A stretch of 64,000 bases of DNA from Streptomyces sclerotialus. Its GTDB lineage: Bacteria; Actinomycetota; Actinomycetes; Streptomycetales; Streptomycetaceae. The notes below the pieces were generated by a model, which saw nothing but the letters and a program-made list of their open reading frames with translations, was not told the origin of the DNA and ran no database searches. The stretch is from contig NZ_JBFOHP010000002.1 in assembly GCF_040907265.1 (NCBI RefSeq), forward strand, positions 62,001 to 126,000, in the 5' to 3' direction. Of this stretch, positions 1 through 64,000 are shown in pieces (positions within the stretch are counted from its first letter, which is position 1; each line of letters starts with the position of its first letter). The translations under genes and the position numbers were made by a program.

Positions 1-91
1 CTACGCCCGCTCTCAGCGGCGGAAACTGTCCGACCTTGCGGCCCAGATCGCCCGCGGGAACGTACCCGACGAGTTCTATCCGGCCCGGTGA
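1..91 (+). CDS. C-terminal end of an ANTAR-domain regulator (cut by window edge)
   Basis: An open frame enters from the left edge and stops at a TGA at 89-91. The 29 readable residues include ARSQRRKLSDLAAQIARG, which matches the last helix of ANTAR RNA-binding domains in actinomycete GAF-ANTAR regulators. ANTAR domains usually act as antiterminators by binding paired hairpins in nascent RNA. The next gene downstream is also GAF-ANTAR, so the two form a tandem pair. The start and the sensor domain lie outside the window, so only the domain assignment can be supported. Confidence 0.6.
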   Translation, partial: YARSQRRKLSDLAAQIARGNVPDEFYPAR

Positions 92-209
92 GGCCCGGCC
101 CAACCATCGCCGGACTTCCTTCGCACCTTCCTTCTCCCGCCGCCTGCAGGAGACGAGCCCGCCCTGCTGCTGCGGGTGAGGAAGCCTATGGCTGTCCGCC
201 GGGGGCGTA

Positions 210-980
210 ATGTCCCACGATGAGTTCACCCGATTTCTCAAGAGCCTGCGCCAGGCCGCCGATGACGGATATGGCCTGTCCGCCGTCTCCGCCGTCTCCG
301 CCGCCCACCTGCTGCAGCTACAGGCCCTGACCCTGAACCTGCGCGCCCGGTCGGGCTCGCTGGAACTGCTGTGGGGCACCTTGGCCGACGGCGGTCTCGG
401 CTCCGCCCTGGAAGACCTGCAGTACACCCTCGGCGAGGGCCCCACCCTGGACGCCGCCCGTACCGGAGAGACCATCACCGAAACCGACCTGTCCACCCAG
501 GCCGCCGGCGAACGCTGGCCCGCCTTCACCTCCGCCGCATACGGCACATCGGCCCGCGCCGTCATCGCCGTCCCCCTGCGCCTGGGCGTGGCCACCGCCG
601 GCGTCCTGACCGGCTACCGCACCACCGCGGGCCTCTTTCCCTTGGGCCAGCGGCTCGACCTCGACATCTTCGCCCGCGCCGCCCTGGTCCTGCTGCTGAA
701 CACCCCGCCCCAGGCCGTAGCCGCCGACACTGACATCGACACTGACATCGACATCGACATCGACATCGACGCCGACACCGACACAGGACCGCGACCGAGT
801 CCGCCCCTGTACCACGCCAAAGTCCACCAGGCCACAGGTTTCCTCAGCAGCCGGCTCGGCATCCCGCTGGAAGACGCCCTGCTACGTCTGCGCGCCTACG
901 CCTTCAGCCACAACCGCCGCCTGGTTGACGTCGCCCGCGACGTCCTCGACGAGCGCCTCCACTTCACCCCTGACACCTGA
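210..980 (+). CDS. GAF and ANTAR domain regulator
   Basis: The protein has 256 residues. Residues about 25-165 resemble the degenerate GAF sensor of Streptomyces ANTAR proteins, including LGEGPTLDA and AVIAVPLRLG. Residues about 200-250 form the ANTAR RNA-binding helices (VHQATGFLSSRLGIPLEDAL, then RLVDVARDVL). The presumed role is signal-dependent transcription antitermination; the ligand is unknown. The linker at residues about 173-192 is a run of Asp alternating with Thr or Ile, encoded by hexamers of GACATC/GACACC (727-785). It looks like a recent slippage expansion inside a tolerant linker. It lies just downstream of another ANTAR gene end, in the same direction. The ATG at 210 is used; no strong Shine-Dalgarno is visible. 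Confidence 0.85.
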   Translation: MSHDEFTRFLKSLRQAADDGYGLSAVSAVSAAHLLQLQALTLNLRARSGSLELLWGTLADGGLGSALEDLQYTLGEGPTLDAARTGETITETDLSTQAAGERWPAFTSAAYGTSARAVIAVPLRLGVATAGVLTGYRTTAGLFPLGQRLDLDIFARAALVLLLNTPPQAVAADTDIDTDIDIDIDIDADTDTGPRPSPPLYHAKVHQATGFLSSRLGIPLEDALLRLRAYAFSHNRRLVDVARDVLDERLHFTPDT

Positions 981-1096
981 CACCTGACACCTGACACCAC
1001 CATCAGGCCATCGGGTCCCAGTCGGGGTCAGAACTGCACCGGCCCCGTGCGACCGTTCGGGTCCGCGTGCGACGGCCGGAGGCATGTGGGTGCCGG

Positions 1097-2680
1097 TCAG
1101 TGCGGGATGCGGCGGCCGAGGAACGCAGCTACCTGGTCAAGGGCCGGGGCCCGCTCGGGTGCGGGCTGTGCCGGAGCGATGGATCCGCCGGCGGTACGCG
1201 GCAGGTCGCCGTAGATCTCCCGTACGACTGGCAGGGCGGCGCGCGCGATGCCGGGCTCCAGGTCGCGGTCGCGGCCGAGCGCGGTCGCGAGGTCCCAGCC
1301 ATGCACGAGCAGCTCGACGAGGAGTTGCTCGACCACGCGGCGGCCGGGAGCAGGACCGAAGGTGCGGTCCAGCATGCCCGGTTGCCGGAACGCGTCGCGA
1401 GCCTTGGCGGCAGCGGTCTCGAAGGCGGCGATGTGGTTGTCGCCGAGGTGATCCTTGCCGTGGTCGCTGGTGGGGGGCGTGCCCTGTGCCAGGCCGCCCC
1501 AGATGATGTTCTCCCACACCAGATGGTCGACCAGGTCCCGTACGGTCCAGTCCTTGCAGGGGGTCGGCAGGCCGAACTGGTCCGGCGCCGTTGCGCGTAC
1601 GAGTGTGCCGACGGTGCCCTGGACGCGTGTGAAAGCGTCCAGGACACCGCCCGGCCAGGGGTCGGTGTCGTCCGTGTAGAGGGCTTCGAGCCGGGCGTTG
1701 CGTACGCCGGGCGCGGGGTTGGCGCGCAGCGCGGTGGCGAGCCACTGCCCTTCCGCGGCAATTCCGGCGGGTGCGGGACGGCCGCCGAGGACGCACAGCA
1801 GTTGCCAGAAGCGCTCGACGGCGGGCTCGGCCGCGGCGGTCAGCTGCTCACGCAGGAGTGTGCGGGCCTCGGTGCCGTCGCCGGTCACGGCCGGGTCGGA
1901 ATTCGCGCGGCTGGGCAGCCAGGCGGCGATGATGTCAGCGACGACCTGGTCGGCAGCCGGGGAGTCCGCCGCGGTGCCGGCCTGCATCGCCTCGCGGACG
2001 TGTGCGGTCCAGGTGTCGGTGAGTGCGCGCATTTCCGCCGCCGCGGCGGTGGAGTTCTGCACTCCCTGCCCATGGCGGGCGGCGTACTCCGCGATGCGCC
2101 GCATGGCGGGACGCAGGCCCCCCTCGGCGACCAGCTCGCTCAACTCCAGCCACGCCTCGACCTGCTCGTCGGTGGGGTCTTCCGGCAGGTCGCTGCCGGC
2201 CGCGAGGAGCCCCTCGCGGAAGTGGGCCACTTCCAGGTCGCCAAGCGTGTCGGTGAGGAAATCGTGGATCAGCTTGCGACGTTCGTCGGGCGACATGTGG
2301 GCGGTGCGGGTCATCAGAGCAAGTCCTTCATGGGTAGTGCGACGTGTGACGGTGCGCAGGACGGCCTGGTGGGTCCGCAGGCGGCGGATCTGCGCCTCCA
2401 GAGCCTCGACGTGTGCGGCCGCCACCTCTGTGAGCCCGTCCTCGCGATCCAGGGCGGCCCGGATTTCACCGAGCCCCATCCCCAGGTCCCGTAGCGTGCG
2501 GGCCAGTTGCAGCCGAGCTATGCCGACGGTGTCATAGCGGCGGTAGCCGCCGGCGGTCCGGCCGACCGGTGTCACGACGCCCACATCCGACCAGTGTCTG
2601 ACCACTTTCACGGGCAGTCCGGTCTGCCGCGCCACGGCTCCGATGCTCCACGTCGGCAGCGACGTGTCGTCCATGCACAT
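1097..2680 (-). CDS. MerR-family regulator fused to a mycothiol-isomerase-like (DinB fold) domain
   Basis: The protein has about 527 residues. The N-terminal MerR winged helix carries WSIGAVARQTGLPVKVVRHW and the wing GRTAGGYRRYD. A helical middle section follows. The last ~200 residues are a TIGR03086-type mycothiol-dependent isomerase-like domain with TPCKDWTVRDLVDHL and LLVHGWDLATALG, whose His residues are typical metal ligands of the DinB fold. The frame is open up to 2788, but the ATG at 2680 is preferred because a MerR-type promoter lies immediately upstream (2686-2718), so the longer start would be inside the operator. Fusion of regulator and enzyme-like domain suggests a ligand- or thiol-sensing role; this is inference. 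The gene is probably autoregulated. Confidence 0.85.
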   Translation of the reverse strand: MCMDDTSLPTWSIGAVARQTGLPVKVVRHWSDVGVVTPVGRTAGGYRRYDTVGIARLQLARTLRDLGMGLGEIRAALDREDGLTEVAAAHVEALEAQIRRLRTHQAVLRTVTRRTTHEGLALMTRTAHMSPDERRKLIHDFLTDTLGDLEVAHFREGLLAAGSDLPEDPTDEQVEAWLELSELVAEGGLRPAMRRIAEYAARHGQGVQNSTAAAAEMRALTDTWTAHVREAMQAGTAADSPAADQVVADIIAAWLPSRANSDPAVTGDGTEARTLLREQLTAAAEPAVERFWQLLCVLGGRPAPAGIAAEGQWLATALRANPAPGVRNARLEALYTDDTDPWPGGVLDAFTRVQGTVGTLVRATAPDQFGLPTPCKDWTVRDLVDHLVWENIIWGGLAQGTPPTSDHGKDHLGDNHIAAFETAAAKARDAFRQPGMLDRTFGPAPGRRVVEQLLVELLVHGWDLATALGRDRDLEPGIARAALPVVREIYGDLPRTAGGSIAPAQPAPERAPALDQVAAFLGRRIPH

Positions 2681-2718
2681 GTGGACCACTTTCGACTCTC
2701 CCATCGTGGGAGAGTCAA
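2680..2718 (-). promoter_or_regulatory. MerR-type promoter/operator with predicted leaderless start
   Basis: Read on the minus strand, TTGACT (2718-2713) is followed by a 19-bp spacer and then GAAAGT (2693-2688). The spacer lies within a perfect 9-bp inverted repeat, GACTCTCCC-N5-GGGAGAGTC (2694-2716). A 19-bp spacer carrying the dyad is the hallmark of MerR-activated promoters. Only seven bases separate the -10 from the ATG at 2680, so the transcript should start at or next to the start codon. Confidence 0.75.
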
Positions 2719-2740
2719 GCAGCCTGGTCGTCTCTCCCTC

Positions 2741-2999
2741 GCCGGCACCGCTCGTCGGCACTGCTCCCCCGACATCGCTCCCCGGCACCGTTCATCGGCA
2801 CCGCTCCCCCGACATCGCTCCCCGGCACCGCTCCCCCGGCACCGCTCGTCAGCGCCTTTCAGCGGCACCGTTCATCGCCGCCGCTCATCAGCAGCGTTCA
2901 TCGCCGTTGCTCATCGCACCACCCATCAGCAGCGTTCATCGCCGTCGCTCATCGGCACCGCCCATCAGCACCGTTCATCGCCGTCGCTCATCGGCTCCG
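2741..2999. repeat. Degenerate short tandem repeat tract
   Basis: About 260 bp are built from variants of a roughly 10-bp unit (CGGCACCGCTC, CGTTCATCGCC, CGCTCATCAGC). Copies are homogenised in blocks. It fills the space between the MerR promoter and the end of azlD. No conserved protein is encoded in any frame. Confidence 0.8.
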
Positions 3000-3021
3000 G
3001 GCGGCCTGGCAGGCCGCCGGC

Positions 3022-3390
3022 TCAGGGGACACCGAGCAGCCGCAGCACCGCCGCGCCCGTCGCGGCCCCCAGGACCACCACCAGGAACGGAGCCTTGCGC
3101 CAGGCCAGTACGCCGCCCACCAGTACACCGGCAGGCCTGGCGAACCCAGCCCACTCACGCGCCTCGAACAAAGCGGTGGTGACCACGAGAGCGGTGAGCA
3201 GCACCACGGCGACCCGCTCCATGAGCTTCTCCACCGCGGGGGAAAAGGTGACCTTGGAGCGCAGCAATGGTCCCGCGAGGCGGAAGGCGTACGTTCCGGC
3301 GGCCAGGGCGAGCATCGTGGCGACGAGCAGTGGGGTGTTGTTCAGCGGAGTGCTGTTCATCGAAGTGCCGTTCACCGGAGCGTTGTTCAT
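3022..3390 (-). CDS. azlD: AzlD-type small subunit of branched-chain amino acid exporter
   Basis: The protein has 122 residues and about four membrane segments, ending LGAATGAAVLRLLGVP. The conserved core GTYAFRLAGPLL near residue 33 is the AzlD signature. AzlC and AzlD together export branched-chain amino acids or analogues across the plasma membrane. The start overlaps the stop of azlC by ATGA (3387-3390), so translation is coupled. The first 20 residues are a coding tandem repeat (MNNAPVNGT, MNSTPLNNTP) with two in-frame Met codons, not seen in typical AzlD proteins. It is probably controlled by the divergent XRE-cupin gene. Confidence 0.85.
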   Translation of the reverse strand: MNNAPVNGTSMNSTPLNNTPLLVATMLALAAGTYAFRLAGPLLRSKVTFSPAVEKLMERVAVVLLTALVVTTALFEAREWAGFARPAGVLVGGVLAWRKAPFLVVVLGAATGAAVLRLLGVP

Positions 3391-4091
3391 CGGGTACCTT
3401 CCTTCTCCCGGGTTCGTTCGATCGCGAAGGCTGCCCCGAGGAGTGCCAGCAGCACCGGCAGCCCCACCGGCAGCAGCGGGGTCGTCGCCAGAGCGAGAGC
3501 GGAGCCGGCGAGGGCCGCGCTCCGGGTCTTTCGGTCACGGAGCGCGGGCAGGATCAGCGCCAGGATCACGGCCGGGAACATGGCGTCGAGTCCGAGCGCG
3601 TCGGTGTCGTCGAGGAGGGCACCGGCCATTCCGCCGAGGCAGGCCCCGACGGGCCAGCAGACCAGGATGCCGAGGCCGCACAGCCAGTACGCCGCGCGCT
3701 TGCGCGGCAGGTCCTGCTGGGCCAGGGCGAAGACCACGGTCTCGTCGTTCATCAGATGTGTGCCGATGTAGCGACGCCAGCCGGAGCCGATCACCTCGGG
3801 CACCGCCAGACCGAAGGGCAGGTGCCGCGCGTTGATCAGCAGCCCGGCGAACAACGCCGCGATGGGACTGCCCCCCGCCGCGACGATCCCGATGAACAGG
3901 AACTCGGAGGAGGCGGCGACGACGAGTACGCCAAGGAGCACCGGGACCCACAGCGGGAACCCCGAGGCGACAGCGATCGCGCCGTAGGAAAGGCCGATGA
4001 CGCCGACCGCCAGGCATACGAGAACGATGTCTCGCAGCGCTCCGCGCCCTAAAATTCGCCATACCGAACACATGGAGTGCATACTGAACAC
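3387..4091 (-). CDS. azlC: AzlC-type large subunit of branched-chain amino acid exporter
   Basis: The protein has 234 residues with several hydrophobic segments. It contains the AzlC signature region SSEFLFIGIVAAGGSPIAAL followed by LLINARHLPFGLA and the THLMNDETVVFA motif. It forms the exporter with AzlD, whose gene overlaps by 4 bp. Possible starts are GTG 4091, ATG 4082 and ATG 4073; homologues make the later ones plausible. The gene diverges from an XRE-cupin regulator across a short region containing a 16-bp palindrome, a usual arrangement for azl operons. Confidence 0.87.
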   Translation of the reverse strand: MFSMHSMCSVWRILGRGALRDIVLVCLAVGVIGLSYGAIAVASGFPLWVPVLLGVLVVAASSEFLFIGIVAAGGSPIAALFAGLLINARHLPFGLAVPEVIGSGWRRYIGTHLMNDETVVFALAQQDLPRKRAAYWLCGLGILVCWPVGACLGGMAGALLDDTDALGLDAMFPAVILALILPALRDRKTRSAALAGSALALATTPLLPVGLPVLLALLGAAFAIERTREKEGTR

Positions 4092-4101
4092 CGCCCCAGG
4101 T

Positions 4102-4117
4102 GTTCGTCAAGACGAAC
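4102..4117. promoter_or_regulatory. Palindromic operator between azlC and the XRE-cupin gene
   Basis: GTTCGTC-AA-GACGAAC is a perfect inverted repeat with 7-bp arms. It sits 10 bp from the azlC start and just before the likely start of the divergent XRE-cupin gene. It is the best candidate binding site for that regulator. Confidence 0.6.
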
Positions 4118-4120
4118 AGG

Positions 4121-4795
4121 ATGCCGATGAAGCGAACAGCCACAGCCATGGAGAAGGCCTCGTCCGCCATGGAGAAGGCACCTTCAGCCGTGGAGGAGCC
4201 CATGGAGAAGGCCTCTTCAGCCATGGAGAAGGCTCCTTCCACCCCTTCCAAGCCCCCGCTGGAGGCCATCGCGACGTCCTTGCGCCGGGAACGCGACCGC
4301 GCCGGCCTGACCCTGAGCGAGGTAGCCCAACGGGCCAGGATCGCCAAATCCACGCTGTCCCATCTGGAGTCGGGAGCGGGAAACCCCAGCCTGGAGACGC
4401 TCTGGGCGCTCTGCGTCGCCCTGGACATCCCCTTCGCCCGGCTGATGGATCCGCCCCGGCCCCGCGTCCACGTGATCAGGGCCGGTGAGGGGCCTGCGGT
4501 CTCCTCCGCGCAGGCCGACTACCACGCCACTCTCCTCGGAGCCTGTCCACCCGGCGCGCGGCGCGACATCTACCGCGTCGCCGCCGAACCCGGTCACCAG
4601 CGCACGTCGGAACCACACATGCCGGGGGTCGTGGAGCACGTCGTCCTGAGCGCCGGCCGGGCCTTTGTGGGCCTCGCCGACGATCCGGTCGAGCTGCGTC
4701 CCGGCGACGCCGTCACGTACCCGGCAGACCTTCCCCATGTATTCCGCGCAGTGGAACCTGGCACATGGGCAGTACTGGTCTCCGAGCACGTGTGA
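4121..4795 (+). CDS. XRE-family regulator with C-terminal cupin domain
   Basis: After a repetitive N-terminus, an XRE helix-turn-helix is clear (LSEVAQRARIAKSTLSHLES, then NPSLETLWALCVALDIPFAR). A cupin sensor follows, with RPGDAVTYPADLPHVFRAVE near the end. Members of this class repress or activate adjacent exporters in response to small ligands; here the divergent azlCD operon is the obvious target. The start is uncertain. Several ATGs occur at 4121 and 4127 and inside a 21-bp coding repeat (4148-4243) whose units read MEKASSA or MEKAPSA, each beginning with ATG. A frame extending to GTG 4100 is unlikely because it would overlap the palindrome. Confidence 0.85.
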   Translation: MPMKRTATAMEKASSAMEKAPSAVEEPMEKASSAMEKAPSTPSKPPLEAIATSLRRERDRAGLTLSEVAQRARIAKSTLSHLESGAGNPSLETLWALCVALDIPFARLMDPPRPRVHVIRAGEGPAVSSAQADYHATLLGACPPGARRDIYRVAAEPGHQRTSEPHMPGVVEHVVLSAGRAFVGLADDPVELRPGDAVTYPADLPHVFRAVEPGTWAVLVSEHV

Positions 4796-5109
4796 CGTGG
4801 CGATTCGGCGCGGTCGCGCTCAATGCCCCATGCGCACACCGCCGACGGCGACGACGGAGACGACGGAGACGACGGCGTCCGCCGGTGATGTACGCGGCGC
4901 CGTCCCACGCAAGAAAGCACACCGCGGCCGCGCTCTCCGCGGCCGCGCCCGTCGACACCTGCGCCCGCATGCCGACACCGGCCGCCCTGACGTGCTCCGG
5001 GGACGCCGCCCCAACAGTCCCGACCCCGATCGCTGCCCGCGGTCCGCAGTCCCCGATCGCTGCCCGCGGTCCGCAGCCCGCGGTCCGTACCAGCGCGTCA
5101 GAGCGACAG
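4796..5109. other. Intergenic region with two tandem arrays
   Basis: No gene is supported here. It holds a 9-bp array (CGACGGAGA type, about 4842-4876) and a 27-bp unit present twice (5024-5050, 5051-5076, containing GATCGCTGCCCGCGGTCCGC). The region separates the XRE-cupin gene from a convergent small membrane protein gene. Confidence 0.6.
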
Positions 5110-5460
5110 CTATTCCCCCACAGTCCGGCGGTCTCGGGACGGCCTGACGGCGGCTCGCCGGCGGGCGCGGCGCCACACGAGGTAACCAGCTGTGGCCAAA
5201 ACGATCAGGCCGGGCCCGGAGTGCACGGCGAAGACGCCCAACAGATGAGGGCCGCCCCAGTCCTGGGCATAACTCGCAGGATCGGAGTAGTCGATGATGA
5301 AGAACTCGGTGATACCGCGGGCGACCAGATAGACAGCCAGAAGTCCACCGACAAGCACCGCGACCGCTTTGAGCATCCACCGCCGGTACCCCGGCGAGAA
5401 CACACTGACCACTGCACAGACCACGAGCGCCAGAAACACGCAGATGACGACGGTGAGCAC
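5110..5460 (-). CDS. Small membrane protein of unknown function
   Basis: The protein has 116 residues. Hydrophobic segments lie at about 2-20, 32-50 and 78-95, followed by a basic tail (WRRARRRAAVRPSRDRR). A short loop contains EFFIIDYSDPASYAQDWGGP, which resembles conserved Streptomyces membrane proteins without assigned function. The start is GTG 5460 with GGGGAGGG upstream. It is not in an obvious operon. I do not recognise a family name; the membrane prediction and coding bias support it as real. Confidence 0.6.
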   Translation of the reverse strand: MLTVVICVFLALVVCAVVSVFSPGYRRWMLKAVAVLVGGLLAVYLVARGITEFFIIDYSDPASYAQDWGGPHLLGVFAVHSGPGLIVLATAGYLVWRRARRRAAVRPSRDRRTVGE

Positions 5461-5936
5461 AGATCAGCCCTCCCCGGCCGACTTACGGCGACGACTTCCT
5501 CTTCGTCGCCTCCTTCTTCCTCGTCCCACTCTTCAGTGTCATCTGCTGACCGCGCAGCGAAGAGCTCGCGGGCCTCTTCACGCCCGCAACACCACACCAG
5601 ATACCGGAAGGCCGCCGTTCCGGAGGGCTGCCCGACGCGTAGGTGCGGGTCTGATGCCGTGGCCGTGACGGCAGTGCCGTCGGCCGGACCTACGGTGAGC
5701 GAGCGCCTCCGTAGGTCTGCTTCTCCCAGGGGTCATGTGAAAGCGCTGGAAGGCGAGCGCACCGCCGCATCCTCGCCCCGATCATCGAGCGCGACCCGCG
5801 CAAGCACCCGCGCAAGTACCCTCGCAACCGACCGACCACGGCAACTGACCAACTACGGGGGCGACCGACCGACACGGAAACTGACCAACTACGGCGACTG
5901 GCCGACTACGGCGACTGACAAGGCAGCAGAGCACCC
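5461..5936. other. Intergenic region, repeat-rich
   Basis: No convincing gene is seen in 476 bp. The right part (5825-5918) consists of imperfect copies of CGACTGACCAACTACGG-like units running up to the start of the acetyltransferase gene. The left part encodes acidic and basic low-complexity frames only. Confidence 0.5.
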
Positions 5937-6488
5937 GTGAGATCCACGTTGATTCGCTTGATCGACCCCTCCGACGGCCCCGTGCTGGCCGAGTCGCTCT
6001 CCCGCGACAGGCAGACGTACGCGCGGTGGCTGCCCGCGAGACCCGAGGAGTTCTACACACCCGACGGGCAGGCCGAGGCCATCGCATCCCTGCTGGAGTC
6101 CCACGGCAAGGGGCACACGTGGCCGGGCGTCGTGGTCTCCGACGGGACCGTCATCGGGCAGGTCACCATCAGCTCCATCCTGCGCGGCCCGTTCCAGAAG
6201 GGGTTCCTCGGCTACTGGATCTCCTCCCGCCACCAAGGACTCGGGCACACGAGCCGTGCCGTCGGTCTGGCCCTGCGGATCGCCGAGAACGAGCTGAACC
6301 TGCACCGCCTGGAGGCGCACACCCAACTGGAGAACCTCGCCTCCCAGGCAATCCTCCGCAAGCACGGATTCCGTTCCTGGGGCATCGCCCACGAACACTT
6401 CTACGCCGACGGCGCGTGGCACGACGAGGTGTTCTGGGAACGGAGGCTGAGCGGCGGGCCCGCGGCCCAGGGGGTGTCGTCACAGTAG
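5937..6488 (+). CDS. GNAT-family N-acetyltransferase (RimJ/RimL-like)
   Basis: The protein has 183 residues with the GNAT fold order. It shows GVVVSDGTVIGQVTISSI (strand region), then the acetyl-CoA loop in SSRHQGLGHTSRAVGLALRI near residue 100, then NLASQAILRKHGFRSWGIA near residue 140. RimJ/RimL-like enzymes acetylate protein N-termini or small amines; the substrate cannot be inferred. The start is GTG 5937, directly after a repeat tract, with no strong ribosome binding site. It stands alone between repeat-bearing intergenic regions. Confidence 0.85.
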   Translation: MRSTLIRLIDPSDGPVLAESLSRDRQTYARWLPARPEEFYTPDGQAEAIASLLESHGKGHTWPGVVVSDGTVIGQVTISSILRGPFQKGFLGYWISSRHQGLGHTSRAVGLALRIAENELNLHRLEAHTQLENLASQAILRKHGFRSWGIAHEHFYADGAWHDEVFWERRLSGGPAAQGVSSQ

Positions 6489-6577
6489 CGTCTTCGTCCG
6501 TCCGCCAGGGCGTGTCCCTCTAGCCGGAAGGAACTTTGACGACTTCGACGACATGGCCTAGCGCTGAGCTTTCAGCA

Positions 6578-6615
6578 GTTGGGCTTACAGGAGTTGGGCT
6601 TACAGGAACTGGGTC
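6578..6615. repeat. 15-bp direct repeat
   Basis: AGTTGGGCTTACAGG occurs twice in tandem (6578-6592, 6593-6607) and is followed by a partial third copy, in the intergenic region after the acetyltransferase. Confidence 0.8.
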
Positions 6616-6744
6616 ACCAGCTGACCGTTCACCTCGGGCGACGCGGTCTCATCGGCCTCGGCCGACGAGACCGACGTCTCCCCGTCTGCCCCCTCTGACG
6701 AAGCCCTGGAAATGTGGGGCGGACGTTCGAAGACGGCCGGATCA

Positions 6745-7515
6745 TCAGGGCTTCTCCGTCTCGCTACATTCGATTTTGGTCACCTTGGAGGGCGCTGCCT
6801 GGAGGAGACCGACCTTGCTGTATCCAAGAGCCAAGGATTCGTTGCCGTCCGTCTCGGGAGATCCGGGACGTAGTACGCCCTCGCTGGTGCGCAGCCAGTG
6901 TGCTCCCTGACTGTCGATGAAGCGCAGGTCGACGTCGCGTACGGGCGGTTTCACCTCTACCCGCGAGCAGGGAGGAATCTGCCCCAGGTAACGAGCTTTC
7001 ACAGCCAGGAACGTCTCCTCGAGAAGAACCTGAGCGTATGTGGGCTCCAGCGACGAAGAACCTTCTCTGTGCAGCTTCTGCCAGGCATCGCGCACACTTG
7101 CCCCGTCGGCGATGTCGGAGAGTGTGTCGGTGCGGGCCGTGGCCAATCTCTCCGTGGCTTTCGGGTCGGTCCACTCGTAGTCGAGCTGCACAGAAGAGAT
7201 GGGATCGGGAGATCGGTTCACCAAGACCCTGACGAGTCCTCCAGGCCTCTGCTCCACCCACGATGTCACCTGGGAGGCCTGTTTCCGTACGGTCCTTTCC
7301 TGGTCTTCCCGGGACTGCGCAAGCTGATCTTCGGCTGTGCGCACGTTCCAGTAGGTCACCACGCCCGTGAACACCAGACCGCCGGCCGCGACGGCGGCCG
7401 TTAAGATGGCGGTCCACTTACTCCAGTCCCAGTCCCAGTCCCAGTGCCGACGGCGCCGAGCCTGCGGACTTCTCCGGAGGCTGCTCCTACGCGGTGCCGG
7501 ACGGTGTCGTGCCAT
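6745..7515 (-). CDS. Membrane-anchored protein of unknown function
   Basis: The protein has about 256 residues. A basic N-terminus is followed by one membrane segment (AILTAAVAAGGLVFTGVV, about residues 42-60) and a coiled region (AEDQLAQSREDQERTVRKQA). The large extracellular or cytosolic domain includes SSVQLDYEWTD and PPCSRVEVKPPVRDVDLRFI. Similar single-pass proteins with this AEDQL-type coil are common in Streptomyces and have no known role. Two coding tandem repeats mark the N-terminus: HWDWDWDWSK (hexamers CCAGTC on the plus strand, 7422-7445) and, just upstream of the chosen ATG, RVARVARVA (9-mers, 7524-7553). The frame is open to 7701, so the start is uncertain. Confidence 0.65.
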   Translation of the reverse strand: MARHRPAPRRSSLRRSPQARRRRHWDWDWDWSKWTAILTAAVAAGGLVFTGVVTYWNVRTAEDQLAQSREDQERTVRKQASQVTSWVEQRPGGLVRVLVNRSPDPISSVQLDYEWTDPKATERLATARTDTLSDIADGASVRDAWQKLHREGSSSLEPTYAQVLLEETFLAVKARYLGQIPPCSRVEVKPPVRDVDLRFIDSQGAHWLRTSEGVLRPGSPETDGNESLALGYSKVGLLQAAPSKVTKIECSETEKP

Positions 7516-7766
7516 CCTGGCGCGCGCCACCCGCGCCACCCGCGCCACCCGCGTCTTCCGGCTCACCACGCCCCCAGCAGTGCCGTTCTCTCGAAGTAAG
7601 GGCCTCAACACCTCACCTCGGCCCGCTCGGTACTCTCGGAAATCCAGCGAGGCTATGCCTCTCACGGTACTCGTGAACCGGGAAAATGAGAGGGCGTTCA
7701 CTTCACTGCCCTCGCCGGCAGAGGTCGGGCTGGAGACTTCGGCCGCAGCACCGACGAGCAGAGCGT

Positions 7767-8312
7767 CTACAAAGCCACAGTCAAGGTGATCGGCCCGCCG
7801 ACGTCGGTCAGACCGGTGGGGCTCAGGCAGGCTCCCAGGTCCGTGTTCAGCAGTGTCTTCGTCTGGACGACGGTCGCGCCTGTGAACAGCCCGGACTCGA
7901 CCGTGCCGGTGAGCACGAGCACGGTGCTGCCGTTCGGTTTGACGTTGATCGCTCCGGTTCCGACGACCGTGCTGGAGCGGCCGTCGCTCCAGTGGTAGGT
8001 CGTACGGTTGGAGACGCTACCGCTGGTGCAGCTCGCCGTCCCGCTGCCGGAGGTGGTGAACGAAGCACCACTGAGTCCGTTGCCGGTGAGGTCCACACAT
8101 CCCGATACGTTGCCCTCGGCGGTAAAGGACACCTGACGCGGTTCGTAGGTCAGTCCCGGCTGGTAGTGCCCCGTTTGACTGCCGACCGGGCAGGTCACAT
8201 CGACCAGGGCGGCGGTGCGGGCCGGGGCGTACGCGTGGGCGCTCGGCGAGGCGAAGACAGCGGCTAACACCAGTGGGAGGAACAAGCAGGCACCGAGGCG
8301 GCGACGAGGCAT
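7767..8312 (-). CDS. Secreted protein of unknown function
   Basis: The protein has 181 residues. A Sec signal peptide is evident: basic MPRRRLGACLF, a hydrophobic core, and a likely cleavage after SAHA near residue 27. The mature part is rich in Ser, Thr and Gly with four cysteines and reads like a beta-sandwich secreted protein (TGNGLSGASFTTSGSGTASC). The ATG at 8312 is chosen because AGGAAAG lies upstream and the signal peptide begins there; the frame is open to 8399. No enzyme motif is visible. Small Streptomyces exported proteins of this kind are often of unknown function. Confidence 0.7.
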   Translation of the reverse strand: MPRRRLGACLFLPLVLAAVFASPSAHAYAPARTAALVDVTCPVGSQTGHYQPGLTYEPRQVSFTAEGNVSGCVDLTGNGLSGASFTTSGSGTASCTSGSVSNRTTYHWSDGRSSTVVGTGAINVKPNGSTVLVLTGTVESGLFTGATVVQTKTLLNTDLGACLSPTGLTDVGGPITLTVAL

Positions 8313-8635
8313 CAGAACTCGCTTTCCTGATCCGGAGGGAGCACGGGACGCGCCCGCGCATGGCCTTGGTTGGCTTGCCCGCCGGCGCCTGGCCACCATG
8401 CCCGCCTCGCGTGCGAAACATCCGATCGTATGAACTCACCGCCGTTCGCTGGACACGCGGCTGTTGAGCCCCACCGTCACCGTAGGAGCTGAGCTATCTC
8501 GTTCTACTGTCAAACACCGCCGGCCCCCACTCGTCCCTGAAGCGCAGAAATCACCAACCGCCTGTGGCCGCCGCCGCCCTGCAAAGGCAGGGATGACACG
8601 GCCAGGGCAGGCCACGGGCGTCGACGGTGGAGAGT
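8313..8635. other. Intergenic region, no gene recognised
   Basis: About 320 bp upstream of the secreted protein gene. It should carry that gene's promoter, but no strong motif or conserved frame is seen. It adjoins the truncated 3' end of the dehydrogenase pseudogene. Confidence 0.4.
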
Positions 8636-9274
8636 TCGGTCCGGGTAGGTGCCCAGGACCCACCGGGTCTTGTCCCAGACGGTGAGCTTGTTGCCGTTCC
8701 ATCGGGCGATGGTGGAGTGCGGCTCCATCGGGTTGGGGTGGTTGCGGGCGGTCCGGTAGGTCAGGTCCATCCGTACGGCCGCAGAGCGCAGTGTGTCTTC
8801 GGCGTCGCCCCGGACTTACTCGGTGGGCTTGTCGGCCGCGGCCTTGTCCAGGTCGGTCGAGGGCTTCTCAGCGTCGTAGTCGACCTTGATCAGGCCCGCG
8901 CCGTACTGGGCGGCCTCGAGGGTGGTGGTGACGACGACGGCGACCGGCTGCCCGTGGAAGCGCACCTTGGCGTCCTGGAAGACCCGAAGCCGCTCGCCCG
9001 GAGGGTTGTTCGACGCCTTGTTGTCCTTGTACGGGAGTTTCGGCGCGCCGAGGTGGCTGATCATCTTGAGCCCGCCCGTCTGGGTGAGGGCGGCGCGGGT
9101 GTCGATGGCTGTGATGCGGCCGCGGCGGATGCGCGCGTCGACCATGACGGCGTGCACCTTCCGTCAGACGTCGTGCTCGGCGGCGTACTGCGCCTTGCCG
9201 GTGACCTTGAGCCGGCCGTCCACCCGGTACAGCGGCGGCACCACCGGCCGGCTGCTCACCGTCGTCAGCTTCAT
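8636..9274 (-). pseudogene. Xanthine dehydrogenase/aldehyde oxidase molybdopterin subunit, nonsense-bearing fragment
   Basis: Read in one minus-strand frame from ATG 9274, which has AGGAGC upstream, the translation follows the N-terminus of XdhB/CoxL-type subunits: PLYRVDGRLKVTGKAQYAAE, then RGRITAIDTRAAL, then FHGQPVAVVVTTTLEAAQYG, then LTYRTARNHPNPMEPHSTIA. Two in-frame stops interrupt it (TGA at 9164-9166 and TAA at 8816-8818), and similarity ends near 8640 after WDKTRWVLGT. Intact proteins have about 700 residues, so more than two thirds is missing. The partner iron-sulfur and FAD subunits are not adjacent. This is a decayed remnant. Confidence 0.8.
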
Positions 9275-9529
9275 GCTCCTGCGCAGCCAACGGCAACGTC
9301 AGCCGTGAAAGGAACTGGGCTGGCCCCGCCTCACCGACTTCCACGTCCGTATCGATCGCGACGGACAGCACATCGGCGTTCCGCCCCTGTGGAGCCGCCG
9401 CTCACCACCGTTGCCGGGTCTCAATTTTTGTCGAATGTCTGGGCTGGTGACAGATCAGGGCGGCTGCGACCCGGGGTTGAGACTTCCAGCACTCATCAGC
9501 AGCCATGGACCTGCCATTGAGTTGAGCTT

Positions 9530-9575
9530 TTGATTGCTTTCCTAGGACCCCTAGGTTAAAACTAGACCCCCTAGG
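9530..9575 (+). promoter_or_regulatory. CCTAGG operator cluster upstream of a TetR gene
   Basis: CCTAGG occurs at 9541-9546, 9550-9555 and 9570-9575, with a CTAG half-site at 9562-9565. The stretch 9541-9575 is an imperfect palindrome centred on TTAAAA. CTAG-rich motifs are rare in such GC-rich DNA, so the cluster is unlikely to be chance. A TTGATT (9530-9535) and a TTAAAA (9556-9561) may be promoter elements. The following TetR probably represses itself and the hydrolase here. Confidence 0.65.
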
Positions 9576-9590
9576 AAGTCAGGAGGATGA

Positions 9591-10184
9591 ATGGCACGGG
9601 TCGGTCTGACAGCGGAACGAGTGACGGCCATGGGCGCTGAACTGGCGGACGAGGTCGGACTCGACCAGGTGACCATGTCGCAGGTGGCGCGACGGCTAGG
9701 CGTGAAGGACGCGAGCCTCTACACGCACGTCCGCAACTTGGCAGACCTGCGCGGTCGGATCGCACTTCTGGCGGCGGACGAGAAGACCCTCCGCATCGCG
9801 GAGGCGACCGCCGGGCGATCAGGCAAGGACGCGCTGGTCGGGTTCGCGGACACCTGGCGGGAGTACGCCCATCAGCACCCGGGCCGCTACATGGCGACGC
9901 AGATCCCGATCGAGATCGACCCGGAGCTGGTCGCACAAGCTCCCGGACCACGTCGCGCGGTCGAGCTGACCTACGGCGTGCTGCGCGGTTACGGACTGGC
10001 CGAGCCCGATCTGACCGACGCGGTCAGGTTGCTACGCAGCACCTTGCACGGGTTCATCGCCCTGGAGGCGGCGGGCGGCTTCGCGCACGAGCGTTCGCCG
10101 CAGCAGTCCTGGGTCCGAGCCATCGACGCTCTGCACGCGCTCCTGGAGCACTGGCCCTCCTCCCGAGAAGGAGACACCACATGA
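9591..10184 (+). CDS. TetR-family transcriptional regulator
   Basis: The protein has 197 residues. The N-terminal helix-turn-helix is VTMSQVARRLGVKDASLYTH (residues about 28-47), typical of TetR proteins with a WHG-type ligand domain. The C-terminal part carries PGRYMATQ and LLRSTLHGFIALEAAGGF, the signature of that C-terminal family. AGGAGG precedes the ATG, giving a strong ribosome binding site. The stop overlaps the hydrolase start (ATGA at 10181-10184), so the two are co-translated. The CCTAGG operator cluster lies just upstream, so autoregulation of a two-gene operon is likely. Confidence 0.92.
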   Translation: MARVGLTAERVTAMGAELADEVGLDQVTMSQVARRLGVKDASLYTHVRNLADLRGRIALLAADEKTLRIAEATAGRSGKDALVGFADTWREYAHQHPGRYMATQIPIEIDPELVAQAPGPRRAVELTYGVLRGYGLAEPDLTDAVRLLRSTLHGFIALEAAGGFAHERSPQQSWVRAIDALHALLEHWPSSREGDTT

Positions 10185-11017
10185 CCGAGCCCACCACCGG
10201 CAGCCTGCGCGTACATGGCGCGACCCTGCACTACGAAGTGCGCGGCCACGGCCCACTCCTGCTGTTGATACCCGGAGGGGCGGGTGGTGCGGCTACCTTC
10301 GACGGCGTCGCCGACGCCCTGGCCGCCGAGTACGCCGTCGCGACCTACGATCCGCGTGGCATGTCCCGCAGCACACTGGACGACCCCGAGGCCGAGCAGC
10401 GGGTGGCCGAGCACGCCGACGACGCTTTCCGCGTGCTGGAACTGCTGTCACCCAAAGAGCCTGCCAGGGTGTTCGGTGCCAGCTCAGGGGCGATCGCCGC
10501 TCTGCATCTGCTCAGCACCCATCCCGAACGCGTCGAACGTGTCGTGGTGCACGAACCGCCGGTGGTGGAAGTTCTGCCGGACGCCCCCGAACACCGCATG
10601 CTCATCGCACGCGTGCAGGAGACGTTCCGCACCCAGGGACTCATGCCGGCGATGGCCGTGTTCGCCGCGGGGCTGAAGAAGGACGGCGACACCACCGAAC
10701 CGAAGGCCGAGACCAAGCTTCCGCCGCATGCAGCGGGACGGGCCGAGCAGACGATGGCCAACCTGCCGTACTTCGTCGGACGCATCGTCCCCAGCTTCAT
10801 GGCCTACACCCCGGACATCCAACGTCTGGAAGCCCTTTCGGACCGGCTCGTCCTCGCCTGCGGCCAGGACTCACGCGGTGAACTTCCCTACCGTTCGGCC
10901 GCGTTCCTGGCCGAGCGCCTCGGCACCGAACTCCAGCATCTTCCCGGCGGACACACCGGCCTGACCACACACCCCGCCGAGTTCGGAGACCTCCTGAAGA
11001 AGGCCCTTCATGCCTAG
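10181..11017 (+). CDS. Alpha/beta hydrolase
   Basis: The protein has 278 residues with a complete alpha/beta hydrolase core. It shows the oxyanion-region LLLLIPGGAGGAATF, the YDPRGMSRS motif, the nucleophile elbow FGASSGAIAALHL (Ser in G-A-S-S-G, near residue 99), and a late His in LPGGHTGLTTHPAEF. An acid is expected near VLACGQDS. It overlaps the TetR gene by 4 bp and is the presumed target of its repression. Such pairs often respond to a xenobiotic ester or lactone, but the substrate is not known. Directly after the stop, an 18-bp unit repeats three times (11041-11092). Confidence 0.9.
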   Translation: MTEPTTGSLRVHGATLHYEVRGHGPLLLLIPGGAGGAATFDGVADALAAEYAVATYDPRGMSRSTLDDPEAEQRVAEHADDAFRVLELLSPKEPARVFGASSGAIAALHLLSTHPERVERVVVHEPPVVEVLPDAPEHRMLIARVQETFRTQGLMPAMAVFAAGLKKDGDTTEPKAETKLPPHAAGRAEQTMANLPYFVGRIVPSFMAYTPDIQRLEALSDRLVLACGQDSRGELPYRSAAFLAERLGTELQHLPGGHTGLTTHPAEFGDLLKKALHA

Positions 11018-11550
11018 GACGCCATCCCGGCACTCGATCTTGTGACTGCTCTTGTATTTGTGCCTGCTCTTGTACTTGTGCCTGCTCTTGTAACGGTCGT
11101 GAACGAAGCCGGACGGGCTGCCCTCGCGGAGCCCCGGCGGATTCGGTAGCCGGCCCGGTCGCGCTACTCAGGGATCGTATGCGGGATCTGTCGGCGGCGC
11201 AGGTAGGCCCGGATTGCACACCGGTCCCCCAGCGGTCGCCCCATCTTCGGCATCGGCGGCAACAGCGGCAACAGCGGCAACAGCGGCAACAGACGCTTCC
11301 ACTGGTCGCCAGCCCGTCAGGTTCCCGCAAGCCATACCAAGGTGAATCCATGGCCGCACCCGGCGGCTCCCCCATCCCCTTCCGTCCGGCCGCGCAAGCG
11401 GGGCGGGATCCCGGCGGAGAGGTTTTACCTGACGGTCGACCAGCAGTGCGCCACCGTGTCGTAACGTCACTGCATCCCTTGATCACGATCGCGGACGCCT
11501 CCGGCGGCTGATTCAGCCCTTCGCCGAGGCGGCCCGCCAGGAGGCATACC
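11018..11550. other. Intergenic region with 18-bp and 9-bp tandem arrays
   Basis: The region holds an 18-bp unit (TGTGCCTGCTCTTGTACT type) in three copies at 11041-11092 and a 9-bp unit GGCAACAGC in nearly four copies at 11258-11292. An open frame spans 11179-11511 but has low-complexity Arg/Gln content from the array and no family resemblance, so it is not called. The last 40 bp supply the ribosome binding site of the cupin gene. Confidence 0.6.
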
Positions 11551-11862
11551 ATGAATGTTGTCGACATACGGAGCACGGCCGCGGAACTGCCGGATGCCTG
11601 GCGCTCGCTTCTGCTCGGGCAGGTCGGGAGCACGGGGGTGAAGGTGCTGCGGATGGACGGACGTCCCCTGCCACCGGAATCCCATGACACAGCGGAAGCC
11701 CTGCTGGTGGTGGACGGCACACTGCGGCTGACGGCCGACGGCACCGAGGTCGAAGTACACGCGGGGGAAATGTACATCGTCGACGCGAGCGTAGAGCATG
11801 CCGTGCTCCCCGACAGCCGAGGCACGCTCGTCATCGTCGAACACATCTCAGACCCGGCCTAG
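11551..11862 (+). CDS. Small cupin-domain protein
   Basis: The protein has 103 residues and is essentially one cupin domain. EALLVVDGTLRLTADGTEVE matches the first cupin motif region in a degenerate form, and VHAGEMYIVDASVEHAVLPD carries the second motif with GEMYIV and a conserved His. The metal-ligand set of motif one is incomplete (the usual HxH is replaced), so enzymatic activity is uncertain and a binding role is possible. CAGGAGGC lies just upstream of the ATG. No partner gene is close. Confidence 0.85.
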   Translation: MNVVDIRSTAAELPDAWRSLLLGQVGSTGVKVLRMDGRPLPPESHDTAEALLVVDGTLRLTADGTEVEVHAGEMYIVDASVEHAVLPDSRGTLVIVEHISDPA

Positions 11863-12194
11863 CGCGAATCGCACTCGCTGGATCAACTCCACCGGTGACG
11901 GTCATGGTCGTCAAGGAAATGACACGCCCTGAGACTGAAGGTGTCCGTCACCGTCCGAGACAGGCGGAAGAACAGCAACTCACAACGCCGCCGTCTGGCA
12001 ATGGAGCCGTCTGACAAAGCCGTCTGACAATAGAGTCGAGAACCCGCGGAACTGAGCGGAGAGCTCATCGGGATGCTGCACCGTGTGCAGCATCCCGATG
12101 AGCTGGGACGGACCGCGGCAATACCCACCGCCTTGAGCGTGAACGAGACCATCACCGGACATGCGGTGGGTGGAGCACCTCTGTTAACGGCCCC
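11863..12194. other. Intergenic region containing a long hairpin
   Basis: About 330 bp between the cupin gene and a decayed lipoprotein copy. It contains a repeated GCCGTCTGACAA motif near 12005-12030 and a perfect 20-bp stem hairpin, described separately. No gene is supported. Confidence 0.5.
12062..12104. repeat. Perfect 20-bp inverted repeat (hairpin, 3-nt loop)
   Basis: AGCTCATCGGGATGCTGCAC (12062-12081) is followed by CGT and then its exact reverse complement (12085-12104). There is no T-run, so it is not a classical terminator, although GC-rich actinomycete terminators often lack one. It may also be a bidirectional attenuator or a foldback duplication. Confidence 0.85.
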
Positions 12195-12380
12195 TGCTCG
12201 ATGGTCAGCTTCTGGAAGCGGACGTGACGTGGTGTGCGTTGCGATCACGCAACACCTTAGTCTCCTGCCCGGACAGGCCGGTTCACCTCCTCCGCAGGCA
12301 GTGAGCGAGAACGCCGCAGCGGTGATCAGCGAAGCCGCCGCGACGGTAGGGGTACGGCGAAGGGCGGTCCTGCGCGACAT
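12195..12380 (-). pseudogene. Internally deleted copy of the tail-tube-like lipoprotein
   Basis: From ATG 12380 the minus strand reads a lipoprotein signal (MSRRTALRRT, then LITAAAFSLTACGGG) nearly identical to that of the gene at 34669-35219. It then jumps directly to sequence matching SLSGQE-KVLR and, after another gap, to sequence matching RFQKLTI. Two internal deletions have therefore removed most of the mature domain, leaving about 186 bp of a gene over 500 bp long. The upstream 200 bp (12381-12600) also match the upstream region of the other copy, showing a segmental duplication that later decayed. Confidence 0.75.
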
Positions 12381-12676
12381 GAGAACCCTCTGGGTAGTTG
12401 GACTGCGCCCGGGACGCGGTGCGTTCCGCGCCCGGCACACCGCCCTGTGCTCCACCGCTGATGATCGACTAGCTCTCGGCCGACACGCCACTGGCGCACC
12501 GCGACCCCAGCGTGACAGGGCTCGGGCAGCAGGAGTTGATACCCACACAGCCCGAACCAAACGGTCATGTTCGGGACTCAGTTGGCGCCTTAGCCCAGGT
12601 CGGCGCTGGTCCGTTGGTGTGAAAGGGTGGCCCGACGGCGGAACGTGCAAGGTCTGCCCGCCGGGAAAGGGGAATC

Positions 12677-13516
12677 GTGAGCACTGGCCAGGTCCGCACC
12701 ATGGTGAGCCTGATGGCTCAGGGAGCGCCGGTCGAGGTCACCAGCATGTGGGCGACCGCGAGCAAGTTGACGCGCTTGGCGCACCTCGGGGAGCAGTTCG
12801 GCTACCAATACGCGGACGCCCGGTATGTGAGCCGTGGCACCCAGCTCCTTATGGTGCCTGACCTGCAGCCGCAGGCACAGCAGCGCGCCCAGCAGACCTG
12901 GGCGCAGTTCCCGCAGGCCGCCAACGGTGGCCCGGTGCCGCCGCTGCCCGCGCAGGCCCCCGAACTCCTCAAAGCCCAGATCAACTTCGATCTCACGGGC
13001 CGGCACAACGAGAAGCGTCGGGTCCTCGCCGTCATCCCGATCACGGTGGTCGTGCTGCTCCGGCTGATGCGGGACGGCGCCGACGCGGCAGTGTTCTGGA
13101 TTCCGTTCTGGGTCCTGGCGATGTGTCTCGCCGTGGGCATGGTCTTCTACTCCCGTAAGCGGCACAGCGCGTACGAGGCCCAGTTGCAGCAGGCCGGTTA
13201 TGTGCAGGTCCCCGACCTGACGGGCCGAGTGCACTACGTCCCGGCGGGCAGCTCCCTCGCGGCCCAGGGACCCCCGGCCGGTGGGTACCAGCCCGGCCTC
13301 GGCCAGGTCCCGCCGCAGCAGCAGCCCTACGCCCAGCCGTCGTACCACCAGCAGGCGCAGGCCCCTCAGCAGCCGCAGCCCCCATACCAGCAGCCGCAAG
13401 CCCCTCAGCAGCCGCAGGCTCCGTACCAGCCCCAGCCGTACGGGCAGCAGCCTCCGCCGCAGCAGCCCTACGGTCAGCCGCAATGGTACGGGCAGCAGCC
13501 GCAGCCCCCGCAGTAG
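12677..13516 (+). CDS. Membrane protein with Pro/Gln-rich tail
   Basis: The protein has 279 residues. A soluble N-terminal part (residues 1-110, with ADARYVSRGTQLLMVPD) is followed by two membrane segments (VLAVIPITVVVLLRL and FWIPFWVLAMCLAVGMVFY) and a long C-terminal tail of repeated QPQAPQQPQ and PYGQQPPPQQPYGQ units. The start is GTG 12677 with AAAGGGGA upstream. Streptomyces encode many proteins of this layout with unknown function; the tail suggests a flexible interaction region. It lies between a decayed lipoprotein gene and an IS remnant. Confidence 0.8.
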   Translation: MSTGQVRTMVSLMAQGAPVEVTSMWATASKLTRLAHLGEQFGYQYADARYVSRGTQLLMVPDLQPQAQQRAQQTWAQFPQAANGGPVPPLPAQAPELLKAQINFDLTGRHNEKRRVLAVIPITVVVLLRLMRDGADAAVFWIPFWVLAMCLAVGMVFYSRKRHSAYEAQLQQAGYVQVPDLTGRVHYVPAGSSLAAQGPPAGGYQPGLGQVPPQQQPYAQPSYHQQAQAPQQPQPPYQQPQAPQQPQAPYQPQPYGQQPPPQQPYGQPQWYGQQPQPPQ

Positions 13517-13689
13517 TTCTGAGCGGGCGGCCGCCACCAGGTCAGTCGGTGGCGACCGCCCATCCGAACGGCCCGGTCGCGCGGGCGTCCGCCGGCGGGA
13601 CCTGTCGAAGGTGGCGCGTGGACCGTCGTCGACGCACAGGCCGTCCAGGCCGGGCAGGCCGTCCAGGCTCTCGCCGGCCATGCTGAATG

Positions 13690-14544
13690 GGCTCGGTTGC
13701 AGCCTCATCTGCCGAAGGACGGTGGTCGAGGCGGACGTTGATGCTGTCACAGGACAGTGATCAACGGGATCCTCTTCCGCCAGAGGACCGGGGCCCCTAA
13801 CGGGGTTTTCCACCTCGTTTCGGGAGCTGGAAGACCGTTCATGATCGGCATCGGCGATGGTCGGCCGACGGCACATGGGCACGAATCTTTCAAGCACTGC
13901 AGGCCGATGCCGACACGGAGAGCCGCATCGACTGGAGCGTCGTGAGTGTGGACTCGACTTCTTGTCGCGCTCATCAAGATGCGGCAGGGGCCCGCAAACG
14001 GGCCCCTCCCGTTCCTCCCTCGTCGCCGACGGCAGCCTGTCGATCACCGGCCCGATGAAGGACTGGGGCGTTCCCGGGGCGGTTTCACCTGCAAGATCTA
14101 CCTGGCGTGCGAAGGCGGACGGCGGCCGCCGGCGTTCGTGATCACACCTGGACAGTGGGGTGATGCTCCGCAGATGGTTGAAGTCCTGAGACGCATTCGG
14201 GTCCCACGACCCCCAGCGGTGGCCATCCGCGCACACGGCCCGGTCACGTCTGTGGGGACCGCGCCTACAGCTCACGGCGCAACCGTCGCTACCTGCGCCG
14301 ACGACGGATCAAGCACACCATCCCCGAACCAGCCAATCAGAAGGACAACCGTCTTCACCGTGGTAGCGCCGGTGGCCGACCAACAGGATTCGACCGTGGG
14401 GCGTATCGCCGCAGGAACGAGGTTGAGCGAACGATCAATGCCCTGAAGGCATGCCGTGCCGTGGCCACTCGTTTCGACAAGCGGGCCTACGTGTTCCATG
14501 GCACGGTCACCGTCGCGGCAATCCGCCTGTGGCTACACTCCTGA
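13690..14544 (+). mobile_element. Decayed IS5-type transposase
   Basis: Pieces of one transposase can be read in order through shifting frames. The helix region GILFRQRTG comes first, then IFQALQADADTESRIDWSVV and SVDSTSCRAHQDAAGARKRA, with the first catalytic Asp in VDST. Next come GGFTCKIYLACEGGRRPPAF and GDAPQMVEVLRRIRVPRP, then the continuous tail GDRAYSSRRNRRYLRRRRIK through the NEVERTINALKACRAVATRF motif, with Asp and Glu of the DDE triad, to a stop at 14544. Multiple frameshifts and an early in-frame stop show it is dead. No intact terminal inverted repeats were identified. Confidence 0.8.
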
Positions 14545-14557
14545 ACCGGTCACGGCG

Positions 14558-15250
14558 TCAGGGTGTCAACGTGCCGGCCAGGATGCGCAGCCCGGCCTCC
14601 TGATCGCCGGTCCAGCGAAAGGCGGCGTCCGAGCTGCGCATCCGCCCCCACAGGAGCAGCACGAGGTCTTCCGCTGTCGCGGAGAGCGCGGCCACGGCAT
14701 TGCCAGGTCCGTACACCCAGGACGTCCCGGTGTCCGTCGCGTGCAGACGCAGGGCGTGTTGCGGGTGCTGTGCTCGTCCCCGTGCTATCTGCCGTGGTGC
14801 CATCGTGTCGAAGACCTCGGCCACGCCTTCGCCGGCCAGGATCGGGTCGAGTGATCGAGTGATGCCCAGTGCGTTCTCGGCATCCCAGCGGTGAATGAGC
14901 GCCTCCAGTGCACGGCGACGCTGCCAGAAGCCCACCGTGTGCGGCGGATGGAAAGTCCAGGCGCTCGCCCTCGGGTCGGTGTCGAGCGCCTTGAGCAAAG
15001 TCGTTGAACTCTCCTCAAACCACCGCACCAGCCCTCCAGGGTCACGCGGGGCCGGAGCGGCCTGGTACTTGCCATGATGGTCGGTAACCGCGGCTGCCGC
15101 CCATAGATTCGAGCTGCCCAGGTGCTCAGCCAGATCATGGAGCGTCCACTGGCCGCAGTGTTCGACGGGTACAGTCAGGTCACCGTTGAGGCATGCGCGG
15201 AACGCGTCGAGTTCGTCACTCAGGTGCTGCAACAGAGATTCCAAGTCCAT
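14558..15250 (-). CDS. Mycothiol-dependent maleylpyruvate-isomerase-family protein
   Basis: The protein has 230 residues. The N-terminal DinB-like four-helix domain shows MDLESLLQHLSDELDAFRAC and the metal-binding motif WTLHDLAEHLGSSNLWAAAA. A second His lies in EALIHRWDAENALG. The C-terminal domain carries ATDTGTSWVYGPGNAV and SATAEDLVLLLWGR, as in TIGR03083-type proteins. Members use mycothiol, the main thiol of actinomycetes, in isomerisation or detoxification. ATG 15250 is used because it begins the family domain; the frame extends to 15460, but that part overlaps an IS fragment read on the other strand. Confidence 0.87.
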   Translation of the reverse strand: MDLESLLQHLSDELDAFRACLNGDLTVPVEHCGQWTLHDLAEHLGSSNLWAAAAVTDHHGKYQAAPAPRDPGGLVRWFEESSTTLLKALDTDPRASAWTFHPPHTVGFWQRRRALEALIHRWDAENALGITRSLDPILAGEGVAEVFDTMAPRQIARGRAQHPQHALRLHATDTGTSWVYGPGNAVAALSATAEDLVLLLWGRMRSSDAAFRWTGDQEAGLRILAGTLTP

Positions 15251-15359
15251 GACCAGCGAACCTAACTCAGCCCACTGACATCGCACCTCGTACCCGACCC
15301 GTCGGACAGGTCCTAGGTTCCCGAGGTGCTCTGGACTGGTCCCGCTGAGCGATCGACTC

Positions 15360-15510
15360 CACCAGTGTGCGGGTTCTTCGAAGGGGGGCAATGGACGGGA
15401 CCGAATCCGACCGACCGCGGCAAGAAGGGACCGAAGATCCACCTCATCGTCGACCGCCACGGCCTGCCGTTGTCCGTCGGCGTCTCCGCCGTGGACCTCC
15501 GGACGGCTTA
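15360..15510 (+). mobile_element. IS5-family transposase fragment
   Basis: About 45 residues read GGQWTGPNPTDRGKKGPKIH followed by LIVDRHGLPLSVGVSAVDLR. This is the central GPNP-DRGK-GSKIHL motif of IS5-group transposases from Streptomyces. Neither end of the transposase is present. The fragment abuts the 3' end of the following lipoprotein gene. Confidence 0.7.
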
Positions 15511-16035
15511 CAGTTGGTCCCCCACACCGGCTGGTTCCGGAGGATGCGGCCCGCCACCGTCCTTGCTGTCCTGCTCGCAGGTTCGTCTGTCGTAGGACTG
15601 GTCATTGGGGATCAACAGCACTCCGGCAACCTGCTCAGGGTGCTCGACGGCGAGCCAGCCGTCGCCTGTGAGGTCACCGTCCGGCCCGAACGCATCGGAC
15701 GCATAGACCGTCTGACACAGCAACGCCACGCGCTCCTTATCGACCGCGCAGGCGTCCACTGCAGGCTCGGATATCTCGTCGGCGCCGCCGAAGCGGTAGT
15801 GGAAGTGGACCTGGTCACCTTTGGAGGGCACCTGCGGGTGGGGCTCGAGGCGCCAGTCAACGACCTCGGCGGTGACGCCGAGAGGCCGCCCGGACGTGTC
15901 CTCGACCTGCACCCTGACACCGGCCTCACCGCGCTCCGCCGTCGTGTCGGTGCAGCCCCAGTGGGAAGAGCAGCCGGATAGGGCGAGAAGCACCAGAGCC
16001 AACAGAGCACCGGCAAGTACCCGTGCGGAAAACAC
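15508..16035 (-). CDS. Lipoprotein of unknown function
   Basis: The protein has 175 residues. The N-terminus is a lipoprotein signal peptide (MFSARVLAGALLALVLLALS then GCSS), with the lipobox Cys at residue 22. The mature part has several cysteines (WGCTDTT, AVDACAVDKE, ALLCQTVY) and a predicted beta-rich domain (RVQVEDTSGRPLGVTAEVVD). The start is GTG 16035 with TGGAGG upstream. The far C-terminus (after NDQSYDRRTC) borders an IS fragment and may have been altered by it. It is expected to be anchored on the outer face of the membrane; the role is unknown. Confidence 0.72.
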   Translation of the reverse strand: MFSARVLAGALLALVLLALSGCSSHWGCTDTTAERGEAGVRVQVEDTSGRPLGVTAEVVDWRLEPHPQVPSKGDQVHFHYRFGGADEISEPAVDACAVDKERVALLCQTVYASDAFGPDGDLTGDGWLAVEHPEQVAGVLLIPNDQSYDRRTCEQDSKDGGGPHPPEPAGVGDQL

Positions 16036-16366
16036 TCAGGTGACCTCCAGTCAGGGGGGAGCGGAGCAGTGTACCCCGGGACCTGGCAGCTGCGGATGCC
16101 AGCGATGAGCGCCTGCGGCGGTGAACCTTCGTCTTCAGCGCCACCACCAGCTTCATCAACTACTGCCGGCTCAACAAGTGAAATACCACCGGTCGGTCCA
16201 AGGGATCAGCGCCGGTGCCGGGCCGGGGGCCGGGCCGGTGCCCGGCACCGGATGGGTACCGGGCCCCGGTGAGGCAGGGGCGGCATGGTGCGCGCGGGGC
16301 GCGCCGTTCATGTTCAGTAGCCGTGCGTACTTCTGTTGTCCTTGACCGCAGCCGGGTGACCGCTTG
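16036..16366. other. Intergenic region; possible transposase tail
   Basis: About 330 bp between two minus-strand genes. A short frame near 16113-16173 reads FVFSATTSFINYCRLNK and then stops, which resembles a DDE transposase C-terminus but is too short to call. A GCCGGGCC-type repeat occurs near 16215-16245. Confidence 0.35.
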
Positions 16367-17227
16367 TCAGATGACGGAGCACGGGACTCGAGGGCCTGCG
16401 GCCATGGTGATGTCACTGACCACGACCCTGTGGTCCTCGGTTACAGAGCGCAAGGTGCACTTCTTGGAGTTGACGCCCCGGTGAAGGATGTAGTCGAACT
16501 TCTTGCCCGTCTTCACGTGCGTCCCGTTGCACCGGTCGTCCTTGGGCCGGCCCGTTTCCTTCTTGCAGAACGGGTCGACGTCGGTGAACTTGGCGTCCCA
16601 GATCGGCGGCATCTCTCCGTACCCGGGCTGGGCGTTGAAATCCCCGAGGATCAGTGTTCGGCTGTGCTGCTTCGCGGCGCCCAGCAGCTCCTTGATCTGG
16701 CTCCGTCTCTCCTCCCGGTGGCCGCCGGCGGAGAGATGGGTGTTGATGACCTGGACGCGCTGACCGGCGAGCCGAGTCGTGAACGTGGTGTAGGCGCGGG
16801 ACTCCCACGGGCCTTCGTCGTCGGCGAAGGGGACCTCGCGGTAGCCCTGTATCGGGGTTCCCTTGGCGTAGATGATCGCTTGGCCGTTGACGCTCCAGCC
16901 ATCGCAGCCGATGTTGTTGGTACCCGGGCCGATCTTGAACTTGTAATCGAAGCCCTGCTGGTTGAGCAGCTTCACGGCCTTGCGTACCTCGGTGGCGCAG
17001 GACTCCTGCAGGGCGACCACCTGCGGCTGGAAGATCCTGACCTGCTGGGCGAGGGATTCCGGTGTGCCCAATTTCTGCCCGTTGGAGTTCCACGTCATGA
17101 CCCGATCGGGCACCACGGCCGCAGATGCTTGGGTGGCCGGCAGCGTGGCCGTGCCGATCAGGGCCAGCAGCGCGGTTGACGCCGCCTTCACGGCGAGCCC
17201 ACCGGTGCCACGGATTGATCTCATCAT
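16367..17227 (-). CDS. Secreted endonuclease/exonuclease/phosphatase-fold protein
   Basis: The protein has 286 residues. A signal peptide (basic start, ALLALIGTATL core, cleavage likely after ATQASA near residue 36) precedes an EEP domain. Its motifs are RVMTWNSNG, VVALQESC (metal-binding Glu), NTHLSAGG (catalytic region), LILGDFNAQP (Asp/Asn pair), DYILHRG and TEDHRVVVSDI (final Asp-His). The set is complete and close to cytolethal-distending-toxin-B-like and DNase-like EEP proteins. The likely activity is extracellular phosphodiesterase or nuclease. Upstream is a pair of 30-bp repeats, each containing a palindrome. Confidence 0.88.
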   Translation of the reverse strand: MMRSIRGTGGLAVKAASTALLALIGTATLPATQASAAVVPDRVMTWNSNGQKLGTPESLAQQVRIFQPQVVALQESCATEVRKAVKLLNQQGFDYKFKIGPGTNNIGCDGWSVNGQAIIYAKGTPIQGYREVPFADDEGPWESRAYTTFTTRLAGQRVQVINTHLSAGGHREERRSQIKELLGAAKQHSRTLILGDFNAQPGYGEMPPIWDAKFTDVDPFCKKETGRPKDDRCNGTHVKTGKKFDYILHRGVNSKKCTLRSVTEDHRVVVSDITMAAGPRVPCSVI

Positions 17228-17250
17228 TGCTTCCCTTTCGTAGGCAACAC

Positions 17251-17310
17251 CCGTGCAGTCCCACCTCTCGTGAGAGGCGACCGTGCAGTCCCACCTCTCG
17301 TGAGAGGCGA
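17251..17310. promoter_or_regulatory. Twin 30-bp direct repeat, each with a CCTCTC-GT-GAGAGG palindrome
   Basis: Two identical 30-bp units (17251-17280 and 17281-17310) each contain the perfect palindrome CCTCTCGTGAGAGG (17264-17277 and 17294-17307). They lie 37-80 bp upstream of the EEP gene start. Spacing of about three helical turns and internal symmetry make this a strong operator candidate, although the duplication could also be another of the local tandem repeats found across the window. Confidence 0.6.
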
Positions 17311-18193
17311 CGTAGCCATCGGCCGCACGAGGTCAGCCGGGCGGTTCCGGCTGACGGCATCGAGAATGCGGCCGGTCGGCAACGACCTTCTAGGGCAACG
17401 AGCTGTCCCGGACATCCGAGGGTCATCCTGCCTGGTCAGACCCCTGTCCCGGACACGTCTTCGCGCTGGCCCTGCCACCCCCGTCGGGTCAGTGGTGAGC
17501 TCGACGCCTATCTGCCGGCTCCGAGTTTGAGACCTGACGTCGCGAGTCGGGACGCGATGGGGTGCAGCTCCAGCTCTGGGAAGCCAGCCCGAAGTTAGGC
17601 CTGAGTTAGGCCTGAGTTAGGCCGAAGCCAGGCGGAAGCCAGGAGAGAAGCATGCGGCTCTTCGAGGTGCCAGCCCCACTGCGAAACGGTGTTGCCCGCG
17701 ATGTTGTCCGCTGCGAACCCGCCACGATCACCACGGTCGTGGACTCACCCGTGCCCGGCATCCGGCAGGTGTTTCAGCGCGCCCTGTGCCTCTGCACGTG
17801 GCGCTCGGCCGAGCCCCACCGCCGTACCCGGCGCGAGGCGTACCCCGCGGGGTTCCGTATGACGGCAAAGAACATCGCCGCGGCTGTGGAGGCGCCGCCG
17901 GTGCCCCCGCTCGCGGTGCGCCGAACGTCGCCGCGAGCCGGTCGGTTCTTCCGGACCGGAACCGCCTCCGGTGCCGAGGACGCGGTAGCCACGCGAGCCG
18001 CCCGCCGTCTCCCTGCGTCGTGGGTGCCTGTGCCGTTCGACGGGACCTCCCGAGGCCAGACGGTGAGTGGGCCATTCCGCGCGTGAGGTTCTCCCTGAGG
18101 AGAGGCCGGTTCGGGCGGCGCGCCGTGGCGGGCGGACTCCTACGTTGGCCGTGCGCGGGTTCCACTGCGAGGACGTGGCAGGGAGGGAAGGGC
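17311..18193. other. Long intergenic region, no supported gene
   Basis: This stretch of nearly 900 bp has open frames on both strands but none with family resemblance. One plus-strand frame (17652-18086) starts with a good AGGAGAG site but is Arg/Pro-rich and lacks recognisable motifs. An 11-bp unit (GAGTTAGGCCT) repeats at 17591-17625 with decaying copies up to 17646, just before that ATG. The region upstream of 18194 should hold the promoter of the amine oxidase operon. Confidence 0.45.
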
Positions 18194-19045
18194 ATGAGGG
18201 ACGCACGCAGGGCAGGGGCCGGAAAGCGACGGGTGGTGTCGCCGGCGGCGAGGCGCCGAGCGGCCCTGTGGAGCCTGGCGGGCGGCACGGTACTGACCGC
18301 GTCCGCCGCCACCGTCATGATCACCGGGACCGTTCCGCTGGCGGCCACCGGCGCCGACGGCCGGCCGCCGGCCGGCGGCGCGCCGACCCCGACGGCTCTG
18401 TCGCCCGCGCCCACTGCGGACGGCAGGACGGGGCCCGGCCCGTGGCGTGATCCTCTGACGTCCGCGGAGATCGAACGGGCGCAGCAACTGGCGTTCGCAG
18501 CGGACACGGACCTGCGCACGGCCAGCGAAAACGTCAAAAAGGAGCGGGGCAGGCCGCAGTACCTCGGCACCGACCTGGCCGAGAGCCCGCCGTCGGTCGG
18601 CGGCGCCTGGGAGCGGAAGGTAGTGGTCCGCTTCTACGACTACAGGGACGACACCCTGATCCACAAGACGGTCGACCTCCTGTCGCAGAAGGTCGAGAGC
18701 TCCAAGACGGTACGTGGTGTTCAGCCTCCCGCCACCCGGGAGGAGGCGCAGGAGGCGGCGGCGCTGCTGCTCGGCGACCCGCTCGGCGACGGCCTGCGGC
18801 AGGACTTCGCCAGGGCCACCGGCGGCGAACTCACCCGTGTCGAGCAGTTGCTGGTCCTGGGCTGGACCTACCAGCCACCGGGCACCCGGCCGGCTCCGCT
18901 CCTCGAGTGCGGCACCGAGCGCTGCGTCCAGGTGTTCACCCGTGTGCCCGACGGCCCGCGGATCGACACCAGCCGCTACGTGATCAACCTCAGTGACCGC
19001 TCCGTGCACCGACTTCGAGTAGCCAAGAGCGGAGGGCTTCCCTGA
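18194..19045 (+). CDS. Membrane-anchored N-domain partner of a copper amine oxidase
   Basis: The protein has 283 residues. A basic start (MRDARRAGAGKRR) is followed by a membrane segment (WSLAGGTVLTASAATVMITG) and a Pro-rich spacer. The domain after that shows WERKVVVRFYDYRDDTLIHK and TVRGVQPPATREEAQEAAAL. These lines match the N2/N3 domains that precede the catalytic domain in ordinary copper amine oxidases, with the RVV-V-RYDY and GVQPPL-EE patterns. It therefore appears to be the detached N-terminal half of the enzyme encoded next, and similar proteins are annotated as a tyramine oxidase B subunit. The stop and the next start overlap (TGATG at 19043-19047). GGGAGGGAAGG precedes ATG 18194. 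Confidence 0.7.
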   Translation: MRDARRAGAGKRRVVSPAARRRAALWSLAGGTVLTASAATVMITGTVPLAATGADGRPPAGGAPTPTALSPAPTADGRTGPGPWRDPLTSAEIERAQQLAFAADTDLRTASENVKKERGRPQYLGTDLAESPPSVGGAWERKVVVRFYDYRDDTLIHKTVDLLSQKVESSKTVRGVQPPATREEAQEAAALLLGDPLGDGLRQDFARATGGELTRVEQLLVLGWTYQPPGTRPAPLLECGTERCVQVFTRVPDGPRIDTSRYVINLSDRSVHRLRVAKSGGLP

Positions 19046-20412
19046 TGAAGAAAGTGCTCCGACCCCTCACCAAGGCCGCGACGCTGGCGCTGCTGCTGCC
19101 GTCCGCACTGCCCGCCGCTGCCGTGGCGGCGGGCGCCACGCGGACAGGTGCGGACGCGCAGCACACCGCTGCCCGAGCCTGCAGCGCCGACAACGCCATC
19201 GAACACACGCTCAGGGGCGGCGGTACCTGGCGGATGTGCTGGCACGACACGCGCCTGGAAGGGCTCGTACTGGAAGACATCTCCTTCCAGCCCAAGGGGC
19301 AGGCGGAACCGATCAAAATCCTGCACCGCGCCGCTCTGGCGCAGATCCACGTCCCCTATGACAACGGCACGGCCGAGTACTCTGACCTCACCGCCGACGA
19401 GCTGGGGGCCCACGTCAATCCGCTCCGTCCCAAGGACTGTCCCGGCGGTGCCCTCAGGCAGATCCGGAGCAATCTCGCCACGGTGGGAGAGACCGTCAGC
19501 GGTCTGTGCGTCACCACCCAGGAGCGTGGTTTCGCCTTCCACGGTGACAATGACGACCTGCCCCGCAGCGTCCACAGGGGGAATGAGGCCCAGCAGGGCC
19601 AGGACCTGGTCGTGTACACGGTCAACGAGGCCGGGCACTACCACTACATCAACCAGTGGAACTTCTCCGACGACGGCACGATCACACCGAAGCTGGGATC
19701 CGGCGGGAATCTCTCCCCGCGCGACTTCAACGCCGCGGACGGCACCGGCTGGCCGCTCGGCGAGGGCAGCAAGGCCTACGCCACCAGTCACTACCACAAC
19801 GCCTTCTGGCGGCTGGTCTTCGACCCCGACAGCACACCGACCTCCCGGGTCGAGCAGTACGAGACCCGGCAGACCGGATACTCCAAGAAAGAGCCCAGGA
19901 CCCCCCTGCACGAGACCACCCGGACATCCGTCCAGCAGGAGATGGGCGGCCTCACGGACGCGAACGCCCAGCGCTGGTGGCGCATCGTCAGCAAGCACAA
20001 GAACGCCGACGGGCACCCGCGCTCCTGGGAGATCGTCCACCACAACCCCACCCGGTACTCCGGGCGGCCCTTCACCGACAAGGACATCTACTTCACGGAA
20101 TACAAGGCGGGCGAACGGTACGCCAGCGACAACAGGGTGTCGCCCGAACTCAGCCGCCTCGAGCACGTCGGGCAGTTCGTCGACGGCGAGAAACTGACGC
20201 GGCCCGTCGTCTGGGTGCAGGTGGGATACCACCACATCCCGCGGGACGAGGACCAGGCGCCCATGCCGGTGCACTGGCAGAGCTTCCAGATCACTCCGCG
20301 CGATGTGACGGCGATGAACCCGCTCACGCCGGACCACCTGCGCCAGCCCCGCTACAACGGCGACGGCCGTCACACCGCCCACCACCACCCCTCCCACAAG
20401 GGCAACAAGTAG
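19045..20412 (+). CDS. Secreted copper amine oxidase, catalytic domain
   Basis: The protein has 455 residues with a signal peptide cleaved near residue 30. Catalytic landmarks are in the right order. VPY lies near residue 104. The topaquinone Tyr is proposed as Y199 in GHYHYINQWNF (usual motif N-Y-D-Y). Copper ligands are H249 and H251 in SHYHNAFWRL and H397 in HHIPRDEDQAPMP. Copper amine oxidases deaminate primary amines to aldehydes, releasing ammonia and peroxide. The Asn and Asp flanking the cofactor Tyr are both His here, which is unusual. The N2/N3 domains are missing from this chain and sit in the overlapping upstream gene. The tail is His-rich. Confidence 0.82.
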   Translation: MKKVLRPLTKAATLALLLPSALPAAAVAAGATRTGADAQHTAARACSADNAIEHTLRGGGTWRMCWHDTRLEGLVLEDISFQPKGQAEPIKILHRAALAQIHVPYDNGTAEYSDLTADELGAHVNPLRPKDCPGGALRQIRSNLATVGETVSGLCVTTQERGFAFHGDNDDLPRSVHRGNEAQQGQDLVVYTVNEAGHYHYINQWNFSDDGTITPKLGSGGNLSPRDFNAADGTGWPLGEGSKAYATSHYHNAFWRLVFDPDSTPTSRVEQYETRQTGYSKKEPRTPLHETTRTSVQQEMGGLTDANAQRWWRIVSKHKNADGHPRSWEIVHHNPTRYSGRPFTDKDIYFTEYKAGERYASDNRVSPELSRLEHVGQFVDGEKLTRPVVWVQVGYHHIPRDEDQAPMPVHWQSFQITPRDVTAMNPLTPDHLRQPRYNGDGRHTAHHHPSHKGNK

Positions 20413-20506
20413 CCCCCTGACCTGGGACGGCAGGACCGGCCGGCTCCTGCCGTCCCAGCTCGGGATGCAACCCCACACGAAGTTCTCCCTCCGAGCAGGG
20501 CAGCTT

Positions 20507-20600
20507 GATACCGGGTCGGACGGGTCCCGTTGATACCGGGTCGGAGGGGCCCGTTGGTACCGGGTCGGGTGGGTCCCGTTACCGGGTCGGATGGGTCCCG
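20507..20600. repeat. 25-bp tandem repeat, about four copies
   Basis: Units of the type GATACCGGGTCGG-GGGTCCCGTT repeat almost four times with single-base differences. The array lies between the amine oxidase stop and an IS remnant. Confidence 0.85.
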
Positions 20601-21030
20601 GAGGACGACGTCATCGAGGCGACCGCCTGCCAAGGCCGACGTATGGTGAAGGATCTGCTGGCCGCTGACCGGTGGACCTGGCTCGTCATCGCCGCCCACA
20701 CCGACATCGGCTGACTCGGCCGCTGGCTGAGGACCTCCGCCGCCGCGGGAGCAGCCCACCGAACCGGACCGACTCACCCGGCCCGTGTCCGCAGGGGTTT
20801 CGAAACCTCCGCACGAGCCTGCACTGCCCCGCAAGGGCACCGAAACGCACCCTCCCTGGCACCTTGGCGCTTGCGGGCACGAGCCCCACCCCCTGCGGCA
20901 CGGGGCATCGGCTCTCCCCTGCCGGCGACAACCCCCGTCCCCCACGTCCGCCGGCCCCCAGGCCCGATCGGTCCCCAAGCCCGAGCGTCAATCCGCAGCC
21001 CGATTCGCAGCAACCGTTGGCCAGAGCTGA
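20600..21030 (+). mobile_element. Decayed transposase C-terminus
   Basis: The reading MVKDLLAADRWTWLVIAAHT continues, after a one-base frameshift, into RLTRPLAEDLRRR and GFRNLRTSLHCPARAPKRTL. This is the conserved tail of a Streptomyces DDE transposase group (AADRWTWL, ARPLA-DLRRPWE, GFRNLR, APKPTRPGPGRP). The N-terminal three quarters are absent. The fragment begins immediately after a 25-bp tandem array. Confidence 0.65.
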
Positions 21031-21124
21031 GAGATCAGCAGTTCAGGAACTTCCCGATGACGGTCGTCAAGCCGTAGGACGGGCTCTGAGCCAGGGCATG
21101 CTGCGCGCCGTCGGCAGAGAGCGG

Positions 21125-21880
21125 TTATTGCTCGTCGAGGACTCCGGGGGTTTCGTGCAGGACGACGCTCTGCTCCAGCGGGACCCGTCCCATACGGAAG
21201 CTGTTGGCCGGTGCGGCCTGGTCGGCGGTGCCGAAGGAGATGCCGAACAGCAGCTTGAGGTCCTGGGAGACGCCCAGGGCCTCGCGGACGGTGTCGGCGT
21301 AGAACCCGAGCATGGTCTGCGGGATGCCGTCGAGACCACGGGCTGTCAGCGAGAGCAGGAAGTTCTGGGCGTACATGCCGATGTCCCCGGCCGCCCGTAC
21401 CCCGTCACCGAAGGCCGGCATGAAGAGAAAGGCGACGTGAGGTGCGCCGTAGAAGTTCAGGTTCTCCCGGGCCGCGGCCTTCCTGGCCGCCCGGTCCGAG
21501 CGGGGTATGCCCATGGCCTGGTAGAGGGTCGCGGCATGGTCGTGCGCCCGGTCCAGGTAGGTGCCCTCGCCGAAGTCGGCGTAGTCGAAGGTGAAGTCGT
21601 AGGAGAAGCGCCCCTCCTCGTCGGCCTGGAGCAGTTCCTTGCTCAGGGCGTCCCGGGCGGCGCCGGAGACGACGTGCACCGTCCACGGCTGGGTGTTGCA
21701 GTTCGACGGGGCGGTCTGCGCGTCTTCCAGTACGCCGCGGATGTCCGCAGGGGGCACCGGAGCGGGCAGGAACTTCCGCACGGAGCGCCGGGACCGCGCG
21801 AGGTCGGTGAAGGGTATGGCTGTGGTGGGCAAGGCGAATCCTTCGAAGGTGAGTGTGGTTGCCGTGCGCGCCTGTTTCAC
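21125..21880 (-). CDS. Nitroreductase family protein
   Basis: The protein has 251 residues with the nitroreductase fold. The FMN-binding start RSRRSVRKFLPAPVPPADIR is followed by the TAPSNCNTQPWTVHVVSG motif, the central DIGMYAQNFLLSLTARGLDG helix, and a C-terminal ISFGTADQAAPANSFRMGR that matches the GYPD-like region before the terminal Arg. Such enzymes use FMN and NAD(P)H to reduce nitro compounds, quinones or enones. It follows an NADP-binding reductase gene by 35 bp on the same strand, and a TetR gene precedes that, so a three-gene operon is likely. Confidence 0.9.
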   Translation of the reverse strand: MKQARTATTLTFEGFALPTTAIPFTDLARSRRSVRKFLPAPVPPADIRGVLEDAQTAPSNCNTQPWTVHVVSGAARDALSKELLQADEEGRFSYDFTFDYADFGEGTYLDRAHDHAATLYQAMGIPRSDRAARKAAARENLNFYGAPHVAFLFMPAFGDGVRAAGDIGMYAQNFLLSLTARGLDGIPQTMLGFYADTVREALGVSQDLKLLFGISFGTADQAAPANSFRMGRVPLEQSVVLHETPGVLDEQ

Positions 21881-21915
21881 AGGTCGTGGCAGAACATGGC
21901 GGCGCGGTCGGGGTG

Positions 21916-22650
21916 TCAGCGGTGGAGGGAGCGGTTGAGTTCGACGACCTCCTGGAGCGTGGGCGTGGCGGTGAGGGCGGCGAAGCGCTCCATCTGGCGG
22001 TCGCGGTTGCGCGGGGCCTCGGCCCGGTCGGCCGCCTGAAGGGCCGGACCCAGATCCTCAAGGCTCAGCTCGGTGCAGTAGGCGGGCGTCATCGGCTGCT
22101 GACGCCAGGAGTCGGCCAGGGTGCCGGCGTCGAGGGGATCGAAGCCGCTCTCATCCACCAGGCGCACGGCCACGCACCGTGCCTCATCAGAGTCGGCGGC
22201 CACCGGAAGCGCGATGCGGCCCGGGGTGCCCGCCGGCAGACCCCTGGTCTGCAAGGTGCCGGCCAGGGCGGCGTTCCACGCCTTGACCACGGGGCGTCCC
22301 AGCTGCTCGGCCACCCACAGGCTCTCCACCTGGCCGCCCTCCACCGCGTCGATGGGGCCGCTGAGGTGGGGGAAGTAGTTGGAGGTGTCGACGACCACGG
22401 TCTCGCTGGGCACGGCGGCGAAGAGTCCCGCCACCGAGGGGATCCGCCCGAAGGGGACGGACAGGATCACCACGTCCCTGCCCTGCACCGCGTCGGCCGC
22501 CCGCACCGCTCGCGCTCCGAACTCCAGCACATCGGCATCGATGGTCTCCGGGGCCCGGGAGTTCGCCACCTGCACGTCGTGGCCGCCCGCGCTGAACGTG
22601 CGCGCCAGCGTCTTCCCGAGCGCCCCCGTGCCGATAACGCCAATTCTCAT
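21916..22650 (-). CDS. NAD(P)-binding oxidoreductase (F420H2:NADP reductase-like)
   Basis: The protein has 244 residues and starts with the Rossmann motif MRIGVIGTGALGKTLARTFS. VILSVPFGRIP and VVVDTSNYFP follow, as in the NADPH-dependent F420 reductase and prephenate-dehydrogenase-like families. The C-terminal half is helical and less conserved. ATG 22650 is chosen over GTG 22677 because GAGGGG lies upstream and the Rossmann motif starts there. It probably supplies or uses reduced cofactor together with the nitroreductase downstream; this coupling is inferred from gene order only. Confidence 0.85.
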   Translation of the reverse strand: MRIGVIGTGALGKTLARTFSAGGHDVQVANSRAPETIDADVLEFGARAVRAADAVQGRDVVILSVPFGRIPSVAGLFAAVPSETVVVDTSNYFPHLSGPIDAVEGGQVESLWVAEQLGRPVVKAWNAALAGTLQTRGLPAGTPGRIALPVAADSDEARCVAVRLVDESGFDPLDAGTLADSWRQQPMTPAYCTELSLEDLGPALQAADRAEAPRNRDRQMERFAALTATPTLQEVVELNRSLHR

Positions 22651-22779
22651 GATTTGTACCCCTCGAAGTTGCACCACTCCCCAGCAGGGAGCAGCGAGGT
22701 GTGACGACTGTGCGACTCCTGCCCGGCCGATCGGCAGCCCCGGCCCCGGTTACCCCTGTGCAAGGGCGCGGCCGGCGGT

Positions 22780-23376
22780 CTACGCCTGGTTGTCCCGCTC
22801 GCGGTATCCGCTTTCGATGAGCGCGCGCAAACGGTCGAGCGACTCCTCGTCGGTGGCGTCGGTGCCCTTGATCCAGGCCACGGAAACGGCCGCGAGGAAG
22901 AGGTCGTAGCCCTTCACCGATGCTCTCGCGTGCCCCGCGAGCTGCGCGGCCCGCACGTATTCGTCGGTGGTGGTGATGAGCAGGTCGCAGGGCAGGGTGA
23001 GCGGGTTGTCCGGCTCCTGCGCCCTGGCAGCGGCCATGAGCGGTTCCGGCAGTCCGCTGAAGGCGCTGAAGTACTCCTCCATGGCCCGCAGCCACTGTCG
23101 CAGCGCCTCGGAGGCGTCACCGAGCTGCGCGATGTCCGCCCGGCGGGCCATCAGCTCCTCCGAACGGGTCTGCAACACGGCGGCCAGCAGCGCCTCCCGG
23201 GTCGGGAAGTGCCGGTACAGCGTGCCGGGACCGACACCCGCCTCCTTGGCCACCGCCTCCAGCGAGGTGCCGACCCCGAACCTCAGGAAATGACGCTGCG
23301 CTGCCTCCAAGAGGGCCGCACGGTTGCGCTGGACATCCGCACGGGGCCTGCGCCCCTGCCGTCCCTCGACGTTCAT
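22780..23376 (-). CDS. TetR-family transcriptional regulator
   Basis: The protein has 198 residues. The helix-turn-helix is TSLEAVAKEAGVGPGTLYRH (near residues 38-57), preceded by RNRAALLEAAQRHFLRFG. The C-terminal ligand domain is of the common SBP/TetR-C type (RAQEPDNPLTLPCDLLITTT). ATG 23376 is used, with GGAGGG upstream. It precedes the reductase and nitroreductase genes by 130 bp on the same strand and is likely to repress them and itself. The inducer cannot be told from sequence. Confidence 0.9.
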   Translation of the reverse strand: MNVEGRQGRRPRADVQRNRAALLEAAQRHFLRFGVGTSLEAVAKEAGVGPGTLYRHFPTREALLAAVLQTRSEELMARRADIAQLGDASEALRQWLRAMEEYFSAFSGLPEPLMAAARAQEPDNPLTLPCDLLITTTDEYVRAAQLAGHARASVKGYDLFLAAVSVAWIKGTDATDEESLDRLRALIESGYRERDNQA

Positions 23377-23714
23377 ACGCCCTCCCACCTGTCACGATGC
23401 CGCGACACGAAAAACGGAGGCTGTCTCCGCACAGGTTCGAGCGTAAAACGGAGGCAGCATCCGGTCAACTCGGCCGGTACCCCCTAGAGGGCCTGAACGA
23501 CCGAATCCCCTGGTCACACGTGATACGTAGCCCGTTGAACGTTGCTCGTTGAAAGTTGCTCGTTGAAAGTTGCACGTTTACGTCGCCGAGGCGTTCCCCG
23601 GCTCCCGGTTCGGCGACGAGGCGCACTCCTCGTTCCGGCACTTGGCACCATCACAACCGCCACCAGTACGCCAGTACGCCAGTACGCCAGCACCCGGCCG
23701 ATAGTTTGACCGGC
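23377..23714. other. Intergenic region with 14-bp and 8-bp arrays
   Basis: It contains a 14-bp unit (CGTTGAAAGTTGCT) in just over three copies at 23533-23580 and an 8-bp unit CCAGTACG in four copies plus a partial at 23663-23698, ending 17 bp before the next start codon. The upstream part should hold the TetR promoter. No gene is seen. Confidence 0.65.
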
Positions 23715-24374
23715 ATGAGTGACGGCATCGCGTGGATAGGCACACACCACCACACCCCCTCCTCGGCCGTGCCCGGCATGCTCGGCGGCATCTCGCTGAC
23801 GCTGGCCCGAGGCGTGGAGACGGACGAGTTCCTCATCAACCTGGGTGCCCACCTCGACGAGCTGGCCGCGCGCACCCCGTGCAGGGAGCTGCGCGCACCG
23901 GCCGGGCAGCCGGGCCGGCCCTCCACCCACCTCAACCGCGCCATGTACGGCACGTGCGGTGAGTGGACGTATGTGCTGGAGAACTGGGGCATGGCAACCT
24001 GGGCGACCGGCTACCAGGGCAAGGCCGAGTCGATGCTTCCCTGCGAGGGCGAAGAGGTCCTCTGCCTGACCGCCAACCGCTTCAGTCCCCCGGCCCTGAT
24101 CATCCATGCGCCCGATGCCTGCGCGTACCGGGCTGACTTCGGCACCGACACCGGGCAGGGCTCGGCCGTCGATGCCACCCTCGGCGCCGCGGGGGCGGTG
24201 TTCCCGTCGATGCCTGAGGCCAGTGAGTCCGAAGTCGTCGCGTACTTCGAGGAGCATGGCGAACGCCTGCCCGAGCTGGTGTTCACCGCCGTGGGCGCCT
24301 ACACGGGCGTGGCCATCGACCAGGAAGCCGTGAAGGCAGGTGACCTTCCCGGCGTCCTCATCGCCCCGACCTGA
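23715..24374 (+). CDS. DUF6461-like hypothetical protein
   Basis: The protein has 219 residues starting MSDGIAWIGTHHHTPSSAVP. The N-terminal CVTLARGV-like segment (GGISLTLARGVETDEFLINL) and the central WTYVLENWGMATWATGYQGK resemble the DUF6461 family, which often sits near toxin or immunity genes. The start at 23715 is chosen from the family pattern; an upstream extension would run through a tandem array. No catalytic motif is visible. Function is unknown. Confidence 0.65.
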   Translation: MSDGIAWIGTHHHTPSSAVPGMLGGISLTLARGVETDEFLINLGAHLDELAARTPCRELRAPAGQPGRPSTHLNRAMYGTCGEWTYVLENWGMATWATGYQGKAESMLPCEGEEVLCLTANRFSPPALIIHAPDACAYRADFGTDTGQGSAVDATLGAAGAVFPSMPEASESEVVAYFEEHGERLPELVFTAVGAYTGVAIDQEAVKAGDLPGVLIAPT

Positions 24375-24780
24375 CCGTCTGCCGCGCACATGGGACTGGC
24401 CCCACCCTGATCTCAGGGTGGGGCCGATGCCGTTGCGGGCTCTACGCTCTTTCACACGATGCAGTGGACGCACGGGCCGATACTCTGACGATATATCGGC
24501 AGATGTATCGGCCGACACATCTGCTCGTCCGCCGCGCGGAGCGCATCGAGGACCTGGAGGAGCGCTTCGGCTCTTTCAGGCCGACTCTGCCGCAGCGGCG
24601 CGCCCTACCCCTCTGAAGGCGTACGACACGATGCGCAGCACGGCCCCGGGCCGGCAGACGGGGCGGGCCGGGTGCGCGCGAGATCCTCCAGCCCCGCCCG
24701 AGCATCCTGATCCAACTCCGGGTGTTGTGTTCCCGGCCTGGCGGCAGTCGGAGCGGCGCACCCACTCTAGCCCGTCGCGG
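24375..24780. other. Intergenic region, no gene recognised
   Basis: About 400 bp. A partly symmetrical CAGATGTATCGGCCGACACATCTG-like element lies near 24500-24524. A short plus-strand frame from there (THLLVRRAERIEDLEERFGS) could be a gene remnant, but it is too short to assign. Confidence 0.35.
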
Positions 24781-24789
24781 TCGATCGGG

Positions 24790-25090
24790 ACGGGTCAACG
24801 ACCCTTCGATGCCGATGCGCCGATGCCGTCCGGGCCGGGTCCGAGACGCTGTGATCCTGGCCCTCTATCGGCTCCACCGTGGGAGAGCCAACCGTCAAGC
24901 TGACGACGCGGCACTGCTGGACGAAACCGCCAACGGCAGGCAGCCGGTCCGCCACGACGATCTCCACTGCGTACCACCCCCACTGCGTACCACCAGGCGC
25001 CGGTGTGGTCTTGCTCGCGGCTGCGGATGGTGGCGTGGGCCCCCTGGCCGTCCGGCAGATGCACGCGCACGTACCGCCCGCGCGGCGTGC
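24790..25090 (-). pseudogene. Small protein gene disrupted by a 16-bp tandem duplication
   Basis: Read on the minus strand, YVRVHLPDGQGAHATIRSRE then GAWWYAV begins a plausible conserved protein. Its continuation EIVVADRLPAVGGFVQQCRV lies in another frame. The frame break coincides with a duplicated block (24964-24978 and 24980-24994, CCACTGCGTACCACC on the plus strand), so the duplication itself explains the frameshift. It may be related to small DUF6233-like Streptomyces proteins; that link is weak. Confidence 0.55.
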
Positions 25091-25126
25091 CGCCGTCCCC
25101 TCACTCAGCCATGACCGGATCATGTG

Positions 25127-25191
25127 CTTGTTCTTTATCTTCGGGCAGGGCGGCACGAAGGGTGCGGCCCTGCCCGAAGATAAACGACAAG
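25127..25191. repeat. 25-bp inverted repeat (23/25 matches), 15-nt loop
   Basis: The left arm 25127-25151 and right arm 25167-25191 pair at 23 of 25 positions, with core TTTATCTTCGGGCAGGGC. The loop itself contains GCAC/GTGC. The element lies about 160 bp upstream of a small secreted protein gene and downstream of a pseudogene. It could be a bidirectional terminator or the scar of a transposed element. Confidence 0.8.
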
Positions 25192-25351
25192 ATCCTTGCC
25201 TTTCGGTGGCCTTGCATACACTTCCTCGCCGCACACACTTCCTCGCCACACACGCCGAAGGCGTGCACTTACCGACCACGAGTGAGAGTTCACATGTATA
25301 AGTAGGGGCCAATACTGCCTCCAGTGAAACGATTTGGAGAATGAATAAGAA

Positions 25352-25723
25352 ATGATGAAACGGCATGCACGGTATGGATTGAGCCTTGCTGCTGCACTCT
25401 TCATGCCATTGGGGACCAGCGGGCACGCAGCGGCCGACGAGGGCTTCGACCTCATCGGAGGCACCCTCTCCAACATGGGTAGCCTCAACTCGGCCGGCCA
25501 GTCCAACAAATGCAACAGCGGCACCATCCAAATCTTCCACACAACCCGCTGCAAAACCGTGACCGAAGGAAACCAGGACAAGCAAGACACCGTTTCGGGA
25601 GGACTGCTGTCCAACTTCGCTTCGTCCAGCACCACCGAAGCCAGCAACCACTGCGGCACCCCATACTTTCTCGGCGCTTTCAACACGACTGAATGCGAGA
25701 CGGTCAGTACCAGCCCCCGCTGA
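25352..25723 (+). CDS. Small secreted protein with two cysteine-pair repeats
   Basis: The protein has 123 residues. A signal peptide (MMKRHARYGLSLAAALFMPL) is cleaved near residue 28 (HAAADEG). The mature protein consists of two related modules. One runs GGTLSNMGSLNSAGQSNKC to HTTRCKTV and the other GGLLSNFASSSTTEASNHC to FNTTECETV. Each has one pair of Cys about 14 residues apart, likely one disulfide per repeat. Codon use and base composition are less GC-extreme than the neighbours, suggesting recent acquisition. A long inverted repeat and a duplicated CACTTCCTCGCC motif lie upstream. I do not recognise the family. Confidence 0.65.
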   Translation: MMKRHARYGLSLAAALFMPLGTSGHAAADEGFDLIGGTLSNMGSLNSAGQSNKCNSGTIQIFHTTRCKTVTEGNQDKQDTVSGGLLSNFASSSTTEASNHCGTPYFLGAFNTTECETVSTSPR

Positions 25724-25839
25724 CCAACTTCCTGAGCGAAGAGGCGCTATGAGGGAAACCGCGACAAAAGGCGCTTCCGACGGTTGTCCCGTAACTGCGA
25801 TGGCGGTTGCCGCGTTGGCCTGGCATGGGCGGGGTGATC

Positions 25840-26200
25840 TCAGCGGATGATCCGAAGTCGGATCGAGCCCTTCTCCGGGCTGACCGAGGCGCAGTTCGCC
25901 AAGCTGGCGGCTACGTACGGGCGCACGAATCTCACGTGCGCCAGTTTGCGCGACTGTTCGGGACATCGAAGTCCGCGGCTGACCGCGTCCTCGGTCACGT
26001 ACACCGCTGCTGGCCATCTCGCCGGCGCGTCGGCGCCCAAGGGTGCCGTCTACATCGTTGACGGCACCCTGATGTCCACATGTGACCGCCTGCCTCGCCT
26101 GAAGAGTTGGAAAGTGCTGGACATTGCTAGAAATCGCTGGAAGAGCTGGAAAGTGCTGAGGGATTTCCGCCTCAAAGGCAGCGGCGTTCATCAGTCGCCG
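25840..26200 (+). mobile_element. IS112-like (IS5 family) transposase remnant with internal deletion
   Basis: N-terminal pieces (SGLTEAQFAKLAATYGRTN and, in another frame, FARLFGTSKSAADRVLGHVH) lead to KGAVYIVDGTLMSTCDR, the region of the first catalytic Asp. The reading then jumps to the C-terminal KSWKVLRDFRLKGSGVHQS motif, so the centre is deleted. The KSWKVL segment is present twice (26102-26120 and 26141-26159, 39 bp apart), an in-frame tandem duplication. Confidence 0.7.
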
Positions 26201-26214
26201 TCCATCCGGTTCAC

Positions 26215-26856
26215 TCACGGCACGGTGCGGATGCGCTGCCCTACCGGCCCCACACGTACCCGGTAGTCCTCCCACAAGGGCCACCCCAGCTCCCGGAACG
26301 AACGCCGGTCGCGCTGCCCACGCACTTTCATGAACGACACCCCGTTGATGAGGTGGCCGTCGGCGGCGCCGTGACCATCGGCTGTCAGGAGCAGTAGGCC
26401 GTCGCAGCCGAAGGGCGTGTCCAGCGGGGTGAGGAGCACGCCGCCGGGGCGCAGTTGCTCCACCCAGGCCGTGGGTACTTCGCGGACCGCGGCGGTGGAC
26501 ATGATGCGGTCATACGGTGCACCCGACGGCCAGCCCTGCTCGCCGTCGCCGACCAGCACCTGCGGCGTCATCCCCAGCTTGGCGAGGTTGGTCCGGGCGG
26601 ACGTTGCGAGGCCCGCGTCGATCTCTACCGTCACCAGGTTGTCAGCCCCGACGCGACAGGTCAGCAGTGCCGCGCTGTAGCCGGTTCCCGTGCCGACCTC
26701 CAGGACCTGGTCCCCTGGCTGCGGGTCGAGGTGGTGCAGCATGTCCACCACCACCGCCGAGCAGGAGAGGGAGCTGGTGAACGGCGCATCGCCCTCCCGG
26801 AGGCCGGCGCCGGGCCGTCCTGGCGTCGCAGCTTTGGAACCGCCTCGCCAGTTCAC
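26215..26856 (-). CDS. PCMT-like methyltransferase, apparently truncated
   Basis: About 213 residues. It begins within the family just before DAPFTSSLSCSAVVVDMLHH. The SAM-binding motif VLEVGTGTGYSAALL, acidic loop VTVEIDAG and motif VGDGEQG follow, then YDRIMSTAAVREVPTAWVEQ and LRPGGVLLTPLDT. These are signatures of protein-L-isoaspartate-type methyltransferases common in Streptomyces, which usually have a longer N-terminus and an extra C-terminal domain. GTG 26856 is a possible start, but the protein may be a remnant. Its target and activity are uncertain. Confidence 0.6.
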   Translation of the reverse strand: MNWRGGSKAATPGRPGAGLREGDAPFTSSLSCSAVVVDMLHHLDPQPGDQVLEVGTGTGYSAALLTCRVGADNLVTVEIDAGLATSARTNLAKLGMTPQVLVGDGEQGWPSGAPYDRIMSTAAVREVPTAWVEQLRPGGVLLTPLDTPFGCDGLLLLTADGHGAADGHLINGVSFMKVRGQRDRRSFRELGWPLWEDYRVRVGPVGQRIRTVP

Positions 26857-26945
26857 CACTCCGCGGGCGACGGCCTGACAGGCTGACCGGCAGTTGATGA
26901 CTGCCGGTCTCGCCCGTGCACCCAACTGCTTCGGACAGTCTTGAC

Positions 26946-27908
26946 TCAGTGCTCCCAGTAGTTGCGCTCCGGCAGCTCGACCCACCTATCGGGCGGCCCC
27001 ACGACGGCGCGTGCGTCGGTAAGTCGCAGTCCGGCGAAGGCACATGAGTACGCCACAGCGTTGTACCGGTAGAGGTACGAGGCCAGAACTTCCTCGGCGG
27101 TGTCGTCAAGGTCCGGTCCACCGCCCGGGTGAAGATCCGAACCTTCGACGATGCCGTTACGGACGATGCTGCCCTGGTTGCCGCTCTTGGGATTGGCGTA
27201 CAGGCCGTAGCAGACGGTTCCGGTGGACAGGCGCGACAGTACACCTGGTGTCGACGGCATGTACCCCCACGGCTGAGTGACGACGCAACCGCCCGGCACG
27301 GTTGTCACGCCGACGATCCGCAGACTCTCATCGAAGTCGTACGCCCACGGTTCCTCAAGCAGTTCCTCAAGTTCCTCGGCTCCCGCCGGTGCCGCCTCCA
27401 AGCGATGTATCGCTTCCTCGGCGTCGATCCCGGCCACACATGCCAGCCCCGTGCCCTCGTAGTGAAGGTCTCCCAGCGCGGCGACGAGCCGTTTGCCTTC
27501 CTGTGCCGCCGCTCGCTCCTCCTCACTCAGCCCCCGCTCTTGCGCAGGCCTCACGAACAGGTCTGGTGTCGGTCCGGCCAAGCTGAGCCGCCCCGGTGAC
27601 CAGCCGCCTATCACGGGCCGCCAGGGGTCTGCGCCGGCAGCGGCGAGGGCTCGCGCGTTGTCCGGTCGGCCGGACAGGACGGCTTCCCACAAGGCGGGCG
27701 TCCCGTCCTCGAGCGCGTCCACGTCCACAACACGACGAGCCAGTTCCGTCACGACTTCCGGTGAGCCGAAGAACGCCGCCCGGTGCAGGGGGCGCCGCCC
27801 GCTCAGCATCTCTGGATCGGCTCCCTCATCAAGGCGCCGCCGGATGCCGTCGAGGTCCTTCCAACTCTCCCAGCCCATGCCCGTCCAGCCGTCATCGTTA
27901 CCGGTCAC
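26946..27908 (-). CDS. Ankyrin-repeat domain protein
   Basis: The protein has 320 residues. Ankyrin repeats occupy residues about 15-100 (DGIRRRLDEGADPEMLSGRR, then PLHRAAFFGSPEVVTELARR, then GTPALWEAVLSGRPDNARAL). The C-terminal domain, with AAQEGKRLVAALGDLHYEG and RIVGVTTVPGGCVVTQPWGY, is typical of a Streptomyces group in which ankyrin repeats precede an uncharacterised domain. The start is GTG 27908; an ATG lies ten codons later. The protein is cytosolic and likely binds another protein. It is separated from the next minus-strand gene by about 90 bp. Confidence 0.85.
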   Translation of the reverse strand: MTGNDDGWTGMGWESWKDLDGIRRRLDEGADPEMLSGRRPLHRAAFFGSPEVVTELARRVVDVDALEDGTPALWEAVLSGRPDNARALAAAGADPWRPVIGGWSPGRLSLAGPTPDLFVRPAQERGLSEEERAAAQEGKRLVAALGDLHYEGTGLACVAGIDAEEAIHRLEAAPAGAEELEELLEEPWAYDFDESLRIVGVTTVPGGCVVTQPWGYMPSTPGVLSRLSTGTVCYGLYANPKSGNQGSIVRNGIVEGSDLHPGGGPDLDDTAEEVLASYLYRYNAVAYSCAFAGLRLTDARAVVGPPDRWVELPERNYWEH

Positions 27909-28346
27909 TCTGCCCCTCCAACGCCGATCTCGGCGACACCTGTCATCGCCCGGTATTGGCGCAGCATTGCAGGCAGGTCTGACAACGCTATTCCCTTCCT
28001 CGTCTGTCCGGTCCCGGCCGGGCCGTCATCCCTGCCCTGGGAGCCGCCCCAGAAGCAGCACAATCCGTAGGATCCGCAGAAACCGCAGGACCCGCAGAAT
28101 CCGTACTGGAGTCTGCACACGCGCGGCGGGGCGGACCTGGACGTCGCCGACGGCGCTGCGTTCTGCGGTGCCCCCAGTGCCGAACTGCGCGAGCGTGCGC
28201 TGGATGTCGTCCAGTCCCGCGACCACGAACGCTCCCCCAGTTCCAAGCGCCCGTGCACCGACCACAGTTGACGACCGTAGGTATGCGGTCCTGCCTATCC
28301 TGGAGAGGGACGGTCCTGCTCGCGGCGAGCGGGAAGGGAGCCGCGT
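27909..28346. other. Intergenic region with a 9-bp degenerate array
   Basis: About 440 bp upstream of the LuxR gene. Near 28063-28106 a unit like CCGCAGAAN repeats about five times. Around 28115-28255 a plus-strand frame reads GGADLDVADGAAFCGAPSAE and on to ALDVVQSRDHERS; it looks coding-like but has no start and no family match, so it may be a gene remnant. Confidence 0.4.
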
Positions 28347-30017
28347 GTGACTGAGCGGAGGGCCGACGAGGCGGCCATGGACGTGCTGCGTCGGGCGCGA
28401 GATGCCGTGGCGCGGGAGGCGTGGGCCGATGCCTACGGCTTGCTGTCCGGCCTGGACACCGCTCGTCTCACCTCTGACGACTGCGCCGCGCTCGCCGATG
28501 CCGCCTGGTGGACGAGTCGTATCGAGGAGTCGATCGTCCACCGAGTGAGGGCCTACTCCGGGTATGCGGCGGCGGGGGCCGCCCGGCGGGCCGCGTACTG
28601 CGCCTGGATGCTCTTCAACGAGCATCAGATGGCCGGACGTGCGGCCGTGGCCGCGGGCTGGCTGCGCCGGGCCCGGCGGCACCTGTGCGGGGAGCCCGAG
28701 TGCGTCGAGCAGTGTTATCTCGCCTGGACGGACGCGGAAGCGGCACAGCAGCGGGGCGCGCTCGACGAGGCGACGGCCTCGGCCCGTCGAATGGCCCAGA
28801 TCGCCCGGCGCTGCGACAGCCCGGACCTCGACGCCATGGCGGTCCAGGTGCAGGCGGCCGTCCTGGTCGCGCGGGGCCGGGTCGCCGACGGGCTCGATCT
28901 GCTCGACGACACGATGTGCGCGGCGATGGCCGGTGAACTCAGCGCCTTCTTCACCGGCTGGATCTACTGCCTGGGCCTGATGCAATGCATGGCCTGTGCC
29001 GACCTCGGGCGCGCCGCCGAATGGACCGACGCGGCCATGCGGTGGTGCGCCTCGATGCCGGCGGAGAACAATTTCCGGGGGCTGTGCCGAGTGCACCGGG
29101 TGCAGGTGCTGCAGCTGCGGGGCCGTTGGACGTGTGCGGCGGCCGAGGCCGTACGGACCTGCGAGGAACTGCTGCCGTACGAGCGGCGGATGGCCGCCGA
29201 GGCGTTCTACGTGCTGGGCGAGATCCAGCGGCGGCGCGGGGAGTCGGCCGCGGCCGAGCAGTCGTACGAGCGCGCACACGAGCTCGGCCGTGACCCGCAG
29301 CCGGGCCTCGCCCTGCTGCGGCTGGCGCAGGGAAAGGCCGAGGCCTCGGCCGCGGCCCTGCGACTGGCTCTCGCGGGTGACGGGACCAGTGGTATCGAAC
29401 GGTGCCGACTGCTCGCGGCCCGGGTGGAGGTCTGTCTTGCGCTCAGCCGGCTCGACGAGGCGCGAGCGGCGGCAGAGAAGCTGGTCCGCGCGGCCGAGGA
29501 CTGGCAGGAGCGGTGCGGTTCGGCGGGAACCCCACTGCACGCGAGCGCGGCGTCGGCGGGCGGCGCGGTGGCCTTGGCGGAGCGCGATCTCGACCGGGCA
29601 CTGCCACTGCTGCACCGGGCCCTGACGCTCTGGCTGGAGCTGGCGGTGCCGTACGAGGCGGCACAGGTGCGCATGACGCTGGCCGCCGCCCACCGGGCCG
29701 CCGGTGACGTCGAGGGTGCCCGGATGGAGCTGCGGGCCGCACGGCAGACCTTCGAGGAACTGGGCGCGGTGCCGGACACGCGCCGGGCCGCGGCCCTGCT
29801 CGCCGATGTGCGCGGACAACAGCCAGGCGGGCTCACCGAGCGCGAGATCGAGGTGCTGCGGCTGGTCGCGGCAGGCCGGACGAACCGGGCCATCGCCGCG
29901 AAGCTGGTGATCAGCGAGCACACGGTCGCCCGCCACCTCAACAACATCTTCGCCAAACTCGACGTGTCCTCACGGGCGGCGGCAACGGCGTACGCGTACA
30001 CGCACGGGCTGGCGTGA
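28347..30017 (+). CDS. LuxR-family regulator with TPR-like helical repeats
   Basis: The protein has 556 residues. Residues 1-490 are alpha-helical TPR-like repeats (for example [20 protein letters not shown] and [20 protein letters not shown]). The C-terminal 60 residues form a LuxR helix-turn-helix ([20 protein letters not shown], then [20 protein letters not shown]). No N-terminal ATPase motif is visible, so it is a shortened relative of LAL regulators. The start is GTG 28347 after GGGAAGGGAG. The downstream FAD-dependent oxidoreductase on the same strand is a possible target, although a 19-bp repeat array separates them. Confidence 0.9.
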
Positions 30018-30124
30018 TGGGCCGTTCTGCCCATGCCCGCTCCGCCGCGGATGGGCCATTCCGACGATGAGAGGTACCCCGCTCTCCGCATAGACCGGGC
30101 CTGTGCCCCTTTCGGGCACGGGAG

Positions 30125-30275
30125 TTCCCCGCACACGAGCACTTGCCCCACACACGAACGCTTGCCCCGCACGCGAACGCTTGCCAACACACGCGAGCGG
30201 TTTTCCCGCACCCGAGCGATTTTCCCGCACCCAAGCGGTTTTCCCGCACTCAAGCGGTTCCCCACACCCGAGCGG
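30125..30275. repeat. Eight-copy ~19-bp array in the leader of an oxidoreductase gene
   Basis: About eight imperfect units with consensus TTTTCCCGCACCCGAGCGG run continuously and end 17 bp before the ATG at 30292. Copies near the gene are most alike and those further upstream more diverged. A 19-bp period places the units on slowly rotating faces of the helix, so it is not an obvious phased operator. It lies entirely between the LuxR gene and its neighbour. Confidence 0.85.
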
Positions 30276-30291
30276 AAAGCAGGTGGCGGCC

Positions 30292-31677
30292 ATGACCAAC
30301 TCCACACCGGCCCGCGACGACAGCCTGCGGGAGCGGCTGCGTGGTTCCGTGCGCGGCGAGCTCGTCGAGCCGGGCGACCCGGACTACGACGAGGCCCGCA
30401 AGGTCTACAACGCCCTGCACGACAAGCGGCCGGCGATCGTGGTCCGGGCCGTCGACGCGGGCGACGTCATGGCCACCGTCGGCTTCGCCCGGGAGCGGGG
30501 CCTGACGCTTGCGGTACGCGGCGGCAGCCACAGCGTATCCGGCTACGGAACCTGCGACGACGGGGTCGTCCTCGACCTGGGACGGATGCGCGGGATCCGC
30601 GTCGACCCCGGCACGCGCACGGCGCGGGTCGAGGGCGGCTGCACCTGGGCGGACGTCAACCACGCCACGCACGCCTTCGGCCTGGCCACCACCGGCGGGA
30701 TCGTCTCCACCACCGGGGTGGGCGGTCTGACGACGGGTGGCGGCATGGGCTATCTGGCCCGCCGCTGCGGCCTGGTCTGCGACAACCTCACCTCGGTGGA
30801 CCTGGTGACCGCCGACGGCTCCTTCCTGACCTGCACCGACGAGCAGAACAGCGACCTGATGTGGGCGGTGCGCGGGGGTGGTGGGAACTTCGGCGTCGTC
30901 ACGTCCTTCGTATACCGGCTGCACCCCATCGCCGACATCCTGGGCGGGCCGACGTTCTTCCCGCTCGACGGCGACGTGATCCGCCGGTATCGGGAGCTGA
31001 TCGCCGAGGGCGACGAGCGGCTCGGCGCGCTGCTCATCGTCGGACTCGGAACGCCGGTGCCGTTCCTTCCCGAACGCTGGCACGGGCGCCCGCTGTGCGG
31101 CGTGATCGCATGCTGGACGGGGCCGAAGGACGAGGACGACCGGGTCCGTGACCGTGTCGCCGCACTGGGACCGGTGCTGGGCCGGATGGTGGAGCGCCTT
31201 CCGTATCCGATGATCAACACCCTGTTCGACGACCTCGTACCGGCCGGCCTCTTCCAGTACTGGAAGGGTGCCTTCACAGAGGGCCTGCCGGACGGCGCGA
31301 TCGACGCATTCATCGAGTACGGTGCCACGACCCCGTCCATCCAGAGCGTGACGGCAGTCTTCCCGATCGACGGCGCCTGCCACCGGGTGGGTCCGGAGGA
31401 CACCGCCTTCTCCTACCGGGACGCCGACTACTCGATCGCTCTCAGCCCGGCCCTCACCACCCGCGAGGAGTGCGAGGCCCAGAAGGCCTGGGTGGGCGCC
31501 TACCATCGGGCGCTCGAACCGTACTCCATGGCGGGCGCCTACGTGAACTTCGTCGACAGCGACGACCAGGACCGCGTCCAGGCCAACTACCGCGGCAATC
31601 TCGCCCGGCTGACGGAGGTGAAGCGGCACTACGACCCGGGCAACCTGTTCCGCCTGAACCACAACATCGCGCCCTGA
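30292..31677 (+). CDS. FAD-linked oxidoreductase, berberine-bridge-enzyme type
   Basis: The protein has 461 residues. The FAD-binding PCMH fold is shown by RPAIVVRAVDAGDVMATVGF, the covalent flavin His in LAVRGGSHSVSGYGTCDDGV, and GGIVSTTGVGGLTTGGGMGY. The Cys usual for a second flavin link is absent, so a single His attachment is expected. The C-terminal BBE motif is clear: HYDPGNLFRLNHNIAP. Such enzymes oxidise sugars, alcohols or specialised metabolites. AGGTGG precedes ATG 30292; upstream frame continues through the array, but the family N-terminus begins here. There is no signal peptide. Confidence 0.92.
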   Translation: MTNSTPARDDSLRERLRGSVRGELVEPGDPDYDEARKVYNALHDKRPAIVVRAVDAGDVMATVGFARERGLTLAVRGGSHSVSGYGTCDDGVVLDLGRMRGIRVDPGTRTARVEGGCTWADVNHATHAFGLATTGGIVSTTGVGGLTTGGGMGYLARRCGLVCDNLTSVDLVTADGSFLTCTDEQNSDLMWAVRGGGGNFGVVTSFVYRLHPIADILGGPTFFPLDGDVIRRYRELIAEGDERLGALLIVGLGTPVPFLPERWHGRPLCGVIACWTGPKDEDDRVRDRVAALGPVLGRMVERLPYPMINTLFDDLVPAGLFQYWKGAFTEGLPDGAIDAFIEYGATTPSIQSVTAVFPIDGACHRVGPEDTAFSYRDADYSIALSPALTTREECEAQKAWVGAYHRALEPYSMAGAYVNFVDSDDQDRVQANYRGNLARLTEVKRHYDPGNLFRLNHNIAP

Positions 31678-32039
31678 GGAATTGCCTTGGCGAAAGTCCT
31701 GGCAGATGTCCTGAGGAAAGTCCTGGCGAATGTCCTGAGGAATCCTGCGGGCTCCACGTGTTCCGACTCTCGCGGTTTTCGCAGGGGCAGCGCGAGCTGC
31801 GATCGCTGAGACCACAAGACCGAGGAGACGGTGTCAGCCAATACCACCACCAGTAACCACAGCGAGGCAGCACCCACAGCGAGGCGGTGACGGTGGCCAT
31901 GCGGACCGGCGTGAAGCCCGGCCTCGCTCTCCTCCCGGCGGCGACAGCCGAACAGCCATTGGCCGCGCTGCCCTGCTTGCAGGGCTGATGCCTGGGCCCA
32001 GTGCCGCCCCGTCAGTCAGCCCTGGATGGCAACCTCGAC
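31678..32039. other. Intergenic region with a 24-bp direct repeat
   Basis: Directly after the oxidoreductase stop, a 24-bp unit (GAAAGTCCTGGCGAATGTCCTGAG) is present twice with a partial third copy (31691-31747). The rest has no recognisable gene. Confidence 0.5.
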
Positions 32040-32222
32040 GCTCTTCCCGGGGCGCTCCGGATCAGACAACTGGTAGCTCACGCTGCCCTGTGGCGCCACC
32101 GACGCCGTCGTACTGGCCCTCACCCGAGGCCGCCACGGCGCGCCCTACTACGTCACCGACGGCACTCCCATGCCGATCCGCGGTTTCTTCGCCCCCCTAC
32201 ATGCGTTGCGGTTCCGTAGGTG
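32040..32222 (+). pseudogene. Fragment of an NAD-dependent epimerase/dehydratase
   Basis: A plus-strand frame without a start reads ATDAVVLALTRGRHGAPYYV, then TDGTPMPIRGFFAPL, and stops at 32222. This resembles the segment of extended SDR proteins where a glycine-rich loop is followed by YFVTDGEPV-FREF. Everything before and after is missing. The assignment rests on one motif. Confidence 0.45.
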
Positions 32223-32276
32223 ATCGAGCGGACAGCGCGGGGTGAATACGCCGTGTCGGCCAGGACGTCCTCGCGC

Positions 32277-32357
32277 CGGGTTGGCCGCTCGGGCTGGGTT
32301 GGCCGCTCGGGTGGGCGCGGTCGCTCGAGTGGGCGCGGTCGCTCGAGTGGGCGCGGT
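32277..32357. repeat. Mixed 18-20 bp tandem repeats at the 3' end of an esterase gene
   Basis: GGTTGGCCGCTCGGGCTG-type units occur twice and are followed by GGGCGCGGTCGCTCGAGT in nearly three copies. The array ends exactly where the esterase reading frame (minus strand) stops. Confidence 0.8.
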
Positions 32358-33506
32358 CTATCGTTCTCGAGCGGCATCGACCGGGTGTTCGGGCGAGCCG
32401 TCGGGCTCCCCCGGCGGCGACTGCGGGGCGCGGTCGGTCAGGTGTTCTTCGAAGAACGCGGTGAGGACTTTCCGTACCACCGTCACGCCCCGGCCAGATG
32501 GCAAGGTGCCGAATGCGGCCAGGTCGTCGGGGTGTCCGGCCTCTCGCAGACCTAACGGCCCAGCCAGGACATCGAAGTCGGTTGCGGACATGTGTCCGGC
32601 GCCGCGCACCGTCGTCCAGCGTCGTGGCCCACGCAGCAGCGGCCACACTTGTTCCCAGCCCGCCAGGATCTGCGGGTCGTCCGGGTCAGGTGGCGTCAGA
32701 CCGCACAGGAGCACAGGCACATCGAGGCCGGCAGTGAGGACACCGCCGTACAGAGACCCGTCGATGAGGGCCACTGCGGCGGGACGGGAGTCGAGGCGTG
32801 CAACCTCCGCGGCGGCGGCCGCACCAAGGGAGTGCCCGGCGACACCAATCCGAGCCGGATCGATCAGTGTGCTCCACCGGCTGTCGCGTGCCAGCAGCCG
32901 GTTCAGGACGAAGCGCAGGTCGTCGATACGGGTGGCGAGGTAGCGGTGCTGCAGGTCGGTCATGTCTCCGCCTCCTTCGCCTGTTTCGGTAGGGCCGAAG
33001 TCCGGCTCCCGGTGGGCGACGATGCGTCCGTCGGGCAACTGAACCGCTGCCGCATCCGACGGATGGTCCACGCAGGCAGCGATGAATCCGTGGGAAGCCA
33101 ACTCCTCGGCGAGGCAGGCCAGACCGGCTCGGTACTCGCCTAGGCCCGGGGAGAGAAGAACCAGTGGTCTGGGGCCGCCGCTCACAGCAGAGGCCCCTTC
33201 GTAAGCGTGCGTCCGTACCTCCGCCAGGACGCCGACCAGCGCCGGGTCGAGTTCCTCGTCCTCCTCGGCCCAGCCATCGAGGACCAGTGCAGCCACGGCA
33301 GGCGGAAGATAGCGTGCGGGGAGGGATGATGCGCCTTCGTCCGGCATGGCGGGGTACCAAAGCTGCACCATCACCTCTCGCGGGCGGGCTGTCTCCCAGG
33401 GGTCGGGGCGGGCCGCGTCGACGAGATGGACAGCCTCCGTCCCCACCCAGTGAGGCCCATTGGGCGGCAGCAGCGCGGGCCGCTCCTGACCGGCATCGAT
33501 TGACAC
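32358..33506 (-). CDS. Alpha/beta hydrolase related to PAF-acetylhydrolase/lipase
   Basis: The protein has 382 residues. It shows the family pattern EVMVQLWYPAMPDEGASSLP near the start, then PLVLLSPGLGEYRAGLACLA, the nucleophile elbow RIGVAGHSLGAAAAAEVAR (Ser in G-H-S-L-G), an acid near VALIDGSLYGG, and a catalytic His in VRGAGHMSATDFD. This matches the platelet-activating-factor acetylhydrolase-like group that hydrolyses short-chain or oxidised esters. GTG 33506 is preferred because GGGAGGGAG lies upstream; GTG 33527 is possible. No signal peptide is evident. The last 25 residues are Pro-rich and border a repeat array. Confidence 0.85.
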   Translation of the reverse strand: MSIDAGQERPALLPPNGPHWVGTEAVHLVDAARPDPWETARPREVMVQLWYPAMPDEGASSLPARYLPPAVAALVLDGWAEEDEELDPALVGVLAEVRTHAYEGASAVSGGPRPLVLLSPGLGEYRAGLACLAEELASHGFIAACVDHPSDAAAVQLPDGRIVAHREPDFGPTETGEGGGDMTDLQHRYLATRIDDLRFVLNRLLARDSRWSTLIDPARIGVAGHSLGAAAAAEVARLDSRPAAVALIDGSLYGGVLTAGLDVPVLLCGLTPPDPDDPQILAGWEQVWPLLRGPRRWTTVRGAGHMSATDFDVLAGPLGLREAGHPDDLAAFGTLPSGRGVTVVRKVLTAFFEEHLTDRAPQSPPGEPDGSPEHPVDAARER

Positions 33507-33696
33507 CTCTCTTGCTCCCTCCCCCACGACGACACCGTAGATCCAACCTGAAGCCCGTCAGGAATGCATCCGCATATCGGTGTGCTCCGGGATATCGGCG
33601 CCCTCCGGGATATCGGCGTGCTCCGGGCGGGGACCGTGTACCGGCATGGAAGCAGCGGCACGTCGCCTCGCACCCCCGCGTCCGCGTCCACCGCTG

Positions 33697-33890
33697 CGGC
33701 TGCGGCTGCGGCTGCGGCTGCGGCGAGCACGCCTTCGCGCGGATGAAGATTTGCAAGGTTTTTCGTGACTACGTGACTGCATGACTACGTGACTACATGC
33801 CTGCCGACTGAGAGGCGAGGGCATCCAGCGCGCGATGCTCGGCATCGCTCACCTGCACAATTTCGCGCGCACAGCATGTGAACGCGCTCG
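33697..33890 (+). mobile_element. IS112-like transposase tail carrying a locally copied insertion
   Basis: After a GGCTGC hexamer tract the plus strand reads EHAFARMKICKVFRD, the conserved VEHVFARMK-WK-LRD motif of IS112-like transposases. The expected continuation CRLRGEGIQRAMLGIAHLHN is present, but only after a 32-nt insertion (33770-33801) composed of TGACTACG-type copies of the adjoining sequence. The insertion shifts the frame. Only the last ~50 residues of the transposase remain. Confidence 0.75.
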
Positions 33891-33902
33891 CCTAATGCGC
33901 AG

Positions 33903-34538
33903 TCAGGTTTCGCTGGGCAGAAGCTGAACGCTGGGTAGGAGCTGGACCAAGCCGACCCAGTTGTCCTCGTCCGCCTCGGTGTGGACTGCGCGGACCCTCC
34001 AGTGGCCCGTAGGCAGCGGGATCGGCGCCTGAGCGGGCATTTCACCACCGGGATATGCGACGCTCGAATCAGCGCCGGCCTCTGCCGAGTCCATGAGGAC
34101 GGCCGGGCCGTCCGACATCCATATGCCGCACTCCTCCCACTCGGTGGCAGAATCCGCAAGAACAGCCTCGGCTGCAGCCTTCAGCCGGTCACCGGAGTCG
34201 GCGGAGTCGTCGGCGGAGTCGTCGGCGGCGAGCCAGCGCAGGAAGGCTCGATGCTCGGGCAGGTAGCAGCTGGTGGCCGGCTCATCCGCCAGTACCAGTG
34301 CCTGCGCGCCGCTGTCACCGACGGCTATCACACCGGCCAGACCGTCCACCGCACAGGCACGGTCGTAGTCACAGTCACCTGGAGCGGTCGCGTCTCCCAT
34401 GACTGCCCCGGCCTGCGTGCTCCCTCGCCATGCAGCCAGCGCGGAGACGGGGATGACGATCAAGGGACCGCCCATCGACTCCACCCAGACAGGAGAAACA
34501 GCGGAGGCATCGGCTGAGGTGGACGAAAAGGCGCTCAT
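33903..34538 (-). CDS. Imm21-like immunity protein
   Basis: The protein has 211 residues. The core VESMGGPLIVIPVSALAAWR, then DYDRACAVDGLAGVIAVGDS, then ALVLADEPATSCYLPEHRAF and LRWLAAD follow the Imm21 domain, predicted in polymorphic toxin systems to neutralise a cognate effector. No toxin gene is next to it, so it would be an orphan. Two coding tandem duplications are present: ADDSADDSADS in the middle and VQLLPSVQLLPSE at the C-terminus. It lies on the minus strand, downstream of a decayed lipoprotein gene. Confidence 0.75.
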   Translation of the reverse strand: MSAFSSTSADASAVSPVWVESMGGPLIVIPVSALAAWRGSTQAGAVMGDATAPGDCDYDRACAVDGLAGVIAVGDSGAQALVLADEPATSCYLPEHRAFLRWLAADDSADDSADSGDRLKAAAEAVLADSATEWEECGIWMSDGPAVLMDSAEAGADSSVAYPGGEMPAQAPIPLPTGHWRVRAVHTEADEDNWVGLVQLLPSVQLLPSET

Positions 34539-34668
34539 GCCGCCAGTGTGCCCCAGTCCACTGACAATCCCTGGGTGACCGGCAATCCGGAAGCCGGACG
34601 GCTCAGCACCTGCAACGAGCAGTCACGGGGCAGTGGGACAGCGGGACAACGGGACAGCGGGACGACCA

Positions 34669-35219
34669 TCAGCCGATGGTCAGCTTCTGGAAGCGGATCG
34701 TGACGGTCTGAGTGTTGGGGTCCCCGGCCGCGATGTCGACCCGGGTGACCCTGGGCTTGCTCATCCTGTACTTCTTGACCACCCTGCCCTCATCGTCGTG
34801 CAGGACAAGGGCGACATACGTCGGCTTCAGCCCCTTGATGAAGTTGTCGAAGTACTTGGAGTGGGTGCGACCACGCAGCACCTTCGCCTCCTGCCCGGAC
34901 AGGCTGGTCACCTCCTGGAGGTATTCGGCGTGCCGGCCGGCGATGGAGAGGGAGATATTGGTGGAGGTCAGCGCGTCATTGGGTCCGGCGCCGCCATGGC
35001 TACGGCAGCGCTCGGGTCCACGGTGGGCGTACCGCCCGGATTCGGGTCGACGGTGGGCGTACCGCCCGGGTGGACGGGCGTGGCGACCGGGGACGGGCCT
35101 CCCTTGGCACCGGTTGCGGTATCGCCGCCACCGCAGGCGGTGAGCGAGAACGCCGCAACGGTGATCAGCGAGGCCGCCGCGAAGGTACGGGTGCGGCGAA
35201 GGGCGGTCTTGCGCGGCAT
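34669..35219 (-). pseudogene. Lipoprotein with tail-tube-like domain, frameshifted
   Basis: From ATG 35219 the first frame encodes a lipoprotein signal (MPRKTALRRT, LITVAAFSLTACGGG) and a repeated spacer (PGGTPTVDPNPGGTPTVDPS), then ends at APDPMTR. The conserved domain continues one frame over: DALTSTNISLSIAG, HAEYLQEVTSLSGQEAKVLR, KYFDNFIKGLKPTYVALVLH, then TVTIRFQKLTIG to the stop at 34669. The strand order and the EVT-L and FDNFIKG patterns recall T4 gp19/phage tail-tube-like proteins. A single-base indel near 34985 may be real decay or a sequence error. A deleted copy lies at 12195-12380. Confidence 0.65.
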
Positions 35220-36125
35220 GGAAACCTCCCGGGTAGTTGGAGTGCGCTCGGTACGTGGTGCGTTCCGCGTCCTGCACACCACCCTCCTGTGCGCCACCGC
35301 TGATGATCGACTAACACCCGGCTCATACGCTGTTGGCGCACTGCCGCTCCAGCGTGTCGGGCCCCGGGCTACCGGCCTCGACACAGCGCCTCCCGTCCAT
35401 GCCCAGGTCCGTCCCCGGGCGGGTGGCCAGCCAGCCCGGCGCAGGCAGTTGGCGGTGTCTGCGGTGGCTGCAAGCGCTCCGTTTCGTGACACGAGTCGCC
35501 GGCCGCGGGTCGGTGGTCGAAGCTCCTGATCCGGCGTCACCTGGAGAAGGTGTGGCAGTCGCTTCGAAAGGCACCTATCCGGCTGATCGTGCGTCGTCAG
35601 CTGGCCTCGAGAAGCCGAAGCCGTGTATGAGCTCGATCGCCCAGAGGTCATCCCCGACCGGCAGCCCTGCACAGCAGCTCTGGACGGCAGCCCCCCGCAC
35701 GGCAGTTCCGCACCGCAGCTCCGCACCTCACGTGGGCATCAGATCGTGTACGCCCGGTAACGCACCTGGTTCGCTCACGCCGCGGAGTTGCAGGTCCGAG
35801 ACCCAAGTCGGAATTGCAGGACGAAATTGCAGATCGGAATTGCAGGGCGGAGATGAGCGAGGCGAGGAGAGCTCGCAGGGCACGCTCAACGCCTCGCACA
35901 CAACGAAAGCCTGCCAGCTGGTCAACAACGTGGCGAGCGCGCCGAGTCGGCCGCCCCCAAAGTGTGGCGACACCAGAACGTGTGGTCGCAGTCGCGCCAG
36001 AAGGACAGCGATGACGGCGGCCAGCACAACAGCGATTTCGTACAGCGCTCCGAGAGGACGTGGTATCCATCCAGAACGAGGCGCGGATAGGGAAGTGGCT
36101 GGTGAAGTGGCTGGTGAAGTAGCTC
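35220..36125. other. Long intergenic region, no firm gene
   Basis: The first 200 bp match the region upstream of the decayed copy at 12381-12600. Further on, GAATTGCAG-type units repeat at 35785-35850. A minus-strand frame (about 35728-36045) reads VVLAAVIAVLLARLRPHVLV and LGALATLLTSWQAFVVCEAL, which looks like a membrane segment of a lost gene, but start and family are unclear. GAAGTGGCTGGT repeats near 36100-36120. Confidence 0.4.
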
Positions 36126-36990
36126 TTGTATAGGCCTGGGGCGTTTCCTTGGGATCATCCGATCGTTGGGTTGGGCGTGTCGCTAACTGACGCCCGGTGG
36201 GCGCGGATTGAGCCGCTGCTCCCGGACCGCACGCCGAGGCGGGGTGGACGGTGGCGGGATCACCGGCAGGTCATCGACGCGATCGCGTGGAAGTACCGCA
36301 CCGGTTCTCCGTGGATGGACCTGCCCGAACAGTTCGGCTCCTGGAAGGGCGTGCATAACCGGCTGCGCAAGTGGGCCGCCGACGGCACTTGGGAGAAGGT
36401 CTTCACCGCCCTGCTGGCCCAGGCCGACGCCGAAGGCGACCTGGACTGGGTGATCGCGGTCGTCTCCACCGTCGTGCGCGCGCACCAGCACGCGGCCGTG
36501 GCTCGTCAAAAGGGGCCCCGGCCGGCGAGCCGCACCACCATGCCCTCGGACGCTCCCGCGGCGGACTGACCACGAAGATCCACCTGGCCGCGGACGGCGG
36601 ATGCCGGCCGCCGGCCTTCCACCTCACCCCGGGACAGGCCGGAGACGCCCCGGCGTTTCCGCAGGTGATGGCCCGCTTGCGGGTTCCCCGGCCGATCGGC
36701 CGACCGCGCACCACGCCGCTCATGGTCCTGGCGGACAAGGCGTACTCCTCCCGCGCCATCCGCACCCATCTGCGCGCACGCCGCATCCGGGCCGTCATCC
36801 CGCAAGCCCGCCGACCAGACCGCCAAGCGCAAGCGGCGCGGCCAACACGGCGGCAGACCACCCACGTTCGACCGCGAGGCTTACAAGCAGCGCAACACCG
36901 TCGAGCGGTGCATCAACAAGCTCAAGCAGTGGCGCGGCCTGGCCACCCGCTACGACGAGGCCGCGCCGCCCATGGGACAGGCCCCGCGAC
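36126..36990 (+). mobile_element. Defective IS5-family insertion sequence
   Basis: The first frame encodes SLTDARWARIEPLLPDRTPR, GGRWRDHRQVIDAIAWKYRT and WIAVVSTVV-like residues before RAHQHAAVARQKG. The second frame continues APAGEPHHHALGRSRGGLTT and on to VLADKAYSSRAIRTHLRA, and a third gives AYKQRNTVERCINKLKQWRG. One shift at AAAAGGGGCCCC (about 36508-36520) may be the programmed frameshift of this IS group, but a second shift near 36797 is not. The first catalytic Asp (VDST in active copies) is replaced by Val (VVST), and the C-terminus diverges after YDEAA. The element is therefore inactive. Confidence 0.82.
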
Positions 36991-37075
36991 GTGCTGATGG
37001 TGACCGGTCCGGCAGCGGGTCGTCGGGGCCCGGCGCGGTCATGGCAGAGGAAGCCGCAGCCGGTCCGGCCCCGGC

Positions 37076-38023
37076 TCACAGGCGCTGGGCGACGCTCCAG
37101 GTCCGTACGCGCTCTTCCCTCTCGAAGAGGTCGGTGTGGGTGAGCATGACCTCGGTGGCCCCGGCATCGAGATAGCGGCGCAACCCGGCGACGACGGTGT
37201 CCTCGTCGCCGGCGATCAGCAGGTCCGCCGCGCGCGACAGCCCCTCGGCGGCGATGACCTTCCGGTAGGACGGGATGCTGTCGTAGAAACCGAGGGCGGC
37301 CGACACCCGGTCGCGGGCCGCTGCGGCATCGTCGGTGACCACCGCGGGCACCCCGGCCACGATCTGCGGGGCCGGTCGCCCGGCCGCGGCGGCGGCCTCG
37401 GTGATGGCCGGCACGATCCGTTCAGCGAGCGTGCGCGGCCCGGCGAGGAACGGAATCGTTCCGTCGGCCAACTCGCCGGCAGCCGCGAGGGCCCGCGGCC
37501 CCATCGCCGCCACCAGAACGGGGATCGCCGGGGAAGCCCCGGCCACAGCCGTCGAGCCGACCGGACGGGACGCCAGCGTCTCCCCTTCGAAGACGGTGTC
37601 GTCGCCGTCCAGCAACGGGCGCAGTGCGGTGAGGTACTCGCGCAGGTGCCGGATCTGCGGCGGGTACGCCAGGCCGAACATCGGCTCGAGCACGGTGCGT
37701 GCCCCGAGCCCGACACCGAGCCGGAAACGCCCCGCGGTGGCTGCCTGCGCCGTCTTCGCCGCCGCCGCGAGCAGCAGGGGATGGCGAGGGTGCATCGGCA
37801 CGACCGACGTGCCGACGTGCACCCGGGGCTCCGTCCGGCCCACCAGCGCCGCGAGTTGGGGCGCGTCGTAGTCCGACCCCTGCCCGAACCACAGGGTGTG
37901 CACGCCCGCGCCGGCGACCTCGTGCGCGAGGTCCACAGCCCGGTCCACGAGGTTGGTCGTTCCGGGTGCCTGCGCGAACGGGCCTCCCAGGAACACTCCC
38001 ACCTGCTGTCCGGCAGCGTCCAT
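37076..38023 (-). CDS. LLM-class F420-dependent oxidoreductase
   Basis: The protein has 315 residues in a TIM-barrel luciferase-like fold. GVHTLWFGQGSDYDAPQLAA, VHVGTSVVPMHPRHPLLLAA, RFRLGVGLG and LVAAMGPRALAAAGELADGT are the standard motifs of the F420-dependent group. Such enzymes use F420 to oxidise or reduce diverse small molecules. GGAGGAG precedes the ATG at 38023. The gene diverges from a TetR gene with two palindromic operators in between, so it is very likely controlled by that repressor. Confidence 0.9.
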   Translation of the reverse strand: MDAAGQQVGVFLGGPFAQAPGTTNLVDRAVDLAHEVAGAGVHTLWFGQGSDYDAPQLAALVGRTEPRVHVGTSVVPMHPRHPLLLAAAAKTAQAATAGRFRLGVGLGARTVLEPMFGLAYPPQIRHLREYLTALRPLLDGDDTVFEGETLASRPVGSTAVAGASPAIPVLVAAMGPRALAAAGELADGTIPFLAGPRTLAERIVPAITEAAAAAGRPAPQIVAGVPAVVTDDAAAARDRVSAALGFYDSIPSYRKVIAAEGLSRAADLLIAGDEDTVVAGLRRYLDAGATEVMLTHTDLFEREERVRTWSVAQRL

Positions 38024-38101
38024 CACGAACTCCTCCGTCCGATTCCGGTCCGCGAGGCGCGTCGTCCACCCGGGACGCAGTACTGTCCCGCAGCACCAGA
38101 G

Positions 38102-38153
38102 TGATTGCAGATTCTGAAATCACCGTACACATTGATTGCAGTTTCTGTAATCA
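38102..38153. promoter_or_regulatory. Twin TetR operators between divergent genes
   Basis: Two 21-bp palindromes with consensus TGATTGCAG-N3-CTGWAATCA lie at 38102-38122 and 38133-38153. Their starts are 31 bp apart, close to three helical turns, so both sites face the same side of the DNA. They sit 14 bp before the TetR start and about 80 bp from the oxidoreductase start. Confidence 0.8.
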
Positions 38154-38167
38154 CTACGCTGCGTGCC

Positions 38168-38734
38168 ATGGGACGATGGCCGGGCGGCACGCAGGAACGG
38201 CTCCAGGAAGCCGCGATCGAGTTGTTCACCGAGCGCGGCTACGAACGCACGACAGTCGCCGAGATCGCGACGCGGGCCGGACTGACCGAGCGCACCTTCT
38301 ACAACCACTTCGCCGACAAACGCGAGGTGCTCTTCCCCGGTCAGGACGTGTTCGTCGCCGAGGTCCGCGAAACGGTGGCCGCCGCACCCCCGGAGCAGTC
38401 CCCGCTCGACGCGGTCCTCGCGGCCTTCACCGCCGGCAGTGACTGGTTCGACCGGCACCGGGAGGCGGCACAGCTCCGCAGGAAACTCCTCGATGCGCAT
38501 GCCGACCTGCGGGAACGCGAACGCGCGAAAGTAGCAGCCCTGGACGAGGCGATCGCCGACGCACTGCGCGCGCGGGGTCTGCCCGATCCGGCGGCAACGC
38601 TGACCGCCTCCGTCTGTGCCGCCGCGCACCGACTCGGCACAGCCCGGTGGCTGACCGACCCGGAGCACCGAACGCTCGAGCACCACCTGCGCGCGAGCTT
38701 TGAGGACCTGCGCCGCACCGCACGCACCTGGTAG
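38168..38734 (+). CDS. TetR-family transcriptional regulator
   Basis: The protein has 188 residues. The helix-turn-helix is TTVAEIATRAGLTERTFYNH (residues about 28-47), preceded by TQERLQEAAIELFTERGYE. The C-terminus is helical (FDRHREAAQLRRKLLDAHAD, HRLGTARWLTDPEHRTL). ATG 38168 is taken as start because the twin operators end 14 bp before it. It is divergent from the LLM oxidoreductase gene and probably represses both promoters. The inducing ligand is unknown. Confidence 0.92.
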   Translation: MGRWPGGTQERLQEAAIELFTERGYERTTVAEIATRAGLTERTFYNHFADKREVLFPGQDVFVAEVRETVAAAPPEQSPLDAVLAAFTAGSDWFDRHREAAQLRRKLLDAHADLRERERAKVAALDEAIADALRARGLPDPAATLTASVCAAAHRLGTARWLTDPEHRTLEHHLRASFEDLRRTARTW

Positions 38735-39064
38735 CACCGGCCGCGGATCTCCCCCGGGCAAGCGGCGGTTTCTGCGGTGGCCGGCCGCGGCGGACAGCGC
38801 ACCCATCGGCCTGCTCACCGGCGAGGCCCTGTTCATCACCGGCGCCGGCCGCGGCGGCGCGCGGGGCCTGACGGAAGTGCCCCGCGTCCACCGTCCACCT
38901 CGGCGGACTCCAGCTCGCCCCCGTCTTCATCCGGCCGCCGAGGCGATCCGAAAGCAACGCCCTAGTTGCCGGTACAGGCAGGAGTTACCGGTACAGGCAG
39001 GAGTTACCGGTACAGGCAGGAGTTACCGGTACAAGCAAGGTCACCGAGCGCGCCGCGTGAGCGT
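38735..39064. other. Convergent intergenic region with a 19-bp array
   Basis: Between the ends of the TetR and TIR-WD40 genes. A 19-bp unit (CCGGTACAGGCAGGAGTTA) is repeated four times at 38969-39040, the last copy slightly changed. Each unit contains GGTACC-like symmetry. No gene is present. Confidence 0.75.
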
Positions 39065-42000
39065 TCACTCCTGCCGGCCGCACACCGATGGATAGCGCTG
39101 TAGGGGCGCGACCGCGCGCCACTCGTCCTTGCCGAGCGGGCGGGTGGTGAGCGCGCACAGCTGTTTGTGCCAGGTGCCGGGCGATACCGCAACGGAGACG
39201 ATCTTTCCTTGCGCGGCGAAAACGGCGCGGCTGCCGTCGGGAGTCAGCTCCGGTACCGCCGAGCCGGTGGTCTTCGCCAGTACCGGACCGATGGGCTCCT
39301 GACGGGACAGGTCCCACAGACGTACGTCACCGCCGACGTTGTCCAACCACAGTGTGTCCCGGTCGGCGGAGACCAGGACGGCGTGTCTGCCGTCGGGCGT
39401 GATGCGCATGCTGCGAATGTACTGATTGCGCCCGACCGCGAGCGGGGGCGTCTCTTCCCGGTAGTCCGACAGCCGCCACCGTCGGATGCCCTCTTGCCCC
39501 GCGCTGAGCAGCCACTCGCTGTCAGGGGTGAAGGCCAGCGCGCCCTCGGCCGGCTTCGGGAGCGCGGCATGCGTGCCGGAGGCGGTGTCCCAGAGGTGTA
39601 TCACTTGCTGGCGGTCGACCGCGGCCAGCCTCCGGCCGTCCGGGCTCATCACCATCTGGTCGAGGAAGCCGGTCTCGCGCGAGGTGAAGGTCCGGGCCAC
39701 GCGCTGCCGCCGGATGTCCCACTCCAGGATGTGGCTCGAGCGCGTCTCGGCGATGAACAGCCGCCGGTCGTCGGTGGAGAAGGCCATACCTCCGACATAG
39801 GCCATGGCGGTCTGGTGCGGGCTGCGCAGCACGGCCGTCCGCCGTCCGCCGGACACGTCGAAGACCTCCGTGATGAGCCTTCCGGGCGGCCCTTGGGCCC
39901 CCTGGGCCGCTTTCTCGCCCTTGTCGAACACCGCGTGCGTCACCGCAAGGCGACGGCCGTCGTGGGAGAAGGCCAGTGCGTCACCTCTGCCATCGAGACG
40001 TACGTTGGCGCGCCGCGAGCCGTCGGCGGTGTTCAGCAGTCGTACTTCGGAGCCCTGTGCTACGGCCATGGTGCGGCGGTCGGGGCTCAGCGCGGTGCGG
40101 TTGAAGAGCTGCTCGGGGGCGAGCCCTGGCGCGGGGGTCTCCGCGGCGAGCCGACCACCCGAGCGGGTGTCCCATGCCAGGAGGGTGCCATCCTCGGTCA
40201 GGGTGACGGCCTTGCCGCCGTCCGGACTATGGATGATCTTAGTGTGGGCGTCCAAGCCTCGAAACGGGGTTACGGGATCGGAGGACGGCACCACCCCGTA
40301 CTTGGACGCCGCCAGCCACATGCCATGGACCGGGACAGTGACCAGGGCCGCGAGCCGTGAGTCGTCGATGGCGGTCCCGATCCGCAGCCCCCGGTCCCGC
40401 AGTTGCTCGACGTCCACGTCGCCCAGCTTGCGGCGCTCGTCCACGTCCCAGACCTCGGCCCGTTCGCGCTCGACCCAACCAGATTGCCGTTCGCGCTCCG
40501 CACTCTCGATGCCTACGAGGGCGCGGCGGCCGTCTTCTGAAAGGGCGGCCACGTACTTGCCCTCCCCCGGGTCCCACCCTGTCTCCACAAGCCGCTCCTC
40601 TCTGCCGTCCCGGCACGTGAGCGAGCCGCCGGACGGGCTCAGTTCGGGTGACTCGCAAGGCCATCTCGCTCCTTCTCGGGGCAGGGCGCCCGGAATCGTC
40701 GTGCGATGCCGCCACCGGCCGGTGTCCCAGACTTCAGTGCGCTCGGGGTCGGCCAGAGTGAACACGAAAGATGCCCCGTCCCGGCTGAAGGCCGCGTCGT
40801 TGACGTCGTCGACCCCGGTCGCCAGCACCCTCGCCACGTGGTTGAACCGTAAGAGCCGCTCGGCCATCCGGCTTTGCGCCGCGTTGGTCCGCGCCGTCTC
40901 GTACGCCGCGGCGCTCAGCAGCAGCGACCGCTGCATACCGGGGTACGGGGCCACCTCGGAGGCCGCAGCCAGGGTGCGCGACAGCGCAAGGCGGCGGTCC
41001 TCGGCGGTCTCCGTCTGGACCGAGACCACCAGAGAGCCGAGCGCGAGCAGCGCACCCAGCACCGCTCCCCCGCCCATGCGCCCGCGCCGCGCCCGGCGTC
41101 GTACCGCCGCGCCGCTCGCCGCGATGAACTCCTCCTGGAGGCGGGTGAGTTCGGCTTTGAAGTCCGGGTCGGCGGGGGTGTTGCGCCGCCACGACTCGGC
41201 CAGACGCACCTCGTGCGGGCGCAGCAGCAGGCCGTCGCTGCTGCCGTTGGTCTTCCAGGCGTGCGCCTGGAGGCCCAGACGGGTGTGGAAGGCCACCCAG
41301 TCGTGCTCCCGGGAGACGAAGCGGGCGATGGCGTCGACTCCGGCCTCGAACGCCTGTGGAGTCGACATGTCCAGGAACTGATAGGCGGTGAGTTCATCCC
41401 ACTCCGCGTCGCACAGCGCCGCCGTGACCCCATGAGTGAAGTCCGGCGAAACGATCACGGGCAGTATGCGTTTACCCAGATCGATGGCCTGCTTGCACTC
41501 GTCCCAGCAGTATGTGGAGCGAAGCGAGTCGGGACTGACCAGGGCCACCAGCGCATCCGAGGAGCGGATGGCCTCGCTCAGCTCCTCACGCCATTGGGTG
41601 GAGGGCTTGATGGCCCGCCAGTCGACCCAGACGTCCCCGACCCGTCCCTGCAGGCGGTCGACCAGCCGGCATGCGAGGTCGGCGTCCCTGCGGGAATAGC
41701 TGAGGAAGACCTTCTCGGTACGGGTCACCGGCTCCGGCACCTCGGAGATGCGCAGGCGCTCGTCGAACGGGTCGCGGGAGGCGGCCAGCCGCGCCGACCA
41801 CTCGCGCAGCGCCACGCTCCCTCCGCCGGCCAGCAGCCCCGCGCCCGCCACCAGCAGCGGCCAGTACCACTGTGCGTACGAGGGGCCGAAGAGCGCCCCG
41901 TACGCCTGCCCGTCCAACCACTCCAGCACCACCCGCACCGACTCCGGGCGCGCGCCGGCCACGGCTTCCCCGTAGGCGACGGGCAGTGCCTGCCGGCGCA

Positions 42001-42247
42001 TCGCCCAGGCGCCACCGCCCTGCACCAGCGCGGTCGCCAGCGCCCAGACCAGCACCCGGCGCTCGGGGTACCGGGAGGGGGAACGCAGGCGACCGCGGAG
42101 GGCGCCACCGAAGGCCGCGCCCGCGACGACGAGTCCGGCCAAGGCCGCGTAAGGGCCGAAGAACGGCACGCACAGCAACCAGGACAGGGCGGACGCCACC
42201 AGCCACGCCACACGCCGGTGCGCCACCGCCCGCCGTAACCGGATCAT
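39065..42247 (-). CDS. Membrane-anchored TIR domain protein with C-terminal WD40 propeller
   Basis: The protein has 1060 residues. Hydrophobic segments lie at about 13-30, 32-50, 64-80 and 128-147. A TIR domain follows (about 178-310): KVFLSYSRRDADLACRLVDR, VWVDWRAIKPSTQWREELSE, ALVALVSPDSLRSTYCWDEC. Glu250 of the C-W-D-E motif sits where catalytic TIR domains carry the NAD-cleaving Glu. A linker with LLLRPHEVRLAESW and another membrane segment (391-411) leads to a WD40-type propeller (about 470-1040; for example AFSHDGRRLAV and VMSPDGRRLAAVDRQQVIHL). Similar TIR-WD40 proteins are widespread and suspected in signalling or phage defence. The promoter region holds an octamer array. Confidence 0.88.
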   Translation of the reverse strand: MIRLRRAVAHRRVAWLVASALSWLLCVPFFGPYAALAGLVVAGAAFGGALRGRLRSPSRYPERRVLVWALATALVQGGGAWAMRRQALPVAYGEAVAGARPESVRVVLEWLDGQAYGALFGPSYAQWYWPLLVAGAGLLAGGGSVALREWSARLAASRDPFDERLRISEVPEPVTRTEKVFLSYSRRDADLACRLVDRLQGRVGDVWVDWRAIKPSTQWREELSEAIRSSDALVALVSPDSLRSTYCWDECKQAIDLGKRILPVIVSPDFTHGVTAALCDAEWDELTAYQFLDMSTPQAFEAGVDAIARFVSREHDWVAFHTRLGLQAHAWKTNGSSDGLLLRPHEVRLAESWRRNTPADPDFKAELTRLQEEFIAASGAAVRRRARRGRMGGGAVLGALLALGSLVVSVQTETAEDRRLALSRTLAAASEVAPYPGMQRSLLLSAAAYETARTNAAQSRMAERLLRFNHVARVLATGVDDVNDAAFSRDGASFVFTLADPERTEVWDTGRWRHRTTIPGALPREGARWPCESPELSPSGGSLTCRDGREERLVETGWDPGEGKYVAALSEDGRRALVGIESAERERQSGWVERERAEVWDVDERRKLGDVDVEQLRDRGLRIGTAIDDSRLAALVTVPVHGMWLAASKYGVVPSSDPVTPFRGLDAHTKIIHSPDGGKAVTLTEDGTLLAWDTRSGGRLAAETPAPGLAPEQLFNRTALSPDRRTMAVAQGSEVRLLNTADGSRRANVRLDGRGDALAFSHDGRRLAVTHAVFDKGEKAAQGAQGPPGRLITEVFDVSGGRRTAVLRSPHQTAMAYVGGMAFSTDDRRLFIAETRSSHILEWDIRRQRVARTFTSRETGFLDQMVMSPDGRRLAAVDRQQVIHLWDTASGTHAALPKPAEGALAFTPDSEWLLSAGQEGIRRWRLSDYREETPPLAVGRNQYIRSMRITPDGRHAVLVSADRDTLWLDNVGGDVRLWDLSRQEPIGPVLAKTTGSAVPELTPDGSRAVFAAQGKIVSVAVSPGTWHKQLCALTTRPLGKDEWRAVAPLQRYPSVCGRQE

Positions 42248-42376
42248 GCCGCCGCCCCCGAGTCCCCCATTGCCCCCGAGTCCCCCATTGGATCGTGTGT
42301 CGTGTCCGTCCTTGGTCGTTGAATCGTGACCTTGGTCATGGTAGAGGCGTGAGTGCGTTCATCGACAGGTTCAGGA

Positions 42377-42582
42377 GGTGCCGTGGTGCCGTGGTGCCGT
42401 GGTGCCGTGGTTGTCGGCGGCGTGATCACAGGCCGGCACCGGTACACGACTCCTCGGCGCGCCGGTGCGCAGACGCGCCGACGTCCCGACGTCCCGACGC
42501 ACCGACGCACCGACGCACCGACGCACCGACGTGCCGACGTGCCGACGTGCCGACGTGCCGACGTGCCGACGTGCCGACGTCG
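42377..42582. repeat. Two octamer arrays between the TIR-WD40 and VOC genes
   Basis: GGTGCCGT occurs four times at 42377-42408. At 42479-42582 a 13-copy octamer array reads two CGACGTCC, four CGACGCAC, six CGACGTGC and one CGACGTCG, with no interruptions. The block structure indicates stepwise expansion. The ACGT cores are self-complementary and could form hairpins. The arrays lie upstream of the minus-strand TIR gene (start 42247). Confidence 0.9.
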
Positions 42583-42751
42583 ATCAGGAGGCGCCGGTAC
42601 TCGACGCGCCCGGCTGGGGAGAGGAGGGGGCAATTGCATGCCGTGCCGGCCGGTTCGGTACCCCTGCTGGGTGTGCCCTGCCACAACGTTGGTCACGACG
42701 TCGTGGCCACCGTTGGTCGCAACGCTGGAGGGCGAGATCCAGAGAACCGGC

Positions 42752-42790
42752 TTGACCCTCACGTAGCGTGAGGCTGGAGAGTGAGGCGCA
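42752..42790 (+). promoter_or_regulatory. MerR-type promoter with predicted leaderless start
   Basis: TTGACC (42752-42757), a 19-bp spacer and GAGAGT (42777-42782) carry the inverted repeat CCTCACG-TAG-CGTGAGG (42757-42773), as at MerR/TipA-type promoters. Seven bases separate the -10 from the ATG at 42790, the same geometry as at 2680. Confidence 0.8.
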
Positions 42791-43326
42791 TGAGCGACTA
42801 CTACGACGCATTCGAGATGAGTCCTGTGCCCGCCCCCGGCCCGGAGGTGGTTCCGCCGGAACCGTTCCGTGGCATCTACGGAATGCCCGCGTTCGTGACG
42901 ATCCCCACGAGTGATTTGGCGGCGTCGGTGGACTTCTGGATTCGTGGGCTCGGGTTCTTCGAGCTGTTCAGCATCCCCGGCAAGGTTGTCCATCTGCGCC
43001 GGTGGGCGTTCCAGGACGTACTCCTCGTCCCGGCGGGGAGCGTTCCGGAACAGACACCAGCGATGAGCTTCAGTTTCGCGTGCGTGCTCAGCCAAGTCGA
43101 TTCCCTTGTTGAGTCCTGCCGTGCGTTGCGCCCGAACTCGGTAGACGGTCCACGGGACACTCCCTGGAACACCCGCGATGTGGCGGTGATCACCCCCGAG
43201 AATGCGCGGATCGTTTTCACGGCGGCGAAGCCCTTCGATCCGGACAGCCAGGAGGCGCGGAACCTCGAGGCCGTCGGGATCACCCCACCAGGCGTCGGTC
43301 ACGGCGACAATGAACAACGACAATGA
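42790..43326 (+). CDS. VOC (glyoxalase/bleomycin-resistance fold) protein
   Basis: The protein has about 178 residues. The VOC core begins GMPAFVTIPTSDLAASVDFW and ends VAVITPENARIVFTAAKPF, with paired beta-alpha-beta units. Such proteins act as metal-dependent lyases, dioxygenases or drug-binding proteins; here the canonical metal ligands are not all evident, so a binding role is possible. ATG 42790 follows the MerR-type promoter by seven bases. The MerR gene lies 9 bp downstream on the same strand, indicating an autoregulated two-gene unit. The stop lies within a short GACAATGAGC-type repeat. Confidence 0.85.
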   Translation: MSDYYDAFEMSPVPAPGPEVVPPEPFRGIYGMPAFVTIPTSDLAASVDFWIRGLGFFELFSIPGKVVHLRRWAFQDVLLVPAGSVPEQTPAMSFSFACVLSQVDSLVESCRALRPNSVDGPRDTPWNTRDVAVITPENARIVFTAAKPFDPDSQEARNLEAVGITPPGVGHGDNEQRQ

Positions 43327-43335
43327 GCGGCGACA

Positions 43336-44148
43336 ATGAGCAACATGCCTGATGCCACTGAAGCCGATGGCCTGACCGTCGGTCAGGTCTCGGCGCGCCT
43401 GGGCGTGACAGTCCGCGCGCTGCACCACTGGGACGAGATCGGTCTGGCGCGACCGTCACTGCGCACGGCTGCCGGATACCGGCTCTACACCGCGGGTGAT
43501 CTGGAACGTCTGCACCGCATCGTCGTCTACCGTGAGGTCGGCCTCGGCCTGGACAGGATCCAAACCATCCTGGACGACTCGACCGCAGACGTGCCCGGCG
43601 CATTGCGCGCGCAGCGCGCCCAGGTCGCTGAACGGATCGACCGCCTCCAGCAGCTCAGCGCCGGACTGGATCGGATGATCGACGCCCACGAGCGCGGCCT
43701 GCTGCTGACCGTCGAGCAGCAGGCCGCGATCTTCGGCCCCCAGTGGAACCCGGACTGGCCCGCCCAAGCCCGTCAGCGCTACGGAGACACCACGCAATGG
43801 CGGCAGTACGCCGAACGCTCAGCCTCTCGCGGCCCGGAGGAATGGCAGGCCGTCGTCGACGCCACTGCCGACCTCGACGGCGCCCTCGGGGATGCGATGG
43901 ACGCCGGCGTCACACCTGGTAGCCCAGAAGCGAATCAGCTCGTCGAGCGGCACCGCGAAGTTTTTGCTTCGTACTTTCCCCTCACCAGGCAGATGCAGGT
44001 CTGCCTCGGCCGCAAGTTTGAGGCCGATCCAGGATTCGCTGCTTACTACGACGGCATCCGCGCCGGGCTTGCCACGTGGTTCCGTCAGATCATCGACGCC
44101 AGCGCACGTGCCCACAACATCGATCCCGACACCGCTACCTGGCAGTAG
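43336..44148 (+). CDS. MerR-family regulator with TipAS-like ligand domain
   Basis: The protein has 270 residues. The MerR helix-turn-helix is LTVGQVSARLGVTVRALHHW with the wing RTAAGYRLYTAGDLERLHRI. A dimerisation coiled coil (about residues 75-120) leads to a C-terminal TipAS-like antibiotic-recognition domain (WNPDWPAQARQRYGDTTQW, EANQLVERHREVFASYFPL, FEADPGFAAYYDGIRAGLAT). TipA-type proteins bind thiopeptides or other drugs and activate promoters with 19-bp spacers, like the one upstream of the VOC gene. The start region (43303-43344) is a short repeat containing several ATGs, so ATG 43336 or 43345 may be used. Confidence 0.92.
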   Translation: MSNMPDATEADGLTVGQVSARLGVTVRALHHWDEIGLARPSLRTAAGYRLYTAGDLERLHRIVVYREVGLGLDRIQTILDDSTADVPGALRAQRAQVAERIDRLQQLSAGLDRMIDAHERGLLLTVEQQAAIFGPQWNPDWPAQARQRYGDTTQWRQYAERSASRGPEEWQAVVDATADLDGALGDAMDAGVTPGSPEANQLVERHREVFASYFPLTRQMQVCLGRKFEADPGFAAYYDGIRAGLATWFRQIIDASARAHNIDPDTATWQ

Positions 44149-44405
44149 ACCGCGGGCCGGAAGCCTGCGCCCCTGGAGTCATCCGAGACATGAGAAATAT
44201 CCGAGACACGTGACATAACCGGGGCATCCGACACCCTCACGAGTCCGGAGGTCCCACTCACTCACACAAACGCCCGCCTGCCCCCTCGCGGAAGGCAGCG
44301 GATCATCGACTCGCAGGCGTGGTGCTGCGCGGGAGCAGGGGCGGCGCGGAGTGGCAGCGTTTCCGCCATGCGATGTGTCGCCTGGTTCACAAGCCCAGGT
44401 AAGGG

Positions 44406-44587
44406 TTGTCCGATGTGCGGATCGACACCCGACTCATGGGGGGCGGGGAAGAACGCCTCGCCGTCCTTGAGGACGAATGCGCACGACTGATCCCGCTCGG
44501 CGCAGTACACGTACGGACGCTGTACGACGGCAATGATGCGCGCATCCGATGCTGGACATCGAAGGCAACGAGTTCTGTATCGACTGA
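44406..44587 (+). pseudogene. Decayed VOC-family protein (C-terminal half)
   Basis: DTRLMGGGEERLAVLEDECA, then RLIPLGAVHVRTLYDG, matches the C-terminal half of Streptomyces VOC proteins. The expected last motif MLDIEGNEFCID follows in a different frame and stops at 44587. The N-terminal half and a segment between the two parts are missing. Confidence 0.65.
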
Positions 44588-44599
44588 GCATACGGGGCG

Positions 44600-44935
44600 G
44601 CAGTCGTCCCGTGAGGACGAGCTCGTGCAGCCGGGCGAGGCCGCTCCTCCTTCCCAGCTGGCAGTTCGGTCTGGCCGCGTTCACGGCGGTGCGGAATGAG
44701 CAGGCCAGTACACCGGTACCGCGGTAGCCCGATAGCCGCCGTCCGCGATGACCGTGGCCCGGCCAACGGCGGCCTTCGCACCGGTAAGTTCTCACGCCTT
44801 GCCGGCATTGAGGGCACCCGTGGCCGACTGGCCGTTGGCGACGACGAGTCGCGGGTCGGCGTCGATGACGACCTGGTGGTTGGTTGAATACCGGTAGTTT
44901 TCCGACTGCTCGGCCACCAGACGAGCTGACGCGGC
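44600..44935 (-). mobile_element. IS112-like transposase remnant
   Basis: The minus strand reads VAEQSENYRYSTNHQVVIDA, DPRLVVANGQ, then after a stop ELTGAKAAVGRATVIADGGY and, in another frame, LIPHRRERGQTELPAGKEER. These are consecutive motifs of IS112-like transposases (KNYRYSTNHQVVIDADTRLVVAVGRP, GAK-AVG-TTTIADGGYQGTGLVIPHRR). Frameshifts and stops show it is dead, and the ends are missing. Confidence 0.75.
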
Positions 44936-45063
44936 CTCAAATTCGTACAGCCCCCACCCGTAGCCCTCGCCGCCGCGTTCCCGGATCGCCTTCAGCAGTC
45001 GCCGGAACCTCATCGCCCCGTAGCTCAGTGAACGTCTCCACCCGCACCCACACCCACACTCGC

Positions 45064-45101
45064 TCAACCCTCAACCCTCAGCCCTCAGCCCTCAGCCCTC
45101 A
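45064..45101. repeat. 7-bp tandem array
   Basis: TCAACCC occurs twice and TCAGCCC about three to four times in direct succession. The surrounding 44936-45189 has no supported gene; a short plus-strand frame (ALIAAFFDVLYMDGEQPGRA) is unassigned. Confidence 0.8.
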
Positions 45102-45189
45102 GCGCCTATACACAGGAAATGCCCTGATCGCGGCCTTCTTCGACGTGCTTTACATGGACGGTGAGCAGCCGGGCCGCGCGGCCGAGCAA

Positions 45190-45996
45190 TCAATTCTCGA
45201 AGTCACCCGAACCGGATTCTCGAAATGCGCGTAGCTGCTGGCTCTTCCGGCGCTGTTCGGTGCGTGCCTTCTTGTGGTCGTACGGCTCGGCGGGGGCGGG
45301 CTCGTCGCGAATCTCGGCGAGTTGTTCGGTAATGGCCGTCATAATGCGGTCGGTGACGGCGCGCAGCACCTCGGCGGTGGGGTCTTGGTCGTAGAACTCT
45401 TCGAGGTCGACGGGCGGCCCGGCCTTCACGCGCAGTGTCTTGCGCGGGAAGAGGCGGAGCTTCTTCTCCTTGGCGTACGGCGGCATCGCCTCGTTGGCGC
45501 CCCACTGGGCGACCGGGATGACGGGTGCCTTGGTGAGCAGCGCGACCCGGGCGGCGCCGGTCTTGCCCTGCATGGGCCACATGTCGGGGTCCCGGGTGAG
45601 GGTGCCTTCGGGGTAGAAGGCGACGCACTCGCCCCGGTTGATGGCGTCCACGGCGGCCCGGAAGGCGGTGGCCGCGTCGGTGGACTCGCGGTACACGGGG
45701 ATCTGTCCCGTGCCGCGCATGACCGCGCCGACGAAGCCGCCCTTGAAGAGGCCGGCCTTGGCGAGGAATCGCGGGACCCGTCCGCTGTTGTACTGATAGT
45801 GCGCGTAGGAGAGCGGGTCGAGATACGAGTTGTGGTTGACCGCGGTGATGAATCCGCCTTCGGCCGGAATGTTCTCCATTCCCTGCCAGTCCCGCTTGAA
45901 CAGCACCACGAGCGGCGGTTTTGCGATGACCGCGGCGAGGCGGTACCAGAAGCCGATTCTGCGGCGGGGCGCACCGAACAGCCTACGCCTACGCAT
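45190..45996 (-). CDS. plsC: 1-acyl-sn-glycerol-3-phosphate acyltransferase (PlsC family)
   Basis: The protein has 268 residues. The acyltransferase motifs are complete: NHNSYLDPLS (H-X4-D), GQIPVYRE, FYPEGTLTRD (E-G-T) and KAPVIPVAQWG. PlsC transfers an acyl group to lysophosphatidic acid in phospholipid synthesis at the membrane; the KPPLVVLFKRDWQGMENIP start is typical of the actinomycete group. ATG 45996 has GAGAAGGCGGG upstream and is the family start. The frame, however, is open for another 81 codons to ATG 46239, which is coupled to the DUF6313-like gene; that part has different ancestry. Confidence 0.88.
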   Translation of the reverse strand: MRRRRLFGAPRRRIGFWYRLAAVIAKPPLVVLFKRDWQGMENIPAEGGFITAVNHNSYLDPLSYAHYQYNSGRVPRFLAKAGLFKGGFVGAVMRGTGQIPVYRESTDAATAFRAAVDAINRGECVAFYPEGTLTRDPDMWPMQGKTGAARVALLTKAPVIPVAQWGANEAMPPYAKEKKLRLFPRKTLRVKAGPPVDLEEFYDQDPTAEVLRAVTDRIMTAITEQLAEIRDEPAPAEPYDHKKARTEQRRKSQQLRAFRESGSGDFEN

Positions 45997-46239
45997 CCCG
46001 CCTTCTCGGGGATGCGGCGCATATGGAATGTTCGCATCACGCGCCGGTGCGGATGGGTTCGGTATCAATCGTAGGAACACGCGCCGCAGTTGCTGTGAAT
46101 CTCGTTTTCCTGGGGGGCGGTTCATTCCGATCTGCGTGACCAGTTGCGCTGCATCGCGGACTGCGTCTTGTTCGGCGTGCGGGCGCGTCGAGTTGATCAT
46201 CTCGCGGATGACCTGTTCGGCAGGAGTCCTGTCCGTCAT
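45997..46239 (-). pseudogene. Truncated reading frame fused in frame to plsC
   Basis: Starting at ATG 46239, which overlaps the stop of the DUF6313-like gene by ATGA, 81 codons (MTDRTPAEQVIREMINSTRP, then AVRDAAQLVTQIGMNRPPGK) run without stop into plsC. The segment does not belong to the acyltransferase family. It is probably the 5' part of a second gene in the DUF6313 operon whose 3' part was lost by deletion. Confidence 0.5.
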
Positions 46240-46946
46240 GTGATCACTCCCGCTCGGTCCGAAGCGGCGGCGTCTTGGCTGCATGCCCAGCAGCTCCCGA
46301 CTTCAAGCAAACCACGGGCGAGCGTACGAGCGAGGTTTTCGGCGCAACGCGAGGCTTCTGACGCTGTCATGTCTTCCAGTTCCTTGGCCCGGTCGGCGAT
46401 GTGCTGAACCGTGCGCGTCCAATGCTCCTTCGCCAAGGACCAGTTTCCCTGATGGACGCCTCTGGTGAATTCCTCCGCGAAGCGCCGGGCTTCCCCGCCC
46501 TCCTGATGGAGATCGGTGAGTGTCTTCACCCATTCTTCCGCCGCGGGAGGAGTCGAAGGGGTAGATATCTCTTCCCGCATCTGTGTCAGCAATTCGTCTG
46601 AAGGTACTCGTCGCCGCTGATCGATCTGCCGGTTGACCAGATACCCGGATGCGCCACCCACAACAGCGGGGACGAGGAGCCATCCCGTCAAGGACAGGAA
46701 CCAGCCGTAGAGGCGGTACCGGGTGTCGGCGGGCGAGGTGATCCCGATGAGCACCTCGTAGGCCATCGTCCACCCGATGAGCAAACCGCCGCCTGAGTAC
46801 AGGGCAACGAATGCAAGGCCCCACAACAGGAACCTGGTGAGGAGCCAGTGCCGCGGCCGGTTCAGACGTGAAACCGCCCTCCGCTTGTCTCGCAATCGCT
46901 CCCGCCACGAGTCAGGTGGCGGATGCGCAAGGGGAGGCTGTGTCAC
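46236..46946 (-). CDS. DUF6313-family membrane protein
   Basis: The protein has about 236 residues. After a basic N-terminus, two pairs of membrane segments include FLLWGLAFVALYSGGGLLIG and GWLLVPAVVGGASGYLVNRQ, separated by AYEVLIGITSPADTRYRL. This matches the DUF6313 pattern. The C-terminal half is soluble and helical (EEWVKTLTDLHQEGGEARRF). GTG 46946 is chosen from the family start; the frame continues upstream through a tandem repeat and an IS remnant, so the longer version is unlikely. Function is unknown. It is translationally coupled to the truncated frame downstream. Confidence 0.75.
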   Translation of the reverse strand: MTQPPLAHPPPDSWRERLRDKRRAVSRLNRPRHWLLTRFLLWGLAFVALYSGGGLLIGWTMAYEVLIGITSPADTRYRLYGWFLSLTGWLLVPAVVGGASGYLVNRQIDQRRRVPSDELLTQMREEISTPSTPPAAEEWVKTLTDLHQEGGEARRFAEEFTRGVHQGNWSLAKEHWTRTVQHIADRAKELEDMTASEASRCAENLARTLARGLLEVGSCWACSQDAAASDRAGVIT

Positions 46947-47101
46947 ATGACCAAGGTAGTTGAATGTTCGTCGCCTGCCTGGCAGTTGAAGGAGATGACA
47001 CTGGAGAGCATGGCGGGCTTGGGGAGGCAGGCGGGCCTGGCGGGCCTGGATGGCTGCCTCCCCGAGTTCCGTGACCGGAGAGTCAGGTTGTGCCGGTGCG
47101 G

Positions 47102-47155
47102 CGGTCGCAGCGGTCGCGACGGTCGCGGCGGTCGCGGCGGTCGCGGCGGTCGTCG
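47102..47155. repeat. 9-bp tandem array, six copies
   Basis: CGGTCGCGG-type units run without interruption (first copies CGGTCGCAG and CGGTCGCGA, last CGGTCGTCG). The array lies upstream of the DUF6313-like gene. Confidence 0.9.
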
Positions 47156-47269
47156 AGTCAGTGTGCGACGCCGAACTGGGCCGGGGCGGACTCCGGCCAA
47201 CGGGCCCAAAGCGGGCCCTGTTGTCCACAGCAGTTCCCGCCGGTGGTCGATGGCATCCCGCGCGTAGCC

Positions 47270-47515
47270 AGGCGGCCCGGGCCGCCCGCGCCGCCATGCC
47301 CACCTTCCGCCGGTCGACCGGCGACGGACCAGTGTCAGCGCCCTTTTTCCGTGCGGACGTGGGAGCCGGCCACGCACACCCGGAACCAGTCGAGTTCGCC
47401 GGCCGCGTTCAGCTGGCCGCGGGCCCGCGACTCCTTCGGCGAGGGCGGCAGCCGCGGCTCGATCAGCGCCCACAAGCTGTCGTCCACGATCCACGGCCGG
47501 GTACTCATATCCTCC
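47270..47515 (-). mobile_element. IS5-group transposase remnant with internal deletion
   Basis: The minus strand reads MSTRPWIVDDSLWALIEPRL then PPSPKESRARG, and jumps directly to LNAAGELDWFRVCVAGSHVR followed, one frame over, by GADTGPSPVDRRK. Both parts are standard for Streptomyces IS5-group transposases, but the ~50 residues between them are deleted. The catalytic Asp in CVDGSH is replaced by Ala (CVAGSH). Confidence 0.75.
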
Positions 47516-47613
47516 CGAACGGCGGAACGGTTCTTGGCGAGGCTGGTTGCCAGGCTATTCACCGGCCAGGACGTGGATGGGGATCTTGGTGATGTCAGGG
47601 CGTAACGGGGAGG

Positions 47614-48048
47614 CTAACGAGGTGCCGCGAGTACGTCCCGGAGTACGTTCGCGAGCGTGACGCGGGCCAGCTCGTGTCTCAGGGTGTCCTCGATGCCCTC
47701 GTAGACGCCCTGCATCGCTGGCTGGATGCCGTAGCCCACCACGCATCCCTGGTCCGGGGTGGTGCGGTGCATCGCGAACAGCGGGCCCCGTTCCACTGCC
47801 TCGTACACGTCGAGCAGGGTCATCGACCCCAGCTCGCGCGCCAGCGACCAGCCCGCGCCCACGCCCCGCCGGGACTCCACGAGCCCGGCCCTGCGCAACT
47901 CGCCGAGCAGCCGCCTGATCACCACAGGGTTGGTGTTCGCGCTGGTCGCGATCTGCTCGGAGGTGGCGACCTCATGGCCCTGGCGCTGGTAGAGACCGAT
48001 CCAGACCAGCGCGTGGGCGGCGATGGTCAACCTGCTGTTGGCACTCAT
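47614..48048 (-). CDS. Rrf2-family transcriptional regulator
   Basis: The protein has 144 residues. SRLTIAAHALVWIGLYQRQG and VATSEQIATSANTNPVVIRR with LLGELRRAGLVESRRGVGAG form the Rrf2 winged helix. The cysteine region of iron-sulfur members is reduced to a single Cys (DQGCVVGYGIQ), so it probably does not hold a [2Fe-2S] cluster through three Cys. ATG 48048 follows GAGGAGGG. It diverges from an SDR gene; the intergenic region has repeated GTTACGACA-type palindromes, so it likely represses both genes in response to redox or electrophile stress. Confidence 0.9.
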   Translation of the reverse strand: MSANSRLTIAAHALVWIGLYQRQGHEVATSEQIATSANTNPVVIRRLLGELRRAGLVESRRGVGAGWSLARELGSMTLLDVYEAVERGPLFAMHRTTPDQGCVVGYGIQPAMQGVYEGIEDTLRHELARVTLANVLRDVLAAPR

Positions 48049-48076
48049 GAACCCTCCTCTCGACCGCAACGATCCA

Positions 48077-48128
48077 TGTTACGACAGCACAGACGTAACA
48101 GCGAAGGTTGCGACAAGCTGTCGTAACA
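48077..48128. promoter_or_regulatory. Operator region of the Rrf2 regulator
   Basis: Half-sites TGTTACG (48077-48083) and CGTAACA (48094-48100) form one dyad. GTTGCGACA-AGC-TGTCGTAAC (8 of 9 matches) forms a second, ending at 48127. The outer arms TGTTACGACAGC and GCTGTCGTAACA are perfect 12-bp inverted repeats. A further GTTGCGAC half-site lies near 48135. The cluster lies between the divergent starts. Confidence 0.75.
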
Positions 48129-48175
48129 ATTACCGTTGCGACTATCGGGCAGTGTCAATCAACGAGGTGAGAAGA

Positions 48176-48931
48176 ATGAGCAAGCCATTCACGAGCAAGG
48201 TCGCCCTGGTCACCGGGGGGTCGCGCGGACTGGGAGCCGCGACCGTACGACTGCTGGCCGAGCAGGGCGCCGACGTCGCCTTCACCTATGTCAGCTCCGA
48301 GAAGCAGGCGCAGGTCGTCGTCGACGAGGTGCGCGGCAAGGGAGCGAAGGCCATCGCCTTCCGGTCCGACCAGGCGGACACGAGCCGGGCGCCGGCGCTG
48401 ATCGACGACGTGGTCGCGTACTTCGGCGGCCTGGACATCCTCGTCAACAACGCGGCGATCTCGGTGGAGCAGGGCCGCACGGTGGACGACCCGGACGCCG
48501 ACACCGCCGCACTGGACCGGATGCACGCCACCAACTACCTCGGCGTGATCGCCGTCATCCGGGCCGCCTCCCGCGTGCTGCGCGCGGGCGGCCGCATCAT
48601 CACGGTGAGTTCCGGACTGGGCTCCCGGGTCGGCGCCCCCGGGCTTGCCGACTACGCGGCGACCAAGTCAGGGATCGAGAGGTACACCATGGGGGTCGCA
48701 CGGGACCTCGGGCCCCGAAACATCACGGCCAACGTCGTCGAGGCCGGACTGATGGAGGGCGGCATGGAAGGGCCGGGCCCCGAGATCCTCAAGGCCCTGG
48801 TCAGCTCGCTGTCCCTGCAGCGCATGGGTCACCCCGAAGAAATCGCCGCGGCAATCGCCTTTCTGGCGAGTCCCGACGCGTCGTACGTCACGGGCGCGGT
48901 GCTGGACGCCCACGGTGGCTACAACGCCTGA
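48176..48931 (+). CDS. Short-chain dehydrogenase/reductase
   Basis: The protein has 251 residues with all classical SDR motifs: the cofactor loop VALVTGGSRGLGAATVRLLA, NNAAI near residue 88, the catalytic Ser in ITVSSGLGSR, Tyr/Lys in GLADYAATKSG (Y-A-A-T-K) and the end TGAVLDAHGGYNA. The basic region after the glycine motif favours NADP(H). Such enzymes reduce keto groups or quinones. GAGGTGAGAAGA precedes ATG 48176. It diverges from the Rrf2 gene and is the likely target. Confidence 0.92.
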   Translation: MSKPFTSKVALVTGGSRGLGAATVRLLAEQGADVAFTYVSSEKQAQVVVDEVRGKGAKAIAFRSDQADTSRAPALIDDVVAYFGGLDILVNNAAISVEQGRTVDDPDADTAALDRMHATNYLGVIAVIRAASRVLRAGGRIITVSSGLGSRVGAPGLADYAATKSGIERYTMGVARDLGPRNITANVVEAGLMEGGMEGPGPEILKALVSSLSLQRMGHPEEIAAAIAFLASPDASYVTGAVLDAHGGYNA

Positions 48932-49365
48932 ACCGGAACCCCTGCCGCGCGCCCCCGAAGGACATCGCGCCTTCGGGCCCACCGCTCCGTACGCGCGCCA
49001 CTCCAGCACATCGGGGCCATGATGCAGGCCGCGTACAACGAGGGCGTGGACGCACATGCCTCTCGTACGACAGGGTGGACGGACATGTCCTGTGTACGAG
49101 GGAGTACCCATGACGGTCGCGGTGTGCCAGCCGCCGGCCGTCGACCGGGGACGACGACCTCATTGAGTCACCACGCCTCCAGCACGCATGCCGTCGCCAC
49201 TGAGTTTCTCCGCGTTTCTTCGCCGGCAACGCGTTGTGCAGCTGGCCTTGCCCCGCCCACTCACTGTGCGGCGAGCCGACCGCTCTGGCCACGGGGAAGC
49301 GCCCAGTGCCGTCCACCGGGCAGCGCCCAGTGCCGTCCGCCGCGAGGAAATCCGAGCGCGATCCG
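48932..49365. other. Intergenic region, no gene recognised
   Basis: About 430 bp between the SDR gene and the convergent sigma factor gene. It includes a duplicated GCGCCCAGTGCCGTCC (near 49298-49340). No conserved protein is evident in any frame. Confidence 0.45.
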
Positions 49366-50532
49366 TCAGCGACATCGGCGGGAGTTGAGCCGGGCGGCCT
49401 GGCGGGTCAGGTGGTCGCGCTCGGCGAGGTTGGGCGCCTTGTGGGCGGCCTCTGCGTACAGCCGTGCCGCCGTGGCCAGGTCGCCGTCGCGCTCATGGAG
49501 GTACGCCGCCACCGCGGCGTGGCGGGGCAGGGAGTCGTCCAGCGCCGCGAGTGCCGCCAGGCCGGCGCGCGGCCCGTCGGCCTCCCCGACGGCGACCGCG
49601 CGGTTGAGCCGGACGACGGGGCTGTCGGTCAGGCGCGTGAGCTCGTCGTACCACTCGACGATCTGCACCCAGTCCGTCTCCTCGGCGGTGGGCGCGTCGG
49701 CGTGGAGGGCGGCGATGGCGGCCTGGGCCTGGAACTCGCCCAGCCGGTCGCGGGCGAGGGCCGCCTGCAGGATCCCGACGCCCTCGGCGATCAACGCGGT
49801 GTCCCACCGACCGCGGTCCTGCTGGGCGAGCGGTACCAGGCTGCCGTCGGACGCGGTACGGGCAGCACGCCGGGCGTGGTGGAGCAGCATGAGGGCGAGC
49901 AGCCCCGCCACCTCGGGGTGGTCGATCGCGGCCGCGAGCTGCCGGGTGAGCCGGATGGCCTCGGCGGCGAGGTCGACGTCCCCGGAGTAGCCCTCGTTGA
50001 AGACCAGGTAGAGGACGCGCAGCACAGTGGCGACGTCACCGGGCTGATCGAAGCGGACGCCGGAGACGGTGCGCTTGGCCCGACTGATGCGCTGCGCCAT
50101 GGTTGTTTCGGGCACCAGGTATGCCTGGGCGATCTGGCGGGTGGTCAGCCCACCGACGGCGCGCAGCGTGAGCGCGACCGCCGATGCCGGGGACAGCGAC
50201 GGGTGAGCGCACAGGAAGTAGAGCTGGAGAGTGTCGTCCACCGCGGGCGCCGGCCCGGGCGCCGGCTCCTCCTCGACGCGGTACTCACGCCGGCGGCGGG
50301 CGGCCTCGGCGCGCGTCGCGTCGAGGAACTTGCGCCAGGCCACGGTGACCAGCCAGCCCTTCGCATCCCGTGGAGGGTCGGCCGGCCAGACCCGGAGCGC
50401 CTCGACAAGTGCGTCCTGCACGGCGTCCTCGGCCGCCGCGAAGTCGGCTCCGCGGCGGACGAGGATGGTGAGCACGCTCGGCGTGAGGCTCCGGAGCAGG
50501 GCCTCGTCCATCTGAGGCACCTGAGAGGTCAC
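49366..50532 (-). CDS. ECF42-type RNA polymerase sigma factor with C-terminal TPR-like extension
   Basis: The protein has 388 residues. Sigma region 2 is FAAAEDAVQDALVEALRVWP and DAKGWLVTVAWRKFLDATRA. Region 4 is LTLRAVGGLTTRQIAQAYLV then PETTMAQRISRAKRTV. A long C-terminal helical extension (EAIRLTRQLAAAIDHPEVAG, AAVAAYLHERDGDLATAARL) defines the ECF42 group, which lacks a separate anti-sigma factor and is controlled through the extension. GTG 50532 overlaps the stop of the DGPF gene (GTGA), which decides the start. ECF42 factors are nearly always paired with DGPF-family proteins, as here. Confidence 0.9.
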   Translation of the reverse strand: MTSQVPQMDEALLRSLTPSVLTILVRRGADFAAAEDAVQDALVEALRVWPADPPRDAKGWLVTVAWRKFLDATRAEAARRRREYRVEEEPAPGPAPAVDDTLQLYFLCAHPSLSPASAVALTLRAVGGLTTRQIAQAYLVPETTMAQRISRAKRTVSGVRFDQPGDVATVLRVLYLVFNEGYSGDVDLAAEAIRLTRQLAAAIDHPEVAGLLALMLLHHARRAARTASDGSLVPLAQQDRGRWDTALIAEGVGILQAALARDRLGEFQAQAAIAALHADAPTAEETDWVQIVEWYDELTRLTDSPVVRLNRAVAVGEADGPRAGLAALAALDDSLPRHAAVAAYLHERDGDLATAARLYAEAAHKAPNLAERDHLTRQAARLNSRRCR

Positions 50533-50936
50533 TCCGTGATGGTGGGCGGCTCGGCCAGGCACGGGCGGACCTCCAGCCACTCGTGAATCGGCTTGCCGCC
50601 CGCCCCGGGGGCGGCCGACAGCTCCCCGGCCAGCTCGACCGCGCGCTCGTAGCTGTCGACGTCGATCACCATCCAGCCGGCGATGAGGTCCTTGGTCTCG
50701 GGGAACGGGCCGTCGGTGACCGGCGGGCGCCCTTCACCGTCGTAGCGGACCCACGCGCCCTCGGGGGCGAGCGCCTGACCGTGGACGAACTCGCCGGTCT
50801 TCTCGAGCCGGGCGGCGAAGTCGTGCATGAACTGCACGTGCGCCGTGACCTCTTCCGGTGTCCACTGGTCCATCGGCACGTTGTTGACCGGAGCCGGGGC
50901 GCCTCGGTAGTGCTTCAGCAGCAGGTACTTGGCCAT
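50529..50936 (-). CDS. YCII/DGPF-domain protein, partner of the ECF42 sigma factor
   Basis: The protein has 135 residues. It begins MAKYLLLKHYRGAPAP and contains the signature VTDGPFPETKDLIAGWMVID, ending IHEWLEVRPC. DGPF proteins are YCII-like dimers of unknown activity that are co-transcribed with ECF42 sigma factors and are usually their main target genes. GAGGAGAAC lies before the ATG. The stop overlaps the sigma start by 4 bp, so expression is coupled and probably self-amplifying. Confidence 0.92.
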   Translation of the reverse strand: MAKYLLLKHYRGAPAPVNNVPMDQWTPEEVTAHVQFMHDFAARLEKTGEFVHGQALAPEGAWVRYDGEGRPPVTDGPFPETKDLIAGWMVIDVDSYERAVELAGELSAAPGAGGKPIHEWLEVRPCLAEPPTITE

Positions 50937-51133
50937 CGTCGTTCTCCTCGGGGCTCGGACGACCCATTGTGGTCGCTTTCACCTCGGGGACGGAGCCGGA
51001 CGCGGGTTCTCGACATCGCCGTCCGATTTTTTCGCACTCTCTTGGATGAGCGTGGGCGAGCCGCCCGCCCGCTCCGCATCGCTCCGACTCCGCCGGTGGG
51101 GCGATGTCAGTGCCTGTTGGCACTATTGCGCTC

Positions 51134-51784
51134 ATGAGTCACAACATCGCGTACTCCACCGCTGACCAGGCCGATGTCCTGGCCTTCCTGGGCAGTAACG
51201 GCGAGCTCACGGCCGACCAGCGCCGGCGCCTGGACGGGATGCGTAAGGACGCCCAGGCGCACCAGGAGGACCTGGACCATCAGGGAGTCAACTGGGGGCT
51301 GACGATCCCCGAAGCCCTGGAGCATCTGCTGGCCGGGCGCGCCGACGCCGACGTTCGGTGCGCGGGCAATGCCTACCACTGGGCGCTGCAGCACATCATC
51401 GACCACAACGCCTCCGATCCCTCCCACCTGGGCACCTACTCCAAGCCCGCAACCTTCTTCGGCCTGGTGGACGAGGAGATGCAGCGTCTCGGTGTACCCG
51501 CCGACCTGCTGCCCTACGGTTACCTCTTCGGCGGGCTGCCCGACGCCTTCCCGTACCTCCCGTACTCCCTCGACGGCTACCCGGCCATCGGCCACCTGCC
51601 GCTGGCCAAGGCCAAGCCTGCCGCCGACGCCTACCGCGCCGTCCTGGACCGGCTGGACCACGACTTCCGCTACGACGTCCAGGACCTCATCGAGAAGCTG
51701 GAGGTCGAACACGAGGAGTGGGAGTACGCCACGAAGAAGATCGACTGGTACACGCAGGACACGCTCTTCTTCCAGCTCACCTGA
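51134..51784 (+). CDS. DUF7691-family protein
   Basis: The protein has 216 residues. MSHNIAYSTADQADVLAFLG, WGLTIPEALEHLLAGRADAD, AYHWALQHIIDHNASDPSHL and GYPAIGHLPLAKAKPAADAY are family landmarks, and the end DWYTQDTLFFQLT is also typical. The family is common in Streptomyces and has no known role; no catalytic motif or membrane segment is visible. ATG 51134 is chosen from the conserved N-terminus. It stands alone on the plus strand, divergent from the DGPF/sigma operon. Confidence 0.85.
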   Translation: MSHNIAYSTADQADVLAFLGSNGELTADQRRRLDGMRKDAQAHQEDLDHQGVNWGLTIPEALEHLLAGRADADVRCAGNAYHWALQHIIDHNASDPSHLGTYSKPATFFGLVDEEMQRLGVPADLLPYGYLFGGLPDAFPYLPYSLDGYPAIGHLPLAKAKPAADAYRAVLDRLDHDFRYDVQDLIEKLEVEHEEWEYATKKIDWYTQDTLFFQLT

Positions 51785-52358
51785 AGGCCGCAGCAGCCAC
51801 CACGTGCCCGGTAGCGCGGTACGGTACATACGATACGGCGGAGCCCTGGCAACAGCTCCATTTCCCTTGCCTGCGGGGCTCTTTCGCCCGTACCTGCGGA
51901 ACAGGGCGTGGCCCGCCGCACCGCCCCCGCCGCGCTCCGCCGTTGTCGAGTGCTGCGAGTGCCGGCGGCTGGGCGACGACACGGGGCCGTGGCCGATTGC
52001 GAGGAGCTCGTACGTGCCGTCGGGACAGCCGTGGTCGTGGCGGCCGAGCAGGTCAAGAAGGCCAAGGCCGAGGCCGAGGCCAAGAGCGCAGCGAGTAGGT
52101 TCCGCTCCGAGGCCCGCTGAGACCGGGCGGCCTGTCAGAGACCCAAGGCGGCCCACCGCCGTCATGCCCGGGCGGTCGGCCGGACCGCTCGCGGTGACCG
52201 GCAGCGGAAGAGGCCTGCGGCGGGCGGGTGCGGGCCTCGAAAGTTGATCATTCCTGCGTTCTACCCTTCGCCTTCCACGATTCAGGACAGAAACTGACCG
52301 CAATGGCTCATAGCGTGGTCCCTGACCGACGGAACAGTGACACCGGAAGGCAAAGATC
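51785..52358. other. Intergenic region, possible small remnant
   Basis: About 570 bp. A plus-strand frame (51908-52120) ends in KKAKAEAEAKSAAS, a short repeat-derived run, and an overlapping frame contains VVECCECRRLGDDTGPW. Neither has a convincing start or family. AAGGCCGAGGCCGAGGCC near 52065-52085 is a short tandem repeat. Confidence 0.4.
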
Positions 52359-52922
52359 ATGACCGTCAACGAGCTGACCGCCCGCGACCTGACTGAGGCC
52401 GGGGCCCCGGCCGTAACCGGTGAGCGCGCCGAATTGCTGGAGATGCTGGCCAAGCACCGGCACTTCCTGCGCTTCACCACCCGTGACCTCACCGATGAGC
52501 AGGCCGGGCTGCGAACCACCGCCAGCGAGCTTTGCCTGGGCGGCCTGATCAAGCACGTCACCACGGTCGAGCGGAACTGGGTGGACTTCATCCTGAACGG
52601 CCCGTCGGCAATGGGAGACTTCACGGCCATGACCGAGGCCGACTGGGCCCGGCGGGCCGACGAGTTCCGACTGCTGCCCGGTGAGACGCTGGCCGGTGTA
52701 TTGGCCGACTACGCCGAGGTGGCCCGTCGGACCGACGACCTGGTCGCCACTCTGCCCGACCTGGAGACCGTGCGGCCGCTGCCGAAAGCCCCGTGGTTCG
52801 AGCCCGGCGCGCAGTGGTCAGCCCGCCGGGTGCTGATGCACATCATCGCCGAGACCGCTCAGCATGCCGGCCACGCCGACATCATCCGCGAGTCCCTGGA
52901 CGGCGCCAAAAGCATGGGCTGA
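52359..52922 (+). CDS. DinB-family protein (DUF664-like)
   Basis: The protein has 187 residues in a four-helix DinB fold. The metal-binding His residues are expected in GGLIKHVTTVERNWVDFI (first His), ARRVLMHIIAETAQHAGHAD (second and third His). TTRDLTDEQAGLRTTASELC is the usual start of the domain. DinB-like proteins in actinomycetes act as metal-dependent, often mycothiol-linked, transferases or isomerases. ATG 52359 has GGAAGG upstream. It is a single gene between two non-coding stretches. Confidence 0.88.
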   Translation: MTVNELTARDLTEAGAPAVTGERAELLEMLAKHRHFLRFTTRDLTDEQAGLRTTASELCLGGLIKHVTTVERNWVDFILNGPSAMGDFTAMTEADWARRADEFRLLPGETLAGVLADYAEVARRTDDLVATLPDLETVRPLPKAPWFEPGAQWSARRVLMHIIAETAQHAGHADIIRESLDGAKSMG

Positions 52923-53717
52923 CCGGCGGCGTGGTCAAGGATTGTGCGGCGGGTCGTCCACGGAGCCACAGTCGGATCGCGGCGACAGTGACCGTTCCGT
53001 GAAAGACATACGCTCTCTTGCCGTACCGGGTCGGTACAGCTCAGACGCCCTTGAGTGCATGAATGGCCGACTCGACTTCTTCCCTGCGGGCATAACGTGC
53101 CCGCAGGGAACCAGCGGACGCCCGCCTCGGCTACCGCGCCGTCGGCGGTTGGCCCTTCCACTGCCGGCGCTGTCGCGGACATCAGCGCCAACGCGGCTAC
53201 ACGCCTCAGAGGCGTCCCGAAAGTGCGGCAGGTGCCCGTAGGTAACGGCACCTCATGTTTCTCTGGTGTAGCAGCGTTACGCCCATCGGGCGGAAGCCCA
53301 GTTTCACTGTTCCCCGGGCGAGGTGCCGACGGGTGCGGTTGACGGCTCACACAGGCCAAGCGGGCTTCGCCGTCGTCGTTCAGTTCGGGCACAGGGGCGG
53401 GGGCGGCTGGCCTCATCGGGGTTTCCTCGGGGCCATCGGTCATCGGGTGGGGCGAAGTCGTCGTCAGCGATGCGGACACGGGGCTATTCACCGCGGCCCT
53501 TGGACAGCGGCCAGCGGCAGTGGCCAGCGGCCAGCGGCCAGCGGCCAGCGGCCAGCGGCCAGCGGCCAGCGGCCAGCGGCAGACACTGTGCGTGCTCCCT
53601 GCACTCACAAGGGTGGCCTTCACATCATCCTTGCTCATGGCTCCCGGCACCTCCGGCTCATCACACCCGTCGAGATGGCCCTAGAGCCATCAGCTCCGGT
53701 CGACAACTCGTAAATGC
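52923..53717. other. Long intergenic region with a hairpin and a 7-bp array
   Basis: It contains a perfect 13-bp stem, TTCCCTGCGGGCA (53080-53092), with loop TAACG and its complement at 53098-53110. It also holds an uninterrupted 7-bp array GGCCAGC in eight copies (53522-53577), with degenerate flanking copies from 53506. Open frames across the region are low-complexity translations of the array and are not called. Confidence 0.7.
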
Positions 53718-54497
53718 ATGGACAGCTCCCCGCAGCACTCGGCAAAGTGGCCGTTTGTGACGAGCAGTGAGCTATGGACGCGTGCGACCGCCGATCGCTA
53801 CGACGCTGAAGAGAGTGAGATGTACTCGGCCGCTGTCCTCGGGCCGACCCTCGCCTTCCTCACCGAACTCGCCGGAGACGGCCGGGCGCTGGAATTCGCC
53901 ATCGGAACCGGACGAGTGGGCGTGCCGCTCCGGGAACGCGGCGTGCCCGTTGCGGGCATCGAACTGTCCCAGCACATGGCGGCGGTCCTGCGGCGAAAAA
54001 TCGACGAGGACATGCTTCCGGTCACCATCGGGGACATGGCCACGACCGTCGTCCCCGGCGAGTTCACCCTGGTCTATCTCGTCTACAACACGATCACGAA
54101 CCTGCTCACGCAGAACGAACAGGTCGAGTGCTTCCGCAACGCCGCACGTCACCTTGCGCCCGGCGGCCGATTCGTCATCGAACTGGGCGTACCGCCGCTA
54201 CGGTTCCTGCCGCCCGGGCAGGTGGCGGTGCCGTTCGACGTCTCCGACCGGCATCTCGGCTTCGACACCTTCGACCTGGTCGAGCAGATCCTCGTCTCGC
54301 ACCATTTCACCCGCGACGGCGAAGACGGCCGCTATCGCCGCGGCAACTCCCGGCACCGGTACGCGTGGCCGGCGGAACTCGACCTGATGGCACGGATCGC
54401 GGGGCTCGAGCTGGAACGGCGAGTCGCGGACTGGGACGGGGCGCCGTTCACCCAGGACTCCGCAAAGCACATCTCCGTGTGGCGCAAGCCGGCCTGA
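53718..54497 (+). CDS. SAM-dependent methyltransferase
   Basis: The protein has up to 259 residues. The SAM-binding motif is RALEFAIGTGRVGVPLRERG with the acidic loop VAGIELSQHMAAVLR, then GDMATTVVPGEFTLVYLVYN and LAPGGRFVIELGVP. This is the class I fold of a group common in Streptomyces (LW-RA-AERYDAEESEM start). GTG 53757 is equally plausible and would place the start at the family N-terminus (TSSELWTRATADRYDAEESE). The substrate is unknown. No operon partner is visible. Confidence 0.88.
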   Translation: MDSSPQHSAKWPFVTSSELWTRATADRYDAEESEMYSAAVLGPTLAFLTELAGDGRALEFAIGTGRVGVPLRERGVPVAGIELSQHMAAVLRRKIDEDMLPVTIGDMATTVVPGEFTLVYLVYNTITNLLTQNEQVECFRNAARHLAPGGRFVIELGVPPLRFLPPGQVAVPFDVSDRHLGFDTFDLVEQILVSHHFTRDGEDGRYRRGNSRHRYAWPAELDLMARIAGLELERRVADWDGAPFTQDSAKHISVWRKPA

Positions 54498-54989
54498 GGC
54501 TGCCTCTCCATTCAGTCGCGAAGCCGGCGCGTCAGCCGGGAGATCCGGCTTCCTGTCCTCCTGGCCTACCGCAGCCGACGCATGGCGCGAACGGGCTGGC
54601 AGGCACCCAGCGAGATCGAACGGCAGCTGCACGAAGCGAAGCTGCGGGTCAACTCGGTTGGATACTTTGATGTGCTGGCGCGTACGTAACTGTACTGGGC
54701 TGTACTGGGCTGCACTGGGCTGTTCTGAGCTGAGTCGCGTTCATGACACGCCGACGGCCGCACTCCCCTGCCCTGCCCCGGCCTCCGATTCCCGACCCGG
54801 TAGCTGGTCTGTTCTGCCGGCCGCAGAGCGGCCGGCAGGACAGAATGATCGCGAGGTGGCACTGAGGGCGGCATCGATGCTGACTGCTTCCTCACCCACC
54901 GCGTGACCGGCCGGCTCGGCGAGCACTCGTGGAAGGTGGCCAGCACTCGTGGAAGGTGGCGGATCTCCTACTACGACGCCCCACGCCCG
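54498..54989. other. Intergenic region with gene remnant and repeats
   Basis: A plus-strand frame reads RRMARTGWQAPSEIERQLHE then AKLRVNSVGYFDVLART and ends at 54690. It looks like the start of a lost gene. It breaks exactly at a 10-bp array (TGTACTGGGC type, four copies, 54691-54730). A 20-bp unit (AGCACTCGTGGAAGGTGGCC) is doubled at 54922-54961. Confidence 0.5.
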
Positions 54990-55285
54990 GACCGGGTACT
55001 CCAAAACCGCCTGCTGAGTCGTCATCACCTTCCTGCCTGGCATGCGCGACTCGGAGATCGATATCTTCGGCAGATCTGCCTGAGCATCCAGCGGGCCTCC
55101 GACGGCCACGCCTACCGAGACCGGCTGAGCAGTCTGGCCTCCAAGAGCGAAGAAGACCACAACGTGGAGGCTACCTGGATCGTCATCCCTCCAGTTGCCG
55201 GGGCCATCACCGTCCTCGAACGGTTTCAGCCCGATGACCGGCGACCGACCCTACCTGTTCGCACCAGCACCCAGCTCACACAGCC
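54990..55285 (+). pseudogene. Tyrosine-recombinase/integrase remnant
   Basis: Across two frames the plus strand reads VITFLPGMRDSEID, then LSIQRASDGHAYRDRLSSLA, then NVEATWIVIPPVAGAITVLE, then a DRPYLFAP end. Actinomycete phage-type integrases share YLTGMRDSE (with the catalytic Arg), a beta-hairpin of this kind, and EAAEWVTIAPVADAIAVLERL followed by LFAG. The frameshift after RDSEIDI and the missing flanks make it a pseudogene. It points to past integration of a mobile element here. Confidence 0.6.
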
Positions 55286-55447
55286 ACCTCCAACTCGTAC
55301 CTCCACCTCCTCACTTCCCCACTCCCCCACCCGAGCCCCGCCAGCGCCTTCTCAACCAACCATCGGCACTCCAGGCCAGCAGCTACGCCGTACGCCAACC
55401 ACCGCCCCCTCAACTACACCTAGGGGCGGATTGGTGCGCCGATCCTG

Positions 55448-55963
55448 TCAGGAAACGGGCAGCCGCCACAGCCGTGACCGCGCTCTGACTCGTTCAGCGG
55501 GCGCCTCGCGAACGAGGTGGTAGAGATTCTCGAAGTACTCCTGCCACCGGTTGGGATCCGGCAAGCCGTTCTGCGCGCGCTTGGCCCGTTCCACGGCCAC
55601 CAGCGGCTCCATGTGCTCCCACACCGAGATCACCGATCCTCCCAGGTAGCCGGAGACAGGCTCAACGTCCACCACACCGTGTGCGACGAGCGCGCCCAGG
55701 TTGTCGTAGTACCAGCCCAGTTCCCGCACCAGGTCACGCCCTTCCTGAGGCAGGCCGGCCAGGCCGAGGGACAGGTCGCAGGAAGGCAGTTCCTCGTGTA
55801 CAAACGTCCGCGCCTGGCCCAGCCGTACGGTCCGGTGCTCTCTGAACAGATCCACCACTACTGGCAGCATGTTGGCGTGCTCAGAGAGTCGTATCTGCCG
55901 CCATGACACCGCTCCGGACACCCCGAGCGCCACCAACGACACAATCAACGCAGCAACTTCCAC
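55448..55963 (-). CDS. DUF4760-like single-pass membrane protein
   Basis: The protein has 171 residues. One N-terminal membrane segment (EVAALIVSLVALGVSGAVSW) is followed by a helical cytosolic domain (NMLPVVVDLFREHRTVRLGQ, LVRELGWYYDNLGALVAHGV, SVWEHMEPLVAVERAKRAQN, YFENLYHLVRE). The pattern fits DUF4760-like proteins found near toxin, phage-defence or conjugation genes. GTG 55963 is used, with GGAG nine bases upstream. Function is unknown. An integrase remnant lies just downstream. Confidence 0.75.
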   Translation of the reverse strand: MEVAALIVSLVALGVSGAVSWRQIRLSEHANMLPVVVDLFREHRTVRLGQARTFVHEELPSCDLSLGLAGLPQEGRDLVRELGWYYDNLGALVAHGVVDVEPVSGYLGGSVISVWEHMEPLVAVERAKRAQNGLPDPNRWQEYFENLYHLVREAPAERVRARSRLWRLPVS

Positions 55964-56238
55964 CGAATCTCCTACTCAACATCCTGCACTCTTCCCTCAC
56001 TCTTCCGTCCTGGCTCTTTCAAGTCGAGGAAAACCTGGCTGCTCCCCATGTGGACGATCAGCCGTACACGGCTACGGGCCTCTGTGTCACGGGGGCGCCC
56101 GGCCGAGTTCGATGTATCTCCCAATCAGAGGCGTGACAGCACATTTTGGTGCTTTGCCCGTAAGAGCGGCGTCCTCGGTGGTAGTGCCTGGGTTCCGCTT
56201 GTGCCGTGGCTGGATAGTGCCCGACTGTCACACGCATC

Positions 56239-56833
56239 GTGTTGCTGGGCTTGACGGCTTTCTGGGGAGGGGTGGAGCTGACGCGGGCCATCGACAACCA
56301 CGCCGTAGCGGCAGCGACTGACCTCTATGCCCTCGCCACCAACAACGAGCGCCTCGCGCCCCCGCGCCCCCGCGAGACGAACACGGGCTTGCAAAAGCCG
56401 AGCACGGACCTGCCGGGAGTGTCCAAGGTTCCCAGGGCTGCTGAGCGCCCGCGGGCCCCTCGAGCAACGGAGCCGGCGCTACCGGACTCGGGCCGATTGA
56501 AGGAGATCGCTACCGAGCTGCGGCCGCTCCTGGCACAGTTCGCTCGCGCCGGCACCACGACAACCTGGTCTCACATTCGGCGGCGCCTGCCTGGCCTGCC
56601 TCGTCTCCACCGTGATGACCAATGCATGGTCCTGGGACTGGTGGATGAGGACCGTCGGAAGATGAACCGCTGCTCTCGGCGCTAGTCACCGTCGGGGAAC
56701 GGCAGATGCATCCGCGCTTTCCCGTCATCGCCGAACAGCTCGCCCTGCCTATGGCGTCCCGCGCTTCCGACCAACGTATGACATGGACGTACGAAGTCCT
56801 CAACGTGCATCACCACTGGCGTCATCGGCGCTG
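56239..56833 (+). pseudogene. Mobile-element-associated hypothetical protein, frameshifted
   Basis: The frame from GTG 56239 reads through SGRLKEIATELRPLLAQFAR and IRRRLPGLPRLHRDDQCMVL and stops at 56685. The conserved continuation PSEDEPLLSALVTVGERQMH then PRFPVIAEQLALP and YEVLNVHHHWRHRR is in another frame, so a single shift near 56655 has broken the gene. Proteins with this DQPLLSAL-PRFP-IA-QLG ending are frequent on Streptomyces plasmids and integrative elements. It fits with the nearby integrase remnant. Confidence 0.6.
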
Positions 56834-56891
56834 AGAACCCGTATCTAGAGCTGAAGAACCCGCATCTAGAGCTGAGCCCCGCATCTAGAAC
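56832..56891. repeat. 20-bp tandem repeat, three copies
   Basis: GAGAACCCGTATCTAGAGCT-type units occur three times with small differences, starting immediately at the end of the preceding pseudogene. TCTAGA appears in each copy. Confidence 0.85.
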
Positions 56892-57482
56892 GGAAAGTAC
56901 TGTGGCAGCGGGCCACCTGCTCGGCATCACGGCACGTCGGTGGTACCGACGGCTCCACGGGGGCCGGTTGCGCGCCCAGGCACTTCAGATCGCCGACGCG
57001 GTGGAGGAGCTCCACGCCCCGCTCGCCCGCTTGCCCCCTCGCCCGATAGCCTGCTCGCCCGATTGCCCGCTTGGGCAGGAAGGGCCGCGCCCGCGCCGTT
57101 GGCGCGGGCATAGCGCGGCGCGGCGAGCGTGTTGCCTGGCAGGTGATGTACGTGGACTTCGCGCAGCCCTACCTCTTGTCCCCCTCCCTCCTCAGCCGCC
57201 GACGGCGTCGCGGGCATGGTGTCGGGCAGGGTGGCGGCGTGGGCCCGCTGGGGGCGAACTCACGCCAGCGTCCATATTGCAGGGGGGTCAGGATGCGGAT
57301 ACAGAACGGCTCGCGGACCTCGGGCCCACCGGGGGGGTGCGGGCGGTGGCGGACTGCGCCGCGAGCAGGATGTGCATGTGCATGCCGACCTGGCGGCCCA
57401 TGAAGAGTCCGCGGCGCGGCCCCGGGCCGAGCTTGTTCCCTGCCGTTCCCCGCCCCCTGAGAAACAGCCCCCAGCACGTCTT
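56892..57482. other. Intergenic region, no supported gene
   Basis: Nearly 600 bp downstream of the pseudogene. A long plus-strand frame is present, but its translation is Arg/Pro/Cys-rich and lacks family motifs. Imperfect CGCCCGCTTGCCC-type repeats occur near 57020-57075. Confidence 0.4.
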
Positions 57483-57499
57483 CCCCCGGCGGCCGGGGG
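57483..57499. terminator. Putative terminator hairpin
   Basis: CCCCCG-GCGGC-CGGGGG forms a strong 6-bp GC stem, 20 bp beyond the stop of the minus-strand PPOX-fold gene. A larger pairing between AGCCCCC (near 57469) and GGGGGCT extends it. There is no T-run. Confidence 0.45.
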
Positions 57500-57519
57500 C
57501 TGCCTTATGTGCAGGCTCA

Positions 57520-58065
57520 CTAGAAGGTGTAGCGAGTGTGGCTGAACACCTGGCCGTCGTGCCCGAAGCCGTACGCCGTGCCGGGTGTCACTGCGAACAG
57601 CAGGTCGTTGCCCTTGCGGATGCTGTCGCCGAAGCCGTAGAAGGTCCCCTCCGGCGAGGTGATGTGGTCCCCGTACTGCGCCTCGAACGCGGCGATGACT
57701 TCGTCCTGCCGCGCCGGATCCGTCACCCGCTCCGCCGTGCCCTCGATCACGATGTCGAGCCCCTCGGAGAGTGAGTTGTGCCCTGTGGTGAGTGCGCAGT
57801 GAGCATTGGCGGCCAGGTTCTTCGCCTTCTGCTCGCCCGGCCCGGTGCTGAAGTGCAGCGCCCCGTCGTGCCAGGCGGCGATCACCGGCGTGACGTGCAG
57901 CCGGCCGTCCGGCCGCACCGTGGTGATCCAGAAGATCTCGGCGGCCCGCAGTCGGCGCTGGGCCTCGGCCCAGTCGGTGGCTGTGACGTCCTCCGCGCCC
58001 GGGCGCGGGTTGAGCGCGGAGCTGTAACGGACGTCGAGCTCGGTCTTGGGCTGCTTCGGAGTCAT
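57520..58065 (-). CDS. Pyridoxamine-5'-phosphate-oxidase-fold protein (FMN or F420 binding)
   Basis: The protein has 181 residues. The split-barrel motif is FWITTVRPDGRLHVTPVIAA then LHFSTGPGEQKAKNLAANAH and CALTTGHNSLSEGLDIVIEG. The C-terminus DLLFAVTPGTAYGFGHDGQV and SHTRYTF matches F420/FMN-binding members of the family in actinomycetes. They typically reduce small molecules or bind flavins. The ATG at 58065 is preceded by AGGGAAGGAG. It is monocistronic, flanked by a terminator-like hairpin and a decayed gene. Confidence 0.88.
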   Translation of the reverse strand: MTPKQPKTELDVRYSSALNPRPGAEDVTATDWAEAQRRLRAAEIFWITTVRPDGRLHVTPVIAAWHDGALHFSTGPGEQKAKNLAANAHCALTTGHNSLSEGLDIVIEGTAERVTDPARQDEVIAAFEAQYGDHITSPEGTFYGFGDSIRKGNDLLFAVTPGTAYGFGHDGQVFSHTRYTF

Positions 58066-58210
58066 GCGAAACTCCTTCCCTCTTCGTGTAACGAAGGCTA
58101 CTCAGCCCGGCCCGGCGGCGCTCAGGCCTGGCTTCTGACTAAGGTCAATAAGCAACGAGGAGCACGAGGAACAGTACAAGCAGGGCTCTTCTGCTCGCGG
58201 TATACCGCAA

Positions 58211-58268
58211 TCGTCAGCCAGGAACCTTGCCGTCCGGAATCGTCAGCCAGGAACCTTGCCGTCCGGCC
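58211..58268. repeat. 29-bp direct duplication
   Basis: Two adjacent copies (58211-58239, 58240-58268) duplicate the last ~20 bp of a decayed minus-strand gene, including its stop codon. Confidence 0.85.
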
Positions 58269-58565
58269 CCGCCGCCGTCGCGTTCAGGAACTCGGCTCCG
58301 ACCAGGTCGGTGGTGACGCTGAGGTCGGCCATGGTCGCCACGAAGGCATCCCGCAGCCGCTTGTGCCAGCCCGCCCACCAGGTAGGAGTCGCCCGTCTGG
58401 GTGCTGAGGTCGATCAGCCAGGAGCCGGGCAGCGAGGGGGCGAAGGCGGGTTGCCGGTGTGGTAGATAGATTCGTTCAGGCCGACGGTAAGACCGCTGGC
58501 GGTTGCAGCGAAGGGCGCGTTGCCGTCGACCGCGACCAGGTACCGGATTCTGCACTCCTCGTCGA
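58240..58565 (-). pseudogene. Decayed gene of unknown family (two frameshifts)
   Basis: Successive minus-strand pieces read DEECRIRYLVAVDGNAPFAA then SGLTVGLNESIYHTGN, next (another frame) GSWLIDLSTQTGDSYLVG, then GWHKRLRDAFVATMADLSVT and LVGAEFLNATAAGPDGKVPG with a stop. The residue patterns are protein-like throughout, so at least two indels separate them. A 7-bp array (GGTCAGC, 58571-58598) sits directly at the 5' break. I do not recognise the family. Confidence 0.5.
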
Positions 58566-59126
58566 TCGGCGGTCAGCGGTCAGCGGTCAGCGGTCAGCAC
58601 CGAACGTAGGGCTCTTCCATCGCATTTCGGCCGGAATACGCCGGTGGTGTCAGGCGAACTTCCCGTTGAGGAGCGGGTGCTCGCCCGGGACCTCGCACTC
58701 CACCACGTCGTAGACAGCGGGGGCGCGTCGCTGTTGGCAGCCCGCTTGAACTCGCCGGTTCTCTCATCGGAGCACCTCCAAGGCATTGGTTACCTGTTCC
58801 TGGTTCAGCGTGGGCTTCGCTCAACCGCTCGCGATCGGCGGCCGGGGCAACGCGGCATGAATGTTCACCAGAGGAGGCGCCACTGCATGAAGGCGCCTGC
58901 GGTTTGTGACAGCTTCTTCGGCGGACGTCCCCTCACCACCGGGACCGCCCGAATCCCGCAAGCCCCGCAAGCTCGGTAAGACCCGGAAGACCTGCAAGCC
59001 CCGCAAGCCCCACAGGTCGGACCTAGGCGGCCCTCGTCCCAGGCTCTGACCCGCCACGGACCCAGCGAAGAGTTCATTCGGCCCGTAAAGTCTCAACTCC
59101 GTTGTTCGACAACACTGGAGGAACAC
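58566..59126. other. Intergenic region with repeats and gene fragments
   Basis: GGTCAGC is repeated four times at 58571-58598. A minus-strand fragment reads VYDVVECEVPGEHPLLNGKF and stops near 58650, probably the end of another lost gene. CCCCGCAAG-type 9-mers repeat at 58955-59010, about 115 bp before the next start codon. Confidence 0.5.
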
Positions 59127-59771
59127 ATGGCGCAGTTATTGAGAGTCCAGAACTTCAACGTCTCGAGTGACGGCATCGGTGCCGGTGAGGACCAGAGCTT
59201 GGAGAGTCCGTTCGGCCATGTCAATCCCGAGAAGCTCTTCGCCTGGGCCGGCGCCACGGCCAGCTGGCCGATGCGCACCGATCCCGGGGGGAGCCGAGGT
59301 CTGGACGATTACTTCACGCGGGACTACGCGCGCAACATCGGTGCCGAGATCATGGGCCGCAACAAATTCGGGCCCCAGCGCGGGCCCTGGCAGGACCATG
59401 AGTGGCGCGGTTGGTGGGGTGACGAGCCCCCGTTCCGCACTCCGGTGTTCGTCATGACGCACCACAAGCGTCCTTCGTTCACGCTCTCCGACACCACGTT
59501 CCACTTCGTCGACGGCGACCCGGCCACGGTTCTCGAACAGGCGCGGGAGGCCGCGCAGGGCAAGGACATCCGCCTCGGCGGCGGGGTCACCACCATCCGG
59601 CAGTTCCTCGACGCCGGCCTCGTCGACACCATGCATGTGGCGGTCTCGCCGGTGAAGCTCGGATCCGGACTGCGACTCTGGGAGTCCCCCGATGAGCTGC
59701 TCGACCGGTTCCATCTGGAGGTCGTGCCCAGCCCGAGCGGTGTGACGCACCACCTGTTCTGGCGCAGGTGA
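59127..59771 (+). CDS. Dihydrofolate-reductase/RibD C-terminal-fold protein
   Basis: The protein has 214 residues. The fold is shown by LRVQNFNVSSDGIGAGEDQS at the start, IGAEIMGRNKFGPQRGPW, VFVMTHHKRPSFTLSDTTFH, and the cofactor-region LGGGVTTIRQFLDAGLVDTM then VSPVKLGSGLRLW. This is the RibD C-terminal domain group, whose members are NADPH-binding reductases of mostly unknown substrate. TGGAGGAAC precedes the ATG. The gene is monocistronic; its upstream region contains a 9-bp repeat array. Confidence 0.9.
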   Translation: MAQLLRVQNFNVSSDGIGAGEDQSLESPFGHVNPEKLFAWAGATASWPMRTDPGGSRGLDDYFTRDYARNIGAEIMGRNKFGPQRGPWQDHEWRGWWGDEPPFRTPVFVMTHHKRPSFTLSDTTFHFVDGDPATVLEQAREAAQGKDIRLGGGVTTIRQFLDAGLVDTMHVAVSPVKLGSGLRLWESPDELLDRFHLEVVPSPSGVTHHLFWRR

Positions 59772-59940
59772 CCGTCCTCAGGGCAGCCCCGGGAGGCCAA
59801 TAGCGGAGTGGGGCTGCCCTGAGGCGGGCCGTTGAGTCATGCCTCAAGTTGTCCGCTGGCCTTGGCGGTTGAGCAGATACGTTCGTCCGGTGGGGTGTTT
59901 GGTGCATTCGAAACACATCTGGAGGAGAGGCAGGGGAAAA

Positions 59941-60190
59941 TGAGCGAAGACCACCGGTGGATGTCATCGCGATCACGGGAGCGTTGGCCGAACAGGGCGT
60001 AACGGTGCTGCTCAAGGCTGACGCCGAGCGGATTACAGAGAGACGCCGACCTTGGACCTTCGTAGCCAGCGGGGCCGTTGCGTGAGGACTCCCTTGCGCG
60101 AACCGATGCCACGTCGGTGCAGCAATGCCTCGCAGTGTGTTTGCCCCGCCTGCGTGAGGCGCATCCAGAATCGCCACAGCGAGCTGTTCC
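59941..60190 (+). pseudogene. Small hypothetical protein gene, frameshifted
   Basis: After ATG 59941 (MSEDH) the protein-like frame is VIAITGALAEQGVTVLLKAD then AERITERRRPWTFVASGAVA with a stop. The continuation REDSLARTDATSVQQCLAVC then LPRLREAHPE lies in another frame. Streptomyces encode an intact ~100-residue protein with this arrangement. Two frameshifts break it here. Function is unknown. Confidence 0.5.
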
Positions 60191-60592
60191 TGAACGTCGT
60201 CGACTACGGTCGTCGACAACGACAGCGCCCCGGGCACGGCCGTCGAGCAGTGGAACTTCAAGGGCAGCGGCCGACCCGCACTCAGCAGGCTCTTGCCGGA
60301 GCGGCAGTGGAGCAGCAGCCGCCGCAGTTCGGCGACGTCCAGCTGCGGTACCGGGATGGATGTGCAGGGGCTTCGCCTACTGGACCCGCTGGCCTGGTCC
60401 GGCGAGACCGCGGCCGTGCACGCGAGACGCGCGTCCGGGCCGTGCGATCCGGCGGCGCGATGGCCGTGAGGCGTCGAGCCACGCCAGAAGCAGAACCTTC
60501 CATAGTGCCCACCCACGAGCCCACGCCCGCGCTGTTCTGCCGACCGTGAAGACTGGCCCGACCGGGCTCGTCAATCACTACAGTCCAGTCTC

Positions 60593-61318
60593 ATGACGAC
60601 GGTCACCACGCGCACGGTCGAATACCCGGCCGACGGCGTCACGATGATCGGGCACCTCGCGCTCCCCGCCGGTGTCGACCGCCGGCCCGCAGTCCTGATC
60701 GGGCCTGAGGGGCCGGGCCTGAACGACTTCCAGCGCCGCCGGGCCGACGCCCTCGCCGAACTCGGGTACGTGGCCCTGGCCTTCGACCTCCATGGCGGGC
60801 GTTGGTTCACCGATCCACAGGAAATGCTGGCGCGCGTGCAACCCCTGCTCGCCGACCCAGACCGGATGCGGGGCATCGGCCACGCGGCACTCGATGTGCT
60901 GCGTGCCGAACCGCGGACCGACCCCGACCGGATCGCAGCTATCGGCTACGGCACCGGGGGCGCCATCGCGCTGGAACTCGGGCGCGATGGCGTCAACCTA
61001 CGCGCGATCGGGACAGTCAACGCACTGACTACGGGCCGACCGGGCGAGGCGGCGCGCATCCGTTGTCCCGTGTGGGCCGGGGTCGGCTCGGAGGACCCGA
61101 TCATGCCCGCCGAGCAACGGGCCGCCTTCGCCGCCGAGATGCAGGCCGCGGGCGTCGACTGGCGCCTCGTGGTCTACGGCGGAGCCCTGCACGCCTTCCA
61201 CCATCCGCCGGTCGACCAAACCGTGCTCCCCGGCGTCGGCTACCACCCGCAGCACGCACAGCGAGCCTGGCGCGACATCGTCGCCCTGCTCGCCGAGTGC
61301 CTCTCCGTAACGGAGTGA
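60593..61318 (+). CDS. Dienelactone-hydrolase-family protein lacking the usual nucleophile
   Basis: The protein has 241 residues with the DLH alpha/beta fold: GHLALPAGVDRRPAVLIGPE, ADALAELGYVALAFDLHGGR, VWAGVGSEDPIMPAEQRAAF and YGGALHAFHHPPVD with a late His. At the nucleophile elbow the sequence is IAAIGYGTGGAIALELGRDG; the residue where classical members have Cys or Ser (GYCFGG) is Gly. The protein may be non-hydrolytic, or use the adjacent Thr. The ATG at 60593 follows directly after a decayed region. No operon partner is visible. Confidence 0.82.
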   Translation: MTTVTTRTVEYPADGVTMIGHLALPAGVDRRPAVLIGPEGPGLNDFQRRRADALAELGYVALAFDLHGGRWFTDPQEMLARVQPLLADPDRMRGIGHAALDVLRAEPRTDPDRIAAIGYGTGGAIALELGRDGVNLRAIGTVNALTTGRPGEAARIRCPVWAGVGSEDPIMPAEQRAAFAAEMQAAGVDWRLVVYGGALHAFHHPPVDQTVLPGVGYHPQHAQRAWRDIVALLAECLSVTE

Positions 61319-61691
61319 GCTGGAGCGTCAAGACTGCCATCGTCACGACACGCCACGTCACGACACGACACGTCAGCGGAGAAAGTGGCACACACGGAGC
61401 CTGAGAACCTACACCTACATCTACACCGTGCCGTCAGTCCTGTGCCCTGTCGACGAAGCAGGCAGTAGTGCCTTTGCGAGGCGATGGCGACGGCGACGGC
61501 GACGGCGACGGTAAGGGTGATGGTGGTAGTGGCAGTCGGGCCGTTGCGGTGCTTCTCGGCACGGAGGTCGACATCGCCGGCGCGCGGGGTTCCGACTATA
61601 GGCGTCTTCGCGGTGCGCGTGATGGTGGTACCGACCTGCACCAGCCTTCTCTTTCGGATCACTCTCACGGGCGTGCGATAGGTTGCCCGCC
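61319..61691. other. Intergenic region with 5-6 bp arrays
   Basis: ACGACACGTC-type repeats lie near 61345-61375 and GGCGAC is repeated four times at 61486-61511. Open frames here translate the arrays and are not called. Confidence 0.55.
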
Positions 61692-62240
61692 ATGACCGGA
61701 CTTTGGACTGCCGCTTGGCCGCCTGCCCCGATAAGGACCGAACGGCTCGTGCTCCGCGAGTCCGAGGCCCGAGACCGTGCGGCGTTCATCGAGCTGTTCG
61801 CATCACCAGAGGTGGGCACCTACATCGGTGGGGCTCGACCGCGTGCTGAGCTCGAGCGTGTGGTACCTGAGGTGCCCGGGCGGCGCCCTGGCCTTTTCGT
61901 GATCGATCTCGACGGAGCGATGATCGGCATGATTACGCTCGATCGGCGCGATGCGGGGCGTCCGGGTCATGTCCGTCCGGATGCCGGGGAGGTGGAGCTC
62001 GGTTACGTGTTCCTGCCGGAGGCGTGGGGATGTGGGTACGCCGCCGAGGCGTGCGCAGCGGCGCTCGGCTGGTTCGCAGACGCGCTCCCCAGCGAGCCGG
62101 TGGTGCTCTGCACTCAGACCGCCAACGACCGTGCGATGCGCCTCGCGGCAAAGCTGGGATTCACCGAGGTCCAGCGATTCGAGGAGTACGGCGCCGAGCA
62201 GTGGTTCGGCGTGTGGTCCTCGCTCGCGCCGTCCGGTTGA
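61692..62240 (+). CDS. GNAT-family N-acetyltransferase
   Basis: The protein has 182 residues. RTERLVLRESEARDRAAFIE starts the fold, FVIDLDGAMIGMITLDRRDA is the central strand pair, and LGYVFLPEAWGCGYAAEACA carries the acetyl-CoA loop (W-G-C-G-Y-A). TANDRAMRLAAKLGFTEVQR ends the domain. The RimJ-like subgroup acetylates N-termini or small amines. ATG 61692 fits the family start better than TTG 61683. It is a single gene. Confidence 0.9.
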   Translation: MTGLWTAAWPPAPIRTERLVLRESEARDRAAFIELFASPEVGTYIGGARPRAELERVVPEVPGRRPGLFVIDLDGAMIGMITLDRRDAGRPGHVRPDAGEVELGYVFLPEAWGCGYAAEACAAALGWFADALPSEPVVLCTQTANDRAMRLAAKLGFTEVQRFEEYGAEQWFGVWSSLAPSG

Positions 62241-63210
62241 GCAAGGTCGTTCTCTTCGGGGCGCGTGGCGGAGTAGCCCTGGTATTCCTCGGTAGTCCTT
62301 GGTATTCCTCGGTAGTTTCTTGGTTTCCTCTTCGGTTTCCGCTACATGCGACCTGCGAACGTCGCTGAAGGCCGACCAACTGCTGCTTGGCCGAAGGAGG
62401 GTCGGCTCGGAGCGCTGGGCCGTCAACCAGACAGCCAGTACACCTCCGTAGCTCTTCCCCGGTGAAGACCCCGCGCGTCCGATCCGGTCCAAAACCTCAG
62501 CATCTAGCTGAATCACGCGTGCAGCATCCTCCACGGATTCGAACAGCGACCAACAGTGTTTTCGGCTTGACGAGGCCCCGCCCTTCAACGCTCTGGCGTT
62601 ACCGGCCCGAGGCGCCGTCCGGTTCCTCAGGATGGCTGACTACAGCGTCATTCCGCGGGCGGACGCGGATCGCGGAGGCGTTCACCACCGAGGAAGTTCA
62701 CCCGATGGACTGCTACTTTGCGGCGGACAATCCGGGTGCGGGCCGCCTGGTTGTGTTCGAAGCCCGGCTCGTTACGGCCAACAACGGCACGGTGGGTGTG
62801 GCTGGTGCAGCAGCTGCAGCGCGCTAGCGAGCCTGGGCGCCGAGTGATGGGCTGCGTGACCGACTCGATGACGCCGGAAGTCCGACGATGTCAGCGATGT
62901 CTCCAGCGCCGTCGATTACATCAGCGGAACCCGGGCTACGAGATGAGCTCCGCGGCTACCAGCCGACGAGCGCTCGCTGGCCGCCACGGGGTGAATGTGC
63001 CGGTCGCGGGACTCAGTTAGTGGCTGTTCCGCGCGAGTCCGCGTCCGCGTCCGCTCCGCTCCGCTCCGCTGGGACTCTGGCGGTGGTACTGCTCGCGCAC
63101 TGTGTGCTTCATGTGTTCCCGGTCTTCCCCTGGGCTCAGCAACCCGTTTACGCTCGAACCGTTTCAGGGTCAAGTGATCTGCCTGCTCCCGGCACAGTGA
63201 GGCGGCTTCC
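62241..63210. other. Long intergenic region with repeats and unassigned frames
   Basis: A 20-bp unit (GGTATTCCTCGGTAGTCCTT) is doubled with a decayed third copy at 62281-62340. A minus-strand frame near 62430-62570 reads FESVEDAARVIQLDAEVLDR then SYGGVLAVWL, and a plus-strand frame near 62655-62824 reads FTTEEVHPMDCYFAADNPGA. Both look like gene pieces without recognisable family. CGCGTCCGCGTCC and CGCTC repeats lie at 63038-63073. Confidence 0.4.
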
Positions 63211-63912
63211 ATGCCTGGATGGATGGACTTGGTTTACACCACGGCCGGTGGTGTCATCGGTGCTGCGGTGACCAACTACCTCTCCATGAACCAGGAACGC
63301 CGGCAGCTGCGCGCAGCTGTCATGCAACAGCTTCTCCGTGTCGCAGCGGTACGCGACAGTACGTGCGACATCGTGCCGAGCCGGAGCGCAAGCCGGTCGC
63401 GGTTCTCAACCGGGGCACACTCGCTTGCCTCGGCGCGTTTCGGCGTCACGGTGGTTCTGGAGGACGGCCGTGACGCCCAGCACGCCCAGCGGGAAGCGAT
63501 CTCAGATCTTGTGGTGGCCGCGCTCTCGGCCGGCATACCCCGTACGGTCCTGGACTTCGCCGGAGGCGGCGAGGAACGTGCTTTGCAATGTGAGGCCATC
63601 AGACTGATTGATCTCCGCCTTGGCGGCGTCTTGGGTAGCTCCCTTGAACAGCTCATGACGCAGTGTGAGGAATATCGGCAAGCAACTGGCCAACACCTGC
63701 TCCGGGCCCTGTGGCATCCATGGCAAACACGGTTTCGGATGCGCGCACGCCTTCGCGCGTTGCGTCGGGACGTCGACGCGCTCCATCGCAGACAAGAAGC
63801 GGCAATGTCCGTACTGGCTCAGCCGACACATCGCGATGCCCTCGCCCAGCGACTCGGTCGCCTGTCAGATCAGGACGCGCAACGCATCGACAACCCAGGA
63901 CCCACGGCATAG
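63211..63912 (+). CDS. Membrane-anchored helical protein of unknown function
   Basis: The protein has 233 residues. A short hydrophobic N-terminus (LVYTTAGGVIGAAVTNYLSM, about residues 7-26) is followed by a helical, Arg-rich cytosolic region (ERRQLRAAVMQQLLRVAAVR, QHAQREAISDLVVAALSAGI, LRALRRDVDALHRRQEAAMS). The layout resembles small single-pass Streptomyces proteins with a coiled cytosolic part. Starts at 63211 or 63223 are possible. No family is recognised. It is the last gene in the window; the final 90 bp hold nothing identifiable. Confidence 0.6.
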   Translation: MPGWMDLVYTTAGGVIGAAVTNYLSMNQERRQLRAAVMQQLLRVAAVRDSTCDIVPSRSASRSRFSTGAHSLASARFGVTVVLEDGRDAQHAQREAISDLVVAALSAGIPRTVLDFAGGGEERALQCEAIRLIDLRLGGVLGSSLEQLMTQCEEYRQATGQHLLRALWHPWQTRFRMRARLRALRRDVDALHRRQEAAMSVLAQPTHRDALAQRLGRLSDQDAQRIDNPGPTA

Positions 63913-64000
63913 GAAGTGCCGCCCGGCATCGTCCAGAACCATCGCGTAAGGCCACTACGGACGCTTTCGCTCAGCTCCAGCCACCGTCCGCGCGGCGGAT

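Follow-up and report, generated by a model that had tools for sequence, protein, structure and literature searches.

The window, the whole stretch of 64,000 nucleotides that was analysed, lies at 62–126 kb, in the left arm of a Streptomyces chromosome that is linear and 8.26 Mb long. Tandem arrays were called with TRF and merged, and counts were made at scores of at least 50, 60, and 80. This gave 58, 45, and 20 arrays, respectively, compared to means of 0.9, 0.25, and 0 in 20 dinucleotide shuffles made in 500-bp blocks. Density at a score of at least 60 was 7.0 arrays per 10 kb. The initial annotation had described more than 40 tandem arrays throughout the window, which is confirmed, and all 11 of the example sites it named are tandem arrays of the kind it described. 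Most arrays were short (30–150 bp). Unit lengths, from the best TRF row, ran from 6 to 39 bp, in agreement with the lower end of the range first given (6 to 30 bp) and above its upper end. Gaps, defined as at least 150 bp between genes called by a crude self-made caller, contained an array in 24 of 30 cases. Six of the 58 arrays fell wholly within called genes and three at gene edges, consistent with the arrays reported in several coding linkers.

The arrays are given below by window position (no strand assigned), with unit length and copy number from TRF; those with a relative's gap noted (G279, G153) also rest on alignment. Borg-type denotes a perfect array of at least 50 nt and at least three units.

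279..303, 9 bp x2.8, coding
724..784, 6/18 bp, GACATC-type, within an ANTAR-domain ORF; G279 has a 54-bp gap here
969..998, 7 bp x4.3, gene edge
2738..2999, 13/39 bp, nested periods
3335..3393, 15 bp x3.9, gene edge
4143..4195, 21 bp x2.5, coding
4200..4239, 21 bp x1.9, coding
4843..4875, 9 bp x3.7
5024..5087, 27 bp x2.0
5794..5919, 17 bp x5.5
6568..6613, 15 bp x2.7
7523..7553, 9 bp x3.4
11039..11092, 18 bp x3.0
11248..11292, 9 bp x5.0
11990..12031, 13 bp x2.9
13347..13430, 39 bp x2.2, coding, Pro/Gln-rich tail (repetitive too, but different, in the S. niger homologue)
13433..13501, 15 bp x4.4, coding
13637..13668, 9 bp x3.6
17251..17311, 30 bp x2.0, perfect
17580..17638, 11 bp, ~5 copies
20505..20600, 25 bp x4.0
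20952..20984, 17 bp x1.9
23533..23578, 14 bp x3.3
23663..23690, 8 bp x3.5
24964..24994, 16 bp x1.9
25214..25253, 17 bp x2.4
28065..28103, 18 bp x2.2
30127..30275, two adjoining 19-bp arrays
31692..31743, 24 bp x2.1
32270..32358, two adjoining 18-bp arrays
33574..33627, 18 bp x3.0
33693..33724, 6 bp x5.3
33764..33799, 8/16 bp
34197..34228, 12 bp x2.7
34626..34663, 8 bp x4.8
35012..35069, 30 bp x1.9
35661..35727, 13/28 bp
35809..35851, 13 bp x3.3
36092..36124, 12 bp x2.8
38964..39037, 19 bp x3.9, in part Borg-type
42254..42290, 18 bp x2.1
42377..42411, 8 bp x4.4
42472..42580, 8 bp x13.6, variant-unit runs, in part Borg-type
43305..43344, 13 bp x3.1, gene edge
45063..45103, 7 bp x5.9
47094..47152, 9 bp x6.7
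49289..49342, 24 bp x2.2
53505..53580, 7 bp x11.0, in part Borg-type
54690..54732, 10 bp x4.3
54918..54960, 20 bp x2.2
56830..56889, 21 bp x3.0
57016..57071, 8/16 bp
58205..58266, 29 bp x2.1
58569..58598, 7 bp x4.3
58955..59011, 9 bp x6.3
61336..61375, 15 bp x2.6; ~20 bp without counterpart in the aligned G153 gap
61407..61427, ACCTAC x3.5, weak (score of 35, under the cutoff of 50); G153 has a 10-bp gap here
61476..61511, GCGACG x6.2, almost wholly in a 36-bp G153 gap
62273..62330, 10/20 bp

Array density along the chromosome and across Streptomyces

At a score of at least 60, left-arm pieces of 40 other Streptomyces averaged 0.85 arrays per 10 kb (maximum 4.5), and none of the 40 reached the density of the window; the core of the same chromosome had ~1.9. 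Only 24 of 260 gaps in those 40 pieces carried an array. With GC considered, the 20 pieces with GC below 0.70 totalled 20 arrays over 400 kb, or 0.5 per 10 kb, so that equal density in ordinary Streptomyces was not found, in line with the unusual density claimed initially. The excess also held over 80 named loci. In 23 of these an array lay no more than 500 bp from one gene, so the local-copying process is also active, though sparsely, in other members of the group. Dense zones of the chromosome were patchy (40–166 kb and 260–340 kb, weaker at the right end), and hot zones were found on both arms. Perfect arrays with a period of at least 10 numbered 0.69 per noncoding kb in the window and 0.99 in the other hot arm, compared to 0.065 in the 40 left-arm pieces, 0.165 in another 24 arm pieces, and 0.21 in the strain's own core. 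Being perfect, these arrays are taken to be young.

Arrays could be born at an ordinary rate and retained differently, with duplications piling up in hot stretches of old, unconstrained noncoding DNA and the other arms turned over by gene transfer too soon for this. We regard this as possible but less likely than not. It is consistent with the coding DNA of the window, which showed no excess over the strain's core (0.164 vs. 0.162 arrays per coding kb), and with a block at ~172–206 kb that has only short or weak matches in four close genomes and few arrays: two in L072 (score at least 50) and five in L071, none of them beyond its shared first 6.2 kb. However, the perfect, hence young, arrays lie 4- to 15-fold above arm pieces of other species. 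The noncoding-rich arm pieces L229, L226, and L242 (12.9, 11.8, and 9.2 of 20 kb) held 1, 0, and 1 noncoding arrays, respectively, at a score of at least 60. Unshared bins of the window were array-rich as well, and the contrast between clade-shared and unshared bins was slight overall (1.30 vs. 0.98 arrays per noncoding kb).

A genome-wide repair or polymerase defect, such as a missing NucS, would produce duplications everywhere, and array density is the one observation in its favor. A check for missing NucS had been suggested in the initial annotation, and its absence is excluded: the genome contains a NucS match (E 2.6e-41), unlike a mismatch-repair-deficient mutator, and all 40 of the 40 relatives have NucS too. 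The genome carries two Ku genes, which some other Streptomyces also do. The strain's core was no denser in arrays than eight core pieces from other Streptomyces (0.56 vs. 0.95 per noncoding kb). In the part of a mutation-accumulation report used here, moreover, the authors state that NucS loss did not considerably affect the indel rate (9 vs. 19 indels; PMC11109965). With NucS present and core density ordinary, a genome-wide defect is decidedly unlikely.

Units, births, and assembly of the arrays

Units of different loci had been described as unrelated, and comparison of 51 mainly noncoding window arrays supported this, with a shared 11-mer in 2 of 1275 pairs compared to an average of 6.5 pairs among random window segments of equal length. 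The same count rules out a dispersed repeat family (MITE, satellite family, or CRISPR). In the arms of this strain, the period was divisible by three in 56 of 58 coding arrays vs. 75 of 157 noncoding arrays. Selection on the arrays as functional elements (operators, terminators, RNA or chromosome-packing sites) would suit their location in intergenic gaps, and in the part of the Borg report used here regulatory RNA roles are suggested for intergenic arrays (PMC9879509). Such a role is nonetheless improbable, given that the arrays had no common motif and no extra hairpin energy over their flanks (p = 0.17, 136 arrays), that all four gap types carried them (1.4–2.6 per kb), and that a 12-mer was in common with S. 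niger in only 5 of 2336 unit pairs (a count with no control set).

Orthologous sites in relatives carried one unit or no array, which, with the locus-specific units, supports the earlier proposal that local sequence is copied. An 18-bp duplication at L069:10791–10828 was single copy in both G518 and G102, and among the sites compared this was the only one with two agreeing relatives. In the window, three arrays at 61336–61511 corresponded to insertions relative to G153 and the array at 724–784 fell in a gap of G279, comparisons made with no outgroup, in which loss in the relative is possible. Copy number differed among orthologous loci (one unit in two relatives vs. two here, and arrays lying in gaps of one relative), a trait of minisatellite or VNTR loci. 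Among the strain's own insertions of at least 8 bp, four of seven in aligned hot-arm sequence were tandem copies vs. 3 of 33 in other stretches of the strain, although numbers were small and 26 of the 33 came from one core locus. In clean two-copy arrays, the number of extra matching bases (e) was at least 3 in 13 of 38 (~9% expected for blunt duplication) and 0–1 in 22 of 38 (78% expected). Scars at arm rearrangement junctions are a highly improbable source: several homology-block ends lay at or beside arrays in L069 and S. niger, but an array lay within 40 bp of 9 of 38 block ends vs. 30% of control positions near gene ends.

The terminal repeat spans 12.6 kb. Its arrays were identical in both copies; the sole differences between the copies were one- or two-base indels at four sites, in G/C runs. 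Given these near-identical copies and array lengths of mostly 30–150 bp, collapse of arrays in assembly appears unlikely. One weak hit in coding sequence, located outside the window (L069:2322–2362), was rejected as a duplication, since comparison with relatives indicated ancestral sequence similarity, and other weak coding hits may be likewise. While that hit fits an origin in chance, base composition, or assembly artefact, the probability of such an origin is close to negligible in view of the shuffles, the low-GC arm pieces, the confinement of terminal-repeat differences to G/C runs, and the like density in an S. niger contig, from a genome that was deposited separately.

Close species and the proposed origin

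This S. niger contig, with 16 arrays in 23.7 kb, was equally dense; its genes were homologous but its units different. Another piece from S. niger held 1.3 arrays per 10 kb. Judged by gene B of L069, our strain is closer to S. violens and S. ochraceiscleroticus than to S. niger, and G279 is about as close as S. niger by genes A and B. Homologous loci in these three, in the pieces that were readable, were array-poor (1 array in 12.8 kb, none in 8.7 kb, and 2 in 8.6 kb), so relaxed constraint alone is an insufficient explanation. Since the hot S. niger contig has other units, a stretch may stay hot for longer than its single arrays last. A lineage-specific, arm-restricted repair or replication activity acting on certain subtelomeric stretches might turn local sequence into arrays as densely as in Borgs, the hot state being inherited across species (here and in S. 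niger) while every array is replaced; we consider this conceivable but doubtful.

We favor independent, locally born minisatellites, arising by local tandem duplication, growing by slippage, and retained in unconstrained arm DNA (probability roughly 0.7). As seen at single sites, an existing stretch of ~6–30 bp is duplicated head to tail. The duplication may proceed via strand slippage or error-prone break repair, sometimes with at least three bases of microhomology and otherwise with homology no greater than chance. The two-copy seed would then lengthen by slippage and decay by point mutation, as variant-unit runs and multi-copy arrays suggest. Noncoding DNA in certain arm stretches would be free of constraint, and arms would meet more breaks and mismatches; seeds would pile up in those stretches to Borg-like density, while coding DNA and core gaps would purge them. 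In the portions of the reports used here, break scars in S. ambofaciens had 1–6 nt of microhomology in 50% and nearby 42- or 83-bp inserts in two clones (Hoff et al. 2018, PMC5869714), and the nine indels in its wild-type mutation-accumulation lines were all 1–4 bp (PMC11109965), so duplications of 6–30 bp must be rare per generation.

Tandem repeats seldom arise from unique sequence, which makes their birth difficult to study. To our knowledge, Borgs are not available in pure culture. If this strain and the S. niger strain truly make arrays at Borg-like density in defined stretches, a genetically tractable genus would allow tests of seeds and their growth, and of what slippage, Ku/LigD, and NucS-made breaks contribute. 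In some Streptomyces arms, intergenic DNA would then evolve largely via local duplication, affecting promoter spacing, annotation, and strain typing. An arm-restricted activity, if true, would offer a counterpart to the birth of Borg repeats in a bacterium that can be cultured.

Comparison with known systems

Borg-type arrays numbered 3 in 64 kb of the window (47 per Mb) and 7 in 140 kb of the other hot arm (50 per Mb), both small counts, with none in the strain's core and 1.2 per Mb in the 40 other arms. Borgs average 55 per Mb by the same criterion (Schoelmerich et al. 2023, PMC9879509), a similar density. As described in the part of that report used here, Borgs are also linear replicons with terminal inverted repeats, and they likewise carry many arrays with unique local units and independent origins, in gaps and in frame within genes, together with additional partial repeats. 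They are archaeal and extrachromosomal, whereas the arrays here lie in patchy zones of a GC-rich bacterial chromosome, with genes on both strands rather than almost all on one strand per replichore. Most arrays here are imperfect, while the Borg set holds perfect arrays only. Borg arrays are A-enriched. Here GC alone was compared, and arrays did not differ from flanks (0.678 vs. 0.674, p = 0.58, 126 of 136 arrays).

The S. ambofaciens break scars, from the part of that report used here, resemble our arrays in microhomology of 1–6 nt, fill-in, and insertion of 42 or 83 bp of nearby sequence, but come from induced breaks; the word "tandem" is absent from the main text (PMC5869714). Fast-evolving Streptomyces subtelomeres, in a report whose main text lacks the words "tandem" and "intergenic" (PMC8627663), are the same compartment, with known gain, loss, and rearrangement. 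Minisatellites and VNTR loci, as covered in part of a prokaryotic satellite and minisatellite survey (units of 10–200 bp, at least four copies; PMC6749651), share tandem units and a partly intergenic location. That set, made by another criterion, is sparse (38 loci or 4.20 per Mb in S. coelicolor), whereas in this strain stretches of a single arm are crowded with dozens of arrays unrelated to one another.

Array content and distribution along the chromosome

The linear chromosome carrying the window in its left arm (positions 62001–126000) measures 8,261,949 bp and has 12.6-kb terminal inverted repeats. Merged Tandem Repeats Finder (TRF) arrays in the window numbered 58 at a score of at least 50, 45 at a score of at least 60, and 20 at a score of at least 80, compared to means of 0.9, 0.25, and 0 in 20 dinucleotide-preserving shuffles of the window. 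All of the example arrays quoted in the initial annotation (11/11) proved real. It described arrays in nearly every intergenic gap; arrays occupied 24 of the 30 window gaps of at least 150 bp, using a custom gene caller with codon log-odds trained on stretches of the same genome. The units were also unrelated between loci, as claimed: an 11-mer was common to 2/1275 pairs of noncoding arrays (random segments, mean 6.5). Arrays were not different from the sequences compared with them in hairpin formation. Purine asymmetry was 0.103 in arrays vs. 0.057, a difference left out of the argument because a repeated unit by construction has larger composition variance. In searches of plasmid collections, no entry matched over the greater part of the query.

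Along the left arm, arrays scoring at least 60 numbered 2–2.5 per 10 kb at 1–40 kb, 5–10.5 at 40–166 kb, 0.5–2.5 at 166–260 kb (except 200–220 kb, with 5.0), 5.5–8.5 at 260–340 kb, 2.0 at 340–360 kb, and 1.0 at 400–420 kb. The last 100 kb of the right end held 3.5–5.5, and the core about 1.9 (mean of 16 pieces between 0.6 and 7.6 Mb). Given these dense arm stretches and the sparser core, the zone is regional and not genome-wide. Arrays scoring at least 50 per noncoding kb, a measure that is approximate because the gene caller missed Pfam-supported genes (e.g., an MDMPI-domain ORF at 14558–15460 and the Imm21 gene listed below), reached 1.53 in the window, 1.92 in seven other array-dense (hot) arm stretches, 0.91 in the remaining arm stretches, and 0.56 in the core. 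Whole-sequence densities are independent of the gene caller.

33903–34538: predicted Imm21-family immunity protein

A block at about 172–206 kb of the chromosome (locus L071 from 6.2 kb, and L072) was array-poor and is perhaps a recently gained island; its matches to four close genomes were all either short or weak. The two terminal inverted repeats (L006 and L080) differ at four places only. Each difference is an indel of one or two bases within a G/C run, and together they look less like biology than like basecalling errors in long reads.

Other features were observed in the window. A 1.9-kb segment (36964–38888) with a luciferase-like monooxygenase gene (37076–38026) breaks homology to loci L027 and L226, in which the two flanks of the segment directly adjoin each other. 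On the left, the flank is an ORF resembling a DDE transposase. A 1060-aa protein (39065–42247), with arrays on either side of its gene, contains a TIR_2 domain (residues 180–304) and, towards the C terminus, WD40-like repeats; it might act in defence or signalling. A 250-bp segment occurs in two window copies (12279–12527 and 35117–35369; 82% identity), with 81–82% matches in S. niger and the related genome G279.

Comparison with other Streptomyces

The density, for which the initial annotation knew no standard description, is not ordinary for Streptomyces among the samples taken. At a score of at least 60, the window's first three 20-kb pieces had 7.5, 7.0, and 7.0 arrays per 10 kb, compared to a mean of 0.85 and a maximum of 4.5 in left-arm pieces (80–100 kb) of 40 other Streptomyces, which were 20-kb pieces chosen by position and may not be true chromosome ends. 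The 20 of these 40 pieces with GC <0.70 totaled 20 arrays in 400 kb. Arrays were found in 24/260 gaps of the 40 pieces. On the same approximate noncoding scale, arrays scoring at least 50 numbered 0.17 per kb in the 40 pieces, and 0.45 and 0.95 in 24 further arm pieces and eight core pieces, respectively, of eight Streptomyces. We also considered 80 loci surrounding homologues of the window methyltransferase (53718–54497), mostly from Streptomyces with some other actinomycetes, which held 0.26 arrays scoring at least 60 per noncoding kb. None of the 80 reached 7 such arrays per 10 kb, the highest being S. niger with 6.3. An array (score at least 50) lay within 500 bp of the methyltransferase homologue in 23/80 loci (10 upstream, 14 downstream), with differing units. 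Together with the low densities elsewhere, this indicates that the process is general and the density here is not. In published figures, S. morookaense has 943 TRF repeats that span 174,279 bp and make up 1.70% of its genome (PMC7393960), which converts to about 0.9 per 10 kb, one order below the window; a prokaryotic satellite survey using another criterion gives 4.20 per Mb for S. coelicolor (PMC6749651). No description of arms with such array density was found in the open-access literature searched.

Contig 36 of S. niger (L187 and L307) held 16 arrays scoring at least 60 (6.7 per 10 kb; 23.7 kb examined of 43.8 kb) and carries homologues of the window methyltransferase and of genes of L069, a locus of the S. 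sclerotialus genome outside the window. This contig, one of many, is presumed to be arm DNA. A 12-mer was common to 5/2336 pairs of S. sclerotialus hot-arm and S. niger arrays, a count with no control set. Densities were 1.3 arrays per 10 kb in a second S. niger piece and 0.5–1.3 in mixed pieces from S. violens, S. ochraceiscleroticus, and G279. L069 genes A and B matched at 85–92% in S. niger, S. violens, S. ochraceiscleroticus, and G279, where found. Species of this kind probably make up the former Chainia group.

Birth and growth of arrays

Relatives with a single copy or no array provide direct evidence of local birth. An 18-bp two-copy array (L069:10791–10828) is present as one copy in S. 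ochraceiscleroticus (G518, locus L143) and in G102, two close genomes with homology to this stretch. The gap after the window gene of the dienelactone hydrolase family aligns with G153 on both flanks, and the arrays at 61336–61375, 61407–61427, and 61476–61511 correspond to sequence missing from G153 (about 20, 10, and 36 bp, respectively). The only other bases absent from G153 ahead of the right-hand homology are 4 bp and 1 bp. Three further relatives showed no alignment there. The GACATC array (724–784), in a poorly conserved stretch inside an ORF, corresponds to a 54-bp gap in G279. At the G153 and G279 sites loss in the relative is possible, as there is no outgroup. No window array could be aligned to a relative under strict spanning conditions, in a search that also missed a known self match. 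In gapped alignments, 4/7 S. sclerotialus insertions of at least 8 bp were tandem copies in hot stretches and 3/33 elsewhere, and relatives' insertions were tandem copies in 5/24 and 1/49, respectively; these counts are small and unpolarised, and 26 of the 33 come from one core locus. At L069:2824–5846 and 7012–9542, array-rich sequence of 2.5–3 kb, which also carries additional genes, lies between genes that are at most about 90 bp apart in G279 or G518.

Hot stretches could reflect either a higher birth rate or just better retention. Retention is favoured by the 172–206 kb block, which is array-poor and matched only weakly by close genomes, but little contrast was seen between clade-shared and unshared bins (41 arrays per 31.6 noncoding kb vs. 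20 per 20.5). A higher birth rate is favoured by young perfect arrays, which were 4- to 15-fold enriched relative to other species' arm pieces. Residence time as the sole cause suits the block, but is weak overall and was rejected.

Copying was examined through e, the matching bases beyond two units, in exact two-copy arrays with clean flanks; this filter removed the 47/85 S. sclerotialus and 48/101 relatives' two-copy arrays that had unit-like flanks. Blunt duplication of random local sequence should give e of 0–1 in 78% and of at least 3 in about 9%. Observed values were 0–1 in 22/38 and at least 3 in 13/38 S. sclerotialus arrays, and 23/53 and 26/53, respectively, in relatives. Values of at least 7 (6/38 and 12/53) are probably in part remnants of longer arrays; without them, e was at least 3 in 7/32 and 14/41. 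The excess at e of at least 3 in both sets rejects pure blunt end joining and the many arrays at 0–1 reject pure microhomology; one share therefore arose via microhomology and another without need of it. Growth of a two-copy array to many copies is most simply explained by slippage, and the runs of variant units in the 42472–42580 array fit it. In the arms, the period was divisible by three in 56/58 arrays inside genes and 75/157 noncoding arrays. This would follow if arrays arise regardless of reading frame and those causing frameshifts are lost to selection. Part of the pattern may come from codon periodicity, as a weak coding hit turned out in one case to be ancestral.

Missing NucS, which the initial annotation proposed to look for, was rejected: the gene is present, and a study of S. 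ambofaciens judged that losing it has no considerable effect on indels (PMC11109965). Ku copy number was also rejected on the basis of Ku counts, with two matches here and 1 to 8 in seven other Streptomyces. The Streptomyces genome G083 has eight Ku matches, some partial, and the other seven in the sample, S. sclerotialus included, have one or two each. Arrays as junction scars were striking in L069 and S. niger, but in a systematic count an array lay within 40 bp of 9/38 homology-block ends vs. 30% of control positions, and this cause was rejected.

Resemblance to known systems

The mixed births with and without microhomology resemble break scars of S. ambofaciens, in which 1–6 nt microhomology occurs in 50% and nucleotide addition or fill-in in 40%, with 42- or 83-bp inserts from nearby in two clones (PMC5869714). 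The polymerase error and breaks inferred to increase towards S. ambofaciens chromosome ends (PMC11109965) fit an arm effect.

Of the parallels found, tandem repeats in Borgs come closest. These archaeal elements carry a mean of 46 repeats per 0.83 Mb, equal to 55 per Mb, with values from about 32 to 92 (PMC9879509). By the Borg criterion (perfect arrays of at least 50 nt and at least three units), the window held 3 in 64 kb (47 per Mb) and the hot stretches elsewhere held 7 in 140 kb (50 per Mb), a likeness that is approximate because counts are small. The other arm sequence held 3 in 320 kb and the core 0 in 320 kb; in the comparison sets there was 1 in the 800 kb of the 40 left-arm pieces, 1 in the 480 kb of the 24 further arm pieces, 1 in the 160 kb of the eight core pieces, and 7 in the 982 kb of the 80 loci. 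Most arrays here are imperfect and the host replicon is a bacterial chromosome, so this is no Borg. The dense arm stretches may work like one.
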